From the NCBI GenBank assembly GCA_024734495.1, contig JALMQS010000153.1, positions 8,457,294-8,521,293 of the forward strand: DNA of 64,000 nucleotides, read 5' to 3'. Source of the stretch: Forficula auricularia (lineage: Eukaryota; Arthropoda; Insecta; Dermaptera; Forficulidae). This document shows, in pieces, positions 1 through 64,000 of the stretch; the first letter of the stretch is position 1, and each line of letters begins with the position of its first letter. The notes under the pieces are model-generated. The model was not told where the DNA came from, did not search any database, and saw only the letters and a list, made by a program, of their open reading frames with translations. The position numbers and the translations under genes were made by a program.

Positions 1-518
1 ACAATTTTTTTAAGCAATAAAATTACATATTTGACACTTGGTGCCTATGGTATAGCTTACTTTATCATTTTATTTCTTTCATAGCATTCCTTCAAATATA
101 TAGTCTTTTTGTCTTCAATTTTAATTTTTTAGTGCATAAAAAAAATTATTTTGCCATCTTTTACTGCATATATTTGCATATTACAAAGTATTCTGCATAT
201 TACTTGCATATTTCAGGCTTTTTAATTGCATATTTTGGCAGTTTTTACTGCATAAAAATCCGGTCTCTATTCATAAGATATGTCTTTGGAGTGTGATTTT
301 TTAAAGGAGATAAACTTTTTGGCCGTTATACAGGTTTTACATTTCAAATTGAACATTTTACAAATCAAATTGAACAGTTAAATAATTTATTCATTGGCTA
401 TTTATTTACAAACATAATAATTTAATAAATAAATATATAAGTACAATGTAGATGTACATAATATACATATAATTAAGGATTATTTTTAATGAAAAAGAAT
501 TAGTTAAATTATTATATA

Positions 519-1040
519 CACTGTGGTGCAAAAAAATCGAGCCATCAATAAAACAATTTATTAAATTGTAAATCATTTTTAATTTTTTTACAAGTTTCCA
601 TATATATATTATTGAAATTATTGCTCATTGAAAGTGTACTTGCCACTTGTCGTTGACTTAGCCCTTGATTAATTAGGCACATAATTTGAACTGGTTGAAC
701 TTCAGAAATATCCATTTTGTATATTTTATGTTTCTATCAATGATGCTTAATTCAAAATGATTCTTTTTATTGAGATTTTAAATGGAATTTGATCTTTTAT
801 TAAAACTTTATTTAAATGTAAAGAGATATTGAGAAATTATGATAATTTGTAATTGTATCTTTTAATTTAATTTTACTTATTTTTTTTTTATAAAATTCAA
901 AAATAATCGACAATATTTATTGAATAATGTTAGTTTAAGAGTTAATAGAACAAATTATATCGTTATTTGTAAAAATTTTAAAGATAATTTGCTATTTAAT
1001 AAAGTTTTCATTGGTGGCTCAATTTTTTTGCACCGCACTG
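519..1040. mobile_element. Tc1/mariner-type non-autonomous element
   Basis: Inverted termini of about 38 bp read CACTGTGGTGCAAAAAAAT on the left and, reverse-complemented, CAGTGCGGTGCAAAAAAAT on the right. Both are flanked by TA (517-518 and 1041-1042), the target duplication of this superfamily. It carries a short piece of Tc1 transposase on the minus strand (next entry). It lies in the putative norpA intron 3. Confidence 0.75.
554..715 (-). pseudogene. Tc1-like transposase N-terminal fragment
   Basis: An ATG at 715-713 opens a 53-codon frame. Its first about 30 residues (MDISEVQPVQIM, then NQGLSQRQVASTLSMS) are the first helix-turn-helix of a Tc1 transposase: the GLSQRQVA segment is the usual recognition helix turn. 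The frame then degenerates and stops; the second DNA-binding helices and the whole DDE catalytic domain are missing. It is a relic inside the 519-1040 element, not a gene. Confidence 0.65.
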
Positions 1041-1761
1041 TATACATTATAATTATAACATAAATTTGTCACGCTAAAATAATTAAAAATAGTGCAAATA
1101 CTTACTATGTAATTTATGATGACTTACAATATGTATATGGTAGTATGTATTACATAATTAAGGTTAGTTTTTAAAAACTTCCCTAAACATGTTTGTACTT
1201 ATGTACAGTTAAACAAAAAATATACATAAATACATATGTATGTACGTAAATTTAATTTATAAACGTTCTTTTGCGGCAGTTACTGACGGAATCTTATGTA
1301 GGTACTTTTTTTTTTTTTTTTTTGATTTGTAAAATGTTCAAATTGGAGTGTAAAACCTGTATACAAATAACACCTACCGCTAAAAAAGTTTCGCTTCCCC
1401 AGTGAGCTTATGTGGATGAGGCTCACCCAGATTTGTGATAAAAAACTGAAAATTTTTACAAATTATATTATTTCCCTTCCAGCAGGGAAATAAAATATAT
1501 TATTTCCGAGATATTTGTTATTTCTCTGCTAGCAGGCAAATAATATATTATTGCCCGCTCAGAGTTTTGTGGAGAATAATATTCCACATTAAGCGTGCTT
1601 ATTCTGATCAATAAAGTGGCTATTATGGTTAAGTCAGGAATAAATATAATAATTATAATTATATGAACAGCAATTGGATTTATTATTATCAGAAAAAGTA
1701 ATACAAATTTCCCTGAACAAAAATTTTTAATTGAGTAATAAAAATTCTAAATTATTACTAA

Positions 1762-2005
1762 GGGGCCGTCCATAAATTACGTCACACAGTAAGGGTGGAG
1801 AGAGCATCTCAAATTCGTGACAAAATGTGACAGGGGGCCCCGGGAATCTTAATTCTGATGTCACAAAAGTCAAATTAAAAAAAATTTGTGTATAAAAGTG
1901 ATAGTGTGACGTCACAATACAGGAGGGCTCAATTAAAATGTGCCAAAAGGGAAGGGAGGTTTAAAAGTTTTGAAAATTCGTGTGACGTAATTTATGGACG
2001 CCCCC
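1762..2005. mobile_element. Harbinger-like MITE with TAA target duplication
   Basis: The termini are GGGGCCGTCCATAAATTACG and its inverted match GGGGGCGTCCATAAATTACG, with TAA on both sides (1759-1761, 2006-2008). A 3-bp TWA duplication is typical of PIF/Harbinger. The inside is short, has GTGACGTCA-like sequence and no transposase. A decayed relative is at 48010-48142. Confidence 0.65.
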
Positions 2006-2245
2006 TAAATTTTAGGAAAAGATAAAGTTAGTATAAATATGTTGTAATTTTTATTTGCCAAGAAAGATATCGAAAATTTTTTAAAAATGATTTTATTAAA
2101 ATAGATTTAGTGGGGAATAATAATTGAAATTAGCTAATCTTAAATGGTAGCTATTTAACTTTATGCATTTTAGAGTTTGGGGACAATAATTAATATTGAA
2201 AGCGGTTAGATTCCCGAAGAACATCAAATCATGCGGTCAAATACT

Positions 2246-2640
2246 TGCTGACCATGTATAAAGATATAGAGTTACGTGGTTATATTTACATATCTACTCT
2301 TATTAAACGAGCAAAAATTGTATATTTATTTGTTTATATCTTTGTATCTTGGTTATATTTTGAAAACGACTCTACCGAGTTTGATGAAATTCACGGGTTA
2401 GGGGATTTTTGGTTGACAATTCGATCTGTCACGGTCTCATCTTCGACAAAATTGTCTTTGATGGGTTTTTTCGTAATCACATTAATTATTATCACGAGAC
2501 AGTCCATTTTAGTGTTTTGCCGAAAGGTAACTCTTGACCTTTTATACGCAGGCAGACAATGAGTTGCCTCAGTGCATTGTTTTAAAGGGCCGTGAAGAAC
2601 TACCGTGATTGTGGATTTTAACGTATTTTGTTCTCCGTAG
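2246..2640 (+). repeat. Dispersed repeat, copy 1 (second copy near 45.0 kb)
   Basis: About 190 bp around 2381-2570, containing GATGAAATTCACGGGTTAGG and a CGATCTGTCACGGTCTCATC segment, recur in the same order at 45028-45240. The 105-residue open frame here is not shared as a protein between the copies, so I read it as chance. Both copies are followed by a G-rich block and a CGAGC..GCTCG hairpin, so the three parts probably form one element. Confidence 0.6.
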
Positions 2641-2849
2641 GACGTTAGAAATATTAATAAACGTTCTGGTAGTTTTTTGTAAAGAACTTAAATTCCCCAA
2701 TAGAATCAACAAATACTCAGAATTTATTTAAAATATATATTTCGGATAAGCCGGTCTCAATTTTCTGAAAAAACAACACATTTTGATAGGTTTTATTTAT
2801 TAGGAATTGGATGAATAAAAATGAATCATATGGTTGAATCAAAACAGGT

Positions 2850-3115
2850 GCACGAGGTGGGGTGCAGTGGTGCAGTGGTGGGGGACCCGGGGATAGGGAG
2901 AGGTTTCGGGGGTGGGGTCAAGCGGTGTAGGGGTACAGTGGGCGAATACTATATATATTTGTATTTTTTTTTTAAGTTGAAAACGGCTCTCAAATAAGAA
3001 TCGACTTTATCAGAATTTGACATTAAAAATAATATTAAAATAAATGGTTTTAACTGAAGGAAGAAGTTACCGAGCATCGCTCGATGACTGCAGGCCTACT
3101 AGAATCTTACAGCTA
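2850..3115 (+). repeat. G-rich block plus CGAGC hairpin
   Basis: 2850-2945 is strongly G-rich on the plus strand (runs of GGGG separated by GT, GC or A). At 3071-3083 there is a short hairpin, CGAGC-ATC-GCTCG. The same pair of features occurs at 45420-45600, and the hairpin part again, inverted, near 43290-43312. This looks like one end of a non-autonomous element. Confidence 0.45.
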
Positions 3116-3604
3116 CGGTTGCAGCTTTGTCGCTGGAAACAGCAAGTCATAGTGATTTTTTTCAACAGAACTGTTGGTATGTATGGTGGCTTAAATTTTT
3201 TTTTAACATCTCTATTCTTTATATCTTATTTTTAATCATTGTTAAAATAATTAAAAGCATACACATATGAAATTCCATTAAAATAGGTGATACATTATCG
3301 GAGCTATGAAGCTGTGACAGACAAACGTAAGGACCGACATTACAAAATTATAAGAGCCCATAGTAATTAATTACGGAACCCTGAAAACCAAAGGACCTAC
3401 ATTCATGATCGATTTATGAAATAATTGATTAAAAGGTAAATTTTTAATTCAGAAACATTCTAATTTAATTTCGATTCAATGAGAGACTTAGAACTATTCA
3501 TTATCATGATTTGATGAACATTATTATTTATTTATCAGTAATGAAGCTGTTGAAGCTTTTATTTTCGGGATTGATTTGAAATTTTGTTAAAATCACACAT
3601 AATT

Positions 3605-3830
3605 AATTTAAATTATTATTTTTTTTTTATAAATTTTAATAAACCAATTATTTTACATGAATTAATGTATACATTGTATTTGAGCTTCGACTCCGGAGAT
3701 TACTCCTCCACCATCGAGTGTCCTTGATCATCTTTTTAACCTTGTTTTTAATAAGAGGAAAAAACTAATTAAAGAAAAAACCTCTTTTCTGATAATTATT
3801 CCAATTCCATATTTCTCCCTTAAATTATTT
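3605..3830 (+). repeat. Single monomer of the 259-bp family
   Basis: Closely matches the unit tandemly repeated at 27489-28190: a TTTTTATAAATTTTA head, a CTTCGACTCCGGAGATTAC centre and an AGAGGAAAAAACTAATTA tail. Other copies are at 17950-18090 (plus) and about 20630-20830 (minus). Confidence 0.65.
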
Positions 3831-4936
3831 ATTGAACACGAATAAATAATACAATAAAACTACGACGCTTCGATCCACTTATTCTGCAATCGTTCTCAGA
3901 AGATACGAGACTTTTTGTGTTTAATGTTCTGAAATAAAAAATTCTTCATTTGGGTTGAAAGGTCAAATTTTGAAAAAATTTAAAAAACAATTTCTAGATA
4001 TTTAATCAATTAACGTATGTTTGAAAATTGAACGCTAAAACTTTAAAAACCGAGGAGATAGAACACTATAAAAATTTCAATACCTATATAAAAATAATAA
4101 TTCTGATGGACTGGCTAAAACGGCATCTTCCTGAAGCCAAATAAATATTAAAAAAATTATTAAAATTTCCTAATTTTAATATATGATAATATTTGTTATA
4201 AAGTATTAGTGAGTTTTAAAATTAAAAAACCAATTAATAAATAAAAGATAATTGAAAAAAATGTAAACAAACTTTTTTATTGACATTTTCATCTGTCACT
4301 AATTAATTTAATTAAGAAAAAGTCAATTAAGATGAATTTTGATGAGGTCCAGACCTAGCCAGATTGTTTTCTCATCCTCAAAAATTGTTAATTGAGTTTG
4401 TTTCATCAAAATCGTTAGAGCCGTTTTAATAAAAAAAACATACAAATATATAAATAAATATACAATTTTTGCTAGTTTAATAAGAGTAGATAGATAGATT
4501 AATTATTATGTGTGATTTTAACAAAATTTCAACTCTAATTTAATTATGCTTTATCCATTCAATTTTACTATTTTAGTTTCATATTAATTCCATTAATTTA
4601 TTGATTAATAGGCGTTTACGAAAGAAATAATGTGTATGCACTTTTCAAGATTTTCTCGAATCATCTGGGGTAAATTTAATAAAGTAGGTAGAGGAGAGCA
4701 TAAAGGAAATAATTACCATTCGAGATTAATAAACCTTATTTATTGGGGGTATATCCCCCTCTAGAGACACAAAATTTGTAAGAAATTGAGTGATTTATGA
4801 AAATTCTATAGTCTTTATAATTTTAATTCATTAGGGGCGAAAAAATTAATACTGTTCTTAATATTAAAAAAAATATATATATATTATTTTCAATATATAA
4901 ACCATAAATTAAGATTAAAAATTAATTTTAGCTTAC

Positions 4937-5074
4937 CTTTGCAGTTTCGGGATCAGAGCATATAACATGTTGATAATTTATGTTGATATAATCAGTTCCA
5001 CTACATATGGTCAAAGATTTATCTTCCAGATTTTGACCATGTTTATTTAAAAGTTGATTATAAAGTCTAAGATC
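4937..5074 (-). CDS. norpA: norpA coding exon 3 (PH domain, continues left)
   Basis: Third coding exon of a phospholipase C beta of the norpA (PLC-beta-4) type, the enzyme that hydrolyses PIP2 to diacylglycerol and IP3 downstream of Gq, best known from insect phototransduction. The exon is 138 nt, 46 codons, phase 0 at both ends. The acceptor is TTTTCTAG|GAT and the donor AAG|GTAAGC. It encodes DLRLYNQLLNKHGQ..., then LTICSGTDYININYQHVICS and DPETAK, which matches the middle of the PLC-beta PH domain; the ICS-x-TDYINI-x-Y-x-HVIC pattern is especially characteristic. It splices in frame after exon 2. No following exon is in the window, so the EF-hands, catalytic X/Y barrel and C2 domain lie outside. 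Family match is from memory, not a search. Confidence 0.88.
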
Positions 5075-5140
5075 CTAGAAAATGAAAGAGGTATTTTGTA
5101 AAAATTAAAATACTATATATTTAAATCACAAATATATTTA

Positions 5141-7113
5141 CAGATAACCCTCCTATAACACGTTAGATAGGTTCCTAGAAAATGCCGTGTTGTGTGAAAC
5201 CGTGTTATATGAGACCCCAGAGGAAGTACATATAGGGGGTTTTTGTTCCGAAAACTTATTAAAAACAAATATTTTTTTTTTTTAATTCCAAATAAGCAAC
5301 TTAATTTTTATCTTTTTCTTTAAATTTACAAAAAAAAAAAAAAAACTGAACAACTTTCATAAGAACTATTTTTTTATACGACATCAAATAAACAAAATAT
5401 TAAATCAATTAGATCTCAAAAAAATCCAAATAATAATTATTCTTAACAATTATTCAACTTAATTATTAAATAATAATGATCAAATATTTAATTATTAAAT
5501 AAATAATTTAATAATAATTAATAATTTAATACTTTTCCGACAATGTTCTGTGACATTCCAGAGTGTATCGCAAGTCTTCTGGATGAATTCCAGTTCCAAT
5601 TTCCTTATTTTTTTAACAGATTTTCAACACGATAAAATGAAGCTTATGAGGGTGTATTCCTATCAGGAAAACGCTCGGCATCCATTTCAATGACAGCCCC
5701 ATAACATATCTTCCACATTCACATTTTTATTATAGTAATATCTACAATATAACTATCTACTGGATTGACATGAGAAATAAACTATTTTAAACTAAAGAAT
5801 TTTAAATACATCTATTAAGTAGAAAATAATCTCTTAAATCTGAGTATAACTAAGTTTTAAGATCATTATAAACCCTTATTTACATTGTTGTGACTTTTCA
5901 ATTTAATAATTATTTATTTAATATTTGATTATTATTTGATGAGCTTTTCGTGCGTGCCTTCGGCACGCCCTCGAAGCTCGGCCCTCCGGGCTGGTACCCT
6001 GGCGGGCGGCGTCTCGGTCCAAAAATTTTATTCCTCTTAAAACACCACACTCCAAATGTATACCTGTAAACTCCCGAAAATACATAGTCTCTTAAAAGTT
6101 TCGCCTCATTTTCGTCCTAAGAATAACAAAATTTTGATTTTTAAAAAATTATAAAAAAGTGGCAAATTATTAAAAAATAAACAAATAATATATAAAATAT
6201 AAATCAAATAAGATCTGATTAATTTATTTTTCTGTGCGCAAAGAAAAGCGAATTGAATATTTAATTTTTGAGTGGTGAGGGGGGGGGAGGAATAATTATC
6301 AATATATTTAATGTTTCTTAATTTAAAATCAATTGGAGTCTTTCATTTCAAATTACAATTACAATTATATTTCAAATTTGCCGCAAATATACCGACGGCA
6401 TCAGCGCTCCCTGTCGGCAGCATTCTCTGAGCGTTGTTACAAATTAATCTAGGCTCTTATATATAGTATAATTAAGGTAAATAATTTTTAAAAATAATTA
6501 CTAAGATTTTTTTTAAGACCTAATTGATTCATATATTTTGTTTATTTGATGTCGTATAAAAAAATACAAAAAATACAAAAAGGGGGTTTTTGTTCCGAAA
6601 ACTTATTAAAAACTAATATATTTTTTTTAATTCCAAATAAGCAACTTAATTTTTATTAAAAATAGCACAAAACGAAAAGAAATAAAAAATATTATTTTTA
6701 TTAATGCGACCTATTTATTGAATAATTTTTTTTTGAACTTTTTAGGTAATATATTTGCAATTCAAAAATACATAACGTAATATTTTTAAAGGAGGCAATA
6801 AAAGAGTAACGTGTCTACTGCTGGAGAAATAAATAATTTTATAAAAATTCTGCTACTCTCGGCAAAAAGAAACTTTTGATCTAGTATTTTTAGTGATAAT
6901 TTATTCAGCGAGTACAAGGATTTAATCAGGGGTGCCCACGGAGGCGCAATCATTGTTATCTAGTGCTGTAGAAGTAGAGTGTTGTACAAAGGTTTTCGCA
7001 ATTTTTTTTATCGTGTTACAGGTTGTAGTGTTATACAACGTTTCCCGCAATTTATCCTATCGTGTTAGAGCGAAACCGTGTTGTAAGATGCCGTGATGTA
7101 CGAGGACTATCTG
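5141..7113. mobile_element. pogo/Tigger-like element in norpA intron 2
   Basis: Ends are CAGATAACCCTCCTATAACACG and, inverted, CAGATAGTCCTCGTACATCACG, each next to TA (5139-5140, 7114-7115). CAG..CTG ends with TA duplication fit pogo/Tigger. No transposase frame is left. Inside are pieces of the long-inverted-repeat family seen at 24.3 and 58.4 kb (5330-5560 and 6490-6560) and the GC-rich hairpin cluster at 5941-5992, so it has taken several insertions. A TTTTTGTTCCGAAAACTTAT segment is present twice in direct orientation (about 5236 and 6583). Confidence 0.6.
5941..5992 (+). other. GC-rich nested hairpins in AT-rich intron
   Basis: GAGCTT (5941-5946) pairs with AAGCTC (5974-5979). Inside it GCGTGCC (5952-5958) pairs with GGCACGC (5962-5968) across a TTC loop, and GCCC (5981-5984) pairs with GGGC (5988-5991) just after. 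The GC content is far above the surroundings. It resembles the GGCCCGCCTTCGCCGGCCC heads at 9780 and 31360, so it is probably a repeat-element head rather than a cellular RNA. Confidence 0.4.
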
Positions 7114-7166
7114 TATTATTATTATTATTAGTTTTTTTTATTGATTTTAGACATTTTTTGACCTAC

Positions 7167-7226
7167 CTTTGGTAAACCTCCAGCTCGAATATCACTCACT
7201 TGACACAGCTCAATAACATCTCCTTC
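7167..7226 (-). CDS. norpA: norpA coding exon 2
   Basis: A 60-nt exon, 20 codons, phase 0 at both ends, with acceptor ATTCTAG|GAA and donor AAG|GTAGGT. It reads EGDVIELCQVSDIRAGGLPK. Joined to exon 1 it gives ...YWKSEER-EGDVIELCQVSDI..., which is the expected continuous PH-domain sequence of norpA-type PLC beta; DVIELCQVSDIRAGG is nearly invariant in this family as I remember it. The exon is far too short to stand out as an open frame. It is separated from exon 1 by a 3.7 kb repeat-filled intron and from exon 3 by a 2.1 kb intron holding the pogo-like element. Confidence 0.88.
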
Positions 7227-7355
7227 CTAGAATATAATTTATTTAAATTAGATTAAGAATTGTTTGGATTAATCTTATCCATAATTTAATTACAATAATT
7301 TATAAAATCTTATGAAATTGCATTAATAAATTAAATTCATAGTTTTATATTGAAT

Positions 7356-7400
7356 AAAACGGACGATTCGTCACTATACTAGTGACTTCTTCAGCGAGTT
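7356..7400 (-). ncRNA. Hammerhead-like motif F1
   Basis: Minus strand, in order: AACTCG, CTGAAGA, A, stem II GTCAC / GTGAC (5 bp perfect, 7-nt loop TAGTATA), GAA, TCGTC, CGTTTT. The core CTGANGA and GAA are intact, but position 15.1 is T instead of A, and stem I pairs only partly. Pairs with F2 at 10791-10835 in the opposite orientation; the flanks (TATTGAATAAAAC here, GTCTTATTCAATA there) match too. Confidence 0.4.
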
Positions 7401-7621
7401 ATATTCTTCAATTCAATTGTCTGATATTATTATATGAAATCCATTCTATCTTTTTTAATTTATCTTATTCTGATCAGATCTGATTTCGCTTTCTGCGGTT
7501 CTTTGTTTTAACTATAATGAAAAATTATATTTTTTCTTTTGTTAAGGGAGAATGGTGTAGGTTCTTGGTGAAACATATTTTTAATAAAATAATGAAAATT
7601 TAAAAAATTAAAATATATATA

Positions 7622-7908
7622 CAGGGTAGGTCCCAAATTCATGGTACAAACTTTAATGGTAGGTACAGGACATTGTAACAATGAGTTATTGTATAGGAAT
7701 GTATAGTGTAATAAGTATATGTAATATGTATATGTATGTATAGTGTAATAGTAATATAGTGTATAATGTATGTATAATGTATAGCCGTTATTTCCCCGTT
7801 TACGCCTCACCGCGTCATTTGCGACTATACATTCCTATACAATAACTCATTGTTACAATGTCCTGTACCCACCATTAACGTTTGTACCATGAATTCGGGA
7901 CCACCCTG
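7622..7908. mobile_element. Mariner-like MITE with long inverted ends
   Basis: CAGGGTAGGTCCCAAATTCA opens it and the inverted match (CAGGGTGGTCCCGAATTCA when reverse-complemented) closes it, both beside TA (7620-7621, 7909-7910). The arms extend about 85 bp, through ATGGTACAAAC and GTACAGGACATTGTAACAA. The middle is a TATGTA-rich simple repeat. No protein. Confidence 0.65.
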
Positions 7909-7964
7909 TATATATATTTCTAGGTAGGTTTCACATAATAAAAGACAAGATGCTTATTAGCATG

Positions 7965-8008
7965 ACTCTCTATATATTTCGGGTCACGAACCCATCTTCA
8001 GGAGTTCA
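7965..8008 (-). ncRNA. Hammerhead-like motif C1
   Basis: Minus strand: GAACTC, CTGAAGA, T, stem II GGGT / ACCC (loop TCGTG), GAA, AT-only stem III (ATATATA), then GAGAGT. Stem I is ACTC/GAGA-GT with about 4 pairs. The base before the predicted cut is A preceded by T, allowed by the UH rule. Confidence 0.45.
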
Positions 8009-8852
8009 AAAAGAAAACTGAATACAAAAATATAAAATGGTTTAGAAGTAAAAATTTTTTAACATTAAAACAATCCCCTATTACTACCTCTTATTGTTAA
8101 ACTTGAAAAATTTTACTTCTAAACCATTTTATATTTTTAACACGCTTTTATTATCTTGACCTGTAGGTATGTATGTTTGCATGTATGTATCAAAATGTGA
8201 CGGAATCTTTCAACGTAATTTTCACCAAGTTCAAAGAGTCTGATTAATTTGAATATTTGCATTCGTATTAAGAACCGATGACAATACAATAATTTTAAAC
8301 AATCAAGGCAAAAAATTAACAGAGGGGGGAGGGGGCGAAATTTGAAAATTATAGCCCACTTTGGTCCAAACTCAACCAAAATTTGTATATATCATCTGTG
8401 GGCCTCCAGAAGGGTAAAAATACAAAAATTAACAAAAGTGGGGGGAAATTGGCAAAATATACTGACTCTTGTCAAATTTGGTCAAGTTTAGCGATGTACC
8501 CGTGGAATTATACCCATTTTAAGACTAAAAAGTAAAAAAATAAATTATAGCCTAAAAAAACAAAAAAAAACAAAAAAAAACACGCTTTTGTCAGTAATGC
8601 ATTAAAAAGTATAAAATAATGTATCTAAAATCTTTTTTATGTCCAATAACTAAGTCAAAAAGCGTGGGTCATGTTGTCGAAATTAATTAAAACTACCTCA
8701 AAGAAGCGGCTCCACGCTTTCTGACTTAGCTATTGAACATAAAAAAGTTTTTTAGGTACATTATTTTATACTTTTACTGCATTACTGACAAAAGCGTGTT
8801 TTTTTTTTTTTTTGTTTTTTTAAACAATAATTTTTATACTCAGTTTTCTCTT

Positions 8853-8896
8853 TGAACTCCTGAAGATGGGCTCGTACCCCGAAATATATAGAGTCA
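8853..8896 (+). ncRNA. Hammerhead-like motif C2
   Basis: Plus strand partner of C1: GAACTC, CTGAAGA, T, stem II GGG / CCC (loop CTCGTAC), GAA, ATATATA, GAGTC. ACTC pairs with GAGT as stem I. Oriented toward the outer end of the foldback, like C1. Confidence 0.45.
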
Positions 8897-9024
8897 TGCT
8901 AATAAGCATCTTGTCTTTTATTATGTGAAACTTACCTAGAATTATATATTTTTTAAAAATTAAATTTTTTTTTTTAATTTTCATTACTTTATTAAACATT
9001 AATGTGTTTAAGAATAAGATAAAT

Positions 9025-9749
9025 TAAATAAGCTGACGTGTTCTGATGTGGCCACTTGACTTTACCATACAACCTGGCCCCTCACTTATATTTAATATTT
9101 AATATAATTATCTATATTCATGTAGGGGGGTTAGTTTTTGCATTTTTAGACTCCTGGGGGCCCACTGATTATGTATACAAAATTTGGTTGAGTTTGGTAA
9201 ATGGTCAAGATTTTTATTTTTTGACCCCCCCCCCATTTCGGGGGTTAGTTATTGCATTTTTAGACTTCTGAGGGTCCACTGATTATGTATACAAAATTTG
9301 GTTGAGTTTGGTTAAATGGCCTAGATTTTTAATTTTAACCCCCCCCCACTCTTCACCCCTCTTAATTTTGGGTCGATATGAACCAAAATCAAATCAGCTC
9401 TTAATCTCAATGGACTAAAACTACGTGTGAAATTTGGTTTCGATATTCAAACTAGTTTTTGAGCTAGTTCGTCCACAAAAATTTGGTAACACACAGACTA
9501 ACGGACAACCAGAAAACCGGAGAGACAGACTAACAGACATTTTGACAAAACAATTATTATCTCGAAAATAATAATTTTTTCGATGTTCACTCATTAGAGG
9601 TTTTTGTAGAGCGAAATGCCATGGTTTAGCTCAATTTTTTTAATCCTAATAGTTTCAGCCGTTTTTGAGATATTTCGAAAAAAAGAAGGAAAAAAAAACA
9701 CTTTTTTCATGCATGATTACAATACTTGACTATACCCTGTATGGTAAAG
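9025..9749 (+). mobile_element. Helentron/HINE-like element, copy a
   Basis: It opens TAAGCTGACGTGTTCTGATG, then has CTTTACCATACA at 9060-9071 and closes with the inverted match TGTATGGTAAAG at 9738-9749. That last segment is half of a hairpin, TATACCC-TGTATGGT. Between are two copies of a 114-bp unit (GGTTAGTTTTTGCATTTTTAG ... ATGTATACAAAATTTGGTTG ... C-tract) and a unique block with GAGCTAGTTCGTCCACAAAA. Subterminal inverted repeats, an internal minisatellite and a 3' hairpin are the layout of Helentron-associated elements (DINE/HINE). Related copies: 36640-37467, 55478-56037, 28345-29110, 52738-52960. Confidence 0.55.
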
Positions 9750-9760
9750 CAAAAATATAG

Positions 9761-10766
9761 AATACTAGCTGCAAGGCTTCGCCTCGGCGGCCCTTCATAC
9801 AGGGGGCACGCCCCTGGACCCCCAACCCACGAATCCCACCCTCACACTACACTCTCCCAGACCCATCCAGCACCCATACCCCCGCACCATGAACCCGTGC
9901 CCAACCCCCGCTCCCATACCACAGAACCCAAACCTCACCCCCCACTCCAACCCACCACACTCCCCGAAACCCACCCAGCACCCCCCCCCACCCCTCACCC
10001 CACCCACCTCGGGCCCCCAACACACGAACCCCAACCTCACCCCCCACTCCAACCCACCACACTCCAAGAAACCCACCCAGCACCCCAACCCCCGCCCCCA
10101 CACCACCACTTCAACACTCTAACCTGCACCCCCACCTCGGACCCCCACCCCGTACCACCCCACTACGCCACTGGACTCTCACCTGAACCCCCCATCCACC
10201 AACCTTGCACCACCCCCTGTGCCCCCCCCCCTCCATTTTGGGTGGTTAGTTTTTGCATTTCTAGCTCTCTAGAGGCCTACAGATTATGTATACAAAATTT
10301 GGTTGAGTTTGCTCCAAGGGCAAGAATTTATATATTTTTCTCTTCCCCCCTTTTTGGGTGAGCTTTTTGGGGAATTTTTAAACAAAAGTTGTCAGAAATC
10401 GCATCCCCTACAACTTTGCTCATTATAAAATTTCCCGTAGAGTTAATAGTTTAAGAGTTATTTGATAATTTTCATTCGTGCACTCCCCAAACCCCCTTTT
10501 GGGGTCAAAATATCAAAACGTTATATAGCTAAAAACGTAAGTTAGAAGACCTCTGATACAAATATGAAATTTCATAATAATCCCTTCAGCCGTTTTGACG
10601 TGAATCGTGAGCAACTTTTCGCGGAAACCACTGAAACAGACAGACATACAGACAGGAATTTTGTTGAGGGTGTCTTCGTTCATAACTTTGCTTGAAACGT
10701 GTGCAACCAAAATTTGGCGTGATTTGGACCAATGTACAGACAAAACCTTAATTTTATATATATAGA
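9761..10766 (+). mobile_element. GC-headed non-autonomous element, copy 1
   Basis: Starts TACTAGCTGCAAGGCTTCGCC, passes through a C-rich tract, one copy of the 115-bp unit (10235-10345) and a block that ends AGACAAAACCTTAATTTTAT, TATATAG. The second copy, 31349-32296, has the same order: GC-rich head, C-rich tract, three 115-bp units, same tail. An inverted tail fragment is at about 34043-34100. The superfamily is not clear; shared 115-bp units suggest a link to the HINE-like elements. Confidence 0.5.
9790..10230 (+). repeat. Strand-asymmetric C/A-rich minisatellite
   Basis: About 440 bp made of CCCCAACC, CCCACTCC and CCACC words, nearly free of G on the plus strand. The minus strand is therefore G-run rich and could form G-quadruplexes. 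The long proline-rich and glycine-rich frames here come from this composition. Internal duplication: CACCCCCCACTCCAACCCACC occurs twice (about 9938 and 10036). Confidence 0.65.
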
Positions 10767-10790
10767 TGTTTCGTATAATAATATCAGACA

Positions 10791-10835
10791 AGTGAGTTGA
10801 AGAAGTCGCAAATATAGTGACAAAACGCCCGTCTT
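10791..10835 (+). ncRNA. Hammerhead-like motif F2 (decayed)
   Basis: Plus strand: GTGAGT, TGAAGA (first C of the core lost to T), A, stem II GTCGC / GTGAC (one changed pair), AAA instead of GAA, ACGCC, CGTC. Inverted partner of F1 and more damaged. Confidence 0.3.
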
Positions 10836-10936
10836 ATTCAATATAATACTCTGAATTTAATTTATTTATCCAATTTCCTAAGATCTTCTAAATTAGATTA
10901 ATAATATTTGTGATAAATAAATTTCAAAATGTTTAC

Positions 10937-11107
10937 CCGTTCTTCACTTTTCCAATATATAAAAAATCCATATTCATCCACTTTGAAAAGACAATCTGTT
11001 TCGAAATCGATATTATCTTTTTCTTCTGTCCACCGATCAAACACCGAGCCATTTAACAATTGCTCGGGCACAGGGATATGCCAATTAAACTCGAAACGTT
11101 TCGTCAT
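10937..11107 (-). CDS. norpA: norpA coding exon 1 (start of PLC beta)
   Basis: First coding exon of norpA-type phospholipase C beta. The ATG at 11107-11105 sits in CCACAATGA, a good insect start context, and the exon encodes 57 residues beginning MTKRFEFNWHIPVPEQLL and including VFDRW and LFKVDEYGFFIYWKSEER before the donor CGG|GTAAAC at 10936. MTK-x-F-E-F-x-W-x-IPVP at the N terminus and KVDEYGFF-x-YWKSE are hallmarks of norpA rather than of the other insect PLC beta. With exons 2 and 3 this gives the first 123 residues, that is, most of the PH domain that helps seat the enzyme at the membrane and on G-protein beta-gamma or Rac. The product acts at the inner face of the plasma membrane; in eyes, at the rhabdomere. 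Identity by remembered family sequence. Confidence 0.9.
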
Positions 11108-11200
11108 TGTGGATTAGTGGTGGTATCCCGCTACCGATACGGCTGGCTGCTGCTGCTGGCCCCCCCACGGCGGGCGCCCCACCGATGAAGAGCCAGCACA
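11108..11200 (-). other. norpA: norpA 5' untranslated part of exon 1
   Basis: The 93 nt upstream of the ATG are GC-rich (CAGCAGCAGCCAGCC, CGGTGGGGCGCCCGCC) in strongly AT-rich surroundings, as expected of an exon. A likely acceptor, TGTTCTAG|TGTG, lies at 11202-11201, so a further non-coding exon would be upstream. No TATA box or initiator is convincing here. Confidence 0.5.
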
Positions 11201-11590
11201 CTAGAACATAACAGACCTTGGGATCAATTCTTTTAAGTATTTTTATCAACGATTAATTAAGAACATAATTAGTTCAATTAAACAACGAAATATTTCGTTT
11301 GATAATTGTTCCCATTAAGATTTCTTATAAATAATTAGCTAACTGATTGGCAAAATAGAAATAAACAATTTTTATATGTATAATCAAATGGTGTGAGCAC
11401 CATACGACTTTCAAATTAGTTTATGCTTATTTGAAATCATTATAGCAATTTTCTTCTTTTAAATTACTTCAATTTGGGTTTCCCGCAAGACGTTTTGAAA
11501 AAAAAAGGAAAAACAAAACAAAAGACTCTTAGACTAAATAGGTACTTCCAATTCTATAATTTCAGACAAAAAAAAAATTTTAGAAAAAAA

Positions 11591-12175
11591 AACCGACTTC
11601 AAAAAAAATTAAATGCAACAAATAAAATAATAAGAACTCAAAAATAAAATAAAATACACTTAAAGGTATAAAATAATTATCTTATTTAGTTACAACTAAA
11701 CGATGAAATTGTTACATGAAATCACTTTTGAAGTCGGTGCCAAACATATACATTTTATGAATCGCACTCGATGGATCTTACTTAGTACCTTTGACGGGTA
11801 ATAAAGACAACAACTCGCTTATACAGTTTGTTTGGCACCGACTTCAAAAAGTGATTGCATGTAATAATTTCATCGTTTAGTTGTAACTAAATAAATAACC
11901 CCCCTTAGGTACCCCATTTCCAATAAAAAAAGAATCATCGAAATCGGTCCATAAACAAAGAAGTTATGCGTGAATATACAGAACAAAAAAAGGTCCAATA
12001 CCAATTAAAAAAAACGGGACCAATCGGGTACGAGACTGAATCCAATGAAAAAAAATCATCCAAATCGGTCTACATGGTAAAGATAAATAAATGTACAAAC
12101 ACAAAAAACAAAAAACAAAAAAAAACGGACATTCCGTTGAATTGATAACCTCCGCCTTCTTTTCAAAGTCGGTTA
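11591..12175. mobile_element. ACCGACTTC palindrome element, copy 1
   Basis: Ends AACCGACTTCAAAAAAA and its inverse (TTTTCAAAGTCGGTT) define the element. Its left half is itself a palindrome: AATGCAACAAATAAAATAAT ... AAGTCGGTGCCAAAC, then GTTTGGCACCGACTTC back to GTTGTAACTAAAT. The right half has conserved CCATAAACAAAGAAGTTATG and GGACCAATCGG blocks. From memory, such GAAGTCGGTT-bounded repeats are common in Lepidoptera and occur in other insects. Other copies: 17420-18564, 19757-21275, 48244-49205. Confidence 0.6.
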
Positions 12176-12465
12176 AAACAAAAGATGTTTAAGGTAGTTG
12201 TATCGCAACAATAATAGCAAAAATTTAATGCTAGATTATATAAGTACAGACAATAAGGATTCATAATTCATAAACCCAAAACTTTTGCTGTTTATGTACC
12301 ACTACTAGCCAATCCCGTGCTCGTTTGACAACTCTGTCAACACTGTCCAAGCTTGTATATATTTTATCATAGAAATTTCAGATAAAGTACATTATAAAGG
12401 GATAGTTTTTAAGGAATTTGGTGTTGGTACTTGGTGAAACATTTTTTAAATTATTGGATAAAATA

Positions 12466-12668
12466 CTTGGTAGGTTTCACATTAAGATATAAAAAAATAA
12501 AACGAATTTATGTTTGAGAATCTTTAATCTCGATATATATATTTCGGGTGACTAACCCATCTTCAGGAGAAACAGAAAGTAAGTCACCCGAAATATATAT
12601 ATCGAGATTAAAGATTCTCCAAAAATAAATTCGTTTTATTTTTTTATATCTTAATGTGAAACCTACCA
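12466..12668. repeat. Foldback element, family B
   Basis: Arms of about 85 bp, 12466-12552 and 12583-12668, are near-perfect inverses (GGTAGGTTTCACATTAAG at the outside, TCTCGATATATATATTTCGG inside). The centre holds a complete hammerhead-like motif on the minus strand; the right arm keeps only its 3' half. The outer GGTAGGTTTCACAT matches the outer end of family C at 7922. Confidence 0.65.
12528..12570 (-). ncRNA. Hammerhead-like motif B
   Basis: Minus strand: TCTC, CTGAAGA, T, stem II GGGT / ACCC (loop TAGTC), GAA, self-pairing ATATATATAT as stem III, C at the cleavage position, then GAGA, which pairs perfectly with the opening TCTC (4 bp). All conserved core positions are present apart from the extra T. 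Confidence 0.5.
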
Positions 12669-13244
12669 AGTATTTTTATCCAATAAATTATAAAGGGAGT
12701 TTTATAAAACATAAAGTTCTTAATAAGCGATTGAAAGCTGTTGCGACAATGGCTGAAGCGAAAAAACGTCAAAAAAGTGCTAAAGTTAACCCACTTTTTA
12801 GGTTAAATATATGCGTTGTTGCCAGCTTGTTTTTAGTGTAAATTTTTCATTATTTATTCATTATTATCTCAGAAACTGTGTTGTAACAATGAATTAAAAT
12901 TTTCTTAAAAAATGTATTAGTTATTGTTTAATGTTGGTTTAGTTTTTTATAATCATGGTAAGAAGAGTTTCTTAATTATAATTATATATGTATGTAAATT
13001 TTCCGATATCCCGTATAGTGCAATGTATAAGAGTCTGAAAAACTCTTATCTGAATTTAATATCTCCGGAACTATATTGTTCATAAATTTAATTTTGCCAC
13101 CAATCGATCAGAAGTATTTAAATAATAATCTGTCTAAATTTCAAAAAAATCCTAAGAAAACCCATATTGTGAAACAACTACCTTAATAAAACTTAGGGAT
13201 TGCGGTGTGGATTTAAAGTTTTTTTCTTTCTTAAATTGGTATAC

Positions 13245-13415
13245 TTATCACGTCGCATAAGTTGTTAGTTTTGTATAAATTTTAATCCGATTGAAATAAA
13301 GAAAAAGGCTGTAAATTAGGAGTGTCATAACATAAATATTTTAAGCTCCCATATCTTGTATATGCTAAGGCGCAGAGCTTCGGGATTTGAAAATTAAGCT
13401 ATCTAGAGCAGGGGT
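13245..13415 (+). repeat. Dispersed repeat R, copy 1
   Basis: Contains ATAAGTTGTTAGTTTTGTAT, AATCCGATTGAAATA and CAGAGCTTCGGGATTTGAAA. The same order is found at 26310-26525, 34235-34445 and partly at 34530-34690 and 43060-43150. No protein is encoded. Just after it, CAGGGGTGTCCAACCTTTAA (13418) resembles a hAT terminus, but I found no partner end. Confidence 0.55.
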
Positions 13416-13508
13416 GTCCAACCTTTAAAGGCTTACATGGGCCGCATATGAAGAAAAAAATGTCTCCGTCCGCAAATAAAATTTACTATTTCCATTGATA
13501 TTTCTTAA

Positions 13509-13511
<3 letters not shown>

Positions 13512-13563
<52 letters not shown>
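13512..13563. repeat. (TA)n microsatellite
   Basis: About 26 uninterrupted TA dinucleotides. No further content. Confidence 0.95.
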
Positions 13564-13567
<4 letters not shown>

Positions 13568-13929
13568 AATAATGTAGAATAATGATATCCACAATGATAT
13601 AGGAAAAATGTCATAGCGTAATAATCTTTGAGTTCTTTTCCTTCAGGATTTTGTTTTTAAATCACTTCAAAAAGTTTTAATTACTAAAATAATAAATATT
13701 AAAAAAAAATGTAAATATGAGATGAAGTATAATTTTTAATTAATCGAAACTTCATTATTTCTGTTACTTGAAAGTTGAGCTTATAATTTTGATTTTAGTG
13801 GATTTTATTCTCGAAAAAATAGCTTCAAGTAAATCTAAATTCATATTATTTCGAAAAAGTTAATAAATATTGTGAAACCAGGAGGAATATTTGGTTCTGG
13901 GTAGGTAATTTTTATAAAATGTTATTAAA

Positions 13930-14294
13930 TATTTCTCGACGCCAGGCTTCACCTCGCACAGAAGTTGAACCAACTGGGCTACGAGACTCTGTCTCATCCG
14001 CCATACTCGCCGGACCTCTCGCCAAACTGTCTACCACTTTTTCAACCACCTCGACAACTTCTTACGGGAGAAATGCTTCAAAATCTAAGATAATGCCAAA
14101 AATGCCTTCAACGACTTAATCGCCTCCAGAACACCGGAATTGTATGAAACAGGAATAAATAAATTTGTTTCATGTTGGTAAAAGTGTATTGCTTCAAATG
14201 GTTCTTATTTTGATTAATAAAGTTTTTTCTAAGCTCAGATATATGTGTTTAAAATTAAGGGTTAAAAAAACGAAATTATTTTCTAACCAACCTA
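13930..14294 (+). pseudogene. Mariner transposase C-terminal remnant
   Basis: Reading across two frameshifts gives recognisable mariner transposase sequence: D-ARLHLAQKLNQLGYETL, HPPYSPDL, then VYHFFNHLDNFLREKCF, then FNDLIASRTPELYETGINKF and finally NGSYFD followed by TAA at about 14213. HPPYSPDLSP and the terminal NGSYFD are mariner hallmarks. The segment aligned with the last catalytic Asp (the family's DNARPH) is DARLH, so one residue is missing there. About 80 bp later, AAACGAAATTATTTTCTAAC followed by CAACC looks like the mariner terminal repeat, ending about 14294 before TA. Everything upstream of the third catalytic residue is absent, so the copy is dead. Confidence 0.75.
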
Positions 14295-15018
14295 ATAAAA
14301 CTAAATATTTGACGATCAAATACAAGATGGGTGTGGAACCAGAACTTTTCTGAAATATGCGGCTAATAAAATTAGATAAAAATAAATCATTTTGTTTTTA
14401 TATAAAGTTCGTTTAAATAAGAAACAATCGATAGAGTATATAAATACAAAATTTAGGAGGAGCAAGGGCATGGAAATTTAATAGCCAGTTTGTCCAAGTG
14501 TGAACATTTAGGCAACCAGTCAAGCGTAGATTCAGTTCAATCAGCTAGCTCTTCAGGAGGACACCGCGGTAAATGCGGCGTCATTTGACATTTCAAAGCG
14601 ATCCCATTTTGGATTCAATTTTCTTGAAATAAACTTTTGACATTATCTTTTCTAGATTAGTGTGAAAAATATAATTTTATTTGATATATAAATAAGTAAA
14701 AAAATATGATATCTATAATTTATAGTTTTTTGAATGAAGTAAAGTTATCTTTCATTTTAAAGTTCGTTATTGAGAAATTTCAATACTACGGATAAATTTA
14801 CTTTTATATGGAAAAATACCACCTTATTCAATGTCAATAACAAAATTTAATAGTAAAAAAAAAGCTTATGCTAGAATTATGAAATAATCTTAAGGGGTAC
14901 TTGAGAGACAGTTAACATAAACTAGAGGTAAAGGGGGTCAGGATTGAAGGGTTAAGAACCAGTACTTTAGACCTTGAGCCTCGAGGAGTAAGTGATTCAT
15001 TAACGTTTTTATCTAATA

Positions 15019-15837
15019 CAGTGAAATCCCCCAAATCCGAACCCCGAAAATCCGAAATCCCGGGAAATCCGAACAAGTATTTTTTACAAATTTAAGTTTA
15101 GGTAGGTGTTTTCTCAAACTCGAGGCTAGGCCAAAGGGTACCGCGACATTTCAGCCCCCGACAAAATATCATTCAGACAAAATATCCCCCGACATAATAT
15201 CTTCTGACAAAATATTCCCCAGTATAAGGGAGAATACAAAAGTGATTAAGTGAGAAGCTTATAATCATAGTTTTGAAAAATATAAACAGACTTTCATATT
15301 TTGGCCCCTAATTAGCCTTTTGAAAGTGCTGCTGTCTGTCGTGTTTGATTAGGAAAAAATGGGAGGCCCAAACACACCCTACCCGACGATTGGCTGGTTC
15401 GGTTTTCAATGTGTGTTTGATTAGAAAAAAATGGGAGCCCGAAACACACCACGCCCGGACTAAACTTTCGGAGGTTCGGTTAATATATATTAACCGAACC
15501 GGAGTCGATTTGTATTACTCATAAGATTCACGAGGGGAAGGGTTATTTTGTCATGGGATATTTTGTCTGAAGGATATTTGTCGGGGGCTGAAATGTCACG
15601 GAATCAGGCCAAAGCTTCTTTCAAGATCTCCGCAGTAAGTTCGCACTTATATTTTGCCACGATTCTGCAATCCAGTAAATAACGTCTTTTATTTAACTTT
15701 CTTCAGCTTCTGAAGGATAGAAAGAGAACCATTTTCTTCAATAAGATATCCAAACCACCAGTATTCGGCTAATCCGAACAAATTGAAATCCAAACAGGCT
15801 ACAGCCCCAATTAGTTCGGATTTGAGGGGTTTCACTG
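15019..15837. mobile_element. pogo-like element, host of a nested insertion
   Basis: CAGTGAAATCCCCCAAATCC at the left and CAGTGAAACCCCTCAAATCC (reverse complement of the right end), both beside TA (15017-15018, 15838-15839). ATCCGAAC words repeat just inside both ends. No transposase remains. It was interrupted by the 15137-15605 element. Confidence 0.7.
15137..15605. mobile_element. Mutator-like TIR element with 9-bp duplication
   Basis: Inverted ends GGTACCGCGACATTTCAGCC and GATTCCGTGACATTTCAGCC continue for about 50 bp through GACAAAATATC words. It is flanked by the perfect 9-bp direct repeat AGGCCAAAG (15128-15136, 15606-15614). A 9-bp duplication is usual for Mutator-like elements. The middle has the perfect palindrome TTCGGTTAATATATATTAACCGAA (broken here as TTCGGTTAATAT / ATATTAACCGAA) at about 15476-15499. 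No transposase. Confidence 0.7.
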
Positions 15838-15956
15838 TATTACATCCCAGTAAAAACACTTCTGTAAAAAAGGCCAAGTTCGATTAATAAACAGTTTGCC
15901 AAAAAAACAACAATAGGGAGTTCTAATGTGCTGTCAACTTAGCCAATAGAAATTGT

Positions 15957-16312
15957 CCGCCTCTCTGGTGTAATGGTCAGCATAACTGGCTGGCAACCCG
16001 GAGGTCTCGGATTCGATTCCTGACTATACCCAGACATTTTTTCTGTAAGTATAGGGTCTGGTAATAAAAATTAAGTGGGAGATAAATTTAACCTAATTTA
16101 TCGCGCGGAGAATTTACCACTGCTCGAAGCCCCTAAAAACTTAGTATATTGTACTATATCTAACTTTCTGAGATTTGGCTCGTGATCCCGGCTTCTTTTC
16201 CTTCTACTCTGTTCTTTTCACGATGGAGAGGCCATCCCATACAGGCCTTTAGGGGATGCACCTTCTGGTGTATCTCCTTCTCACATCAATATCATTAAAA
16301 AAAAATTAGTAT
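15957..16312 (+). mobile_element. tRNA-derived SINE, family 1
   Basis: The head has a pol III A box (TGGTGTAATGGTCAGCA) and a B box (GGATTCGATTCC, 16009-16020). A body of about 240 bp follows, with CCATCCCATACAGGCCTTTA and GGTGTATCTCCTTCTCACAT, then a short A-rich tail (ATCATTAAAAAAAAA). A second copy without the tRNA head lies inverted at 26866-27090. The tail and the linked body show it is a SINE, not a tRNA gene. Confidence 0.7.
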
Positions 16313-16599
16313 TTTACAATTAAAATAGATGCTTTCAATTTTATATGTGGATCTATAATTAATGGTTTCAACCTTTTTTATTTGAAATTATTTTCCTGAA
16401 ACGTGACTTTTACGCATTATGTTATCAGGATAAATTAATTAAATTTGTGACATACTTTAAAATGCGTAACAGCTAAATTTCAAGAAAATAATTTCAATTA
16501 AAAATGTAGTATCTTTAAATTTAGATCAATAGCCCAGTCAAATTAGACAAATCGATGGAAAAAAATCCCGGAGTTTTGGAAATGGTCTTAAACGCTTCC

Positions 16600-17185
16600 C
16601 TTAGACTTATGGATAATGTGTATCAAAAGTCCCCAAGGTTGGGGGTCGAGCTCGTGGAGGGGGGGGCTAAAGTTCCCTTTTTTCGGTTTTTACCTTATAA
16701 CTCAAAAACGGTCCATATTTTGTAAATAACCGTCCTATAATAAATTAAAGAGGACAAAATTTCGCGTCGATTACAAAAAAAATGCAAAATTGGTCCAGTA
16801 GTTCGATTTTTTATGGGGATTCGAAAAACAGCCCCGGATCACTTATGAATATCCCAAAAACTCGCACTTTTTTCGATTTTTTTCCATTTTGACCATGAAG
16901 GAGCACGTTTTCGACAAAGAGCACTCTATACATTTTTAAACTAGATTAAATTTGTTACAATTTAAACAAAGTTTCATCTTAATTGGATAATGGTAACCCG
17001 GCCGCAATGAAGTTGAAGTTTTGAAAAACTGCAATTTTTTGCAAAAAATCGCAGATTTTCCTTCATAAAATGAAAACAACTCATCCTAGAAACTTGATTC
17101 TTGTCTCTTACTATAGGGAATTTTGTTCACTTGAACGTTTACTTGGACTACTTTTTTGTTAAAACTCTTAAATTTATAGATATCC
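16600..17185 (+). repeat. Dispersed repeat J, copy 1
   Basis: Carries CACTTTTTTCGATTTTTTTC, CATTTTGACCATGAAGGAGC, ATTGGATAATGGTAACCCG and GCAATGAAGTTGAAG. The block recurs at 21665-22060 (minus), 29120-29790 and in both arms of the big foldback at 43851-47590. It encodes nothing I can recognise. Confidence 0.6.
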
Positions 17186-17419
17186 TTCATTTTACATGAC
17201 ACTTTTGAGAATTCAGATCATATCCTCCCTCGAGCTAAACCCCAACCCTCGGGGACTTTTGACACACATTAACCCAAGTCTAAGGGAAGCGTTTAAGACC
17301 ATTTCCAAAACTCTGGGATTTTTTCCACCGATTGGCCTTATTTTGTCTAATTTGACCGAGCTAGAACATGTAAAATTGAAAATATACTTTTGAATTGAAA
17401 GTAATATTTTCAAAAAAAA

Positions 17420-18564
17420 AACCGACTTCAAAAAAATTAAATACAACAAATAAAATAATAAAACTCAAAAATCAAATAAAATACACTAAAAGGTATAAAA
17501 TAATAATCTAATTTAGTTAAAACTAAACGACGAAATATTTACATGAAATCACTTTTTGAAGTCGGTGCTAAACATATACATTTTATTAATCAAACTCGAT
17601 GGATTTTACTTAGTACGATTGGCGGGTACGCTCGCTTATATAGTTTGTTTAGCACCGACTTCAAAAAGTGATTTCATGTAAATATTTCGTCGTTTAGTTG
17701 TAACTAAATTAGATAATTATTTTATACCTTTTAGTGTATTTTATTTAATTTTTAAGTTATTATTATTTTTTTGTTAAATTTAATTTTTTTGAAGTCGATT
17801 TTTATTTTTTTTATAAATATTATTTTTATTTTTTTCTATTTTAGTGATGTTATTAATAGTGACTTAATATATATAATACCTTGCATGCATCTCGTAAGAG
17901 AAAGGGTCGGTCGAATGAATCAGAAAATGATGAATTTATGCATAGATTGTTTTTGAGCTTCGATTCCGGAGATTACTTCTCCACCATCGACTGTCCTTGA
18001 TCATCTTTTAGTCCTTGTTTTTAATAAGAGGAAAAAACTAATTAAAGAAAAAACCTCTTTTCCGATAATTATTTCAATTCCATTATCCATTCCAATCCAT
18101 CTCCAGAAAATGATGATAAAATTGAATTCATAAATGTGGAAATTCTCTAGAAACGTTTGCGGGTTTTAAATGAACGTTTTAAGATTGATTTTTTTAAAAA
18201 AGATTTTATTTATTATAATTTCGATTATTTGCTCATAAGAATTGGATATTTACGTTAATTCGTCATTGATCATATCATCAGAACTTGACCAAATTAATAT
18301 GGGACCACCCCTAAAGTACCGTCTTTTCAATATAAAAGGAGTCATCGAAATCGGTTCATAAACAAAGAAGTTATGCCTAAACAAACATAGTAAAAAAGGT
18401 CCAATACCAATGAAAAAAAAAACGGGTCCAATCGGAAAATAGACTGTATACAATGCAAAAAAAATCATCAAAATCAGTTCACAATTGGCGATGATATCAG
18501 GTAACATAGACACAAAAAAAAAATCAGTCGAATTGAGAACCTCCTCCTTTTTTGAAGTCGGTTA
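17420..18564. mobile_element. ACCGACTTC palindrome element, copy 2
   Basis: ACCGACTTCAAAAAAATTAA opens it and TTTTTGAAGTCGGTTAAAA closes it. The palindromic left half (17420-17810) is followed by one 259-family monomer (17950-18090) and by the CCATAAACAAAGAAGTTATG block on the plus strand. Longer than copy 1 because of internal insertions. Confidence 0.55.
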
Positions 18565-19129
18565 AAAGGCACAATAAACTTTACGGAATAAAATTATTTT
18601 TACATAGAAAAAAAATTCCAACTTATACAATGTCTATAACAAAATTTAATCAGTAAAAAAAAAGTTTAATGCTTGTATTATAAAATAATCTTAAGTGCTA
18701 CTTGAGAACCAGTTAAAGATAAATGAGGTCAGGATAAAAGGGTTAAGAACCACTGCTTTAGACCTAGGGTCTCGAGGAGTAAGTGATTTATTAAAATTAT
18801 TTTTATCTAATACAACGAAAATGGTTATCATTTTTTTCAATTCATTTATGTAGATTTATTTTCATAAATGTTAAAATCGAAAAGGTCACCTTGTCACAAA
18901 TTCGTTGTTTTATTAATAAATGTTCATTTTTTTTCTTACTTTATCAATTTATTTTTAAATTTCAAAATATTTTATAGGTAGGGGAAGGGTAGGCAAAGTG
19001 GCCATGGCGGGCAAAGTGTCCTCAGAGGTGCCGTATCGCACTGGGAACGCCCTAACTTGTTCCACTCAATTAATAAAATAAAGGGTGTGTAGTTTCACAG
19101 TGAATGAAATAAAACTCAAAGAGGTTTAT

Positions 19130-19178
19130 ACAAACTCAATATATTTCGGATTATTAGTCCATCATCAGGAGTTTACAG
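19130..19178 (-). ncRNA. Hammerhead-like motif D1
   Basis: Minus strand: TGTAAACTC, CTGATGA, T, stem II GGA / TCC (loop CTAATAA), GAA, ATATATT, GAGTTTGTA. Stem I is AAACTC with GAGTTT, 6 pairs, extendable by two wobble pairs. The core is intact apart from the shared extra T. Confidence 0.5.
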
Positions 19179-19443
19179 GTTAAAACTAATAATATTTGAA
19201 CATGCGATCACAATTTTTAACATTTAAATCATACGTACCAATATAACAAAATATAACATTCAAATCATACGTACCAATATAACACAAGAAAAACATCAAC
19301 ATTTAACAATAAATAAAATTTTAATTTCTTGTGTTATATTAGTACGTATGATTTGAATGTTATATTTTGTTATATTGGTACGTATGATTTATAATAGATA
19401 TTAAAAATAGTGATCTCATGTTCAAATATTACTAGTTTTAACC

Positions 19444-19492
19444 TGCAAACACCTGATGATGGACCAATAATCCGAAATATATTGAGTTTGTA
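19444..19492 (+). ncRNA. Hammerhead-like motif D2
   Basis: Plus strand partner: TGCAAACAC, CTGATGA, T, stem II GGA / TCC (loop CCAATAA), GAA, ATATATT, GAGTTTGTA. Stem I is CAAACAC with GAGTTTG, six of seven paired. Confidence 0.45.
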
Positions 19493-19756
19493 TAAACCTC
19501 TTTGAGTTTTATTTCATTCACTGTGAAACTACACACCCTTTACTTTATTAATTAATATCATGTTTCAGCTAAAACCTACACCACCTTCTCTAAGTAAAAT
19601 TGTTCTACTCAATGCTATCAATGAGAAGGCTGATCTGGTTAACGAATCGTCTCTAGAAGTTATTAAAATTTTTGCAGTTTTTGACCATCCCGATGTAAGC
19701 CAAGTGCTCAAAACATTTATAGTGAAATTTTAAAAAGAATAAACAAGAATAATTTT

Positions 19757-21275
19757 TAACCAACTTCGAAAAAAGGAGGAAGTTATCAATTCAATGGAAT
19801 GTGTTTTTTTATTCTTTGTGTTTGAACATTTATTTCTCTTTACCATGTGGACTGATTTTGATTATTTTTTTTGCATTGGGTTCAGTCTAGTTTCCGATTG
19901 GTCCCGTTTTTTTCATTGATATTGGACCTTTTTTGTTACGTATGTTCACCCATAACTTCTTTGTTTATGGACCGATTTAAATTATTCTTTTTTTATTGGA
20001 AAGAAGGTACCATAAGGGTGGTCCCTATTATTAATTTGGTCAAGTTCTAATGATATGATCAATGACGAATTAACGTAAATATCCAATTCTTATGAGCAAA
20101 TAATCGAAATTATAATAAATAAAATCTTTTTTAAAAAAATCAATCTTAAAACGTTCATTTAAAACCCGCAAACGTTTCTAGAGAATTTCCACATTTATGA
20201 ATTCAATTTTATTATCATTATCTGATTCATTCGACCGACCCTTTCTCTTACGAGATGCATGCAAGGTATTATATTAAGTCACTATTAATAACATCACTAA
20301 AATAGAGAAAAATAAAAATAATTTTTATAATAAAAATTAAAACCGAATGGTCTTAAACGCTTCCCTTAGACTTGGGTTAATGTGTGTGAAAAGTCCCCGA
20401 GGGTTGGGGTTTAGCTCGAGGGAGGATTTAATCCGAATTCTCAAGTTCTGATGATATGATGAATGACAAAATAACGGAAATCTCCAATTCTTATGAGCAA
20501 ATAATCGAAATTATAATTAATTAAATCTTTTATGAAAAAAATCTTAAAACATTCACTTAAAACCCGCTAACGTTTGGAGATAATATCTCTATTTATGAAT
20601 TGAATTTTATTATCAATTTCTGATGGGAATTAGGGAGAGATGAATTGATATTGGAGAATCAATCAATTATCGGAAAAGAGGTTATTTCTTTAATTAGTTT
20701 TTTCCTCTTATTAAAAACAAGGACTAAAAAGATGATCAAGGACACTCGATGGTGGAGAAGCAATCTCCGGAATCGAAGCTAAAATACAATGTATACATTA
20801 ATTCATGTAAATTAATTGGTTTATCAATTTCTGATTCCTTCGCCCGAATCTTTCTCTTACAAGATGCATGCAAGGTATTATATCTAAAAAGAGAAAAATA
20901 AAAATAATTTTTAGAAAAAAAAAATTAAATGCAACAAACAAAATAATAAGAACTCAAAAATCAAATAAAATGCACTAAAAGGTATAAAATAATTATTTTA
21001 TTTAGTTACAACTAAACGACGAAATTGTTACATGAAATCACTTTTGAAGTCGGTGCCAAACAATCTATGTAAGCGAGCTTACGCGATGTTGTCTTCATTA
21101 CCCGCCAAATGTACTTAATGTTTGGCACCGACTTCAAAAAGTGATTTCATGTAACAATTTCGTCGTTTAGTTGTAACTAAATTAGATAATTATTTTATAC
21201 CTTTTCGTGCATTTTATTTAATTTTTGAGTTCCCATTATTTTATTTGTTGGATTTAATTTTTTTGAAGTCGGTTT
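19757..21275. mobile_element. ACCGACTTC palindrome element, copy 3 (with insertions)
   Basis: Runs from AACCAACTTCGAAAAAAGGA to TTTTTTTGAAGTCGGTT. It holds the GAAGTTATG block on the minus strand (about 19800-20030), duplicated CTTATGAGCAAATAATCGAA segments (20090 and 20489), a 259-family monomer inverted at about 20630-20830, and the GTGCCAAAC/GTTTGGCAC palindrome at 20930-21270. Confidence 0.5.
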
Positions 21276-21664
21276 TATTTTGTGGTAGAATTTAGAGCAT
21301 TACAAGATAAAGGAGGAATCGAGAAAATTTGTAGATAAAAATTGATTAAAAATTTTCAAATAATTTCGTGATCTTATATCATCGTAAGGATTTTCCCTTA
21401 AAGAGATTTCAATTAAATTGGATTATATACATGGCCAATCCATATTATATAATGTTTTAATATAATTATCTTATATAATAAAGAAGGTTCTAAACAAGAA
21501 AAAATAAAATAAAATATTTGAGGAATATATATTTTTTCCCTTAATTCCTATTTTAATTAAATACAAAAGAAAGGTAATATAAATGAAAGATACTTTAATA
21601 AATGAAAAAGAATCATCTTTATTATGAACAAAGTTTTTAATGAAACTTTTCATTTATAAATTAA

Positions 21665-22060
21665 CTTTTGAAAATTGATAAATTTTTAGAAAATTTCGGA
21701 GTTTTTTCAGTTTTTCTTGAATTCAACCTCATTGCGCCAAGGGTTACCATTATCCAATTAAGATGAAACTTTGTTTAAATTGTAGCAAAATTAATCTAGT
21801 TTAAAAATGTATGGAATTGTCTTTGTCGGAAACCTAATCCTTCATGGTCAAAATGGGGAAAAATCGAAAAAAGTACGAGTTTTAGGCATATTCAAAAGTG
21901 ATCCCGAGGGGCTGTTTTTTGACAGGCAGTACCAGTTTTACTAAACCTAAACAAATGAAATTTTCATCATTTTACGCATAATTTAAAGAGCTTTAATTTA
22001 TCTAACAAATATCTTTTTGATTTGATAAGCCGTTTTATAGTTATTCAAGAAAAACTGAAA
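21665..22060 (-). repeat. Dispersed repeat J, copy 2
   Basis: Inverted relative of 16600-17185: GGGTTACCATTATCCAATTA and TTCATGGTCAAAATGGGGAA are clear. 21276-21664 and 22061-22288 are AT-rich sequence in which I see nothing. Confidence 0.5.
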
Positions 22061-22289
22061 AAACTCCGAAATTTTCTCATTTTGAGGCGGGTAGAAAAAT
22101 TTCCATGACACAGATTTGAGGGAAAACTTAGGGTAGTAATATTGGAGTACCAATAAAGGTATTCCAGCAATAGAATCTTTACCGGGAATTATTTCCTGTT
22201 TATGTCATTTTTTCACGTTTTCTTTTTAATTCTTTATTGATTATTTATTTTGTATTGTTAAAAAATAAATAAAGCTAAATCTACACGTT

Positions 22290-22478
22290 GGGGGGTCGGG
22301 TAGGCTAGGCGGTAGCATGTCAGCCAGCTAACCAAGAGGACCCGAGTTCGATTCCGGCTCGAGGCATCCGGCTAAAATCTGACCCCCGAGGTAGAGACAA
22401 ATTTAAAAATAAAAATAAATAGTATCGTAAATGGCTTATGGCTAACATGGCCGAAAAGCCAAAAAAAAAAAAAAAAAA
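22290..22478 (+). mobile_element. tRNA-derived SINE, family 2, with target duplication
   Basis: The tRNA-like head has an A-box-like TAGGCTAGGCGGTAGCA and a perfect B box (GAGTTCGATTCCGG). A short body follows, then GGCCGAAAAGCC and a run of 18 A. AAATCTACACGTT stands just before (22277-22289) and directly after the A-tail, so the insertion is bounded and fairly young. It is not a functional tRNA: there is no acceptor stem closing the head. Confidence 0.8.
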
Positions 22479-22810
22479 TCTACACGTTTATTTTAGCCCT
22501 TCTTTATTTTACTATATATTATAACAAAATTGTGAATATGGCCATGAATAAAAACGTTTTCTATCAGTTTGCCCGCATCAACCTCTAGAAACGATCTAGG
22601 GCAAACATAACAATTACTTATTAATTTATTAATCAATGGCCTTGTGCTAAAAAGGGATTTATTAAAAAATAAACACTAATAAAGACCAAAATAAAGAATA
22701 AATCAAGTTTCGCTAAACAATAGGTACTAAATTTGTTATTAATTTATTACAAACTTCCAGGAATTCATTCTAGCATTTTGGAACCAGAACGAACTTTCTA
22801 GTTCGTGGGG

Positions 22811-23960
22811 ATTCTACGGTAACTGAGGCGGCGCGATCTGACGATGGATTATACTAGTACTCACCAAATTAAGAAGAAAATGAAGAATACCATTTTTTGA
22901 GATTTCGCTTAGTTTTCGACATATCGAGTTTAAAAAAATAATGTTTTTTGTATTTATTTTCTTTTATTTTTTAATTGTTTTTTATAGAAACCAAGGAAAC
23001 CGTAGTATTATGGATTCTTCTATCCGATGACGGATACTTTTAGAACTAGATAAAATAAGCCGGAAAGCAAAAATATAATTTTAAACTACAAATATGAACT
23101 GAATTTGAGTTTATGGACTGTGATATCTCAAATTGTCTCAAGTGAGCGCAATTTTCAGTTTTAGAACTTGTCATAGGTTCTATTCATCATCTATTTAGAT
23201 AAATAAATTATATTAAAAAAAAACTAAAAAACACGCTTCTAAAAAGTACAAAATAATGTAATACTTAATCAAAAAGTGTGGGGCGCAGAAACTTTTAATA
23301 AATTTCGTCAAAGTGCCCCACTCTTTTTGATCATTTATTTTTTACATTTTTGAAGTGTGTTTTTTTAGTTTTTTTTTAAAATATAATTTATTTTTTTACT
23401 TTTTATAGAGAAAAGTTTGCGGAATTTAACAGAATGAAATGTATTTATTTATTTTTATTATTTTTATATAATTTCATTTAAATTGAGTAGGTAAACAATT
23501 ATTTTTATAGAGAAATGTTTGCGGAATTTAACAGAAAAAAATTGAGCTCAAACGAGTCAGTTACATACATACAAACAAACAAACAAACAAACATACAGGT
23601 GAAACTAATAAAAGAGTGTTAAAAAATGGGTTCCCGAACAAACGGCAACGACTTTTACATATTCGAATTTTTTGGGCATTTACTAATTTTTTTTAATTAA
23701 TATTCATTTTCTAAAAGAATCCGTAGTCAGTAGAGACGCTACACGGGACACCGTGATTCTACGGTTTCCGTGGTTTCTATAAAAAACAAGTGAAAAATAA
23801 ATTAAAATAAATAAATACAAAAAAAATGTATTTTTTAAACTGGATATCTCGAAAAATAAGCGAAATCTCGAAAAATGGCATTTTCTTCATTTTCGTCTTA
23901 TTTTGGTGAGTACTATAAGAATCCATCGTCAGATCGCGACGCCACAATTACCGTAGAATT
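22811..23960. mobile_element. Long inverted-repeat element (about 240-bp arms)
   Basis: ATTCTACGGTAACTGAGGCG at the left is matched inversely at the right (CGCCACAATTACCGTAGAAT). The arms run about 22811-23043 and 23713-23960 and share GCGATCTGACGATGGATT and GTACTCACCAAA. A separate inner palindrome is at 23215-23395 (CACGCTT... with AAGTGTG...), related to the one in the family C foldback. No coding sequence seen. Confidence 0.6.
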
Positions 23961-24282
23961 ACCTAGTTACGGAAGTATAGGAATCCAGTCAGAGAGGAAT
24001 ATAATCATGATTGAAAATGATTTTTTCCTAAGATTCAGTCATTTCTAAATACGAATTAAAAAAAAAAGAGAGACAGAACAGAATTATACACTCCAAATTG
24101 CTGGCATATGTAACGTGTGATGATCCGAGCAATCACATGAGTTCTAATTTATTTTGATGAAAAATTCCTCATAATAAACAGCATTCGTTTTATTTTTTCA
24201 AGGCGCTCTGAGGCTGTGCATCGTGCTTTGAAAAATCTATTTTAATTTTAGATGATTAATAATAATTTTTACTTTCAAATAT

Positions 24283-25498
24283 ACCGGGTGAGTTTTTTAT
24301 CTTGAGACAGTCTTATAACTCAAAAACAGTGCATTATATGGAAAAAAGTTTCGAATAAAAGTTTATTTATATCAAGGGGAAACTAAACTACGCTATTGTT
24401 TATCAACCTAGAACAAGCTTTCAAGGGTATTTCAATGTCAAATTCTGTTTTTTGAATGGAACCCTATAGTTTTCTATACGTCTACTTAATCTACAAAAAA
24501 AACTGAACAACTTTTATAAGAACTATTTTTTTAAACGACATCAAATAAACAAAATTTTAAATCAATTAGATCTGAAAAAAATCTAAATAATTATTTTTAA
24601 CAATTATTCAACTTAATTATCAAATAATAATGATCAAATATTTAATTATTAAATAAATAATTATTAAATCGAAAAGTCACAACAATGAAAATTAGTGTTT
24701 ACAATGATCTTAAAACTTCATTATACTCAGATTTAAGAGATTATTTTCTACTTAATAGAACTAGTTAAAATTCTTGAGTTTAAAAAAAGTTTATTTCTCG
24801 TGTCATAACAGTAGATAGTTATATTATTATATTATCATAATAAAAATGGAGCATTTTTTTTGAAGACAGAATTGAAATGTTTTTAATTTATGCGGTGAAT
24901 GTGGAAGAAGTGTTATGGGGTTGCCATTGAAATGGATGCCGAGCGTTTTCCTAATAGGAATACACCCTCACAAGCTTCATTTTATTATGTTGTAATCTGT
25001 TTAAAAGAAAAAAAGCTGCGAAGAAAATGGAACAGGCCAAAATAAGGGAATTGGAACTGGAATTCATCCATAAGACTTTCGATACACTCTGAAATGTTAC
25101 AGACCAGTATCGTAAAATTACTAATTATTATTAAATTATTTATTTAATTATTAATATTTGATAATTAAGTTAAATAATTGTTAAAAATAATTATCAAAAT
25201 TTATTTTTGAGATCTATTTGATTCATGTATTTTCTTTATTTGATGTCGTATAAAAAATAGTTCTTATGAAAGTTGTTCAGTTTTTTTGTAGATAAAGTAG
25301 ACGTATACAAAACTATAGGGTTCCATTTAAAAAACAGAATTTGACATTGAAATACCCTTGAAAGCCTGTTATAGGTCGATAAACAATAGCGTAGTTTAGT
25401 TTCCCCTCGATATAAACAAACTTTTATTCGAAACTTTTTTCCATATAATGCACTGTTTTTGAATTATAAGACTGTCTCAAGATAAAAAACTCACCCGA
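24283..25498. mobile_element. Long-TIR element, copy 1 (about 370-bp arms)
   Basis: ACCGGGTGAGTTTTTTATCT at the left and the inverse (GATAAAAAACTCACCCGA) at the right; arms about 24283-24660 and 25125-25498 stay alignable through AAACTAAACTACGCTATTG and GACATCAAATAAACAAAAT. TA- or ATA-type flanks. The centre keeps a segment with GAATGTGGAAGAAGTGTTA and ATTCATCCATAAGACTTTC. A second copy is at 58436-59618 and pieces lie at 5250-5560 and 6490-6560. No transposase frame. Confidence 0.65.
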
Positions 25499-25540
25499 TA
25501 TATTCTCTATTTATCATGTAATGATATAGGATATAATGTG

Positions 25541-25715
25541 AAGTATTGCGATCGTCTGCCGAGGTCCTGATAGTTCGAGAGCTTCTATCTCCTAGAAGAG
25601 AGGAATCGATGTCCTTAATAGTTTGACACCGGCTTTAGAACATATAACCCGATATTGTGGTTTCCAGAGGCTAAAAAGGGACCAAAAATCCATTGCTCCG
25701 TGCGGATATATGTAT
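25541..25715 (+). repeat. Dispersed repeat S, copy 1
   Basis: ATTGCGATCGTCTGCCGAGG ... AAAAAGGGACCAAAAATCC recurs at 42855-43050 in the same orientation. The 61- and 64-residue frames here are not conserved between the copies. Confidence 0.5.
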
Positions 25716-25728
25716 GTATGTATATGTT

Positions 25729-26142
25729 GCTGCAAAAACCAGTTTTTTAGTAAGAACGGGCTCTTCCTAGTTAAAACACGCTTCACTGAATACCTTTATG
25801 GCAACTAGAGTTTGCTGATGTTGGTTGAGTTTGGTTCTAAGATCTAGAATCTTCATTTTTGACCTTCCGTCTCATTTTGGGTGTTTATTTTCGAAAATTT
25901 TTAAACGAAATTATCAAAAATTTAATAAATTTACAACTTTGCTTCTAATTTTTGACATTTTTATTTAAAAAATTTTGAAAATAAGGACCCAAAATGAGGC
26001 GCAAGGTCCAAAATGAAGATTCTAGACCCTTGGACCAAACTCAACAAACATGAGCAAATTATAGTTGCCACAAAGATATTCAGTCAAGAGCGTTGTAACT
26101 AGTAAGAACCAGTTCTTACTAAAAACGTGTTTTTACTGCAAC
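25729..26142. repeat. Imperfect palindrome of about 0.4 kb
   Basis: 25729-25880 is inverted at about 25985-26142: GCAAAAACCAGTTTTTTAGT with the inverse near 26110, and GATCTAGAATCTTCATTTTT with AAATGAAGATTCTAGACCC. The outer part carries GTTGCC/GGCAAC. No hammerhead core was found in it. Confidence 0.5.
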
Positions 26143-26309
26143 ATATATACCCCCTGCGTTTCTGAACCTTAAGTCTCAGAGCTATCAAATTCGAAACTTA
26201 AGCTCGATCAATATAGGCTAGAAGGAGTACAGCAAGCTTTTGGTTGAAATCGGAATATAGGAAGTTGACATTTACATAAAAGATTTTTCGTTTTTTTTTT
26301 TTTTTTTTG

Positions 26310-26525
26310 TATTTTCTCAAAAATAGTTCTAACGATTTTGCTTTTAAATTGATGTACTTATCAAGTGTCATAAGTTGTTAGTCGTGTATAAATTTTAATC
26401 CGATTGAAATAGAGCAAGAGGGTGTAAATTTGGAGTGTTGCAAAATAAATATTTTAATCGTTTATATCTCGTAGGTATTTGGTAAATCGCAGAGCTTTGG
26501 GATTTGAAAATTAAGCTACCTAGAC
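26310..26525 (+). repeat. Dispersed repeat R, copy 2
   Basis: Same block as 13245-13415, ending GCAGAGCTTTGGGATTTGAA. It runs directly into the LINE fragment that follows. Confidence 0.5.
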
Positions 26526-26529
26526 CTAG

Positions 26530-26870
26530 AGGTAGAAGAACTTTCTGTCTCGAATATGGCTCTCATCTGTGGAGGGGTGCCTCCAAGCATTCTCTTGCCA
26601 CACAGGATGCAATTCAGAAGCGAGTCAATTAAACTAATAGGAGACCCGGCTCTTACTAACTCACTCGACTCCCTGGCTCACCGAAGAACCGTTTCTGCCC
26701 TTTCCCTGTACTACAGATACTATCATGGTGTCTGTTCAGTCGAGCTGAAATCAATTATCCCTCTTAAAGCCCTCTTCGAAAAACACGCACTCAGCACCCC
26801 TTCGCTATCAAATTGGATAAAAATCGAACAAGCGCTTTCGCCAACTCTTTTTTTTGTGATATTGATGTAA
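26530..26870 (+). pseudogene. Jockey-like LINE reverse transcriptase, C-terminal fragment
   Basis: Two overlapping frames give the conserved tail of an insect non-LTR reverse transcriptase: CLEYGSHLWRGASKHSL and QDAIQKRVN in one, then, after a one-base shift near 26625, IKLIGDPALTNSLDSLAHRR and LSLYYRYYHG-x-CS-x-EL. The IGD-x-x-LT-x-SL-x-SLAHRR and YRYYHG motifs are typical of Jockey/CR1-type elements, from memory. The fragment lacks the catalytic FADD region and breaks into an inverted SINE body at about 26866. It is a dead piece and not a host gene. Confidence 0.7.
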
Positions 26871-27090
26871 GAAGGAGATACACCAGAAGGTGCATCCCCT
26901 AAAGGCCTGTATGGGATGGCCCCTACATCGTGAAAAAGAACAGAGTAGAAGGAAAGAAGCCGGGATCACGAGCCAAATCTCCGAAAGTTAGATACAATCC
27001 AATTTACTAAGTTTTTTAAGGGCTTCGAGTAGAGGTAAATTCTCCGTGCGATAAATTAGGTTAAATTTATCTCCCACTTAATATTTTATC
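26866..27090 (-). mobile_element. SINE family 1, headless inverted copy
   Basis: Matches the body of the 15957-16312 SINE on the other strand (GATACACCAGAAGGTGCATC, CCGGGATCACGAGCCAAATC). The tRNA-like head is missing, which is the usual 5' truncation. It sits between two fragments of the same LINE family in opposite orientation. Confidence 0.65.
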
Positions 27091-27107
27091 CCTAATTAGC
27101 CCGTCTC

Positions 27108-27300
27108 TGAATTGCATCCAAGGTATAAAGAGAATGCTTTGGAGGCTCCTCTCCACAAATGCGAGCAATATTCGAGACAGAGGTGAATTTGAGCTTTGTA
27201 TAAGGTAAGAAGTTGAGTGCGGGTGAAAAAGCGTTTGGTCCGGAAAAGAAAGCCAAGCTTACATGCTGCAGCTTTTGCTACTTAGAATATAGTCATATGG
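27108..27300 (-). pseudogene. Jockey-like LINE fragment, opposite orientation
   Basis: Minus-strand reading gives KLGFLFRTKRFFT, LLTLYKAQIHLCLEYCSHLW and RGASKAFSL. This overlaps the start of the 26530-26870 fragment and extends further toward the N terminus, so it is a second copy, about 60 residues long, without catalytic motifs. 27320-27480 shows nothing. Confidence 0.6.
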
Positions 27301-27488
27301 TCATGGTCATCGCAAGAAAGGTCAGAACCTAAGGTCACACCTAGCAATCATATTTTGTTTTGCTCAGTAACTAATTATAATATATTTTCTGACAAATAGA
27401 TATAAAATTCAGACATCTTTTCGACCAACTGTAACATTGTCTAATTTTTAAAATATTTCTATGTTTATAGTTGATTTTTTTTTTTTTT

Positions 27489-28190
27489 TTATAAATTTTA
27501 TTAAACCAATTATTTTACATTAATTAATGTATACATTGTATTTTTGCTTCGATTCCGGAGATTACTTCTCCACCATCGAGTGTCCTTATTCATCTTAAAA
27601 AAACCCTCTTTTCCGATAATTATTTCAATTCCATTATTCCCCAATCAAGTCGATTGGTTTTAATTACCCTTCTCCCCAATCATTTCTCCCGATTTTATTT
27701 ATTTATTTTTTTATAAATTTTATTAAACCAATTATTTTACATTAATTAATGTATACATTGTATTTTGCTTCGATTCCGGAGATTACTTCTCCACCATCGA
27801 GTGTCCTTATTCATCTTTAGTCCTTGTTTTTAATAAGAGGAAAAATCTAATTAGATAAAAAAACCTCTTTTCCGATAATTATTTCAATTCCATTATTCCC
27901 CAATCAAGTCGATTGGTTTTAATTACCCATCTCCCCAATCATTTCTCGCGATTTTATTTATTTATTTTTTTATAAATTTTATTAAACCAATTATTTTACA
28001 TTAATTAATGTATACATTGTATTTTGCTTCGATTCCGGAGATTACTTCTCCACCATCGAGTGTCCTTATTCATCTTTAGTCCTTGTTTTTAATAAAAGGA
28101 AAAATCTTATTAGATAAAAAAACCTCTTTTCCGATAATTATTTCAATTCCATTATTCCCCAATCAAGTCGATTGGTCTCCTCTCAATCAC
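27489..28190 (+). repeat. Tandem repeat, three units of about 259 bp
   Basis: The word GCTTCGATTCCGGAGATTAC stands at 27546, 27767 and 28026, so spacings are 221 and 259. The first unit lacks about 38 bp (the AGTCCTTGTTTTTAATAAGA segment). Units are almost identical. Single copies elsewhere (3605, 17950, 20630) show it is also dispersed. No protein. Confidence 0.85.
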
Positions 28191-28344
28191 TCTCCAATTC
28201 TCATCCGATCTTATAGTTGATTTATAATTCTTACGTAAATGGATTAATTTTTAATTTCTCATGTGATAAAGGGGGAATATCTTCTGTGACATTTTGAGAT
28301 TGTTTTTATAAGAATTGTATTTATTTAATTATATTCTTATAGTG

Positions 28345-29110
28345 AGTAAAAATAAGCTGATGTCGCCATCCACATGACTACATAAATCTTCCTCTCTTAT
28401 ATTTAATACAATAGTTTATAACTATTTACGAAAGAACCCCCCTCTTAATCTTGGGCCCATTAGGAATTAATAATATCCACTTTTAATTCGATTTGAAAAT
28501 TTTATTTTATATTATTTTTGAAACCCCCCCCCCTATTCTTTTGGCCACTATCAATTTCAATTTCACATTGTGAGTCATTTTCATTAAGGTTATATAGGGT
28601 GTGTATGCAAAATTTCCGATGAATCGATCAAAGCGTCTAGGAATTATATTGATAGTTTTATTTTTTGAAGCCCTACCCCCCCCCCTTCCAATTTTGGCAT
28701 CGAAAAAAATAATAACTATCTTTTTTTTATTATAGATTTATTTTATAGTAGGTATATTTGATTTTTCTTGGATTTTTTAGTTTGAAAATTGTATAATTTT
28801 AATTTTTTAACCCCTGCCCCCCAACCGCTTAATTTTTGTTTCGATTTCAACCAAAATCTAATCAGCTCTTTATCTCAATGCACCAAAATTACATAATTAT
28901 GAAATTTCGTTTTGATATTTCGACTAGTTTTTGAGCTAGAGCGTATACAAAATTTGGTATAATTAATAAAATCAATAACTAATATCTCGTAAAATATCAT
29001 TTTTTTGATGTTCACACATTAGGGCTTTTTTGTAGAGCAAAACGCCATGGTTTAGCTCTATTTTTTGTATCAAAATAGTTTCAGCTGTTTTTGAGATATT
29101 TCAAAAATAT
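28345..29110 (+). mobile_element. HINE-like element, degenerate copy
   Basis: Begins AAATAAGCTGATGTCGCCATCC like the 9025 and 36640 copies, then has C-tracts and the shared block CCAAAATCTAATCAGCTC ... GTTTTTGAGCTAGAGCGTAT ... CAAAACGCCATGGTTTAGCTC. The subterminal inverted repeats are eroded. Confidence 0.4.
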
Positions 29111-29119
29111 GAAATGAAA

Positions 29120-29790
29120 AGGGCCCTCGCGGGAAAGTTTTGGGGTAGTTTTGATTTCTTGATCCTATATGTTTTTGGGTGTGGTGAATCCGAATCTGAG
29201 GTTTGCTAAAAAAGTAAAAAATCTCATTTTTTTGGCGGTTTTCTGCTTATAACTCGAAAACTATAAACTTTTCGTAAATAAGCTTTCTTTTCAAAATGAA
29301 AGTTTACAAAATTTCCTACAAATTTCATCATTTAGGTTTTTTATCCGACCAACCGTTCGGGCTCAAGTGCTAGTCGAAAATTGGCTTATTTTTTTCTGTT
29401 TCTGCAAATCCCAAAAACTCGCACTTTTTTCGATTTTTTTCCCATTTTGACAATGAAAGAGGACGTTTTCGACAAAGACCATTCTATACATTTTTAAACT
29501 AGATTAAATTTGCTACAATTCAACAAAAGTTTCATCCCAATTGGATAATGGTAACCAGTGCCGCAATCAGGTTGAAGTTTTTAAATTTGTAGGAAATTTT
29601 ATGACGTTTCATTTGAATAAGAAGGTTATTTACGAAAAGTTGATAGTTTTCGAATTATAATCCAAAAATCGCCAATTTTTGATAATATTCCGTCACGAAA
29701 TTTTGTTAGGAAACCTCAGATTCGGATTCAGCGCAGCGAAAAACATAAATGGTCGAAGAAATTATAGCTACCCCAAAACTTTCCGGGTAA
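29120..29790 (+). repeat. Dispersed repeat J, copy 3
   Basis: GGAAAGTTTTGGGGTAG, TAACTCGAAAACTATAAAC, CAACCGTTCGGGCTCAAGTG, ATTGGATAATGGTAACCAG and a partly inverted tail (CAAAACTTTCCGGGTAA). Same modules, same order, as the arms at 43851-44762. Confidence 0.6.
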
Positions 29791-30049
29791 AAACACAATT
29801 TAAATGGACTATTTGATTTAATAAAAAAAATTCCCACTAAATATTTTGGTCTTTGGATTGACCCCCCCACAAAAAAAAAAAAATCTGGCTACGGCACTGC
29901 TAGTCTAACAAATGACATAATATATTATGAATTCAATGAAAAGGAAAAATTATCATATATTATTAAATGCATTGGCTGTCAAATTTGATATAACAAAAAA
30001 AATAACAACATTAACAAGTTTTTTATAATAAAAAAATCATAATCAAGAT

Positions 30050-30600
30050 GACTCGTTAGAAGATAATAAAAAAAGAGTCAAAGGTGAAGATGGAAGGAAT
30101 CGAAGCCGGCGCAAAGACACCCACGCAATATGCAATTTCCTTCAACATCAGTGAATTTGCGATGAGAAAAGCCAGACCTTGACTGTTGACTCCACACACA
30201 CACGAGCGTCTGATTAATTCTAATTAAAAAAAAAAAAAAAAATCAAATACCATTATAAGTTTATTTATGCTCGCGTAAGCTTGGAGGAGTAAACATTTAC
30301 AAATAAATAAACATTACCCATTCGCCTGTCTTATCGGCTGAAACAACTATTAAACTATTTATTTTCTTATCAAAGAAGTATTTCCTGTCAATTGTATGCG
30401 TCCCCCTTTATAAGAAAACAGTCTCGGTTGTCAAATGGCAATTAGACGGTGGGAGAAAAATATTATAGAATTCCAAGGTCGGAGAGAAAATATGAAAGAA
30501 AATAGTTTATTTGTGAATGTAACTAAAGATAAGTAAGCAAAGAGATAAAAAATTTAGTGAAGGAATTAAATTTGTAGGTGGATATTAAACGGGTTAAATA
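30050..30600. other. Apparently unique sequence next to a CpG island
   Basis: Apart from short A and CA runs (30190-30240), this stretch shares no block with the repeats elsewhere in the window, which is unusual here. It contains GAATCGAAGCCGGCGCAAAG. I see no open frame with recognisable content. Confidence 0.3.
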
Positions 30601-30975
30601 TTTATAGTATAAGAAATGAAAAAAAAAAACGCGGGAGTAAAATATTGCCCAGGTGTCATTCGTGTTGAAATTCCAATGCGGTGATTAAAATTGAGTGCAA
30701 TGTGAGAGCGAAAGCAGGCTGATTGGCTGTGTACCTGTACCTGGTTGGAGCCTGAACTGCTGCACAGGCACAACTGTCGAACACTTTGCTGATGGGGGGC
30801 CGGAGCGCTCTGCAGCCGAGTTGTTGCCGTCGCTTCGATCTGGGCTCGGTAAGGATTGGCATCTGCGCATGCGCGACGACGCCTCGCTCGCCGGCGACGC
30901 TGCTCGACCACGTGACGTAGCTATGGTCCCCAGCGCCAGCGCCTCCTACGGCTCCCGCCACCTCAATTGATTTTG
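30600..30975. promoter_or_regulatory. CpG-rich promoter-like island
   Basis: A 370-bp GC- and CpG-rich patch in AT-rich DNA. It holds TGCGCATGCGC (30864-30874), a perfect NRF-1-type palindrome, and CACGTGACGTAG (30909-30920), an E-box overlapping a CRE-like site. On the plus strand a good donor, CTCG|GTAAGG, is at 30848/30849; on the minus strand a weaker one, CCAG|GTACAG, is at 30741/30740. It could be the distant 5' exon and promoter of norpA (19.5 kb upstream on the minus strand) or the start of an unseen plus-strand gene. The overlapping short open frames have no known motif. Confidence 0.5.
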
Positions 30976-31348
30976 CGCCACCTTAAGAAAATCACTTGGC
31001 TCTTATTGAACAGCAGGGATTTAGACATCGCTAATAAATAAGGACATTTTTGATTATATTATTTTAAAGTCTACCTACGAGGCCAGCCTTCGGCGGCACT
31101 CTTACTGGCCCTGCTCCCCAACCCCCCGGGACCGCCCACCCCCGGACCAACTCCCCCATTTTGGGTGGTTAGTATTTGCATTTTTAGCTGGTGAGATGTC
31201 GTGAGATTTGGCTGACCCACTTACCCCCCCCTCCCCAATCTCACGTGAGATTTTCGAAAATGCGTATTTTTATTGTAAATACGTTAATCTCTGCTTAATT
31301 GCGTTGGATTTATTCAAAAAACATATGCTTAATTATTTTTATTAAAGA

Positions 31349-32296
31349 ATAGCTGATAGGCCCGCCTTCGCCGGCCCTCTTGTTAACCAGTGGGCTAAGC
31401 CCCCTGGACCACCCCCGCACCCCCACCTTAGTCCGCCTCATTCCCTCACCCCACCCCCATTCCACAACCGGACCCTCATACCACCTCCCGCACCCCATAC
31501 CCTAATTCACCCCACCCCATTCCACCCCCGCACCCAGTTTTTGCATTTCTAGCCATCTAGTGACCAACAGATTATGTATCCAAAATTTGGTTGAGTTTGT
31601 TCTAAGAGCAAGAATTTTCATTTTTTGACCCTCCCCCCATTTTGGGTGGTTAGTTTTTGCATTTCTAGCCTTCTAGTGACCCACATATTATGTATACAAA
31701 ATTTTGTTGAGTTTGGTCTAAGAGCAAGAATTTTCATTTTTTGACCCCCCTCCATTTTGGGTGGTTAGTTGTTGCATTTCTAGCCTTCTAGTGGCCCAGA
31801 GATTATATATACAAAATTTGGTTGAGTTTGGTCCAAGATAAATAATTTTCGTTTTTTGACCCTCCCCCTCTTTTTGGGTGGTTTTTTGAGGGAATTTTTT
31901 TAAACAAAATTTGTCAGATATCACATCCCCTACCACTTTGCTCATTATAAAATTAGCCGTAGAGTTAATAGTTTAGGAGTTATTTGATAATTTTCAATCG
32001 TGCGCCCCTCCTCCCCCCTCAAGCCCACTTTTGGGGTTAAAATATCTATAAAGCTATAAACGTAAGTTAAAAGACATTTGTTCCAAATATGAAATTTCAT
32101 TATGATCCCTTCAGCCATTTTTACGTGAATCGTGAGCAACTTTTCGCGTAAACCACGGAAACATACATACATACAGACAGACAGGAATTTTGTTGAGGGT
32201 GTTTTCGTTCATAACTTTGCTTGAAACGTGTGCAACCAAAATTTGGCGTGATTTGGAGCAATGTACAGACAAAACCTTAATTATATATATATCGAT
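31349..32296 (+). mobile_element. GC-headed non-autonomous element, copy 2
   Basis: Head TAGCTGATAGGCCCGCCTTC and GCCGGCCCTC, a C-rich tract, then three 115-bp units (starting about 31531, 31648, 31765; CATTTTGGGTGGTTAGTTTT), then the block ending AGACAAAACCTTAATTATAT. Same order as 9761-10766. A separate, similar GC head (GAGGCCAGCCTTCGGCGGCA) stands just left of it at about 31080. Confidence 0.55.
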
Positions 32297-32455
32297 TATT
32301 ATTATTATTATTTTTTTTTATTATTGTTTATTGAGGGGTTAACCATAAATTTCTATAATTTGGATATTTTAAATTGTTCGTGAAATTCACAAATTTAACA
32401 ACGCTATAATAGACTGGGAATTTTTTCGTTTTTCGGCAAATTTTTTTTCGAAATG

Positions 32456-33395
32456 TCACGAATCATCGTTTTGTTTCATTCGGTTTTTTTTTCAACAATT
32501 TTTCTTACTCTAATTTCTGAATTTAGATTGAATATATTTTTTTAATTTGACTTATTTTGAACTGGCAATGAAGCCCTTATTACGTAGGGCTTGTTGGAGC
32601 ATCGAAATAAGGCTTAATAATATTATTTTCATATAAATTTTAAAATTTGTATCCGTAACCTAACAGGAGTGTACTTGCAGCTCCTGCCAAAAAAATTTTC
32701 ATCGACTTTTTAGCAACACAAAATCTGACTGCTCTAAGAGTATGGTGAAATGAAAAATTTTTTTAAGCTGCAACAGAATCGAGTTTCATGTCACGAATCA
32801 TCGTTTCGTTTCATTTGGTTTTTTTAACAATTTTTCTTACTCTTATTTCTGAATTTATCATTGAATATATTTTTTTAATTTGACTTATTTTGACCTGGCA
32901 ATGAAGCCCTTATTGCGTAGGGGTTGTTGGATCATCGAAATAAGGTTTAATAATATTATTTTCTTCAAAGTTTTTAAAATTTTTATTAGGCATCTAGGAC
33001 CAAACAGGAGTGTGCTTGCTTCTCCCTCCAAAAAATATTCTACCATTTTTAGCAACAAAAAATCGGACTGCTCTAAGAGCAGGTGAAATGAAAAATTTCT
33101 TTAAGCTACAACAGAATAGAGAGAGTTTCATGTCACGAATCATGGTTTCGTTTCATTTGGTTTTTTTCCACAATTTTTCTTACTCTAATTTCTGAATTTA
33201 TCATTGAATATATTTATTTAATTTGACTTATTTTGACCTACCAATAAAGCCCTTATTACGTAGGGGTTGTTGGAGCATCGAAATAAGATTTAATAATATT
33301 ATTTTCTTAAAAAATTTTAAAATTTTTATCTGGCACCTAGGACCAAACAGGACCTCTCCCTCCAAAAAATTTCCATCGACTTTTTAGCAACAATA
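32456..33395 (+). repeat. Tandem repeat, about 2.8 units of 335-342 bp
   Basis: GTCACGAATCATCG-type starts are at 32456, 32791 and 33133. Each unit then has TGACTTATTTTGACCTGGCA, TAGGGGTTGTTGGA and CTAGGACCAAACAGGA. The third unit is cut short at about 33395. The first unit is the most divergent. No conserved frame runs through the units. Confidence 0.8.
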
Positions 33396-34040
33396 TTTGT
33401 TTTAAAATAAAAATAGCATTTATCGGATACCCTTTTTTCTTAATTCTCGCAATACTATTGGTAATCAGTTTTTGTACTGTACTAAATGGACAGATTCCCC
33501 TGTAACCTAGTTTTATCGTTCTGGGCACCTTTTTTAAACAGCGGGATTGTTCTACTAGACTTACATCGATTAAGAATCTTTCTAAGTTTATAACTTTATT
33601 TAGTCTGGGGCCTTCATATTTTAATATTAATCAAATAAAAAAAATGAAAATGATTTTTTGTTTGTTTTGAATATAATTGGAAATTAAAAAACTTATACTC
33701 GAAACCACAATCAATGAAATGATGTTTAAAGGTCGGATTATACAATTTTCTCTCAATTAAAAATGTATACATTTTCAAAGGATTACAAAAAAGGAAATAA
33801 ATCTTATTAAAATTTTATCGATGGTATTCCCCCCCCCCCCCTTAAGGAAACAGAACATGATTTATTGATTTAAATGAAAATGCATTTTTAAATGGAAGAG
33901 AAAAGTATTTGATTAAATACTTAACACCTCTGATGTCACAACATCAATTCTGCATGAATTTTTAAATAAATTCTTGATTTTGTATTAAATGCGCATATAA
34001 ATTATACTATATAGGTATATATAAAATTCATCGATATGAT
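33396..34040. other. AT-rich stretch, nothing recognised
   Basis: Contains a C run at 33830-33841 and otherwise low-complexity AT-rich DNA. No gene, repeat partner or structure that I can support. Confidence 0.5.
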
Positions 34041-34042
34041 AA

Positions 34043-34690
34043 AACTAAGGTTTTGTCTGTACATTAGTCCAAATCGCCTCAAATTTTAGTGGCACACGTT
34101 TCAAGTAAAGTTTTCAAAGAAAACACATTCAAATCAACTGGTGTGTTCACCACACGACTTTCACATTTTCATTTATTTGAAGTTATCGCGACAGTAGTAA
34201 TTTACACCCGCTTCCTTTATTTCGTTTTTTTTTTGATTTTCTCAAAAACGGCTCTAACGATTTTTTTTAAAATTAGTGTATTTATCAAGTGTCATGAGTT
34301 AATAGTTGTGTCAAATTTTTAATCCGATTGAATTAAAGGAAGGGGTTGTAAATTAGGAGTGTCGTAAAATAAATATTTTAATCGTTCATATCTCGTCTTC
34401 GGAAAGTCGCAGAGCCTTGAAATTTGAAACTTAAGCTATCTAGAGGCTACAAGAAGTATAACAAGATTTTAGCTAAAATAGAAAAACCGGAAGTTGATGT
34501 TTACGTACGTAAGAATTTACCCCCCTGCGTTTCGCAACCATAAGTCTCAGAGATACGAAATTCGAAACTTAAGCTTGATATAGGCTAGAAGTAGTACATC
34601 AAGCTTTTGATTGTAATCGGAAAACAGGATGTGGACATTCACATGAAGGATGTTTTTTTTTTTTGATTTTCTCAAAAACGGCCCCAAAGA
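34043..34690. repeat. Inverted tail of GC-headed element, then repeat R
   Basis: 34043-34100 is the inverse of the AGACAAAACCTTA tail (CTAAGGTTTTGTCTGTACAT). 34200-34445 is repeat R (CAGAGCCTTGAAATTTGAAA) and 34530-34690 is a second, partial R block. The TTTCGTTTTTTTTTTGATTTT segments are part of it. Confidence 0.5.
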
Positions 34691-35235
34691 TTTTTTAATT
34701 TATCAAGTTGAGTTGCTTGTGCGTCTTCTGACATTGAGGAAAACATGGTGGCCGAACACGCATTTAATATAAAGTTTGTGGGTGAATTTGAAAATTTCCC
34801 TAGAGTTATACAATTATACCTACTGTCCTTTACCAAGCTAATTTTAAACCTATCCATGCTTCAAATTTAAAAATTTTTAGAGAATATTTTCCAGGATGGT
34901 ATGGTGATTCTACCCATACACATCCGTAAAAACACCATAGTTTAATGGGGAACTGAGGCAAACTCGCACTTATCCCACTTTGCCGGGAAAGTGTGCGCCC
35001 TGTACATCCCTAACAATTTTTTTTTACTATCATTATTGCATTTATGAGCATATCCAACATATTTTACATTGTCCACTAGGTTTATTAATCTAATTTATTT
35101 TTCTAATTTAAGATACATTTCCCATTTTTTAATAATATAGTCTTTAATTGTATACATTTATTGTTGCACTCATAAATTTTTTAAAGCCGATTTTAATCAA
35201 TTTCATATTTTTTCATTTCAAATAATCTACTAAAA

Positions 35236-35773
35236 GTCAATTCCGTCCCCTGTCCAATTTGGCTATTTAAATCTTCAAACCCGTATATTTACTTGAAAAA
35301 TGTTCAGATATGACTTAATAAAATATCACCTAATTAAAAAAAAGATGAATGAAGACTATATAATTTAATAAAAATTTGTTATAATTTTTTTTTTAAATTT
35401 TCCAAAGACTGTCAATTCCGTCCCCAACATAGTTTTAGTATTTAACTTGACTCACGCCATCACTACAGTGGTCAAGAAAGAAACTATTGTCAGTTGATAA
35501 GTTGGTTTATTGTTAACAACCACTGGTGTTAATTTTATTCATATGGTAACACAGAAAAATGACCTCATAAAGGTAAGTGATTAATTATGTCGTTCATAAG
35601 TGTCATTTCCGTCCTGCAATAACAAGTCATATAAAAATATTTATTAAAAAAAACTTTTATAGTGTAGTTTTTACTTTTAGTGAATTGTAACTAAATATAT
35701 AACCTTCTATATTTTTAAGCCAGTCTCTGCCTATATTACCAAATCAAAATTCTCTAATGTCAATTCCGTCCCC
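35236..35773 (+). repeat. Four spaced copies of a TCAATTCCGTCCCC word
   Basis: AGTCAATTCCGTCCCC at 35235-35250, TGTCAATTCCGTCCCC at 35410-35425 and 35758-35773, and a variant TGTCATTTCCGTCC at 35601-35614, all in one orientation, 175, 191 and 157 bp apart. The sequence between is not obviously repeated. Purpose unknown. Confidence 0.6.
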
Positions 35774-35939
35774 TTGATTGTCACACCTTAATGGGAAATT
35801 TCTTGAAAAATATTTTTTAATTCATGACCATTAGAAATTGGTCTATAGATAGTTGAGCCACAAAACTAAATTATTATTTTTATGAACATGTTTTGGTCAT
35901 TTATCAAAGATATTAATAGATAAGTTTATATTGCATGTA

Positions 35940-36025
35940 GGAGGGTTTTGTCCCCTCGGGAGTCGAACCCAAGCACTAGTATGCTTTCCGGGCAACTAGT
36001 CCAGACCCTTGAGACACTTACCTCC
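35940..36025 (-). repeat. tRNA-like core between inverted ATTGCATGT arms
   Basis: Read on the minus strand: GGAGGTAAG..., a D-arm-like TGTCTCAAGGGTCTGG, an arm ACTAGTTGC-CCGGAAA-GCATACTAGT with a 7-nt loop, a T arm with a perfect B box (GGGTTCGACTCCCG) and a closing CCTCC. ATTGCATGT and ACATGCAAT flank it. It resembles a serine-like tRNA (loop centre GGA), but position 33 is C rather than U and there is no normal 3' end. The perfect 36141-36262 palindrome lies 115 bp away. Confidence 0.55.
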
Positions 36026-36140
36026 AAACATGCAATATATAACGAAAGCCACTCATTTTCACTCCATTCAACTCGATTGGAATAGTAAAAATTAATGCTT
36101 AACTGAAATAAAGATTCAGCATCGGACCAATGCGAAGGCA

Positions 36141-36262
36141 AATTTATGTAAAGAATTGAGTATCTATTTGAGAAAGAAAGATTGAGTTTTTTCTCAAAAT
36201 TGATTTTGAGAAAAAACTCAATCTTTCTTTCTCAAATAGATACTCAATTCTTTACATAAATT
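36141..36262. repeat. Perfect palindrome, two 60-bp arms, 2-nt spacer
   Basis: 36141-36200 and 36203-36262 are exact inverted copies (AATTTATGTAAAGAATTGAG at the outside, CTCAAAAT-TG-ATTTTGAG at the centre). No mismatch found when paired by eye. It differs from all other foldbacks here by having practically no loop and no decay. Confidence 0.9.
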
Positions 36263-36639
36263 ATTATTGTTGGGATGCGATAAATATATTTTCAAAATTT
36301 TAGGTAAAAAAAAATGCAAAATAAGTTGGATTTACTCTTATACTTTCATATTTTTTATTTCTCGATCCATGAAGAACAAAGGCTAAAGTCTTTATATTTA
36401 AAATTTTACATACAAATAATTGATATAATATAATTGATAAAAAACGCACTATTGAAAAGTGGGCTCGCACTTAGCCCACCTTATTATATATACAATTTTC
36501 GCTCGATTGATTAATAAGAGTAGATAGATTAATTATTTTTTTTAATTAAATAATAATTTATCGAGTTTTCTAATCAATTAATTGGCAAATTCTAATATAT
36601 AATAATATTTGTAATGATCTTTTAGTGGAATTTAGAATT

Positions 36640-37467
36640 AAATAAGCTGACGTGTTCTGATGTGGCCACTTGACTTTACCATAAAACCTGGCCCCTCACT
36701 TATATTTAATATTTAATAAAATTATTTATAATCATGTAGGGGGGGGGGGTAGTTTTTGCATTTTTAGACTCCTGGGACCCACTGATTATGTATACAAAAT
36801 TTGGTTGAGTTTGGTAAATGGCAAAGATTTTCATTTTTCGACCCTCCCCCCATTTCGGGCGTTTTTTTTTGCATTTTTAGACTTCTGGGGAGCCACTGAT
36901 TATGTATACAAAATTTGGTTGAGTTTGGTAAATGGCCAAGATTTTCATTTTTTGACCCTCCGCTCCCCCCCCATTTTGGGAGGTTAGATTTTGCATTTTT
37001 AGACTTCTGGGGGTCCACTGATTATGTATACAAAATTTGGTTGAGTTTGCTCAAACGACCTAGATTTTTAATTTTTAACCCCCCCATCCCCCCCCTCGAC
37101 CTCCCTTAATTTTGGGTCGATATGCACCAAAATCTAATCAGCTCTTAATCTCAATGGACCAAAACTACGTGTGAAATTTGGTTTTGATATTCACACTAGT
37201 TTTTGAGCTAGCTCGTCCACAAATTTGGTAACGCACAGACTAACTTACTAACAGACATTTTGACAAAACAATTATTATCTCGAAAAATATAATTTTTTCG
37301 ATGTTCACTTATTAGAGCTTTTTTGTAGACCTAAAATGCCATGATTTCGCTCAAATTTTTAATCGAAATAGTTTTAGCCGTTTTTTAGATATTTTGAAAT
37401 AAAGAAGGAAAAAAACCACTTTTTTCATGCACGATTACAATACTTGACCATACCCTGTATGGTAAAG
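36640..37467 (+). mobile_element. HINE-like element, copy b
   Basis: TAAGCTGACGTGTTCTGATG start, CTTTACCATAAA at 36674-36685, inverted TGTATGGTAAAG at 37456-37467, with the end hairpin ACCATACCC-TGTATGGT. Three 115-bp units lie inside (about 36753, 36865, 36980), then the shared GAGCTAGCTCGTCCACAAA block. Best preserved copy of the family. Confidence 0.6.
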
Positions 37468-37639
37468 TAAAAACCAATTAATAAATTTATTAATAAATCT
37501 CCCCTGAATTTCTTTATATTCTCAGTTTGAAGTACTAAGTCGCCTGTGAGTATCCTACGCACAGGCAACTCAAATTGACGATACTCGAGTTTCAGTTGCG
37601 TCGCCTGAGAATTGCCAAGTATGAAGAGGGTAGAGGTCG

Positions 37640-37931
37640 TTTGAGAATACAAATTGTAATTACTTAAAATTTTTAGTTTTTGTTGCTTTCATGGATGTAC
37701 AAATGTATTTTTGTTCCTTGTTCCTTTGTTGATTGTATTGTAAATAGAAATTTTCTTTTTTGACTTTATGATTTATTCTAATAATTACCAATTGATTTAT
37801 TAAAACTTGATGTCGCTAAAAATGTTGTAATCTTCGTATCAATTATTATTAGAGTTATTTGTATATTGTAGTTGTTAATGTACCATGTACTAAGAAACAA
37901 TAAAATACATATCTATCTATCTATCTATCTA
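37640..37931 (+). mobile_element. Possible LINE 3' end with (TATC)n tail
   Basis: Unique-looking AT-rich sequence ending AAACAATAAAATACATATC and then five TATC units. A polyadenylation-like AATAAA followed by a short tandem tail is how many CR1/Jockey-type copies end. No coding part is attached, so only a 5'-truncated tail is likely. Confidence 0.35.
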
Positions 37932-38740
37932 AAGAAATATTCAAATTAATTAATCGATTATAAATAAACTTTTTGTGATTTGTATTGATTTTATCCGAGA
38001 ATATTCGTTATATAATAAGGAAAAATTGAAAGGAAATAAATAAAGGACGATATGAAATAGACATTTCATACCAAGACTTTGAAATTTTTTCAAAGAGAAA
38101 AATTTAAATAAAAAGGTTTAATTTTGTACATCAAATTAAGGATTTGATTTTAAATTAGAACAAAGTTATTGATTTTGTAGACTGAAAAAACGATATACCT
38201 ATTTATAGTTAAGAAATTATATTTGATATGAATAGATGGTGAAATTAATTATAGCCAAATCGATCTCTGTTTAATATGAATAAAGGATATACATATTTTA
38301 ATTATTCTCATATTTTTGGAGCAACTCTAGATATATTAATAGTTAAGATGACGCTATTTGAACCAAGCACCAATAAGAAAATTATGAAAATATATTTGAA
38401 TAAAATAGTGGAATAGTTAAATTTAATAGTTGGGTATTTAAATGGAATAATACGTAATTACGACAAGAAATGATATAACCTTGAATATTTTTTATTTATA
38501 ATAAAGATAGGTATGTATTTCTAAATAGAAGATGAGTATATTCATTTGATGTAGAATCTACTATATATGGTACAATCAAAATGAATTATATAAATATTTA
38601 TTTTAATTATTCATTTGGTTCAATTAATTATTTATATAAAAATTTGAATTAATTATTATATTAGATTTAAGTTACAATGTAATCTATTAATTAATCTATC
38701 ATTAAGTTACAATGTAATCTATTATATATACATTAATATT
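37932..38740. other. AT-rich stretch, nothing recognised
   Basis: Very AT-rich; a TTAAGTTACAATGTAATCTAT word is directly repeated at about 38668 and 38703. No gene or element end that I can support. Confidence 0.5.
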
Positions 38741-38746
38741 TCTTAT

Positions 38747-39352
38747 AATATAAAAGTAAAGATTTGAGCATCTTATTTTTGAAAAGAGTTGGAATGTTTT
38801 TCAAAAATGAGCTCGGGTTCAGATTAACAAATCAATTTTAAACTAGAAAGAATTTAATTTCTAGGACAGAATCTAAGATTTTAATAGAAATATTATTAAA
38901 TTGCGATATCAGAGGGGATTCATCCCCCCAGGAGTCGAACCTGAGAACTAACTTGCTTTCCGGGCAGTCAGCTCACACCCTCGAGACAAAAAACTCCCTC
39001 TGAATCGCAATATTTGATGTAAGCATAGAAATCTTTCACTCCATTAATATATAACGGAAATTAAAAAAAATTATCTTAATAATGAAAAAAAGTTTTTCAT
39101 ACAAGTCCTGCTATTTTAATATAAAAGTAAAGATTTGAGCATCTTAGTTTTGAAAAGAGTTGGAATGTTTTTCAAAAATGAGCTCGGGTTCAGATTAACA
39201 AATCATTTTTAAACTAGAAAGAATTTAATTTTTAGGACAGAATCAGACAGAAATTGATTTGTTAATCTGAACCGGAGCTCATTTTTGAAAAACATTCCAA
39301 CTCTTTTCAAAAATAAGATGCTCAAATCTTTACTTTTATATTAAAATAGCAG
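38747..39352. repeat. Palindromic element with tRNA-like core, left part
   Basis: TTTATAATATAAAAGTAAAG-type sequence with GAAAAGAGTTGGAATG occurs twice directly (38747-38873, 39117-39243) and once inverted (39252-39352). Between the direct copies lies a tRNA-like core (38912-39004). The segment 38857-39100 is inverted again at 41854-42108, beyond the LINE, so the LINE landed in one arm of a large palindromic structure. Confidence 0.6.
38912..39004 (-). repeat. tRNA-like core 1 in inverted TTGCGAT arms
   Basis: Minus strand: CAGAGGG opens and CCCTCTG closes (7 pairs). Inside are TGTCTCGAGGGTGTGAGC (A-box-like), CTGACTGC-CCGGAAA-GCAAGTTAG (arm with 7-nt loop) and CTCAGGTTCGACTCCTGGG (T arm, perfect B box). 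ATTGCGATT and its inverse flank the core. Same family as 35940, 41949, 63449 and 63812. Confidence 0.6.
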
Positions 39353-39360
39353 GACTTGTA

Positions 39361-41847
39361 TCATCATCATCATCGAGTATACAGTCCTAAGACTGGTTTG
39401 ATGCAACAATCCGTCTCCACTCGACTCTGTCCCCCGCCAGCTGTTTGACCTCTCTAAATGTCTGCCATATCCCCAATTATTTGGTTGAAATATTCTAATC
39501 TGGGTCTTCCCCTTCCCCTTTTCTTTCCCACCTCCCCCTCCAAGATATCCCTAAGCAGTCCCCCATGTCTCAGTGTGTGCCCCATCATCTGACCTCTTCT
39601 CTTCTTCAGACTCTTCCACAAGGTTCTTCTTTCTCCGATTCTTCCAAGAACTTCTTCATTTGTAATTTTATCTATCCATTTGATATTCATCATTCTTCTG
39701 TAGCACCACATTTCGAAAGCCTCTAATCTCTTTCTCTCCGCTTTTCTAATTGTCCAGGTTTCACACCCGTACATGGGCTATGCTCCATACATATGTCTTC
39801 AATAGCAACTTCCTGTTTTCTAAGCTGATTGAGGAGGAGCATAGTAGTTTTTGTTTTGAATTAAACCCCATTTTTGCTTGGGCAATTCTTGATTTAATTT
39901 CGTTTTCGCTCCTCCCATCCCATGTTATTTTACTTCCTAGGTAGCGGAATTCCTTAACTCCTTCCAGGTTTTCTTCGTTAATTTTGATGCATTCCTGTCT
40001 CGTTTGTTCTTTTTTGTACATACTAGGACCTTGGTTTTATTCTTGTTTATTTTCATTTTGATTTCTTCTATTAGGATTTGGTTAATTCCATTCAGGGCGT
40101 CCTCTAATTCTTTTTTATTGCTTCCTAGAAGGGCAATGTCATCGGCAAATCTTAACATAGCGATCTTTTGACCTTGGATTTCGATACCTGTATCAATTTT
40201 GTCTTTGAATTCTTTAATCGCTTCTTCTATGTATAAGTTGAAAATCATGGGTGACAGCACACATCCTTGTCTTACACCTTTTTTTATTTTGGCTTCTCTT
40301 TGCTCATCTCCAATATTTATAATTGTCGTCTGGTTTTGATATAGATTGTAGATTAGTCTTCTCTTCTGAATTTTATTCCCGCCTGTTTTAATATTTTAAA
40401 CATAATTTCCCAATTGACGTTAACGAATGCTTTTTCTAGGTCTATGAATCCGATGTAGTAGACAGATTCTTCCCTGATAAAAGCCCTTTCTATTATTAGT
40501 CTAAGAGAGAGAATTGCTTCTCGGGTGCCTCTGTTTCTTCTAAAGCCGAACTGGTCTTCCCCCAGATTTTCTTCAACTCTTTGTTCTATTCTTCTTTGGA
40601 TTATTTTGGTTAGGATTTTGGAGACATGTGAGGTTAGGCTAATGGTCCTGAAATTTTCACATTTATCCGCGCCTGTCTTTTTGGGAAGTGTGACTATTTT
40701 GTTTTTTTCGAAATCTTTTGGGATGATTACCAATTTATAGATTTTGCTAATTAGTTCAAAAAGTTTGTCAAGTGCCTTTTCCCCAGAGTTCTTTAGAATT
40801 TCAGCTTGTATATTGTCTATTCCGGGTGCTCTATTATTTTTTAGTTCCTTCAAAGCTGTCTCGAATTCTGACCTGAGTATGGGGTCTCCTAATTCGTTTT
40901 CGTCCACAGATTCTTCTTCTTCTATTGGGTTCATTGTTTTTTCTTCTCCATATAGTTCTTCTAGGTGTTCCTTCCATCTATTTGCCTGTTCGTTTTCGTT
41001 TAGAATAATGTGGCCTCCTTTATCTCTTATGTTCTTGCTTTTTGGCTTGTCTTCTTGAAAATTTCTTTTTATTGCCCTATAGGCTACATCAACTTTTCCC
41101 AGTACTAGATTTTCGTTGACTTCTTTACATTTTTCTTGAATCATTTTTTCTTTTGCTTTTCTACATTCTCTTATAACTTTCCATCTTAATTTTTTATATG
41201 TTTCTTTCCCTTCTTCGTCTTTTCTGTTCTTAAATTTTCTTCGTTCGTCAATCAGTTGCAGTATTTCGTCTGTTCTCCATGGCTTTTTAATTTCGTTTTT
41301 CTTTGATTGAAGGACTTTGTTGGCTGTTTCGGTCAGGCTTGATTTCATATCATTCCATTCTTGTTCGATTTCTTCTTCTTTATTATTTGTGGGTGTTTTT
41401 TCTTCCAGTTTCTTATTCATTACGTTTTCGAAGAGTTTTTGGGTTTCCTTATTTTTTAATTTAGATATATCCCAGCTTTTTCGCGACCCTCCCTTTTTAT
41501 TAGTTTTTTAAATTTTAGTTGGCATTTCATCGCAATTAGATTGTGATCACTAAAAATATCAGCCCCAGGATAGCTTTTACAGTCCTTTACTTGATTTCTG
41601 AATCTTTGTTTGACTAATATGTAATCTATTTGAAATCTCCCCTTGTCTTTTGGCATTTTCCTCGTGTAGATCCTTCTTGGATGGTGTTGGAAGAGTGTGT
41701 TTGCTACTACTAGACTGTGCTTACTGCAAAATTCAATTAATCTTTCGCCCCTTTCATTCCTATTTTCTAGACCGTGTTCGCCCACCACTTTTCCTTCTTT
41801 GCCTTTTCCTACTCTTGCATTCCAATCCCCCATAATTATTAAATTTT
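39361..41847 (-). mobile_element. 5'-truncated RTE-clade LINE
   Basis: A 2.49 kb non-LTR retroelement on the minus strand. It is flanked by the 6-bp direct repeat CTTGTA (39355-39360, 41848-41853). Deleting it and one repeat restores the continuous AGGACTTGTATGAAAAAC seen, inverted, at 39090-39110, which proves the insertion site. Its 3' end is a short (GAT)n run, as is usual in RTE elements, rather than poly(A). The 5' end is cut inside the endonuclease domain. The coding relic is described next. Confidence 0.85.
39454..41833 (-). pseudogene. RTE LINE endonuclease / reverse transcriptase, broken
   Basis: Read from 41833 downward the frames give, in order: the C-terminal half of an APE-type endonuclease (MGDWNARVGKG, IDYILVKQRF and the catalytic SDH in FSDHNLIAMK); a linker with ENFRTISL; reverse transcriptase with QFGFRRNRGTREA, motif A FIDLEKAF; a break near 40350-40260; LSPMIFNLYIEEA, then motif C FADDIALLGS; a second break near 39950; YLGSKITWDG; a third near 39770; and the C-terminal MYGCETWTIRKAER and GRGRPRLEYF segments. 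This is the domain order of RTE/BovB-type elements, by remembered motifs. At least three frameshifts and the missing N-terminal endonuclease make it inactive. The T-A-R-like YGCETW...RRMM tail is well kept, so the copy is not ancient. Confidence 0.85.
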
Positions 41848-41853
41848 CTTGTA

Positions 41854-42110
41854 TGAAAAACTTTTTTTCATTTTAAGCTAAATTTTTTAATTTCCGTTAT
41901 ATATTAATGGAGTGAAAGATTTCTATGCTTATATCAAATATTGCGATTCAGAGGGAGTTTTTTGTCTCGAGGGTGTGAGCTGACTACCCGGAAAGCAAGT
42001 TGGTTCTCAGGTTTGACTCCTGGGAGGATGAATCCCCTCTGATATCGCAATTTAATAATATTTCTATTAAAATCTTAGATTCTGTCCTAGAAATTAAATT
42101 CTTTCTATTT
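41854..42110. repeat. Palindromic element with tRNA-like core, right arm
   Basis: Inverse of 38857-39100 (TGAAAAACTTTTTTTCATTT, GTTATATATTAATGGAGTG, ending GGACAGAATC-type sequence). It starts at the LINE's target duplication. Confidence 0.65.
41949..42041 (+). repeat. tRNA-like core 2
   Basis: Plus-strand relative of 38912-39004, with CAGAGGG/CCCTCTG closing pairs. The B box has one change (GGTTTGACTCC) and the middle arm CTGACTACCCGGAAAGC is slightly altered. ATTGCGATT and ATCGCAATT flank it. Confidence 0.55.
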
Positions 42111-42850
42111 CTTATAATCCTTTAGTGGGTTTAAAAATTAAAAAAAAAAAACAATTAATAATGTAAACAAAATTTTTGTTAATTTTTTTTAAAAAATATC
42201 TTAATTATTAAGATATCACTATTTGAACAAAATCTAAGTCGTTTTATTATAAAAAAACTTTCATTTAGATATAATAGGAGTTTCACTAGAAGTAAATAAG
42301 ACATTCATTTGATATTAAGAGATATCTAATAAAATAAAATAGATCACTTAAATATATAATATATTTGGATTAAATACCTAAAAATTTGGTCATATTTGGA
42401 ATGATTTCTGATATACTATATATTAATAATATATTAATAAAATATCTTTTGGAATAAATAAGAGCTCATTAAAAAGGCTCAACTCTATCATCGGCTGCCC
42501 CCCTAGGAAAATAACTATACGCCATTGAAAAGAGGTACATTATTTTATATATTCAATTTCTAAAATAATATCCTTTGAAATTGTTGTTGAATTCTGTTGA
42601 AGGCTAACTGCGTAAAAAAAGAACTCGCTAAATGAATCATCACAAAGAATTCAATCCAATTAGAGAGCATTACTGGATATTTCAAAGGTTTCCTAAGAGA
42701 GTATTATCCAAGAATCTTTTGGAATTTCAATCTACAACTAATTCCAACTCTAGTTTATATAAATCATAGACATATTCTAGAGATTACGGATTTTCTCATA
42801 AATATAAGGAACATTTTTACTTTCACATTTATATTTAAAAAATATAATGT
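42111..42850. other. AT-rich stretch, nothing recognised
   Basis: No gene, element end or repeat partner seen. Confidence 0.5.
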
Positions 42851-42854
42851 GTAA

Positions 42855-43150
42855 GTATTGCGATTGCCTCCCGAATTCTTGACACTATGGGTGCTTCTTT
42901 CTCAGAGATGAAAAAAGTTAATTTAATTTTGTCAATTCTAGATTGAAGAAATCGATGCCCTTAAAAGTTGGAAGCCGGATTTAGAAAAAAAACCCGGATA
43001 TTGTGGTCCCAAGAAGTCAAAAAGGGATCAAAAATCCATTGGTCAGTGCGTACTTACGTATATATGTACCCCCTGCGTTTCGCAACCATAAATCTCAGAG
43101 CTACGAAATTCGAAACTTAAGCTTGATATAAGCTAGAAGGAGTACAGCAA
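42855..43150 (+). repeat. Repeat S copy 2 followed by repeat R fragment
   Basis: 42855-43050 matches 25541-25715. 43060-43150 (CCCCTGCGTTTCGCAACCAT, GAAACTTAAGCTTGATATA) matches 34520-34600. 43275-43330 then carries the CACCGAGTGATGCTCGGTAAC hairpin (inverse of the one near 3071). Confidence 0.55.
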
Positions 43151-43397
43151 GCTTTTTTTATTGTTTGTAATATTGTCGTATTTTTTTCTTTTAATTGTAT
43201 TGACCGCATTGCACAGTTGTGGGGCGCTGTTGGCGCCCCAACACTTGCCGCTTTCCTGGAGTTGCTCATATAAACATGGACTTAGTACCTGGAGGCACCG
43301 AGTGATGCTCGGTAACTTCTTCCTTCAGTTAAAAGCTTTATTTTAATTAACAGGAATAGCAGGGAATTGGACAAAAATTAAAAACAGAGTTTTTATT

Positions 43398-43448
43398 GAA
43401 TGAGCCAGACGTTTCGTCGATTAATTTCGACTTCTCAGTGGCTCATTC
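43398..43448 (-). ncRNA. Hammerhead-like motif A1 (best stem I)
   Basis: Minus strand: GAATGAGCCA, CTGAGAA, stem II GTCG / CGAC (loop AAATTAAT), GAA, ACGT (two-pair stem III with no loop), C, then TGGCTCATTC. Stem I is 10 perfect pairs and the cleavage triplet would be GTC. The one core defect is A where G8 should be. In the partner copy (A2) that region reads CTGAGGAA, so the family core was probably CTGAGGA plus the extra A, and this copy has lost one G. Small type I hammerheads of this shape are known in Penelope-like elements. Confidence 0.55.
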
Positions 43449-43780
43449 TATCACTCTTGTCAAAAGACAATTCCACTACGCGACGAAACATCTTTAATCT
43501 TTTTATTATTTTAACTACAATACATTGCATTTAGGCCTCAATTGCTCAATAATCTTGAACTTTTATACACTTGAACAATTAAAAATTTTAAATCAAAATT
43601 CTCACAAAAAATATGTTGTTTTTACTTTTGATTTAAAGTTTTTAATTGTTCAAGTGTAAAAAAGTTCAAGATTGTTGAGCAATTGAGGCCTAAGCCAACA
43701 ATGTATTGTAGTTAAAATAATAAAAAAGATTAAAGGATGTTTCGACGCGTAGTAGAATTGTCTTTTGACAAAGAGTGATA

Positions 43781-43830
43781 GAATGAGCCACTGAGGAAGT
43801 CGAAATTAATCGACGAAACGTCTGGCATTG
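43781..43830 (+). ncRNA. Hammerhead-like motif A2
   Basis: Plus strand: GAATGAGCCA, CTGAGGA, A, stem II GTCG / CGAC (loop AAATTAAT), GAA, ACGT, C, TGGCATTGG. The catalytic core is complete apart from the shared extra A. Stem I is shorter than in A1 (GCCA with TGGC, 4 pairs, then mismatch). Confidence 0.55.
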
Positions 43831-43850
43831 GAATTGAATGAATTTGCTTA

Positions 43851-44762
43851 TAACTCGAAAACTATCAACGTTTCGTAAATAACTCTCCTATTCAAAATGA
43901 AAGTTCATAAAGTTTCCTACAAATTTCATCATTCAGGTTTTTCTCCGACTAACCGTTCGGGCTCAAGCGCTAGTTGAAAATTGTGGTATTTTTTCTGTTT
44001 CCGCAAATCCTAAAAACTCGCACTTTTTTGGATTTTTTCCCATTTTGACCATGAAAGACCACTATATATATTTTTTTAAACTATATTAAATTTGATACAA
44101 TTTAAACAAAATTTCATCTTAAATGGATAATGGTAACCCGTGCCGCAATAAGGTTGAATTTTTGAAAATCGTAGTTTTTCCTTCATAAAATGAAAACCAC
44201 TCATCCTAGAAACTTGATTTCTGCCTCATTCTCGAGGAAATTTTGTTGACTTAAACGTTTACATGAACCACTTTTTTGATGAAACTCTTAGATTTATAGA
44301 TTCCATGACACTTTTGAGGATTCGGATTTCCTTTGTAGGAAATTTTATGAACTTTCATTTTGAATAAGGAAGGTTATTTAAGAAAAGTTGATAGTTTTCG
44401 TGTTATAAGAAAATAAAAGCCAAAAATGAGATTTTTTACCTTTTTTTTTTTTTTTTTGACAATATTCCGTCACGAAATTTTGTTAGCAAACCTCAGATTC
44501 CGATTCAGCACACCAAAAAACATATAGGATCAAAAAAATCAAAAACTACCCCCGAGGGGGCCTTTAGACAACAATTTAATTGGAGTAAAAAGGTACTTCA
44601 AGAAATTAAGATTTAACATAAGAAATATATTTAATTACGTGTTAGATTGCCATAATAAAAGGTTTGTCGTTTACTACCAACTTATTAATATTTTATAAGT
44701 ACACCGATTAAAAAAACATCTTTAGAATCGTTTCTGAGAAAATCCCAAAAAATGAAAAATCT
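43851..44762. repeat. Left arm of 3.7 kb foldback (repeat J inside)
   Basis: About 0.91 kb, inverted at 46673-47590. Sampled windows differ by only a base or so (for example AAAAAGGTACTTCAAG against AAAAAGGTAGTTCAAG). It contains repeat J and, at its inner end, a sequence unique to the pair (GTAAACGACAAACC region). Confidence 0.8.
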
Positions 44763-44934
44763 TTCGTGTAAATGTAAACTTCCGGTGTTCCGATTTCAAT
44801 GTCTAATGACTTATTGTGCCACACAGAGGGGGAGCCCTTTACAGAAAAGAAAAAACATATTTTTTACAAATTATATTACAACTCCTCATCAGCCGACCGA
44901 ATAAAAACGCTAGATGTTGAGGCTATTAATAGTT

Positions 44935-45610
44935 AAAATCTATTCTTATTAAACGCGCAAAAATTGTTTTTAATATATTTATAAATTTGATTGTATCTTA
45001 GTTCTATTTTGAAAACGGCTCTACCGATTTTGATGAAATTCACGGGTTAGGGGGTTTTTGGGGTGACAATTCGATCTGTCACGGTCTCATCTTCGACAAA
45101 ATTGTTTTTGTTGGGTTTTATCGAAATCAAATTAATTATTCTCACGTAGAAAATTCCATTCTTAAGGTTTTAAAAAAAGGTTTTCCTTTTACTATTGTAC
45201 CCAGACAGACAATGTGTTGGGCTAATTGTTCTCAAAGGCCTTGAAGACCTATTGTGATTGTGGTGTGTTGTTGTCGAGCAATAACTAAACCCGAACAAAG
45301 CTCGGTCTTCCAGGTATATATTAGTATATATGCATTTTTTTTTTATTTAAAAAACGGCTCTAACGATTTTGATGAAACAAACTCTATTAACAAGTTTTGA
45401 GGATGAGAAAGCGATCTTGATGCGAAACGGATGTGGTGGATGTGGGGGGTGCAAGAAGGTGGGGGGCAGTTGTGGGGGGTCCGGGGGTGGGAGGGGCGGT
45501 TGGGGTGGAGTGGGGGTGCAGTGTTGGAAGCGAGGTGTATGGTTTCGGGAGGGGGGTGTGGGGGTCAGGGGTTACCGAGAATCGCTCGGTGCCTCCAGGT
45601 ACTTATTAAT
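44935..45610 (+). repeat. Dispersed repeat, copy 2, with G-rich tract and hairpin
   Basis: GATGAAATTCACGGGTTAGG ... CGATCTGTCACGGTCTCATC as at 2381, then a G-rich tract (45420-45575) and ACCGAGAATCGCTCGGTGCC (45575-45595). The glycine-rich open frame at 45369-45617 comes from the G-rich tract. 45620-45960 is TTGAATTG-like low-complexity sequence. Confidence 0.6.
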
Positions 45611-46557
45611 TATATGAGAAAGAAAGTATAATAGAATTGCATGGAAAATTGCATAGATAGATTGAGGGATTAATGGAGTAGTTTTTTTAATTGAAAAAAT
45701 TGTTTTAAATGGAAGGAATGGGTTGAATTGAAGTGTGTTGATTGGAAATTGAGGTGTAGGAATTGGTTGAATTGAATTGTCTTTTTGAAGTGTTTTGATT
45801 GGAAGGTATAGTTTGGGTTGAATGGAAGTGTCTGGTGTGTGGGCCGTGTTCCGTGTTTTTCGATAGACTCCCTCCGTTTTCCCTCTACTCTCCTCGCCTT
45901 GGACCATGTGTTATAATAGGCCATTCTTGATTGGTTGCTTGATTGTTTCTCCTTTTTTTGCATACGATGGGGATGTCATTCTTGGTAACTCTTTCTTTCC
46001 ATCGTCTCGATTATTGACCTGCTCTGTTTAAAGAATAATCTATTTCTAATTGCCTTTTCCATGAAACCATCTTTAAATATCTAAATTATATCGATTATAA
46101 ATGAAAAATTATATTTTACTAGTTAATAATATCAAATTGCTTAATTATCATGGATTAAAAAAATTATAAAATTAAAATTATTGAATTTAAATCTCTAAAA
46201 AAAGATCTTGCTAACGAATCTGTGTTTTTCTCTATATAAATTTTCATACAATTTAGGATACATTGTAACATTCTATTTCAGCAGAAGAGAAGCTTGTTGT
46301 AATACTAAGGTAAGGAATTTTAATGAAATTAACACAATATAGCCCTTCCACCAAAACCGAAACGATATTGGGAAATCTGGCTACAAGCAGCAGTTTTCTA
46401 AGCAGATCACTTGCACAAGATTCAAAAAGTAATTAATTTTATTATTTAATAATTATTGCTGGCTTGGTGTGTACTTGATATATTAATTTTTTATTGTTAG
46501 GATAAATAAACTGAATTTGCTTCTTTCCAGTAATTTATTTTGTTTTTCAAATGGTTA

Positions 46558-46603
46558 TTCCAAATATTTCGAGAGCGTTCTCAGCATCTCTTCCTCAGTG
46601 GAA
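46558..46603 (-). ncRNA. Hammerhead-like motif G1
   Basis: Minus strand: TTCCA, CTGAGGA, A, stem II GAGA / TCTC (12-nt loop, TGCTGAGAACGC), GAA, ATATT, TGGAA. Stem I is TTCCA with TGGAA, 5 pairs. It lies about 70 bp outside the right foldback arm. Unlike most other motifs, it has no inverted partner right beside it; the related pair is at 52404-52577. Confidence 0.5.
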
Positions 46604-46672
46604 ACTGTGGGACCACACAATAGGCAAGTCAGTGAGTTGTTATAATTACAGGTGTCAAAAAAAACAGGAAAG

Positions 46673-47590
46673 ATTTTTCATTTTTTGGGATTTTCTCAGA
46701 AACGATTCTAAAGATGTTTTTTTAATCGGTGTACTTATAAAATATTAATAAGTTGGTAGTAAACGACAAACCTTTTATTATGGCAATCTAACACGTAATT
46801 AAATATATTTCTTATGTTAAATCTTAATTTCTTGAACTACCTTTTTACTCCAATTAAATTGTTGTCTAAAGGCCCCCTCGGGGGTAGTTTTTGATTTTTT
46901 TGATCCTATATGTTTTTTGGTGTGCTGAATCGGAATCTGAGGTTTGCTAACAAAATTTCGTGACGGAATATTGTCAAAAAAAAAAAAAAAGGTAAAAAAT
47001 CTCATTTTTTGGCTTTTTATTTTCTTGTAACACGAAAACTATCAACTTTTCTTAAATAACCTTCCTTATTCAAAATGAAAGTTCATAAAATTTCCTACAA
47101 AGGATATGATCCGAATCCTCAAAAGTGTCATGGAATCTATAAATCTAAGAGTTTCATCAAAAAAGTGGTTCATGTAAACGTTTAAGTCAACAAAATTTCC
47201 TCGAGAATGAGACAGAAATCAAGTTTCTAGGATGAGTGGTTTTCATTTTATGAAGGAAAAACTACGATTTTCAAAAATTCAACCTTATTGCGGCACGGGT
47301 TACCATTATCCATTTAAGATGAAAATTTGTTTGAATTGTATCAAATTTAATCTAGTTTAAAAAAATATATATAGTGGTCTTTCATGGTCAAAATGGGAAA
47401 AATCCAAAAAAGTGCGAGTTTTTAGGATTTGCGGAAACAGAAAAAATACCACAATTTTCAACTAGCGCTTGAGCCCGAACGGTTAGTCGGAGAAAAACCT
47501 GAATGATGAAATTTGTAGGAAACTTTATGAACTTTCATTTTGAATAGGAGAGTTATTTACGAAAAGTTGATAGTTTTCGAGTTATAAGCA
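46673..47590. repeat. Right arm of 3.7 kb foldback
   Basis: Inverse of 43851-44762. Beyond it (47591-47860) repeat J continues without a partner (TTCCGGGTAATAACACAATT). Confidence 0.8.
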
Positions 47591-47864
47591 AAAAATCGCC
47601 AAAAAATGATATTTTTGTTACCTTTTTTTTGGATTTTTGACAATGTTCCGTGACGAAATTTTATTAACAAGCCTCAGATTCGGATTCAGCACACCAAAAA
47701 ACATAAAGGATCGAAGAAATAACAACTACGGCAAAACTTTCCGGGTAATAACACAATTTATCTGGACTATTTGTTTAAAAAAGAAAAATTCCCACTAAAT
47801 ATTTTGCTTTCTGGATTGATCCCCCCATGAAAATTTTCTGGCTATGCCACCGAATACTACAATT

Positions 47865-47990
47865 TGTGACTTTAATTGAGTCCAAGGGTTCCGTAGTTTT
47901 TACCTGAGGACCCTCTGAAGTCTCCGCATGCCGCGAGACCGATTACAATACTTTACCCATGCTTCGAATTGGATAGTTGGAAGTAAAAAT
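47865..47990 (-). repeat. GCATGGGTAAAGTATTG repeat, inverted copy
   Basis: Inverse of 53038-53180: TTCCGTAGTTTTTACCTGAG and GCCGCGAGACCGATTACAAT. Plus-strand copies are at 49480-49700 and 53038-53250. The GTAAAGTATTG ends resemble HINE ends, so this may be a related element. Confidence 0.5.
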
Positions 47991-48009
47991 TTCTACAATT
48001 ATTAAATTA

Positions 48010-48142
48010 TAGGGTATAAAAGTGATAGTGTGACGTCATAATTCAGGGCGGGGGGTCAATGAAAATGTGACAGAATGTGACACATGGGGAGGGGAGGGGG
48101 TCTACAAATCATGTGACATAATTTTTGGACGGCCTCTAAGAT
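48010..48142. mobile_element. Harbinger-like MITE, partial copy
   Basis: Matches the right half of 1762-2005 (GTATAAAAGTGATAGTGTGA, then GTGACATAATTTTTGGACGG). The left terminus is absent. Confidence 0.55.
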
Positions 48143-48243
48143 AAATAAAATCTAATAGTATAATTGTTTTTCAAAAGTATGAAATGAAATCATATTATTT
48201 AAGTGTTTACTAGGCAAATTTTTAAAGATTAAATGCAAATTTT

Positions 48244-49205
48244 TAACCGACTTCAAAAAAAGGAGGAGGTTATCAATTCAACGGAATGTCTACTTTTTTG
48301 TGTTTGAACATTTATTTCTCTTTACCATATCGACCGATTTCGATGATTTTTTTTGCATTGGGTTTAGTCAAGTTCCCGATTGGTCCCGTTTTTTTTTATG
48401 GTATTGGACCTTTTTTGTTATGTATGTTCACGCATAACTTCTTTGTTTATGGACCGATTTCAAAGATTCTTCTTTATTGAAAAGAGGGTACCTTAGGGGT
48501 GGTGCCATATAAATTTGGTCAAGTTCTGATGATATGATCAATGACGAAATAACGGAAATCTCCAATTCTTATGAGCAAATAATCCAAATTATAATAAATA
48601 AAATCTTTTATAAAAAATCTTAAAACATTCATTTAAAACACGCAAACGTTTCGAGAGAATTTCTATATTTATGAATGGAATTTTAATATCATTTTCTGAT
48701 TCCTTCGGCTGACGCTTTCTCTTACGAGGTCTATGGAAGATATTATATTAAGTCACTATGAATAACATCACTAAAAAGAGAAAAATAAAAATAACTTTTA
48801 TAAAAAAATAAATAAAACCGACTTCAAAAAAATTAAATGCAGCAAATAAAATAATAAAAACTCAAAAATCAAATAAAATGCACTAAAAGGTATAAAATAA
48901 TATTCAGTTACAGCTAAACGACGAAATATTAACATGAAATCATTTTTGAAGTCGGTGCTAAACATATACCTTTTATGAATCGCACTCGACGGATCTTACT
49001 TAGTACGTGGTGTGTAATGAAGATAACATCGCGTAAGCTCGCTTATATAGTTTGTTTGGCACCGACTTCAAAAAGTGATTTAATGTAACAATTTCATCGT
49101 TTAATTGTAACTAAATAAGATAATTATTTTATACCTTTTAGTGCATTTTATTTTATTTTTGAGTTATTATTATTTTAGTTGTTGTATTTATTTTTTTTGG
49201 AGTTG
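48244..49205. mobile_element. ACCGACTTC palindrome element, copy 4
   Basis: AACCGACTTCAAAAAAAGGA opens it; the palindromic GTGCTAAAC / GTTTGGCACC half is at 48820-49205. The right terminus is decayed (TTTTTTTGGAGTTG). The 64-residue frame at 48286 is the plus-strand form of the CATAACTTCTTTGTTTATGG block also found at 18250 and 19950, not a gene. Confidence 0.55.
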
Positions 49206-49479
49206 TTTTTTTTTAATGAATATTTTCCGAGAAAAAAGAAACTAAAAAATACATTTTGAATCTGCGACGCTCTTGGGACATCGTTTGTTTAATTCGATCT
49301 AAAAATATGTATAAGCATTCCTCTAAAAATATAAAAATGTAATTTTATTTATTAAGTGTAAATGTCGGTAAAGAATTTAAAACTTTTATAAATTGTATAT
49401 ATTACTTTCCGACTATTAAAAATCCAGAAATATACTTATAATGATAACAAAATTTGAAAGGTTTTTACCCTTGCACAGC

Positions 49480-49740
49480 CTGTCTGCGACGTAGTCGAAA
49501 ATATATATCAATGAATTCATTTTTACTTAATACAATTAACGCTAAGCAGATCAGTCTCGCAGCAAGCGCGACTTCATAGAGTCCTCAGGTAAAGACTACG
49601 GAACCCATCAAAGGCACAAATTGTTGACGGTTTTGCCAAAAATTACATGTGGTCTCGTCCAGAGGCCAAAAAGTTGACAGAAAAAATCAATATAATTTAT
49701 CTTGTAATGACTATTTATCAAACCCTATATCTATATAATA
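49480..49740 (+). repeat. GCATGGGTAAAGTATTG repeat, plus copy 1
   Basis: GCAAGCGCGACTTCATAGAG, GGTAAAGACTACGGAACCCA and GACGGTTTTGCCAAAAATTA are shared with 53038-53250. 49741-50260 is AT-rich with an ATAATAAAAATGAATTTCTG start that I cannot place. Confidence 0.5.
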
Positions 49741-50264
49741 AAAATGAATTTCTGTTTCTTTGTTAGCGCAGATCTCTCAAATGCCTGGACCGATTTGGCT
49801 AATTTTTTTTTTTAAAAACGTACGTAAAAATTGGAAAAGTTGCCCGGAAAATTGGAAAATTCAGGAAAAACTAAAAAACAATCAGGTTAGCCAACATAGC
49901 TTGCCAAACAATAAAAGAACTAAACTAGCAAACTAAACATGTGTTGGCGGCCCTGTTTGTCAGATTTTTGAGTGTCATTCATTCTCAATAGTTCTAACCA
50001 CATAATCGTTGAAGAAGAATTTAATACTGCAACAAAGATTTAAAAAAAACTATCTATTTTTTTAAAGTACATTTAAAACCAAAAATTAAAAAAAAAATCG
50101 TCATGATAACTAACTTTTTGAAAAAGTTATGGTTACTTAAAAAAAAGCTATTTTTTCAAAAATTCTTAACTTCTTTTGGGTTGGGTGAAAAATTTTGAAA
50201 AAAATTCTGAAAACCGTCTTTAATAGGGTAGAAAAAAATAAAAAAGTTTCAGCCAAGCTTTTGT

Positions 50265-50265
<1 letters not shown>

Positions 50266-50303
<38 letters not shown>
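50266..50303. repeat. (TA)n microsatellite
   Basis: About 19 TA units; it also produces the tyrosine-isoleucine stretches in short minus-strand frames. Confidence 0.9.
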
Positions 50304-50307
<4 letters not shown>

Positions 50308-50639
50308 AGTTCGAAACACCCACACACGAAGACGAGTGGAGGGGGAAGACAAGGACAAACGAGCGACATAATAGATTGAGACATCAAGCAGTAGAGAGTC
50401 AATTTAAAACGCTCAATTCAAACACATTGTTAATATACAATATTTAATAACCAGATATTATATAAATTCACTTATATTAAACATCATTGTTAAAACTAAA
50501 TAAAGGACCTGAAATTTCGAGTTTCACATTTCAGGTAAATAATGTAAACCTCATTGTAAATATCTGTATATATTAATAAACAATTCACATTTCAGTGGAA
50601 CACGATTTTTATCTACCTCGCACCCATCCCACCTATATA

Positions 50640-51740
50640 TATATAGATGAAAAATATTTAATTTAAAATAAAATGTTATTTAAAAATCATTTTTCTTAAA
50701 AATACCCTTAGGAATCTCATCTCATCTTTTTTCTATTGTATTTAAGATCCTCAGCCATTTCAAAAGAACTAAGCCTTTTGGCTTTTGTATTCGAGCTCAT
50801 TCATTCATTTATTTCAATATTATTTATTTATTTCAAAGTTAATTAAGGATTATTGAAACTATACTAACTAAACTAACTGAAAGGAATTAATTAGCTTTAG
50901 GAATTTCTTTAAAAATATATTTTAAAGATTAAAACCAAAATTCAATTAGCCCGTAGAATTCTTTAAAGAAAACAAAATCATTTGAAAACCCATTGTTATA
51001 TTGTTTTGAAATCTAGGAAATTTCCTCCTATTGAAATAATTAAAAACCTATTTTGAGCCTAATTAAACCTAAATTTTCTATAATCTAATAATAAACTTTA
51101 AAAGTTTATTATTTTTAATTTTTTAATTGGATAATTCTCCCCAAATGACGATTTTTACCTTATTTATTGAATTTTTATAAGACAAAAACTTTATTTTAAT
51201 TTAAGTTGAAAGGTTCTTTTTGCCGAATAATTGAGTAGAAGAAGGGGACAATAAAATATTGTCTTCTGCTGGAAAAATAAATTTGTTAAATTCATTCATA
51301 AAGAGATATACTTTATATAATATATCTACAAAAGTTTTACAAAATCGAAAGATCTAAAATTTTGAATTTATCAGCAACTCTCCGATCATATCGGTCCCGT
51401 TATTTATTGACTCGTCCATTTAGTCTCTTACTTTTTAATAAATTGAATCTTATGTTTTTCGAGTTTGAATATTTATTTATTTAATTTTCTACGTCAAAAA
51501 ATATAGGTCTACTTTTTTTTAAATATATTTAATAAAGTTTTAATAAAGAGTCATGCACGTTTATTTTTAAGTTTTTAATTGGATAATTTTGGAAAATGTG
51601 GTATTTTTAGGGTAATTAAAAAAAAATATTTTCCTCGGTAGGCTCAGCCTAGGGGCCCATAGATCCTAAATCCGGCCCTGGCTATATAGCTTTAGAAGTT
51701 ACGATTCAAAAATGCAGAAAATAGAAATTATGTAATTATG
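50640..51740. other. AT-rich stretch, one small repeat
   Basis: At 51240-51290 (GGGGACAATAAAATATTGTC then TTCTGCTGGAAAAATAAAT) it carries the flank found with family E elsewhere (6785, 51765, 63330). Otherwise nothing recognised. Confidence 0.5.
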
Positions 51741-51817
51741 TCATAAGTTCTTTTAAGTTGAAGGAGACAATAAAAGAATGTGTCTTATGCTGGAATTATA
51801 AATGTTTAATTTATTTA

Positions 51818-51865
51818 TAACGAGACTATAGTTTCGAGAGGTTTGCCCTCTTCATCAGTCTATTA
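51818..51865 (-). ncRNA. Hammerhead-like motif E1
   Basis: Minus strand: TAATAGA, CTGATGA, A, stem II GAGGG / CTCTC-type (G-C, A-T, G-C, G-T, G-C; loop CAAAC), GAA, ACT-AT-AGT as stem III, C, then TCGTTA. The cleavage triplet is GTC. Stem I pairs six positions with one bulged A and one wobble. Confidence 0.5.
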
Positions 51866-51926
51866 CAATTGATTCGTAGGAATTAATGTATCAACTATAG
51901 TCTTGTTATGAATAAATTAATGTCAT

Positions 51927-51968
51927 TAATGAAGAGGGCAAAGCTTTCGAAACTATAGTCTCGTTATA
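51927..51968 (+). ncRNA. Hammerhead-like motif E2 (decayed)
   Basis: Plus strand: AATGA in place of CTGATGA, A, stem II GAGGG / GCTTTC region, GAA, ACT-AT-AGT, C, TCGTTA. Stem II and III remain, the first half of the core does not. Confidence 0.3.
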
Positions 51969-52403
51969 AATAAATTAAAAATTTATAATTCTAGCAGAAG
52001 GCACACTCTTATTATTATTTATTGTTTCTTTCAATTATAAAATTTCTGCTTCTCTCGGCAAAAACTTTCAATTTAGTTATTATAAGATTAATAAGCTTTT
52101 AAAATCAAATTAATGTATTTTTAATCATAGTTATTGATTTATTTATTTATTTTTGTAATATTTTGAACTAATAAAGTGTAGGTGCCATATCGTTTTTAAG
52201 AAATGTACCTACTAAGTTAGAAAATTTGTAGTGTTTTTGTTAATATTTTCTAATAAAGAACATAATTTATAAATTAGTTAATTGACTTTATATTATTTTC
52301 ATACTAGCTTCAAGGCCCGCCTTTGCCTTAATTTTTTATTTTTAAAGAAAAATAAATTGAATTGCTTCTTTCCAGTAATTTATTTTGTTATTCAAATGGT
52401 TAA

Positions 52404-52447
52404 TCCAAATATTTCGAGAGCGCTCTCGGCATCTCTTCCTCAGTGGA
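52404..52447 (-). ncRNA. Hammerhead-like motif G2
   Basis: Minus strand: TCCA, CTGAGGA, A, stem II GAGA / TCTC (inner TGCCGAGAGCGC), GAA, ATATT, TGGA. Stem I 4 pairs. Core complete except for the shared extra A. Confidence 0.5.
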
Positions 52448-52533
52448 AACTGTGGGACCACCCCATAGGCAAGTCAGTGAGTTATTATAATTACAGGTGT
52501 CAAAAGGTGGGGGAGTGGGTGAGTACCACAGTT

Positions 52534-52577
52534 TCCACTGAGGAAGAGATGCCGAGAGCGCTCTCGAAATATTTGGA
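52534..52577 (+). ncRNA. Hammerhead-like motif G3
   Basis: Plus-strand inverted partner of G2 with the same core, stem II and TCCA/TGGA stem I. Confidence 0.5.
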
Positions 52578-52737
52578 TTAACCATTTGAATAACAAAATA
52601 AATTACGGGAAAGAAGCAATTCAATTTATTTATCCTTAACAATAAAAAAAGATGAAGAAATTCACCTAGTCCATGTCGTTCGTTGAAGATTAGCTGCATT
52701 GAATACTTTCTTCTCTGAAAATACCTAGATTTGAGAA

Positions 52738-52960
52738 TAATAAATTGACACGTTCTGATGTGGCCATCTACTTGACTTTACCATACACTTCTGGTTAAGT
52801 TTGATACAAGGGCCTAGATTTTCATTTTTTGACCCCCCCCCCCCCATTTTCGGAGGTTGTTTTTGCATTTTTAGTGTTCTGGGGCCCACTGATTATGTAT
52901 ACTCAATTTGGTTGAGTTTGTTCAAATGGCCTAGATTTCTATTTTTTGCCCCCCTCCTAA
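52738..52960 (+). mobile_element. HINE-like element, 5' part only
   Basis: GACACGTTCTGATGTGGCCA and CTTTACCATACA as in the other copies, then one and a half 115-bp units. It breaks off at about 52970; no 3' hairpin follows. Confidence 0.45.
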
Positions 52961-53037
52961 TTTTGGCACCTGAAAAAAAGTATTTTCATTATTATAGGTT
53001 CATTTTATAGTATATTTCATTTTTCTTGTTATTTTTA

Positions 53038-53250
53038 CTTTATCCAATGCGAAGCATGGGAGAAAGTATTGGAATCGCTCTCGCGGCAAGCGCGACTTCA
53101 AAGGGTCCTCAGGTAAAGACTACGGAACCCATAGACTCAATTAAGGTCACAAATTGAAGTATTCAATGAGATTGAATTTAAGCACGTGACGGTTTTGCCA
53201 AAAATTACCTGGAATCTCGTCGAGAGGCCAAAAAGTGCCATTTTTTTTGG
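53038..53250 (+). repeat. GCATGGGTAAAGTATTG repeat, plus copy 2
   Basis: ATGCGAAGCATGGGAGAAAG, GGTAAAGACTACGGAACCCA, GACGGTTTTGCCAAAAATTA. Followed by an ATGTATG microsatellite (53271-53291). 53300-54000 shows nothing else I recognise. Confidence 0.5.
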
Positions 53251-54063
53251 AAGTGCGTGGGGATGGATGGATGGATGTATGTATGTATGTTATCGTTTTT
53301 TTCGTCCACGATTTTTTCTACACCTTTGCGCTGATTGAAATGAAATTGAAAACCTACCATTAGTTTAACAAAATGAAGCGCTGATTAGTTTTTGGTACAT
53401 ATCGGTCCACAAACATTAGTACTTTATTTTAGTACTTTTTTAGTTTTTTCTAAATATCTTGAAAATGACTTAACCAATTTTGATGAAATTTAATATCCTA
53501 ATTAAGTACCTCGGGGACCACAAAAAGGTTAAATAAAGTTTTTAGTAAAATTATATTTTAAAGTACTTTACTTAAGAACATATTAATATTTCAAATGAAT
53601 TTGGATAAAGTTTAGCAACGATCCGTTGCAGTTTATTTAGTTTGAAAATATTATAATTTTAAATTTTAACCCCCCCCTTATATTTAAAGTTTTAGGATAA
53701 TATAATAGAAAAAGGAAAAAGAGATAGGAGAATCAAATTAAATACAAACTAGATATAAATCATTTGTTATTATATTTATATACTCACACAGTTTTTCTAT
53801 ATATAATGTATATATATAATCACTCATTCATTCACTCTTTACTGTACATAGATAAATTTATATATAATTACTTATCATTCATACTTTATTTTTAAAAACC
53901 ATCATTCATTCTAATTAGCTTTCTAAAAAATAATTATATTTTAATCTCATTTAACCTGGCACAAGATTTATTTAGAAGAAAAAATTAGTATATAGCTAGG
54001 AAGTTTTACAAAAAATGTGTGTGTGTGTGCTCAGATGAAAATGAAGATTTTTTTATTTTGTAG

Positions 54064-54204
54064 GCCGCCTATTGCGCGGGTTTTCATGAGCTGAGAGGCC
54101 TAAGAGCGGAAGCGCCGGCGCTCCTGATAATGGATTGACTAGGGATCAGAATTATGGTACTTTGGGATTACTGGATGGTATTTAGCATTGGTTTTATTAA
54201 TAAA
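54064..54204 (+). other. Candidate 3'-terminal exon (unidentified gene)
   Basis: A strong acceptor, TTTTTTTATTTTGTAG, at 54048-54063 is followed by 72 nt of GC-rich sequence that is open in phase 0 (AAYCAGFHELRG, then LRAEAPALLIMD), a TGA at 54136-54138 and an AATAAA at 54199-54204. The jump in GC over a short, exon-sized stretch is unlike the repeats around it, and I found no second copy in the window. I do not recognise the peptide and no matching upstream exon is visible; the CpG island at 30.6-31.0 kb has a plus-strand donor, but a link is speculation. The AGCGCCGGCGCT palindrome inside could also mean a non-coding element. Confidence 0.25.
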
Positions 54205-54347
54205 TGTGAATCTGGAAAACATTCAAAAAAAGACTAGATACAGAAGTAGTGAATTGGGGGATTAAGGTGGGGGGCACCATTTGGTGTAATTCTAAGTTTT
54301 AATTAAAAAACAGAAAATAAGATTTTTCATCAATGCCAGTTAAAGGA

Positions 54348-56463
54348 CAGGGTGCGGCATAAAGATCTACTACATTTTGAAGAGGTATAAATAATGAAAA
54401 AATTTAATTAGAAAAAAACTGAATATATTTTTGAAAAGAATATAAAATAATTTTTTTTTTAATGTGTTTTAAACATTATATCAGACGAAAAATGGGGAGG
54501 GGGGTTCAAAAATGAAAATTCTAGCCCTTTCGACCAAACTCAACCAAATTTTGCATACATATTCTGTGGACCCCCAGACATGCGCGGATCCAGGGGGGGG
54601 GGGGATGGGGGCGACCGCCCCCCCCCCCAAAGCATTGGAGATCAACATTTTTTTATGTTTATTTAAATTTTTTTTTTATTTTTTATAACATTAAATTTTA
54701 AAATTGAAAATAAAGTTCTATGTTGCTTGCACAATTCGATCGCGACACACTTCCGAGATAAAAAGCAGATCTTATATACATCGGCCACCCCTGAACTATA
54801 TAGTTCAATTGAACTAGTTCCATATAATGAACGAACTATTCGCTAAAAAGAACGACTTTTCCCATCTCTATTAAAAATGTTGAAAAAGGAAATGAATTTA
54901 AAAATATAATGCTCTTTTTATTTGGTTTGAGATAGGATCCATTTTTCATTAAGGGGGGGGGGGTAAAACTCAGTGACTCCCCCCCAAACCAGTGGTCTGG
55001 ATCCGCGCCTGCCCCCAGAAGGCAAGAAATGCAAAAACTAACCACCCTAAATGGGAAGAAGGGGCAAAAATGGAAATTCTATCCCTTTCGACCAAACAAT
55101 GTATACAAAGTTTGGTTAGTTTTCAATGGCGGATCAAGTTAAGTGGGGGTCCTAACCGGTAAAATAATGGGGCCCTCAAAATCAATTAAACAAAAAATAA
55201 AAAAAAAAATGAACCATGAACGATTATTTCCAAATTTTGTTACTTATTAACAAAATTGAATATAAGTGTTATTAAACAATGTTTAATAAAACACTTTACC
55301 ACAATCGGCCTTTTTGGGGCCCCTTACAAGCACGGGGCCCCTCGTAGCCGCTCATTCAGCTTACCCCTATGATCCGCCACTGTTAGTTTTTGCATTTCTA
55401 TCCTTCTGGGGGTCCGGTGTATTAAAAATTTGGTTGGGTTTGGTCAAAAGGGCTAGAATTTTCATTTTTGACCATCCACTTGACTTTACCATACACTTCT
55501 GATTAAATTTGGTACAAGGGACTAGATTTTCATTTTTTGACCCTTCAAACACCCCCCTATTTCAGGAGGTTAGTTTTTGAATTTTTAGATTTCTCGGGGC
55601 CCACTGATTTTCATTTTTTGACCCCCCCCCCATAATTTAAAAAAAAAATACATATTTTCGTTATTATTCTTATTTTCTTAGTTTGAAAATATTATAATTT
55701 TTAATTTTACCCCCCCCCTTAATTTTGGGTAGATATGCACCAAAATCTAATCAGCTCTTAATCTCATTGGACCAAAACTACGTGTGGAATTTGGTTTTGA
55801 TATTCACACTAGTTTTTGAGCTAGCTCGTCCACAAAAATTTCGTAACACACACTTGTTGACTGTTTCGATGTTCGCTTATTAGGGCTTTTTTGTAGACCA
55901 AAGTGCCATTTTTTCCTCCAAATTTTTTTAATCAAAATAGTTACAGCCGTTTTTGAGATATTTCGAAAAAAAGAAGCCTAAAAAACACTTTTTTCATGCG
56001 CGATTAGAATATTTGACCATACTCGAGTATGGTAAAGTAATAAATTCTCGATAGTGTTTTGAATTGCTTCGCACCCTGTATACAAAATTTGGTTAATTTT
56101 TTCATTTCTAGCCATCTGGGATTCCACAGAATAAGTATACAATATTTGGTTGAGTTAGGTCAAAAGGGCTAGAATTTTCATTTTTGACCCCCCCCCCCCA
56201 TTTTGGGTGGTTAGTTTTTGCATTTCTAGCCTTTTTGGGGCCCACAGAATATGTATACAAAATTTGGTTGAGTTTGGTCGAAAGGGCTGGAATTTACATT
56301 TTAGACCCCTCCCCCCTTTTTTTTCGACTGATATAATGTTTAAAACACATTTTAAAAAATGTATTTTATGTTCTTTTCAAAAATATATTCAGTTTTTTTC
56401 TAGTTAAATTTTTTCATTTTTTATACCTCTTCGAAATGTGTTATATCTTTATGGCCCACCCTA
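54348..56463. mobile_element. TIR element enclosing 115-bp arrays, copy 1
   Basis: Ends: CAGGGTGCGGCATAAAGATC at the left; at the right the inverse of TAGGGTGGGCCATAAAGATA. Inverted parts extend about 130 bp (GAATATATTTTTGAAAAGAA, AATGTGTTTTAAACATTAT). The inside has 115-bp units in both orientations, a C/G-rich 'GGATCCAGGGG' region duplicated in inverse (54580 and 54990), and a nested HINE-like element (55478-56037). Copy 2 is 60338-61306. Confidence 0.6.
55478..56037 (+). mobile_element. HINE-like element, copy c (nested)
   Basis: CTTTACCATACA at 55484-55495 and inverted AGTATGGTAAAG at 56026-56037; the 3' hairpin is the perfect 18-bp palindrome ACCATACTCGAGTATGGT. The GAGCTAGCTCGTCCACAAAA block is present. 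Its 115-bp units continue those of the host element. Confidence 0.55.
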
Positions 56464-56837
56464 TATAAAAGAAATATTTACTTATATTATATTACTTTCT
56501 AAAATAATTTTTTATAATATGTAGTTCATGTATTCATAACTCTCGATTGAGACATATAGCACAATTTTTAACAAATTATAATAATAATAAATTAATTGAC
56601 ACATGAAAAATTACAATAACTAAACATTTAATGTCAGAATATATAAGCTTCTTTTTTTTGTTTTATATATATAAAAAATAAAATACTTCTATTACTCTTA
56701 TTCTAAACTCTGTATAAGATAAATTCCTTTGGTACAAAATACAGAAATTTTATAAATAATAAGATTATTAACATAAAATATAGAAATATGTATAAACACA
56801 TAGAATGATTATCCTTTAACGAATATATAATATAATA

Positions 56838-57925
56838 TTATAGTATAAGAGCTAGAAACATAGCGAAAAAAAGAATTTTGGTTTTTTGATATTCCCTTTC
56901 TTATTGAAGCTTGGTAGGGATGCGGCACATCTGACTGCTGGGAGCGGTTGCATTTATGTCTGCACATCCCATTTTACAGGTTGTGGGCACTAATGGAAAT
57001 TATCAATTATCTGACAACTTCTTCAAATCACTCTCCACCCCACCGACCCTGTCCCTAAATATGCCATCAATCACTCTCCGACCTTCTTCCCTGCCTCCGG
57101 CCACTCTCCATTACATTTCTAGCACTCTAGAGGCCCATAGATTATGTATACAAATTTTGGTTGGATTTGGCTCAAAAGTTTAAAATTTTAATTTTTTGAT
57201 CCCCTTCTCCCATTTTGAGTGGCAAGTTTTTGCATTTATAGTCTTCTGGGGGCCTACAGATTATGTATACAAATTTTGTTTGAGCTTGGCTCAAAAGCTT
57301 GGTATTTTAATTTTGTAACCCCCCCCTCCCCCATTTTGGGTAGCAAGTTTTTGCATTTATAGTCTTCTATATTATAATGTATACAAATTTCGGTTGAGGT
57401 TGGTTCAAAGTGCTGGAATTTTCATTTTTTAACCCTCTCATCTTTTGGGTGGTTTTTGGGTGAATTCGTATACAAATATTGGTTGAATTTGGCTCAAAAG
57501 CTTGGAATTTTAATTTTTTTGGCTGGCAAGTTTTTGCATTTCTAGTCTTTTGGGGGCCTACATATTATGTATACAAATTTTGGATGAGTTTGATTCGAAG
57601 CGCTCGAATTTTAATTTTTTGACTCCCCATCCTCTTTTTGGTGTTTTTTGGGGAATTTCTTTAAACAAGTGTTGTCAAAAATCACATCCTCTATAACTAT
57701 GCTTATAACAGAATTTACCGTAGAGTTAATAATTTAAGAGTTATTTGATAATTTTCATAAGAGCCCACCCCAGAAGCTGTACAAATTGGATGCACAGTGA
57801 TAAACGCATTCGCTCCCAGCAGCCAGGTGAGGCCCATCCCTACCAAGCTTCAATAAGAAAAGAAATATCACAAAACCAGACATTCTAAAATTCTTTCTCG
57901 AAAACTATGCTAGCTCTCATACTAT
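56838..57925. mobile_element. Long-TIR element with five 115-bp units
   Basis: TATAGTATAAGAGCTAG at the left is inverted at the right (CTAGCTCTCATACTATA). The arms run about 130 bp and share AAGCTTGGTAGGGATG and TGCTGGGAGCG. Between lie five decayed 115-bp units (about 57110-57640) and the GAATTTACCGTAGAGTTAAT block of the GC-headed elements. No transposase. The 75-residue frame at 56956 begins in the arm and ends in the array. Confidence 0.6.
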
Positions 57926-58435
57926 AAAGAAAAAAAAAGAAAAAGAAAAACACATCATTATGTATTGCACCATTTCTTGATTTTTCAAGTAAGAGTGATG
58001 TGAATTGTATAAATGCATACTAAAGTAAGTAAAAAAAGATAAAGAAGTCATAAACTGTTCTAAAAACAAATAACATAAACAAATAGCGAGCAGGGAACAG
58101 CCGGCGCGCTCGGGCCACGAAATTTAAAGCCTTTGATAAAGTGGGTGCTACAAACAAATGACTATAAGACATCATAAAAGGAAAATGTAGTAATCAAATT
58201 TAAATAGCATTATGGCCTCCTCATAAAATGTATAAAAATTTATCAATATTACAAGAATTTAATATTTATATTTGGTGTGTGTTCTCGGGGTTGTTTAGAT
58301 AATTTTTTGAATCACCAAGTAGAAAAGATTCAACTGATGGTGTTTTACATTGAAAGAAGAGGTTCAAAATTCGATTTGTTGAAAACTTGATGCTTCTCCG
58401 TTGTAAGAAAAAAATCATTGGTAACTTTAAACTTA

Positions 58436-59618
58436 TACCCGGTGTGTTTTTTTTTATCTTGAGACAGTCCTATAGCTCAAAAACAATAATGCATTATATG
58501 AAAAAAAGTTTCAAATAAAAGTTCATTTATATCAGGGGAAAACTAAACTACGCTATAGTTTGTCGACCTAAAGCGAGCTTACAAGGGTATTTCAAGGTAA
58601 AGTTCTGTTATTTAAATGGAAACCTCTATGTTTCTGTACATATTCTGAATTTAGAAACAAAACTGAACAACTTTCATTAGAACTATTTTTTTATAAGACA
58701 TCAAATAAAAAAAATGTTAAATCAATTAGATCTCAAAAAAAATCCTAATAATTATTTTTAACAATCATTCAACTTAATTATAAAATAATAATGATCAAAT
58801 ATTCAATTATTATATTAATAATTTAATGGGGAGTCGGGTTGTTCGAGCTGACTAAGACACTGGGCTCTCTTCAGCATCGTTGATGACGATGTTCAAGCGG
58901 GAAACCCGGGTTCGAGCCTGGCTAGCATATAAAAATTTCTACCGGCTAAAACTCGGTTCCCTCACTAACCCTACTAACAGTTTACTGATGTGCTGTCTAA
59001 ATGAGTTTAGTTCCCGGTGACAATAAATAAATAAATAAAAAAATATAATAATAATTTATTAATTTTGCCCCCAGGAGCTTTATTTTATCCTTTTGTAAAT
59101 ATATTAAAAAAAAAACAGGAAATGTAAAGGCTTCGAAGAAACTTAAAAGGCCAAAATAACGAAATAAATTGTAACTGGAATTCATCCAGAAGATACACTG
59201 CGATACATTCATACACTCTGGAATGTCTCAAAACAGTGTCGCAAAATTATTATTAAATTATTTATTTAATAATTAAATATTTGATCATTATTATTTGATA
59301 ATTAAGTTGAATGATTGTTAAAAATAATTATTAGGATTTTTTGAGATCTAATTGATTAAATATTTTTTTATTTGATGTCTTATAAAAAAATAGTTCTAAT
59401 GAAAGTTGTTCAGTTCTATTTCTAGATTAAGAATATGTACAGAAACATATAGGTTTACATTTAAAAAACAGAACTTGATCTCGAAATACCCCTGAAAACT
59501 TGTTATAACGTAGTTTAGTTTCCCCATTGATATAAATAAACTTTTATTTGAAACTTTTTTTTCATATAATGCATTGTTTTTGAGTTATAAGAGTGTCTCA
59601 AGATAAAAAAAACCCGGT
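58436..59618. mobile_element. Long-TIR element, copy 2, interrupted by a SINE
   Basis: Ends ACCCGGTGTGTTTTTTTTTA and the inverse of AACCGGGTTTTTTTTATCTT. The arms match the 24283-25498 copy (CTTGAGACAGTCCTATAGCT; GACATCAAATAAA). A SINE sits in the middle (58828-59045). Confidence 0.6.
58828..59045 (+). mobile_element. tRNA-derived SINE, family 3
   Basis: The head resembles a class II (Leu/Ser-like) tRNA: GAGTCGGGTTGTTCGAGCTGA-type 5' part (shown broken: GAGTCGGGTTG / TTCGAGCTGA), a long variable arm TCGTTGATGACGATG, and a B box GGGTTCGAGCCTGG. The body ends CCCGGTGACAATAAATAAATA. TAATAATTTA is present on both sides, a possible but weak target duplication because the area is AT-rich. Confidence 0.7.
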
Positions 59619-59639
59619 TTATATCAAAATAAGGAGACT

Positions 59640-60335
59640 ATCGAACTTCGATTGTATGTTTTAACGAAGCAAATTACTTTTTCATGAAAAGTGCGAAATA
59701 AAAACATAATGGGGGAATTATTCGAATTGTGGTAAATGATATAATGAAAATATTCGAATTTATTTAATGGCTAGGAAGAGTTAAATCGTTGTTGAGTCAA
59801 AATAGAATGACGAAATTGCAATTTATAAAATTGCTCTCCTCGTCTCGACTTTCGATTAATTTGCCCTTAGCATTGTCTTTTTTTTTATTGTCAATTAAAG
59901 GACAAATACGTATTTTTTTTTTTTATAAAGCCCAAAACAATTTGTTAGACTTTTTTTTGGAAAAAAATATAATTTATCCTAGGGTTTAGAATGTAAATTT
60001 AATATATTAACAAGTTTTATTTTTGGGCTTTTATTAATTAATAAATATATTCAACGAAATAAATATTTCGAAAATATATTTACAATTTTGGAACCCTTAT
60101 TTTATGTAGTACCAAATTTAAATGTCTACTCTTTTATTGTTTTGTTAAAGAGAAAAAAATTATTATTCTTTTGTGCAAGAATTTTATGTTTTTAGGAATC
60201 ATAAATGATTCTTTAGAATATTTATGTATTTAAAATAAGATCACTTATTTATTTTACCTTATTAAAACTCCATTTATGGTGTTCCAAAATTTTGATATTT
60301 ATAAACCCAAAATCTAATATTTTATTTTAAATAAT
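59640..60335. other. AT-rich stretch, nothing recognised
   Basis: Short open frames only, very AT-rich, no repeat partner seen. Confidence 0.5.
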
Positions 60336-60337
60336 AT

Positions 60338-61306
60338 AAGGTGGGCAATAAAGATCTCACACATTTTGAAGAGGTACAAAAAAATGAAAAAAAAAACTGA
60401 ATATATTTTTGAAAAGAACATAAAATAATTTTTTTTAAATGTGTTTTAAACATTATCAGACAAAAAAACTGTGGGGGGGTGGGGGGGGGCAAAATGAAAA
60501 TTCTAGCCCTTTTGACCAAACTCAACCAAATTTTGTATACAACAGAATTATTATTATTATTATTATGTATACAAAATTTGGTTAGTTTTTACATTTCTAG
60601 ACTTCTGAGGGTCCACATTCAAAATTTGGTTGAGTTTGGTCAAAAGTGTTAGAATTTTCATTTTTGACTCTCCTTCCATTTTGGGTGGTTAGTTTTTGCA
60701 TTTCTAGTCTTTTTAGGGCCCACAGAATATGTATACAAAATTTGGTTGAGTTTCGTCAAAAGGGCTAGAATTTTCATTTTTGACCCTCTCCCCCACTTTG
60801 GGTTGTTATTTTTTGAAATTCTAGCTTTTTTGGGGCCAACAGTATATGTATACAAAATTTGGTAGAGTTTGGTACAAGAGCCTAGATTTTCATTTTTTGA
60901 CCATACACCCCCCCTCCCTCCCAATTTTGGGCGGTAGTTTTTGCATTTTTAGACTTCTGGGGTCCCACTGATTATGTATTCAAAATTTGATTGAGTTTGG
61001 TAAATGGCCAAGATTTTTATTTTTTGACCCTCTCCCCCCACCATTCTGGGGGGTGAGTTTTTGCATTTCCAGCCTTTTTTGGGGCCCACAAAATATGTAT
61101 ACAAAATTTGGTCAAAAGGGCTAGAATTTTTATTTTTGACCCCCCCCCCTTTTTTTTTCTTTTGTCCTGATGTAATGTTTAAAACACATTAAAAAAAATA
61201 TATATTTTATGTTCTTTTCAAAAATATATTCAGTTTTTTTCTAGTTAAATTTTTTCCAATTTTATTATACCTCTTCAAAATGTGGTAGATTTTTATGCCC
61301 TACCAT
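60338..61306. mobile_element. TIR element enclosing 115-bp arrays, copy 2
   Basis: TAAGGTGGGCAATAAAGATC at the left, inverse at the right (ATTTTTATGCCCTACCATG). The arms share TTTTGAAGAGGTA and GAATATATTTTTGAAAAGAA. Six 115-bp units inside (60490-61150), the first inverted relative to the rest. Compact version of 54348-56463. Confidence 0.65.
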
Positions 61307-61812
61307 GTATAAACATTTCCCCCCTCGGAAAAAAGTAAATAATTATTTTTAACCGAATGCGTTGACTTAATTTTATTTTAATTTATTTTAAGTGTAGTAT
61401 TTAAAAACTAGAATTTTCATTCTGTTTTTTTTTTTTAAATTTGTTTGCAAAATTTTATAAATTTTATTGTGAAATATTATATTATAATAAAGTTTTTTTT
61501 TTCAATATATATTCAACTAATATCACAGAAAGATTTTATTTGTAAAGTGCATCAAATTGAATGTATACTTCGAAATGATTGGATATTTATTTGAAAAATC
61601 TATCTATGACTATTTATATTCCCTATAAATGTAATGAAATTTAGCCAGGCGTCGGTTAATATTTGATACTGTTTGAAATAATGTTTAGTTATCATATTAA
61701 TCGACGAGAAGCTTCAATTTCTTTGACATGTTAAAATAAAATTAAACCAAATCGCATTTAAAATAACAGCAAATTTTGAGTGGAATCGTCTATTAAAAAA
61801 TAAAATCCTATT
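61307..61812 (-). other. Possible 3' untranslated region of the last gene
   Basis: Lies directly downstream of the 61815-61813 stop on the minus strand. It is AT-rich, has several TTTATT strings (AATAAA on the minus strand, for example near 61462), and no repeat block of the window was found in 61400-61812. How far the transcript extends cannot be told. Confidence 0.35.
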
Positions 61813-62178
61813 TTATACTAATCCGCTGTCCATTGGATTTCTTTTTTTCGAATCAGTTCGATGCAGTCGGACAGCCTCCGCCTGATGCTCCGGAGTCGAT
61901 TTTAGAATATCGGGTTGTTGGTGGAGTCGATCGGAGCCGGCGCCGGCGCTCGTCGCACCACCAAGACTTGTTAGTGTATTGTGAGCGGTGGATGTCGCTG
62001 TAGTTGCTGTGGCGGCTGCAGCGGCGGCAGCTGCAGCCGCAGCAGCTACCGTCGTTTGCCGGGGCCGAACTGATCGGTGAGAGCCATTTCGAGTTAACGA
62101 TCCCATTTGAGGTGTACCGGGAAGTGCCGTTCCCAGGGCATTCATATAATCGGCAATGAGCAGAGTCAATTCTAATAT
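61813..62178 (-). CDS. C-terminal exon of an unidentified protein
   Basis: A good acceptor (TTCTTCATTTTAG) at 62180-62179 opens a 121-codon frame in phase 0 that ends with TAA at 61815-61813. It begins ILELTLLIADYMNALGTALP, probably the end of a helical conserved domain, then turns into low-complexity, likely disordered tail: SLTRNGSHRSVRPRQTT, a 13-alanine tract with Ala/Thr continuation, a Gly/Ala/Ser part, and a charged end finishing NPMDSGLV. GC content is far above the surroundings, codon use is ordinary and the frame stays open through 366 nt, all arguing for a real exon. An ATG is not needed because the exon is internal to the protein; the TTG at 62169 is not its start. The body of the gene lies to the right, beyond the window; immediately upstream is a hAT-like insertion in the preceding intron. 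I do not recognise the family. Confidence 0.65.
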   Translation of the reverse strand: MLELTLLIADYMNALGTALPGTPQMGSLTRNGSHRSVRPRQTTVAAAAAAAAAAAATATTATSTAHNTLTSLGGATSAGAGSDRLHQQPDILKSTPEHQAEAVRLHRTDSKKRNPMDSGLV

Positions 62179-62267
62179 CTAAAATGAAGAAATATTTTTA
62201 AGAAAATGAAAACACTCTATACATAAACCTAACATAACCTATATTAATTTATTCTAAGCATATATAA

Positions 62268-62855
62268 AGGCCGGTTCACACGAGGCTTTTTCTGCTACTT
62301 GCTTGTTTGCAATTTGAAGCTAGTTCAGTCAGGCTGATTTTTTCCCTGTTGGCTTCACATGGAGCTTTTTCAGAAAATATTTCAAGTTGGCCGGTTATGT
62401 TGCGCGCGCAGGTTTCAGTCCAGACAATGAACCTTTGAGCCAAACATCTCGGCTATCATCTTTCAGTTACAGCTCAGATGCAAACAAAAATGGCTGACAA
62501 TAATATTATTGGAGAAATTATCAATCACAGACGAATTTGTCTCTTTATTCATTGCAGTAAAGAGTTGAACAGTGAGAAACAAAATATCAGCTGTTGTGTG
62601 ACGTCAGCTGATATATTGTGCCAACGCGCATGTCACCCACGTGATAAAATAATGCTTTCCGATTGGCTGCTACTACCAGAATCAAGTAGCTAAACTTTTT
62701 TTTTTAGAACATGTTCTATCTTTTAAATCAAGTAAGCATGCTAGTAAGACAGTCCGGAGTGACGTCATTACGACCCCCTCCATGCCTCCAAATTGCAAGT
62801 AAAGCGAACAAGTAAGGAACAAGCAAGAGAAAATGTCCCATGTGAACCCGTCATT
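62268..62855. mobile_element. hAT-like non-autonomous element, 8-bp duplication
   Basis: AGGCCGGTTCACACGAGGC at the left and the inverse of GACGGGTTCACATGGGAC at the right; both continue into CTTGCTTGTT...GCAATTTG, imperfect over about 50 bp. ATATATAA flanks both sides (62260-62267, 62856-62863). The inside is GC-richer (CGCGCGCAGG, GTGACGTCAGCTG) and holds a 71-codon open frame (62478-62693) without any transposase motif. Confidence 0.65.
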
Positions 62856-63297
62856 ATATATAAGATTAATGTGTGTCGGTGTATGTGTATGTGTGTGTTC
62901 GTCTTTTATGGGTTCGTGCATCATTCATACTAATGAGTTGATACTTTATACAGTTGTTAGCATTTGCGTGAAGGTTTCTGACTATTTTCATCAACATACA
63001 AAGAGCGGCTCAAAAAATGAAAATTTAGGCAAATACATTTTTCTCAATTTTCTTTTAATAATTAATTGGTTTTTTAATTTTAGATCCCACTACTAGTTAA
63101 TAAATTTTATATTAAAATCAGAAAATTTAATTAATTAGATAACTGGTTCAATAAATTGTAAAATTAATTAAAAGAAAAATAATTAATTTGAGGTATTGAA
63201 GATAGAGTGGAAGAATTTAATGCTGAATTGATGAAAAGACTGCTCAAAGATAAACACTAGTCTTATATATAAAAATTAATGTGTGTTGGAAGTTTCT

Positions 63298-63370
63298 TTT
63301 GCCGAGAGTAGCAGAATTTTTATAAATTAAAGGAGACAATAAAAGAGTGTGTCTTCTGCTGGAAAAGTAA
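63298..63370 (+). repeat. Family E flank, solitary
   Basis: TTGCCGAGAGTAGCAGAATT and GGAGACAATAAAAGAGTGTG as at 51755 and 6785, then TCTTCTGCTGGAAAAGTAA. The hammerhead part does not follow directly; it appears 560 bp later. Confidence 0.5.
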
Positions 63371-63448
63371 TTTTTTTAAAATAGAAAGAATTTAATTTTT
63401 TAGGACAATTTCTCAGATTTTAGTAGAAATATTCATTAATTGTTAAAT

Positions 63449-63541
63449 CAGAGGGGATTCATTCCCCCAGGAGTTGAACCTGAGAACTAAAATGGTATCT
63501 GGGCAGTCAGCTCACACCCTCGAGACAAAAACCTCTCTCTG
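63449..63541 (-). repeat. tRNA-like core 3
   Basis: Same family as 38912-39004. The closing pairs are CAGAGAG/CCCCTCTG-like and the B box reads GGTTCAACTCC (one change). The middle arm has lost the GGAAAGC loop (CAGATACCATTTTAG). Confidence 0.5.
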
Positions 63542-63811
63542 AATCGCAATATATGTTATAAGCAAAGAAATTTTTTACTCCATCCTTCAATAACGAAAAT
63601 TAAAAAATTCAGCTTAAAAGAAAAAAAAAGTTTTTATAGATGACCTTTTTAAAAACAAAAATCAAAAAGATTTATAATTGGAAGAATACTTGGAATGCTT
63701 TTCAAAAAATTAGCTCTGGTTAAAAAACCAATGTATATTTAAAATAGAAATAATTTAATTTTTCAGGACAAATTCTCTGATTTTAGTAGAAATATTCTTT
63801 AATTGCGAAAT

Positions 63812-63904
63812 CAGAGGGGAATTCATCCCCCCAGGAGTCGAACATGAGAACTAAAATGGTATCCAGGTAGTCAGCTCACACCCTCGAGACAAAAACCTCT
63901 CTCT
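63812..63904 (-). repeat. tRNA-like core 4
   Basis: Fourth family member, direct repeat of 63449-63541 about 363 bp later, with its flanking GGACAATTTCTCAGATTTTA-type sequence also duplicated (63405 and 63765). The B box is ATGTTCGACTCC. Confidence 0.5.
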
Positions 63905-63929
63905 CTCGATAATTTTTTTAATTTATTTA

Positions 63930-63960
63930 TAACAAGACTATAGTTTCGAGGGGCTTTCAC
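63930..63960 (-). ncRNA. Hammerhead-like motif E3, 3' half
   Basis: Minus strand: AGCCCCTCGAAACTATAGTC then TTGTTATAAA: stem II 3' side, GAA, ACT-AT-AGT stem III and C. The 5' half on this strand is replaced by other sequence. Confidence 0.3.
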
Positions 63961-63979
63961 ACATCAATTCCTGTGACTC

Positions 63980-64000
63980 AATTATAATAGACTGATGAAG
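63980..64000 (+). ncRNA. Hammerhead-like motif E4, cut by window edge
   Basis: ATTATAATAGA, CTGATGA, AG: stem I 5' strand and the first half of the core of family E, on the plus strand, running off the window. The rest should follow just beyond 64000. Confidence 0.4.

Follow-up and report, generated by a model that had tools for sequence, protein, structure and literature searches.

The hammerhead-like motifs scattered through the window analysed here (the whole stretch of 64,000 nucleotides of Forficula auricularia DNA) are very probably type I hammerheads of the minimal kind, derived from the pseudo-LTRs (pLTRs) of Penelope-like elements (PLEs). They would lie in insertions that consist of pLTR sequence only, most of these being palindromes of two pLTR ends joined head-to-head. 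Hammerheads of PLEs are, as such, of a known kind. What is possibly new is the uniform A/U that precedes stem II, together with a young PLE lineage whose hammerhead retains the fold and has a G at position 17. The initial annotation had distinguished seven sequence families, A to G, and their sequences are indeed present where it placed them (Table 1).

That the families have one hammerhead layout in common, as had been claimed, is real. A blind descriptor (CTGANGA, 0-2 nt, stem II of at least three Watson-Crick pairs, GAA, and stem I of at least three pairs) finds 10 complete matches in the window, against a mean of 0.5 and a maximum of 3 in 100 dinucleotide shuffles. When the core words are permuted on the real window, the hammerhead combination comes top of 540 with its 10 matches, the runner-up having 3 and the mean being 0.35. 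A single inserted nucleotide, A or T, follows CTGANGA in 9 of the 10 matches, which bears out the extra A/U of the initial annotation, and the motif with this extra base has at least 35,346 exact pattern matches in the 1.06-Gb genome while a reversed control pattern has 4. A scan of 200 kb gave 34 descriptor matches, 28 of them with one inserted base (always A or T); the 2 with none and the 4 with two look like shifted or chance readings. Among 48 looser matches in the window and the 200 kb, an inserted C occurs once, and 25 structural types of the motif were counted in 264 kb.

Table 1. Hammerhead motifs and the palindromes that carry them in the window
Feature	Position	Strand	Score or alignment
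Family A palindrome of two head-to-head hammerheads, tail nearly absent	43404..43826		self-inverted alignment 90%
A hammerhead, core intact, extra A, C at cleavage position, stem III ACGU	43783..43830	+	34.9 bits
A hammerhead lacking one core base, stem I long and perfect	43400..43446	-	23.4 bits
Family B palindrome, right arm has 3' half of motif only	12443..12694		self-inverted alignment 89%
B hammerhead, extra U, stem II GGGU/ACCC	12524..12574	-	42.9 bits
Family C inverted pair, arms of ~120 nt	7910..8949		92%
C hammerhead, left arm, extra U	7963..8009	-	52.2 bits
C hammerhead, right arm, extra U	8852..8898	+	49.2 bits
Family D palindrome	19068..19553		self-inverted alignment 90%
D hammerhead, left arm, extra U, 9-bp stem I	19130..19176	-	56.6 bits
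D hammerhead, right arm, single mismatch in stem I	19445..19491	+	51.4 bits
Family E palindrome, right arm (51927) without CTGA	51769..52016		self-inverted alignment 80%
E-type motif, extra A, G at position 17, outside model	51818..51866	-	10.9 bits, E 4.2
Further E copy, start only; window ends after CTGATGAAG	63992..64000	+	
F motif, extra A, GAAU, weak stem I	7354..7402	-	29.6 bits
Family G palindrome	52332..52649		self-inverted alignment 86%
G hammerhead, left arm, extra A	52400..52451	-	35.9 bits
G hammerhead, right arm, extra A	52530..52581	+	35.9 bits
G hammerhead in one-armed copy 46483-46660	46555..46606	-	37.3 bits

Individual copies are more uneven than had been described. In family A the copy at 43781 is complete while that at 43398 is short of one core base, and family F has the layout but reads GAAT instead of GAAA, with just two stem I pairs adjoining the core. 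Of the E copy annotated at 63980 only the start lies inside the window, which ends there, and the other E arm (51927) has lost CTGA. Unlike the canonical form, these hammerheads have a tiny stem III or none; it is self-complementary in A, B, C, D and G but not in E or F. In the window no match to an Rfam hammerhead family attains the gathering score, and none attains E <= 10 when the search covers the entire window or three short segments at D, G and A. Rfam hammerhead models expect stem III and can miss the minimal class, so that a missing match does not exclude the minimal type. Pattern scans gave no convincing hammerhead in the first 55 stretches of viral contigs, where stems I and II together had at most 5 pairs, nor in 1 further viral and 10 prokaryote-genome stretches; one of these 11 had a 6-bp stem II but lacked a convincing stem I, and the others lacked stem II. 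Immediately 3' of the cleavage position, a hairpin that re-uses part of the stem I strand had seemed a candidate but was rejected as a general feature: in the folding test only B and F stood out, no more than 3% of shuffles being as stable in 2 of the 11 copies.

Compensated changes in both stems, which the initial annotation had taken as evidence of an RNA structure, support a hammerhead-type structure with one extra nucleotide after CUGANGA. Across the seven family representatives 26 of 28 stem II pairs form (mean 16.4 over all 5040 permutations, 2 of which reach 26), as do 20 of 21 pairs in a 3-bp stem I (mean 11.7; 12 of 5040 reach 20). The seven families nevertheless represent about five independent lines, because B, C and D are 82-87% alike over the motif (40-46 nt); when they are collapsed to five, the observed pairing is reached by 2-4 of 120 permutations. 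In an alignment for covariation testing, A3, three of five measures exceed those of shuffles and the other two are reached by 134 and 275 of 500. This alignment omits E, which MAFFT misplaced and which does not fit the UH rule, and therefore favours the hammerhead model. A fairer test took 34 matches picked by core alone, with pairing not required: in the 26 distinct copies among them 70 of 78 stem II pairs form, against a permutation mean of 35 and a maximum of 48. Stem I averages 3.2 in the 264-kb set, against 2.2 in permutations (maximum 3.1). Folding energies computed for 8 single copies mostly do not stand out (z between -2.46 and +0.74), so the evidence lies in the common core and the compensation, not in stability.

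Both lines of evidence tell against terminal inverted repeats of DNA transposons (MITEs), hammerhead-like by chance or through the common ancestry of one family. The palindromic shape would suit such elements, hammerhead-free palindromes are common here, and B, C and D do have sequence in common; however, stems are compensated among the 25 structural types, the core words lie far above their controls and one palindrome matches a PLE pLTR at 98-99%. This explanation is refuted for the E type and highly improbable overall.

Head-to-head pairing dominates the arrangement: within 1.5 kb, 36 of the 48 copies in the window and the 200 kb have an inverted partner, 10 are single, 13 also have a direct neighbour, and only one has a direct neighbour alone. 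Neither this arrangement nor the link to PLEs had been recognised in the initial annotation. The F motif has a degenerate inverted relative at 10749-10916. Inverted arms, hammerhead-free palindromes included, make up 15% of the window. Palindrome flanks are AT-rich in 20 of 24 cases (0.83 over the first 6 nt versus 0.68). Target-site duplications of at least 7 nt flank 5 of 24 palindromes versus 5.5% by chance, and those of at least 8 nt are found in 4 of 6 versus 107 of 1000 by chance, a weak excess; Penelope-like insertions would be expected to have duplications of about 8-10 bp. As each hammerhead can pair with the antisense arm, palindromic copies are probably poor ribozymes. Metazoan non-LTR retrozymes, that is short non-autonomous direct tandems, with repeats of 150-400 bp and canonical type I hammerheads, that spread as circular RNAs, are a very remote fit. 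They are small, non-coding and hammerhead-bearing like the copies here, insects fall within the host range given for them in PMC7229834, and one direct pair, 79 nt apart, lies at C60 52039/52118. Set against this are the rarity of purely direct neighbours relative to head-to-head partners, a non-canonical stem III that is tiny and self-complementary or absent, and the match of a PLE pLTR to both arms of a palindrome.

This last match comes from L117, a locus in the same genome. It is a 2909-bp tandem PLE with an 858-aa open frame containing RVT_1 (1.7e-16) and GIY-YIG (8.4e-6) domains, and an E-type hammerhead lies upstream of the frame, in the pLTR. L117 849-1079 corresponds to the right arm of a palindrome at C60 68535-68943 with 98.7% identity and 849-1047 to its left arm with 98.0%. 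The arms thus end at 1079 and 1047 and differ by a 32-nt tail; this one palindrome shows the optional one-ended tail of about 30-40 nt that is a trait of Penelope-like insertions. At C663 a cut PLE frame meets, head-to-head and with a 4-nt overlap, a pLTR piece whose end is at 1083. The window's own E copy is 75% like L117 over 75 nt. Only the E type is tied to a PLE ORF; for A, B, C, D, F and G the assignment to PLEs would follow from architecture and not from an ORF linked to them. A six-frame Pfam search of the hammerhead surroundings in the window (6.9-13.1, 17-22, 42.2-47.2, 50-55 and 61.3-64 kb) detected no PLE RT or GIY-YIG domain, the remaining window being covered through ten of its 42 longest ORFs, and PLE RT/GIY-YIG motifs were absent from the window, the 200 kb and 30 loci. 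The RT that does occur in the window belongs to a LINE with insect relatives, not to a PLE.

It is conceivable, if rather unlikely, that the palindrome propagates as a unit in its own right, a non-autonomous foldback element of PLE-pLTR origin, which moves whole and whose pairs are inherited, not remade at each insertion. Several types recur as pairs, outer ends repeat within a type, and the G loop is partly common to copies 46483-46660 and 52328-52505. However, the spacing of GGAGG-type pairs in the 200-kb scan varies from 28 nt (45033/45062) to 107 (72222/72329) and 141 (95406/95547), the G copy at 46483 has a single arm, the two halves of the C663 pair are unequal pieces of one PLE with a short overlap, and the arms at C60 68535-68943 are unequal by the tail.

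More probably the palindromes arise anew from pLTR ends: the PLE protein would begin reverse transcription shortly 3' of the hammerhead, on each of the two strands cut at an AT-rich target, and two truncated cDNAs would join at their 5'-template ends to give the palindrome. In tandem PLE transcripts the self-complementary stem III (ACGU, AUAU, AUAUAU) may bring two hammerheads together, which would then cut as a dimer. The Penelope element PAc of Anolis carolinensis is described as having an RT and GIY-YIG ORF, tandem copies and AT-rich targets, with RT start sites 3' of the hammerhead and both strands cut and extended; its hammerhead cuts with protein help and its start codon lies in stem II (PMC11167929). 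As far as that account goes, L117 is like PAc in its RT and GIY-YIG frame, tandem copy and upstream hammerhead, and unlike it in the G17 of the E type and in a first ATG about 230 nt 3' of CTGA; AT-rich targets are common to PAc and the copies here. Head-to-head inverted pLTRs, palindromic joints, an optional tail (31 bp) and pLTR-only copies are likewise described for Penelope elements of Adineta vaga, in a paper whose text does not contain the word hammerhead (PMC3846280). Compared with that description, most copies here are pLTR-only pairs without an ORF, and target-site duplications are in weak excess.

Minimal type I hammerheads of PLEs were reportedly described by Cervera and de la Pena in 2014 and by Lunse, Weinberg and Breaker in 2017. 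Reviews portray them as having the core CUGANGA..GAA, stems I and II and hardly any stem III, in thousands of dispersed copies sited in pLTRs (PMC6155905, PMC7761336), and 16 families of minimal and canonical hammerhead motifs are given for a coral (PMC7229834). The motifs here agree with this portrait in core, stems, near-absent stem III, dispersed copies and pLTR location, and depart from it in the A/U before stem II, the mostly head-to-head arrangement and the one G17 lineage. An extra base of the same kind is described for the plus-strand hammerhead of chrysanthemum chlorotic mottle viroid, in which a single unpaired base (A10) separates A9 from G10.1; at this site A is tolerated, U makes trans cleavage 3-4 fold faster, and C or G is harmful (PMC3705267). 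The extra base here is likewise A/U, while the viroid ribozyme, as characterised there, has full stems and loop contacts, and no relation to retrotransposons is implied.

Position 17 is H in families A, B, C, D, F and G. The initial annotation had found no family with G at the cleavage position; contrary to this, the base there is G in E (GAA ACTATA/G TCT), as it is in 10 of the 48 copies in the window and the 200 kb. Cutting by hammerheads follows the NUH rule, with H and not G at position 17, and in the E type it should thus be blocked. Our tentative proposal, which we hold to be possible more than probable, is that the PLEs here have a distinct subclass of hammerhead in which an A/U is obligatory between A9 and stem II, and that a young autonomous E-type lineage kept the fold, with compensated stem II changes, but fixed a G at the cleavage site. 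If this is true, the E-type fold would be selected for a non-cutting role such as binding a protein or setting where RT starts, or else cutting would take an unusual route. One review calls it unknown what minimal hammerheads do in PLEs (PMC7761336). With so many matches, a variety of compensated types, a PLE complete with its pLTR and a naturally occurring G17 lineage, this genome offers material to test fold against cut, and to ask whether reverse transcription from the two cut strands is how inverted pLTR pairs come about.

The initial annotation gave the seven hammerhead families of the window, A to G, one layout (stem I, CUGANGA, one extra A/U, stem II, GAA, a tiny stem III, UH, stem I), and the sequences that it lists are present where it placed them. 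Three copies need qualification: E at 63980 is truncated by the window end, A at 43398 is there with one core base missing, and F is there with GAAT and a weak stem I. A blind scan with only the core words as input, allowing any stem II and any stem I, returned 10 matches in the window, nine with exactly one base separating CTGANGA from stem II, against a mean of 0.5 and a maximum of 3 in 100 shuffles of the window. Among 540 permuted core-word combinations applied to the real window, the runner-up to the hammerhead words gave 3 matches. A covariance model built from nine aligned copies and searched against the window found 11 places with E ≤0.004, followed by noise; these are the nine training rows, the other G arm and the defective A copy, and the E-type copy scored 10.9 bits (E-value 4.2). 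Folding energies of individual copies are mostly unremarkable.

The proposed compensation of stems between families is borne out: over seven representatives, 26 of 28 pairs form in stem II and 20 of 21 in stem I, compared with 16.4 and 11.7 when the 3' strands are swapped. In the nine-copy alignment, from which E was omitted and in which stem III was padded or trimmed to hold register, 93.7% of the cells are paired, against 63.4% after shuffling, with covariation scores of 0.81 and 0.23 respectively; two of the five measures, pairs changed on both sides and further pair types, are no higher than after shuffling. When places in the window and a 200-kb stretch outside it (8000001-8200000 of contig 60, on which the window spans 8457294-8521293) were selected by core only, with no pairing required, 34 were obtained, 26 of them distinct, and 70 of 78 stem II positions are paired (mean 35, maximum 48 in 2000 permutations). 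A looser core gave 48 places of 25 structural types, with 57 of 69 stem II positions paired (29, maximum 45) and a mean of 3.2 stem I pairs (2.2, maximum 3.1).

The motif is abundant: CTGANGAWGN{6,24}CGAAAYRTMT has 17,741 + 17,605 exact matches in the 1,061,512,967-base genome, its backward control 3 + 1. The blind scan of the 200-kb stretch gave 34 descriptor matches (none in the reversed sequence), with one inserted base in 28, always A or T, none in two and two in four. This base follows A9 and precedes the first pair of stem II, a G-C invariant in the family alignment, and is A at 24 and T at 10 of the core-only places, and A at 29, T at 18 and C at one of the looser-core places. As the 200-kb stretch is 68% AT, the choice of A or U alone is not striking for a few families; what is striking is that the insertion is so constantly a single base. 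Its position is that of the extra A tolerated in chrysanthemum chlorotic mottle viroid, where U makes trans cleavage 3-4 fold faster and C or G is harmful (PMC3705267); other core insertions in natural hammerheads have been reported at positions 2, 6 and 13 (PMC3088659). Among the papers listed by the literature searches, titles and abstract openings mention neither palindromic hammerhead pairs nor an extra base in Penelope-like elements (PLEs), which bears little on novelty since the primary PLE hammerhead papers lie outside that scope.

In the window, a head-to-head inverted pair is present in each of six families (A, B, C, D, E and G), with a minus-strand copy or remnant on the left, a plus-strand one on the right and 3' ends facing outward; F has a single copy, and 3.4 kb from it lies a degenerate inverted relative. 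Beyond the cleavage position the arms continue for 57 to 89 nt in five families (B, C, D, E and G); those of A end after only 4 nt. The tail word GTGAAACCTACC is common to B and C, occurring three times exactly and once with a mismatch. Inverted arms of any type make up 15% of the window, so that palindromes as such are common there. Across the window and the 200-kb stretch, 36 of 48 copies have a partner in head-to-head orientation no more than 1.5 kb away; of the remaining 12, one has a tail-to-tail partner only, one a direct one only and 10 none, and a direct neighbour, sole or additional, accompanies 13 of the 48. Of the 24 palindromes, a few of which are nested, 20 have AT-rich flanks (0.83 over the first 6 nt versus 0.68, declining to 0.72 by 50 nt). 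Target-site duplications are weakly in excess, and some types repeat their outer ends, for example at 72083 and 95266. Two D-type hammerheads lie in direct orientation 79 nt apart (52039-52118 of the 200-kb stretch; ~2039-2118 of its piece L102), within a larger inverted structure.

Features of the window beside the hammerhead pairs
Feature	Position	Strand	Remarks
LINE, endonuclease and RT pieces	39454-41872	minus	Frame broken; named relatives among the best RT matches come from Schistocerca, aphids and Diaphorina; host most likely an insect
228-nt inverted repeats flanking the LINE	38841-42110 (span)		97% complementary; related repeats also at 63392-63654
~115-nt repeats with C runs	9111-61153, scattered		Dispersed and tandem; 76-nt core, 23 copies listed
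Pfam PH_14 match	~10940-11071	minus	1.2e-8, one frame; perhaps an exon or exon relic; adjoins degenerate F relative
Long inverted repeat	43843-44769 / 46664-47592		96-98% complementary; outer edges touch A palindrome
Second G copy	46483-46660		One-armed; adjoins inner edge of long inverted repeat

A GIY-YIG search of the genome gave 150 scored matches among 3423 candidates; several of the matches lie within open frames 825-864 aa long. G000:C563:388316-418668 holds at least five in both orientations, three in tandem at 2.9 kb spacing. L117, a PLE stretch from this contig, 563, has an 858-aa open frame with RVT_1 (1.7e-16), GIY-YIG (8.4e-6) and the motifs RYVDD and YVGKT, a tandem of 2909 bp whose 792-nt overlap is identical, and, upstream of the frame, the E-type motif AGA CTGATGA T GAAGAC CAA GTCTTC GAA ACTATA G TCT. 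Palindrome 68535-68943 of the 200-kb stretch matches the L117 strand in its right arm at 849-1079 (98.7%) and in its left at 849-1047 (98.0%). The 32 nt by which the arms differ match the PLE tail in length, given as 31 bp (PMC3846280) or 30-40 bp (PMC11167929). On contig 663 an internally cut PLE frame is joined head-to-head, with a 4-nt overlap, to a pseudo-LTR (pLTR) piece that starts within the hammerhead and ends at 1083. Because of this arm identity, tail difference and joint, L117-type palindromes are PLE insertions in inverted arrangement of which just the pLTR ends are left. Over 75 nt, the E copy of the window is 75% identical to L117. None of the families A, B, C, D, F and G was seen with a linked ORF; their provisional assignment to PLEs is based on the core with its extra base, the arm length and the head-to-head layout.

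The initial annotation denied any copy a G at the cleavage position, which family E contradicts: 10 of the 48 local copies read AGAC ... GUCU, placing G at position 17, able to pair with C3. E-type stem II varies and stays paired (GAGGGC/GCCCTC, GAAGAC/GTCTTC, GACA/TGTC), one pair has arms identical over 106 nt (98.4% over the whole palindrome), and the type also sits in the open-frame tandem of L117. Under the NUH rule, G at position 17 is not expected to cleave, and E-type copies should, by prediction, be non-cutting. Penelope of Anolis carolinensis (PAc) still inserts in vitro with its hammerhead disabled (PMC11167929), so an element is not necessarily halted by a fold that does not cut.

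The PAc protein acts at AT-rich sites, where it cuts both strands and extends them; reverse transcription begins 111-118 nt within the ORF, and the hammerhead cut is at +26, a gap of ~85-92 nt (PMC11167929) similar to the distance of the arm ends here. Two cDNAs, one begun on each strand and joined at their far ends, would yield a palindrome of head-to-head arms whose outer end is fixed; the proposal made for Adineta vaga is self-priming on an antisense template (PMC3846280). Five of the seven families have a self-complementary stem III, which would fit cleavage as dimers, reportedly described in 2017 (Lunse). In minimum-energy folds of palindrome transcripts the hammerhead pairs with its own antisense arm, over 34 of 51 nt in B and 41 to 52 nt in the others; palindromes are thus likely to be poor ribozymes, and ribozyme action would be likelier in transcripts of tandem PLE copies.
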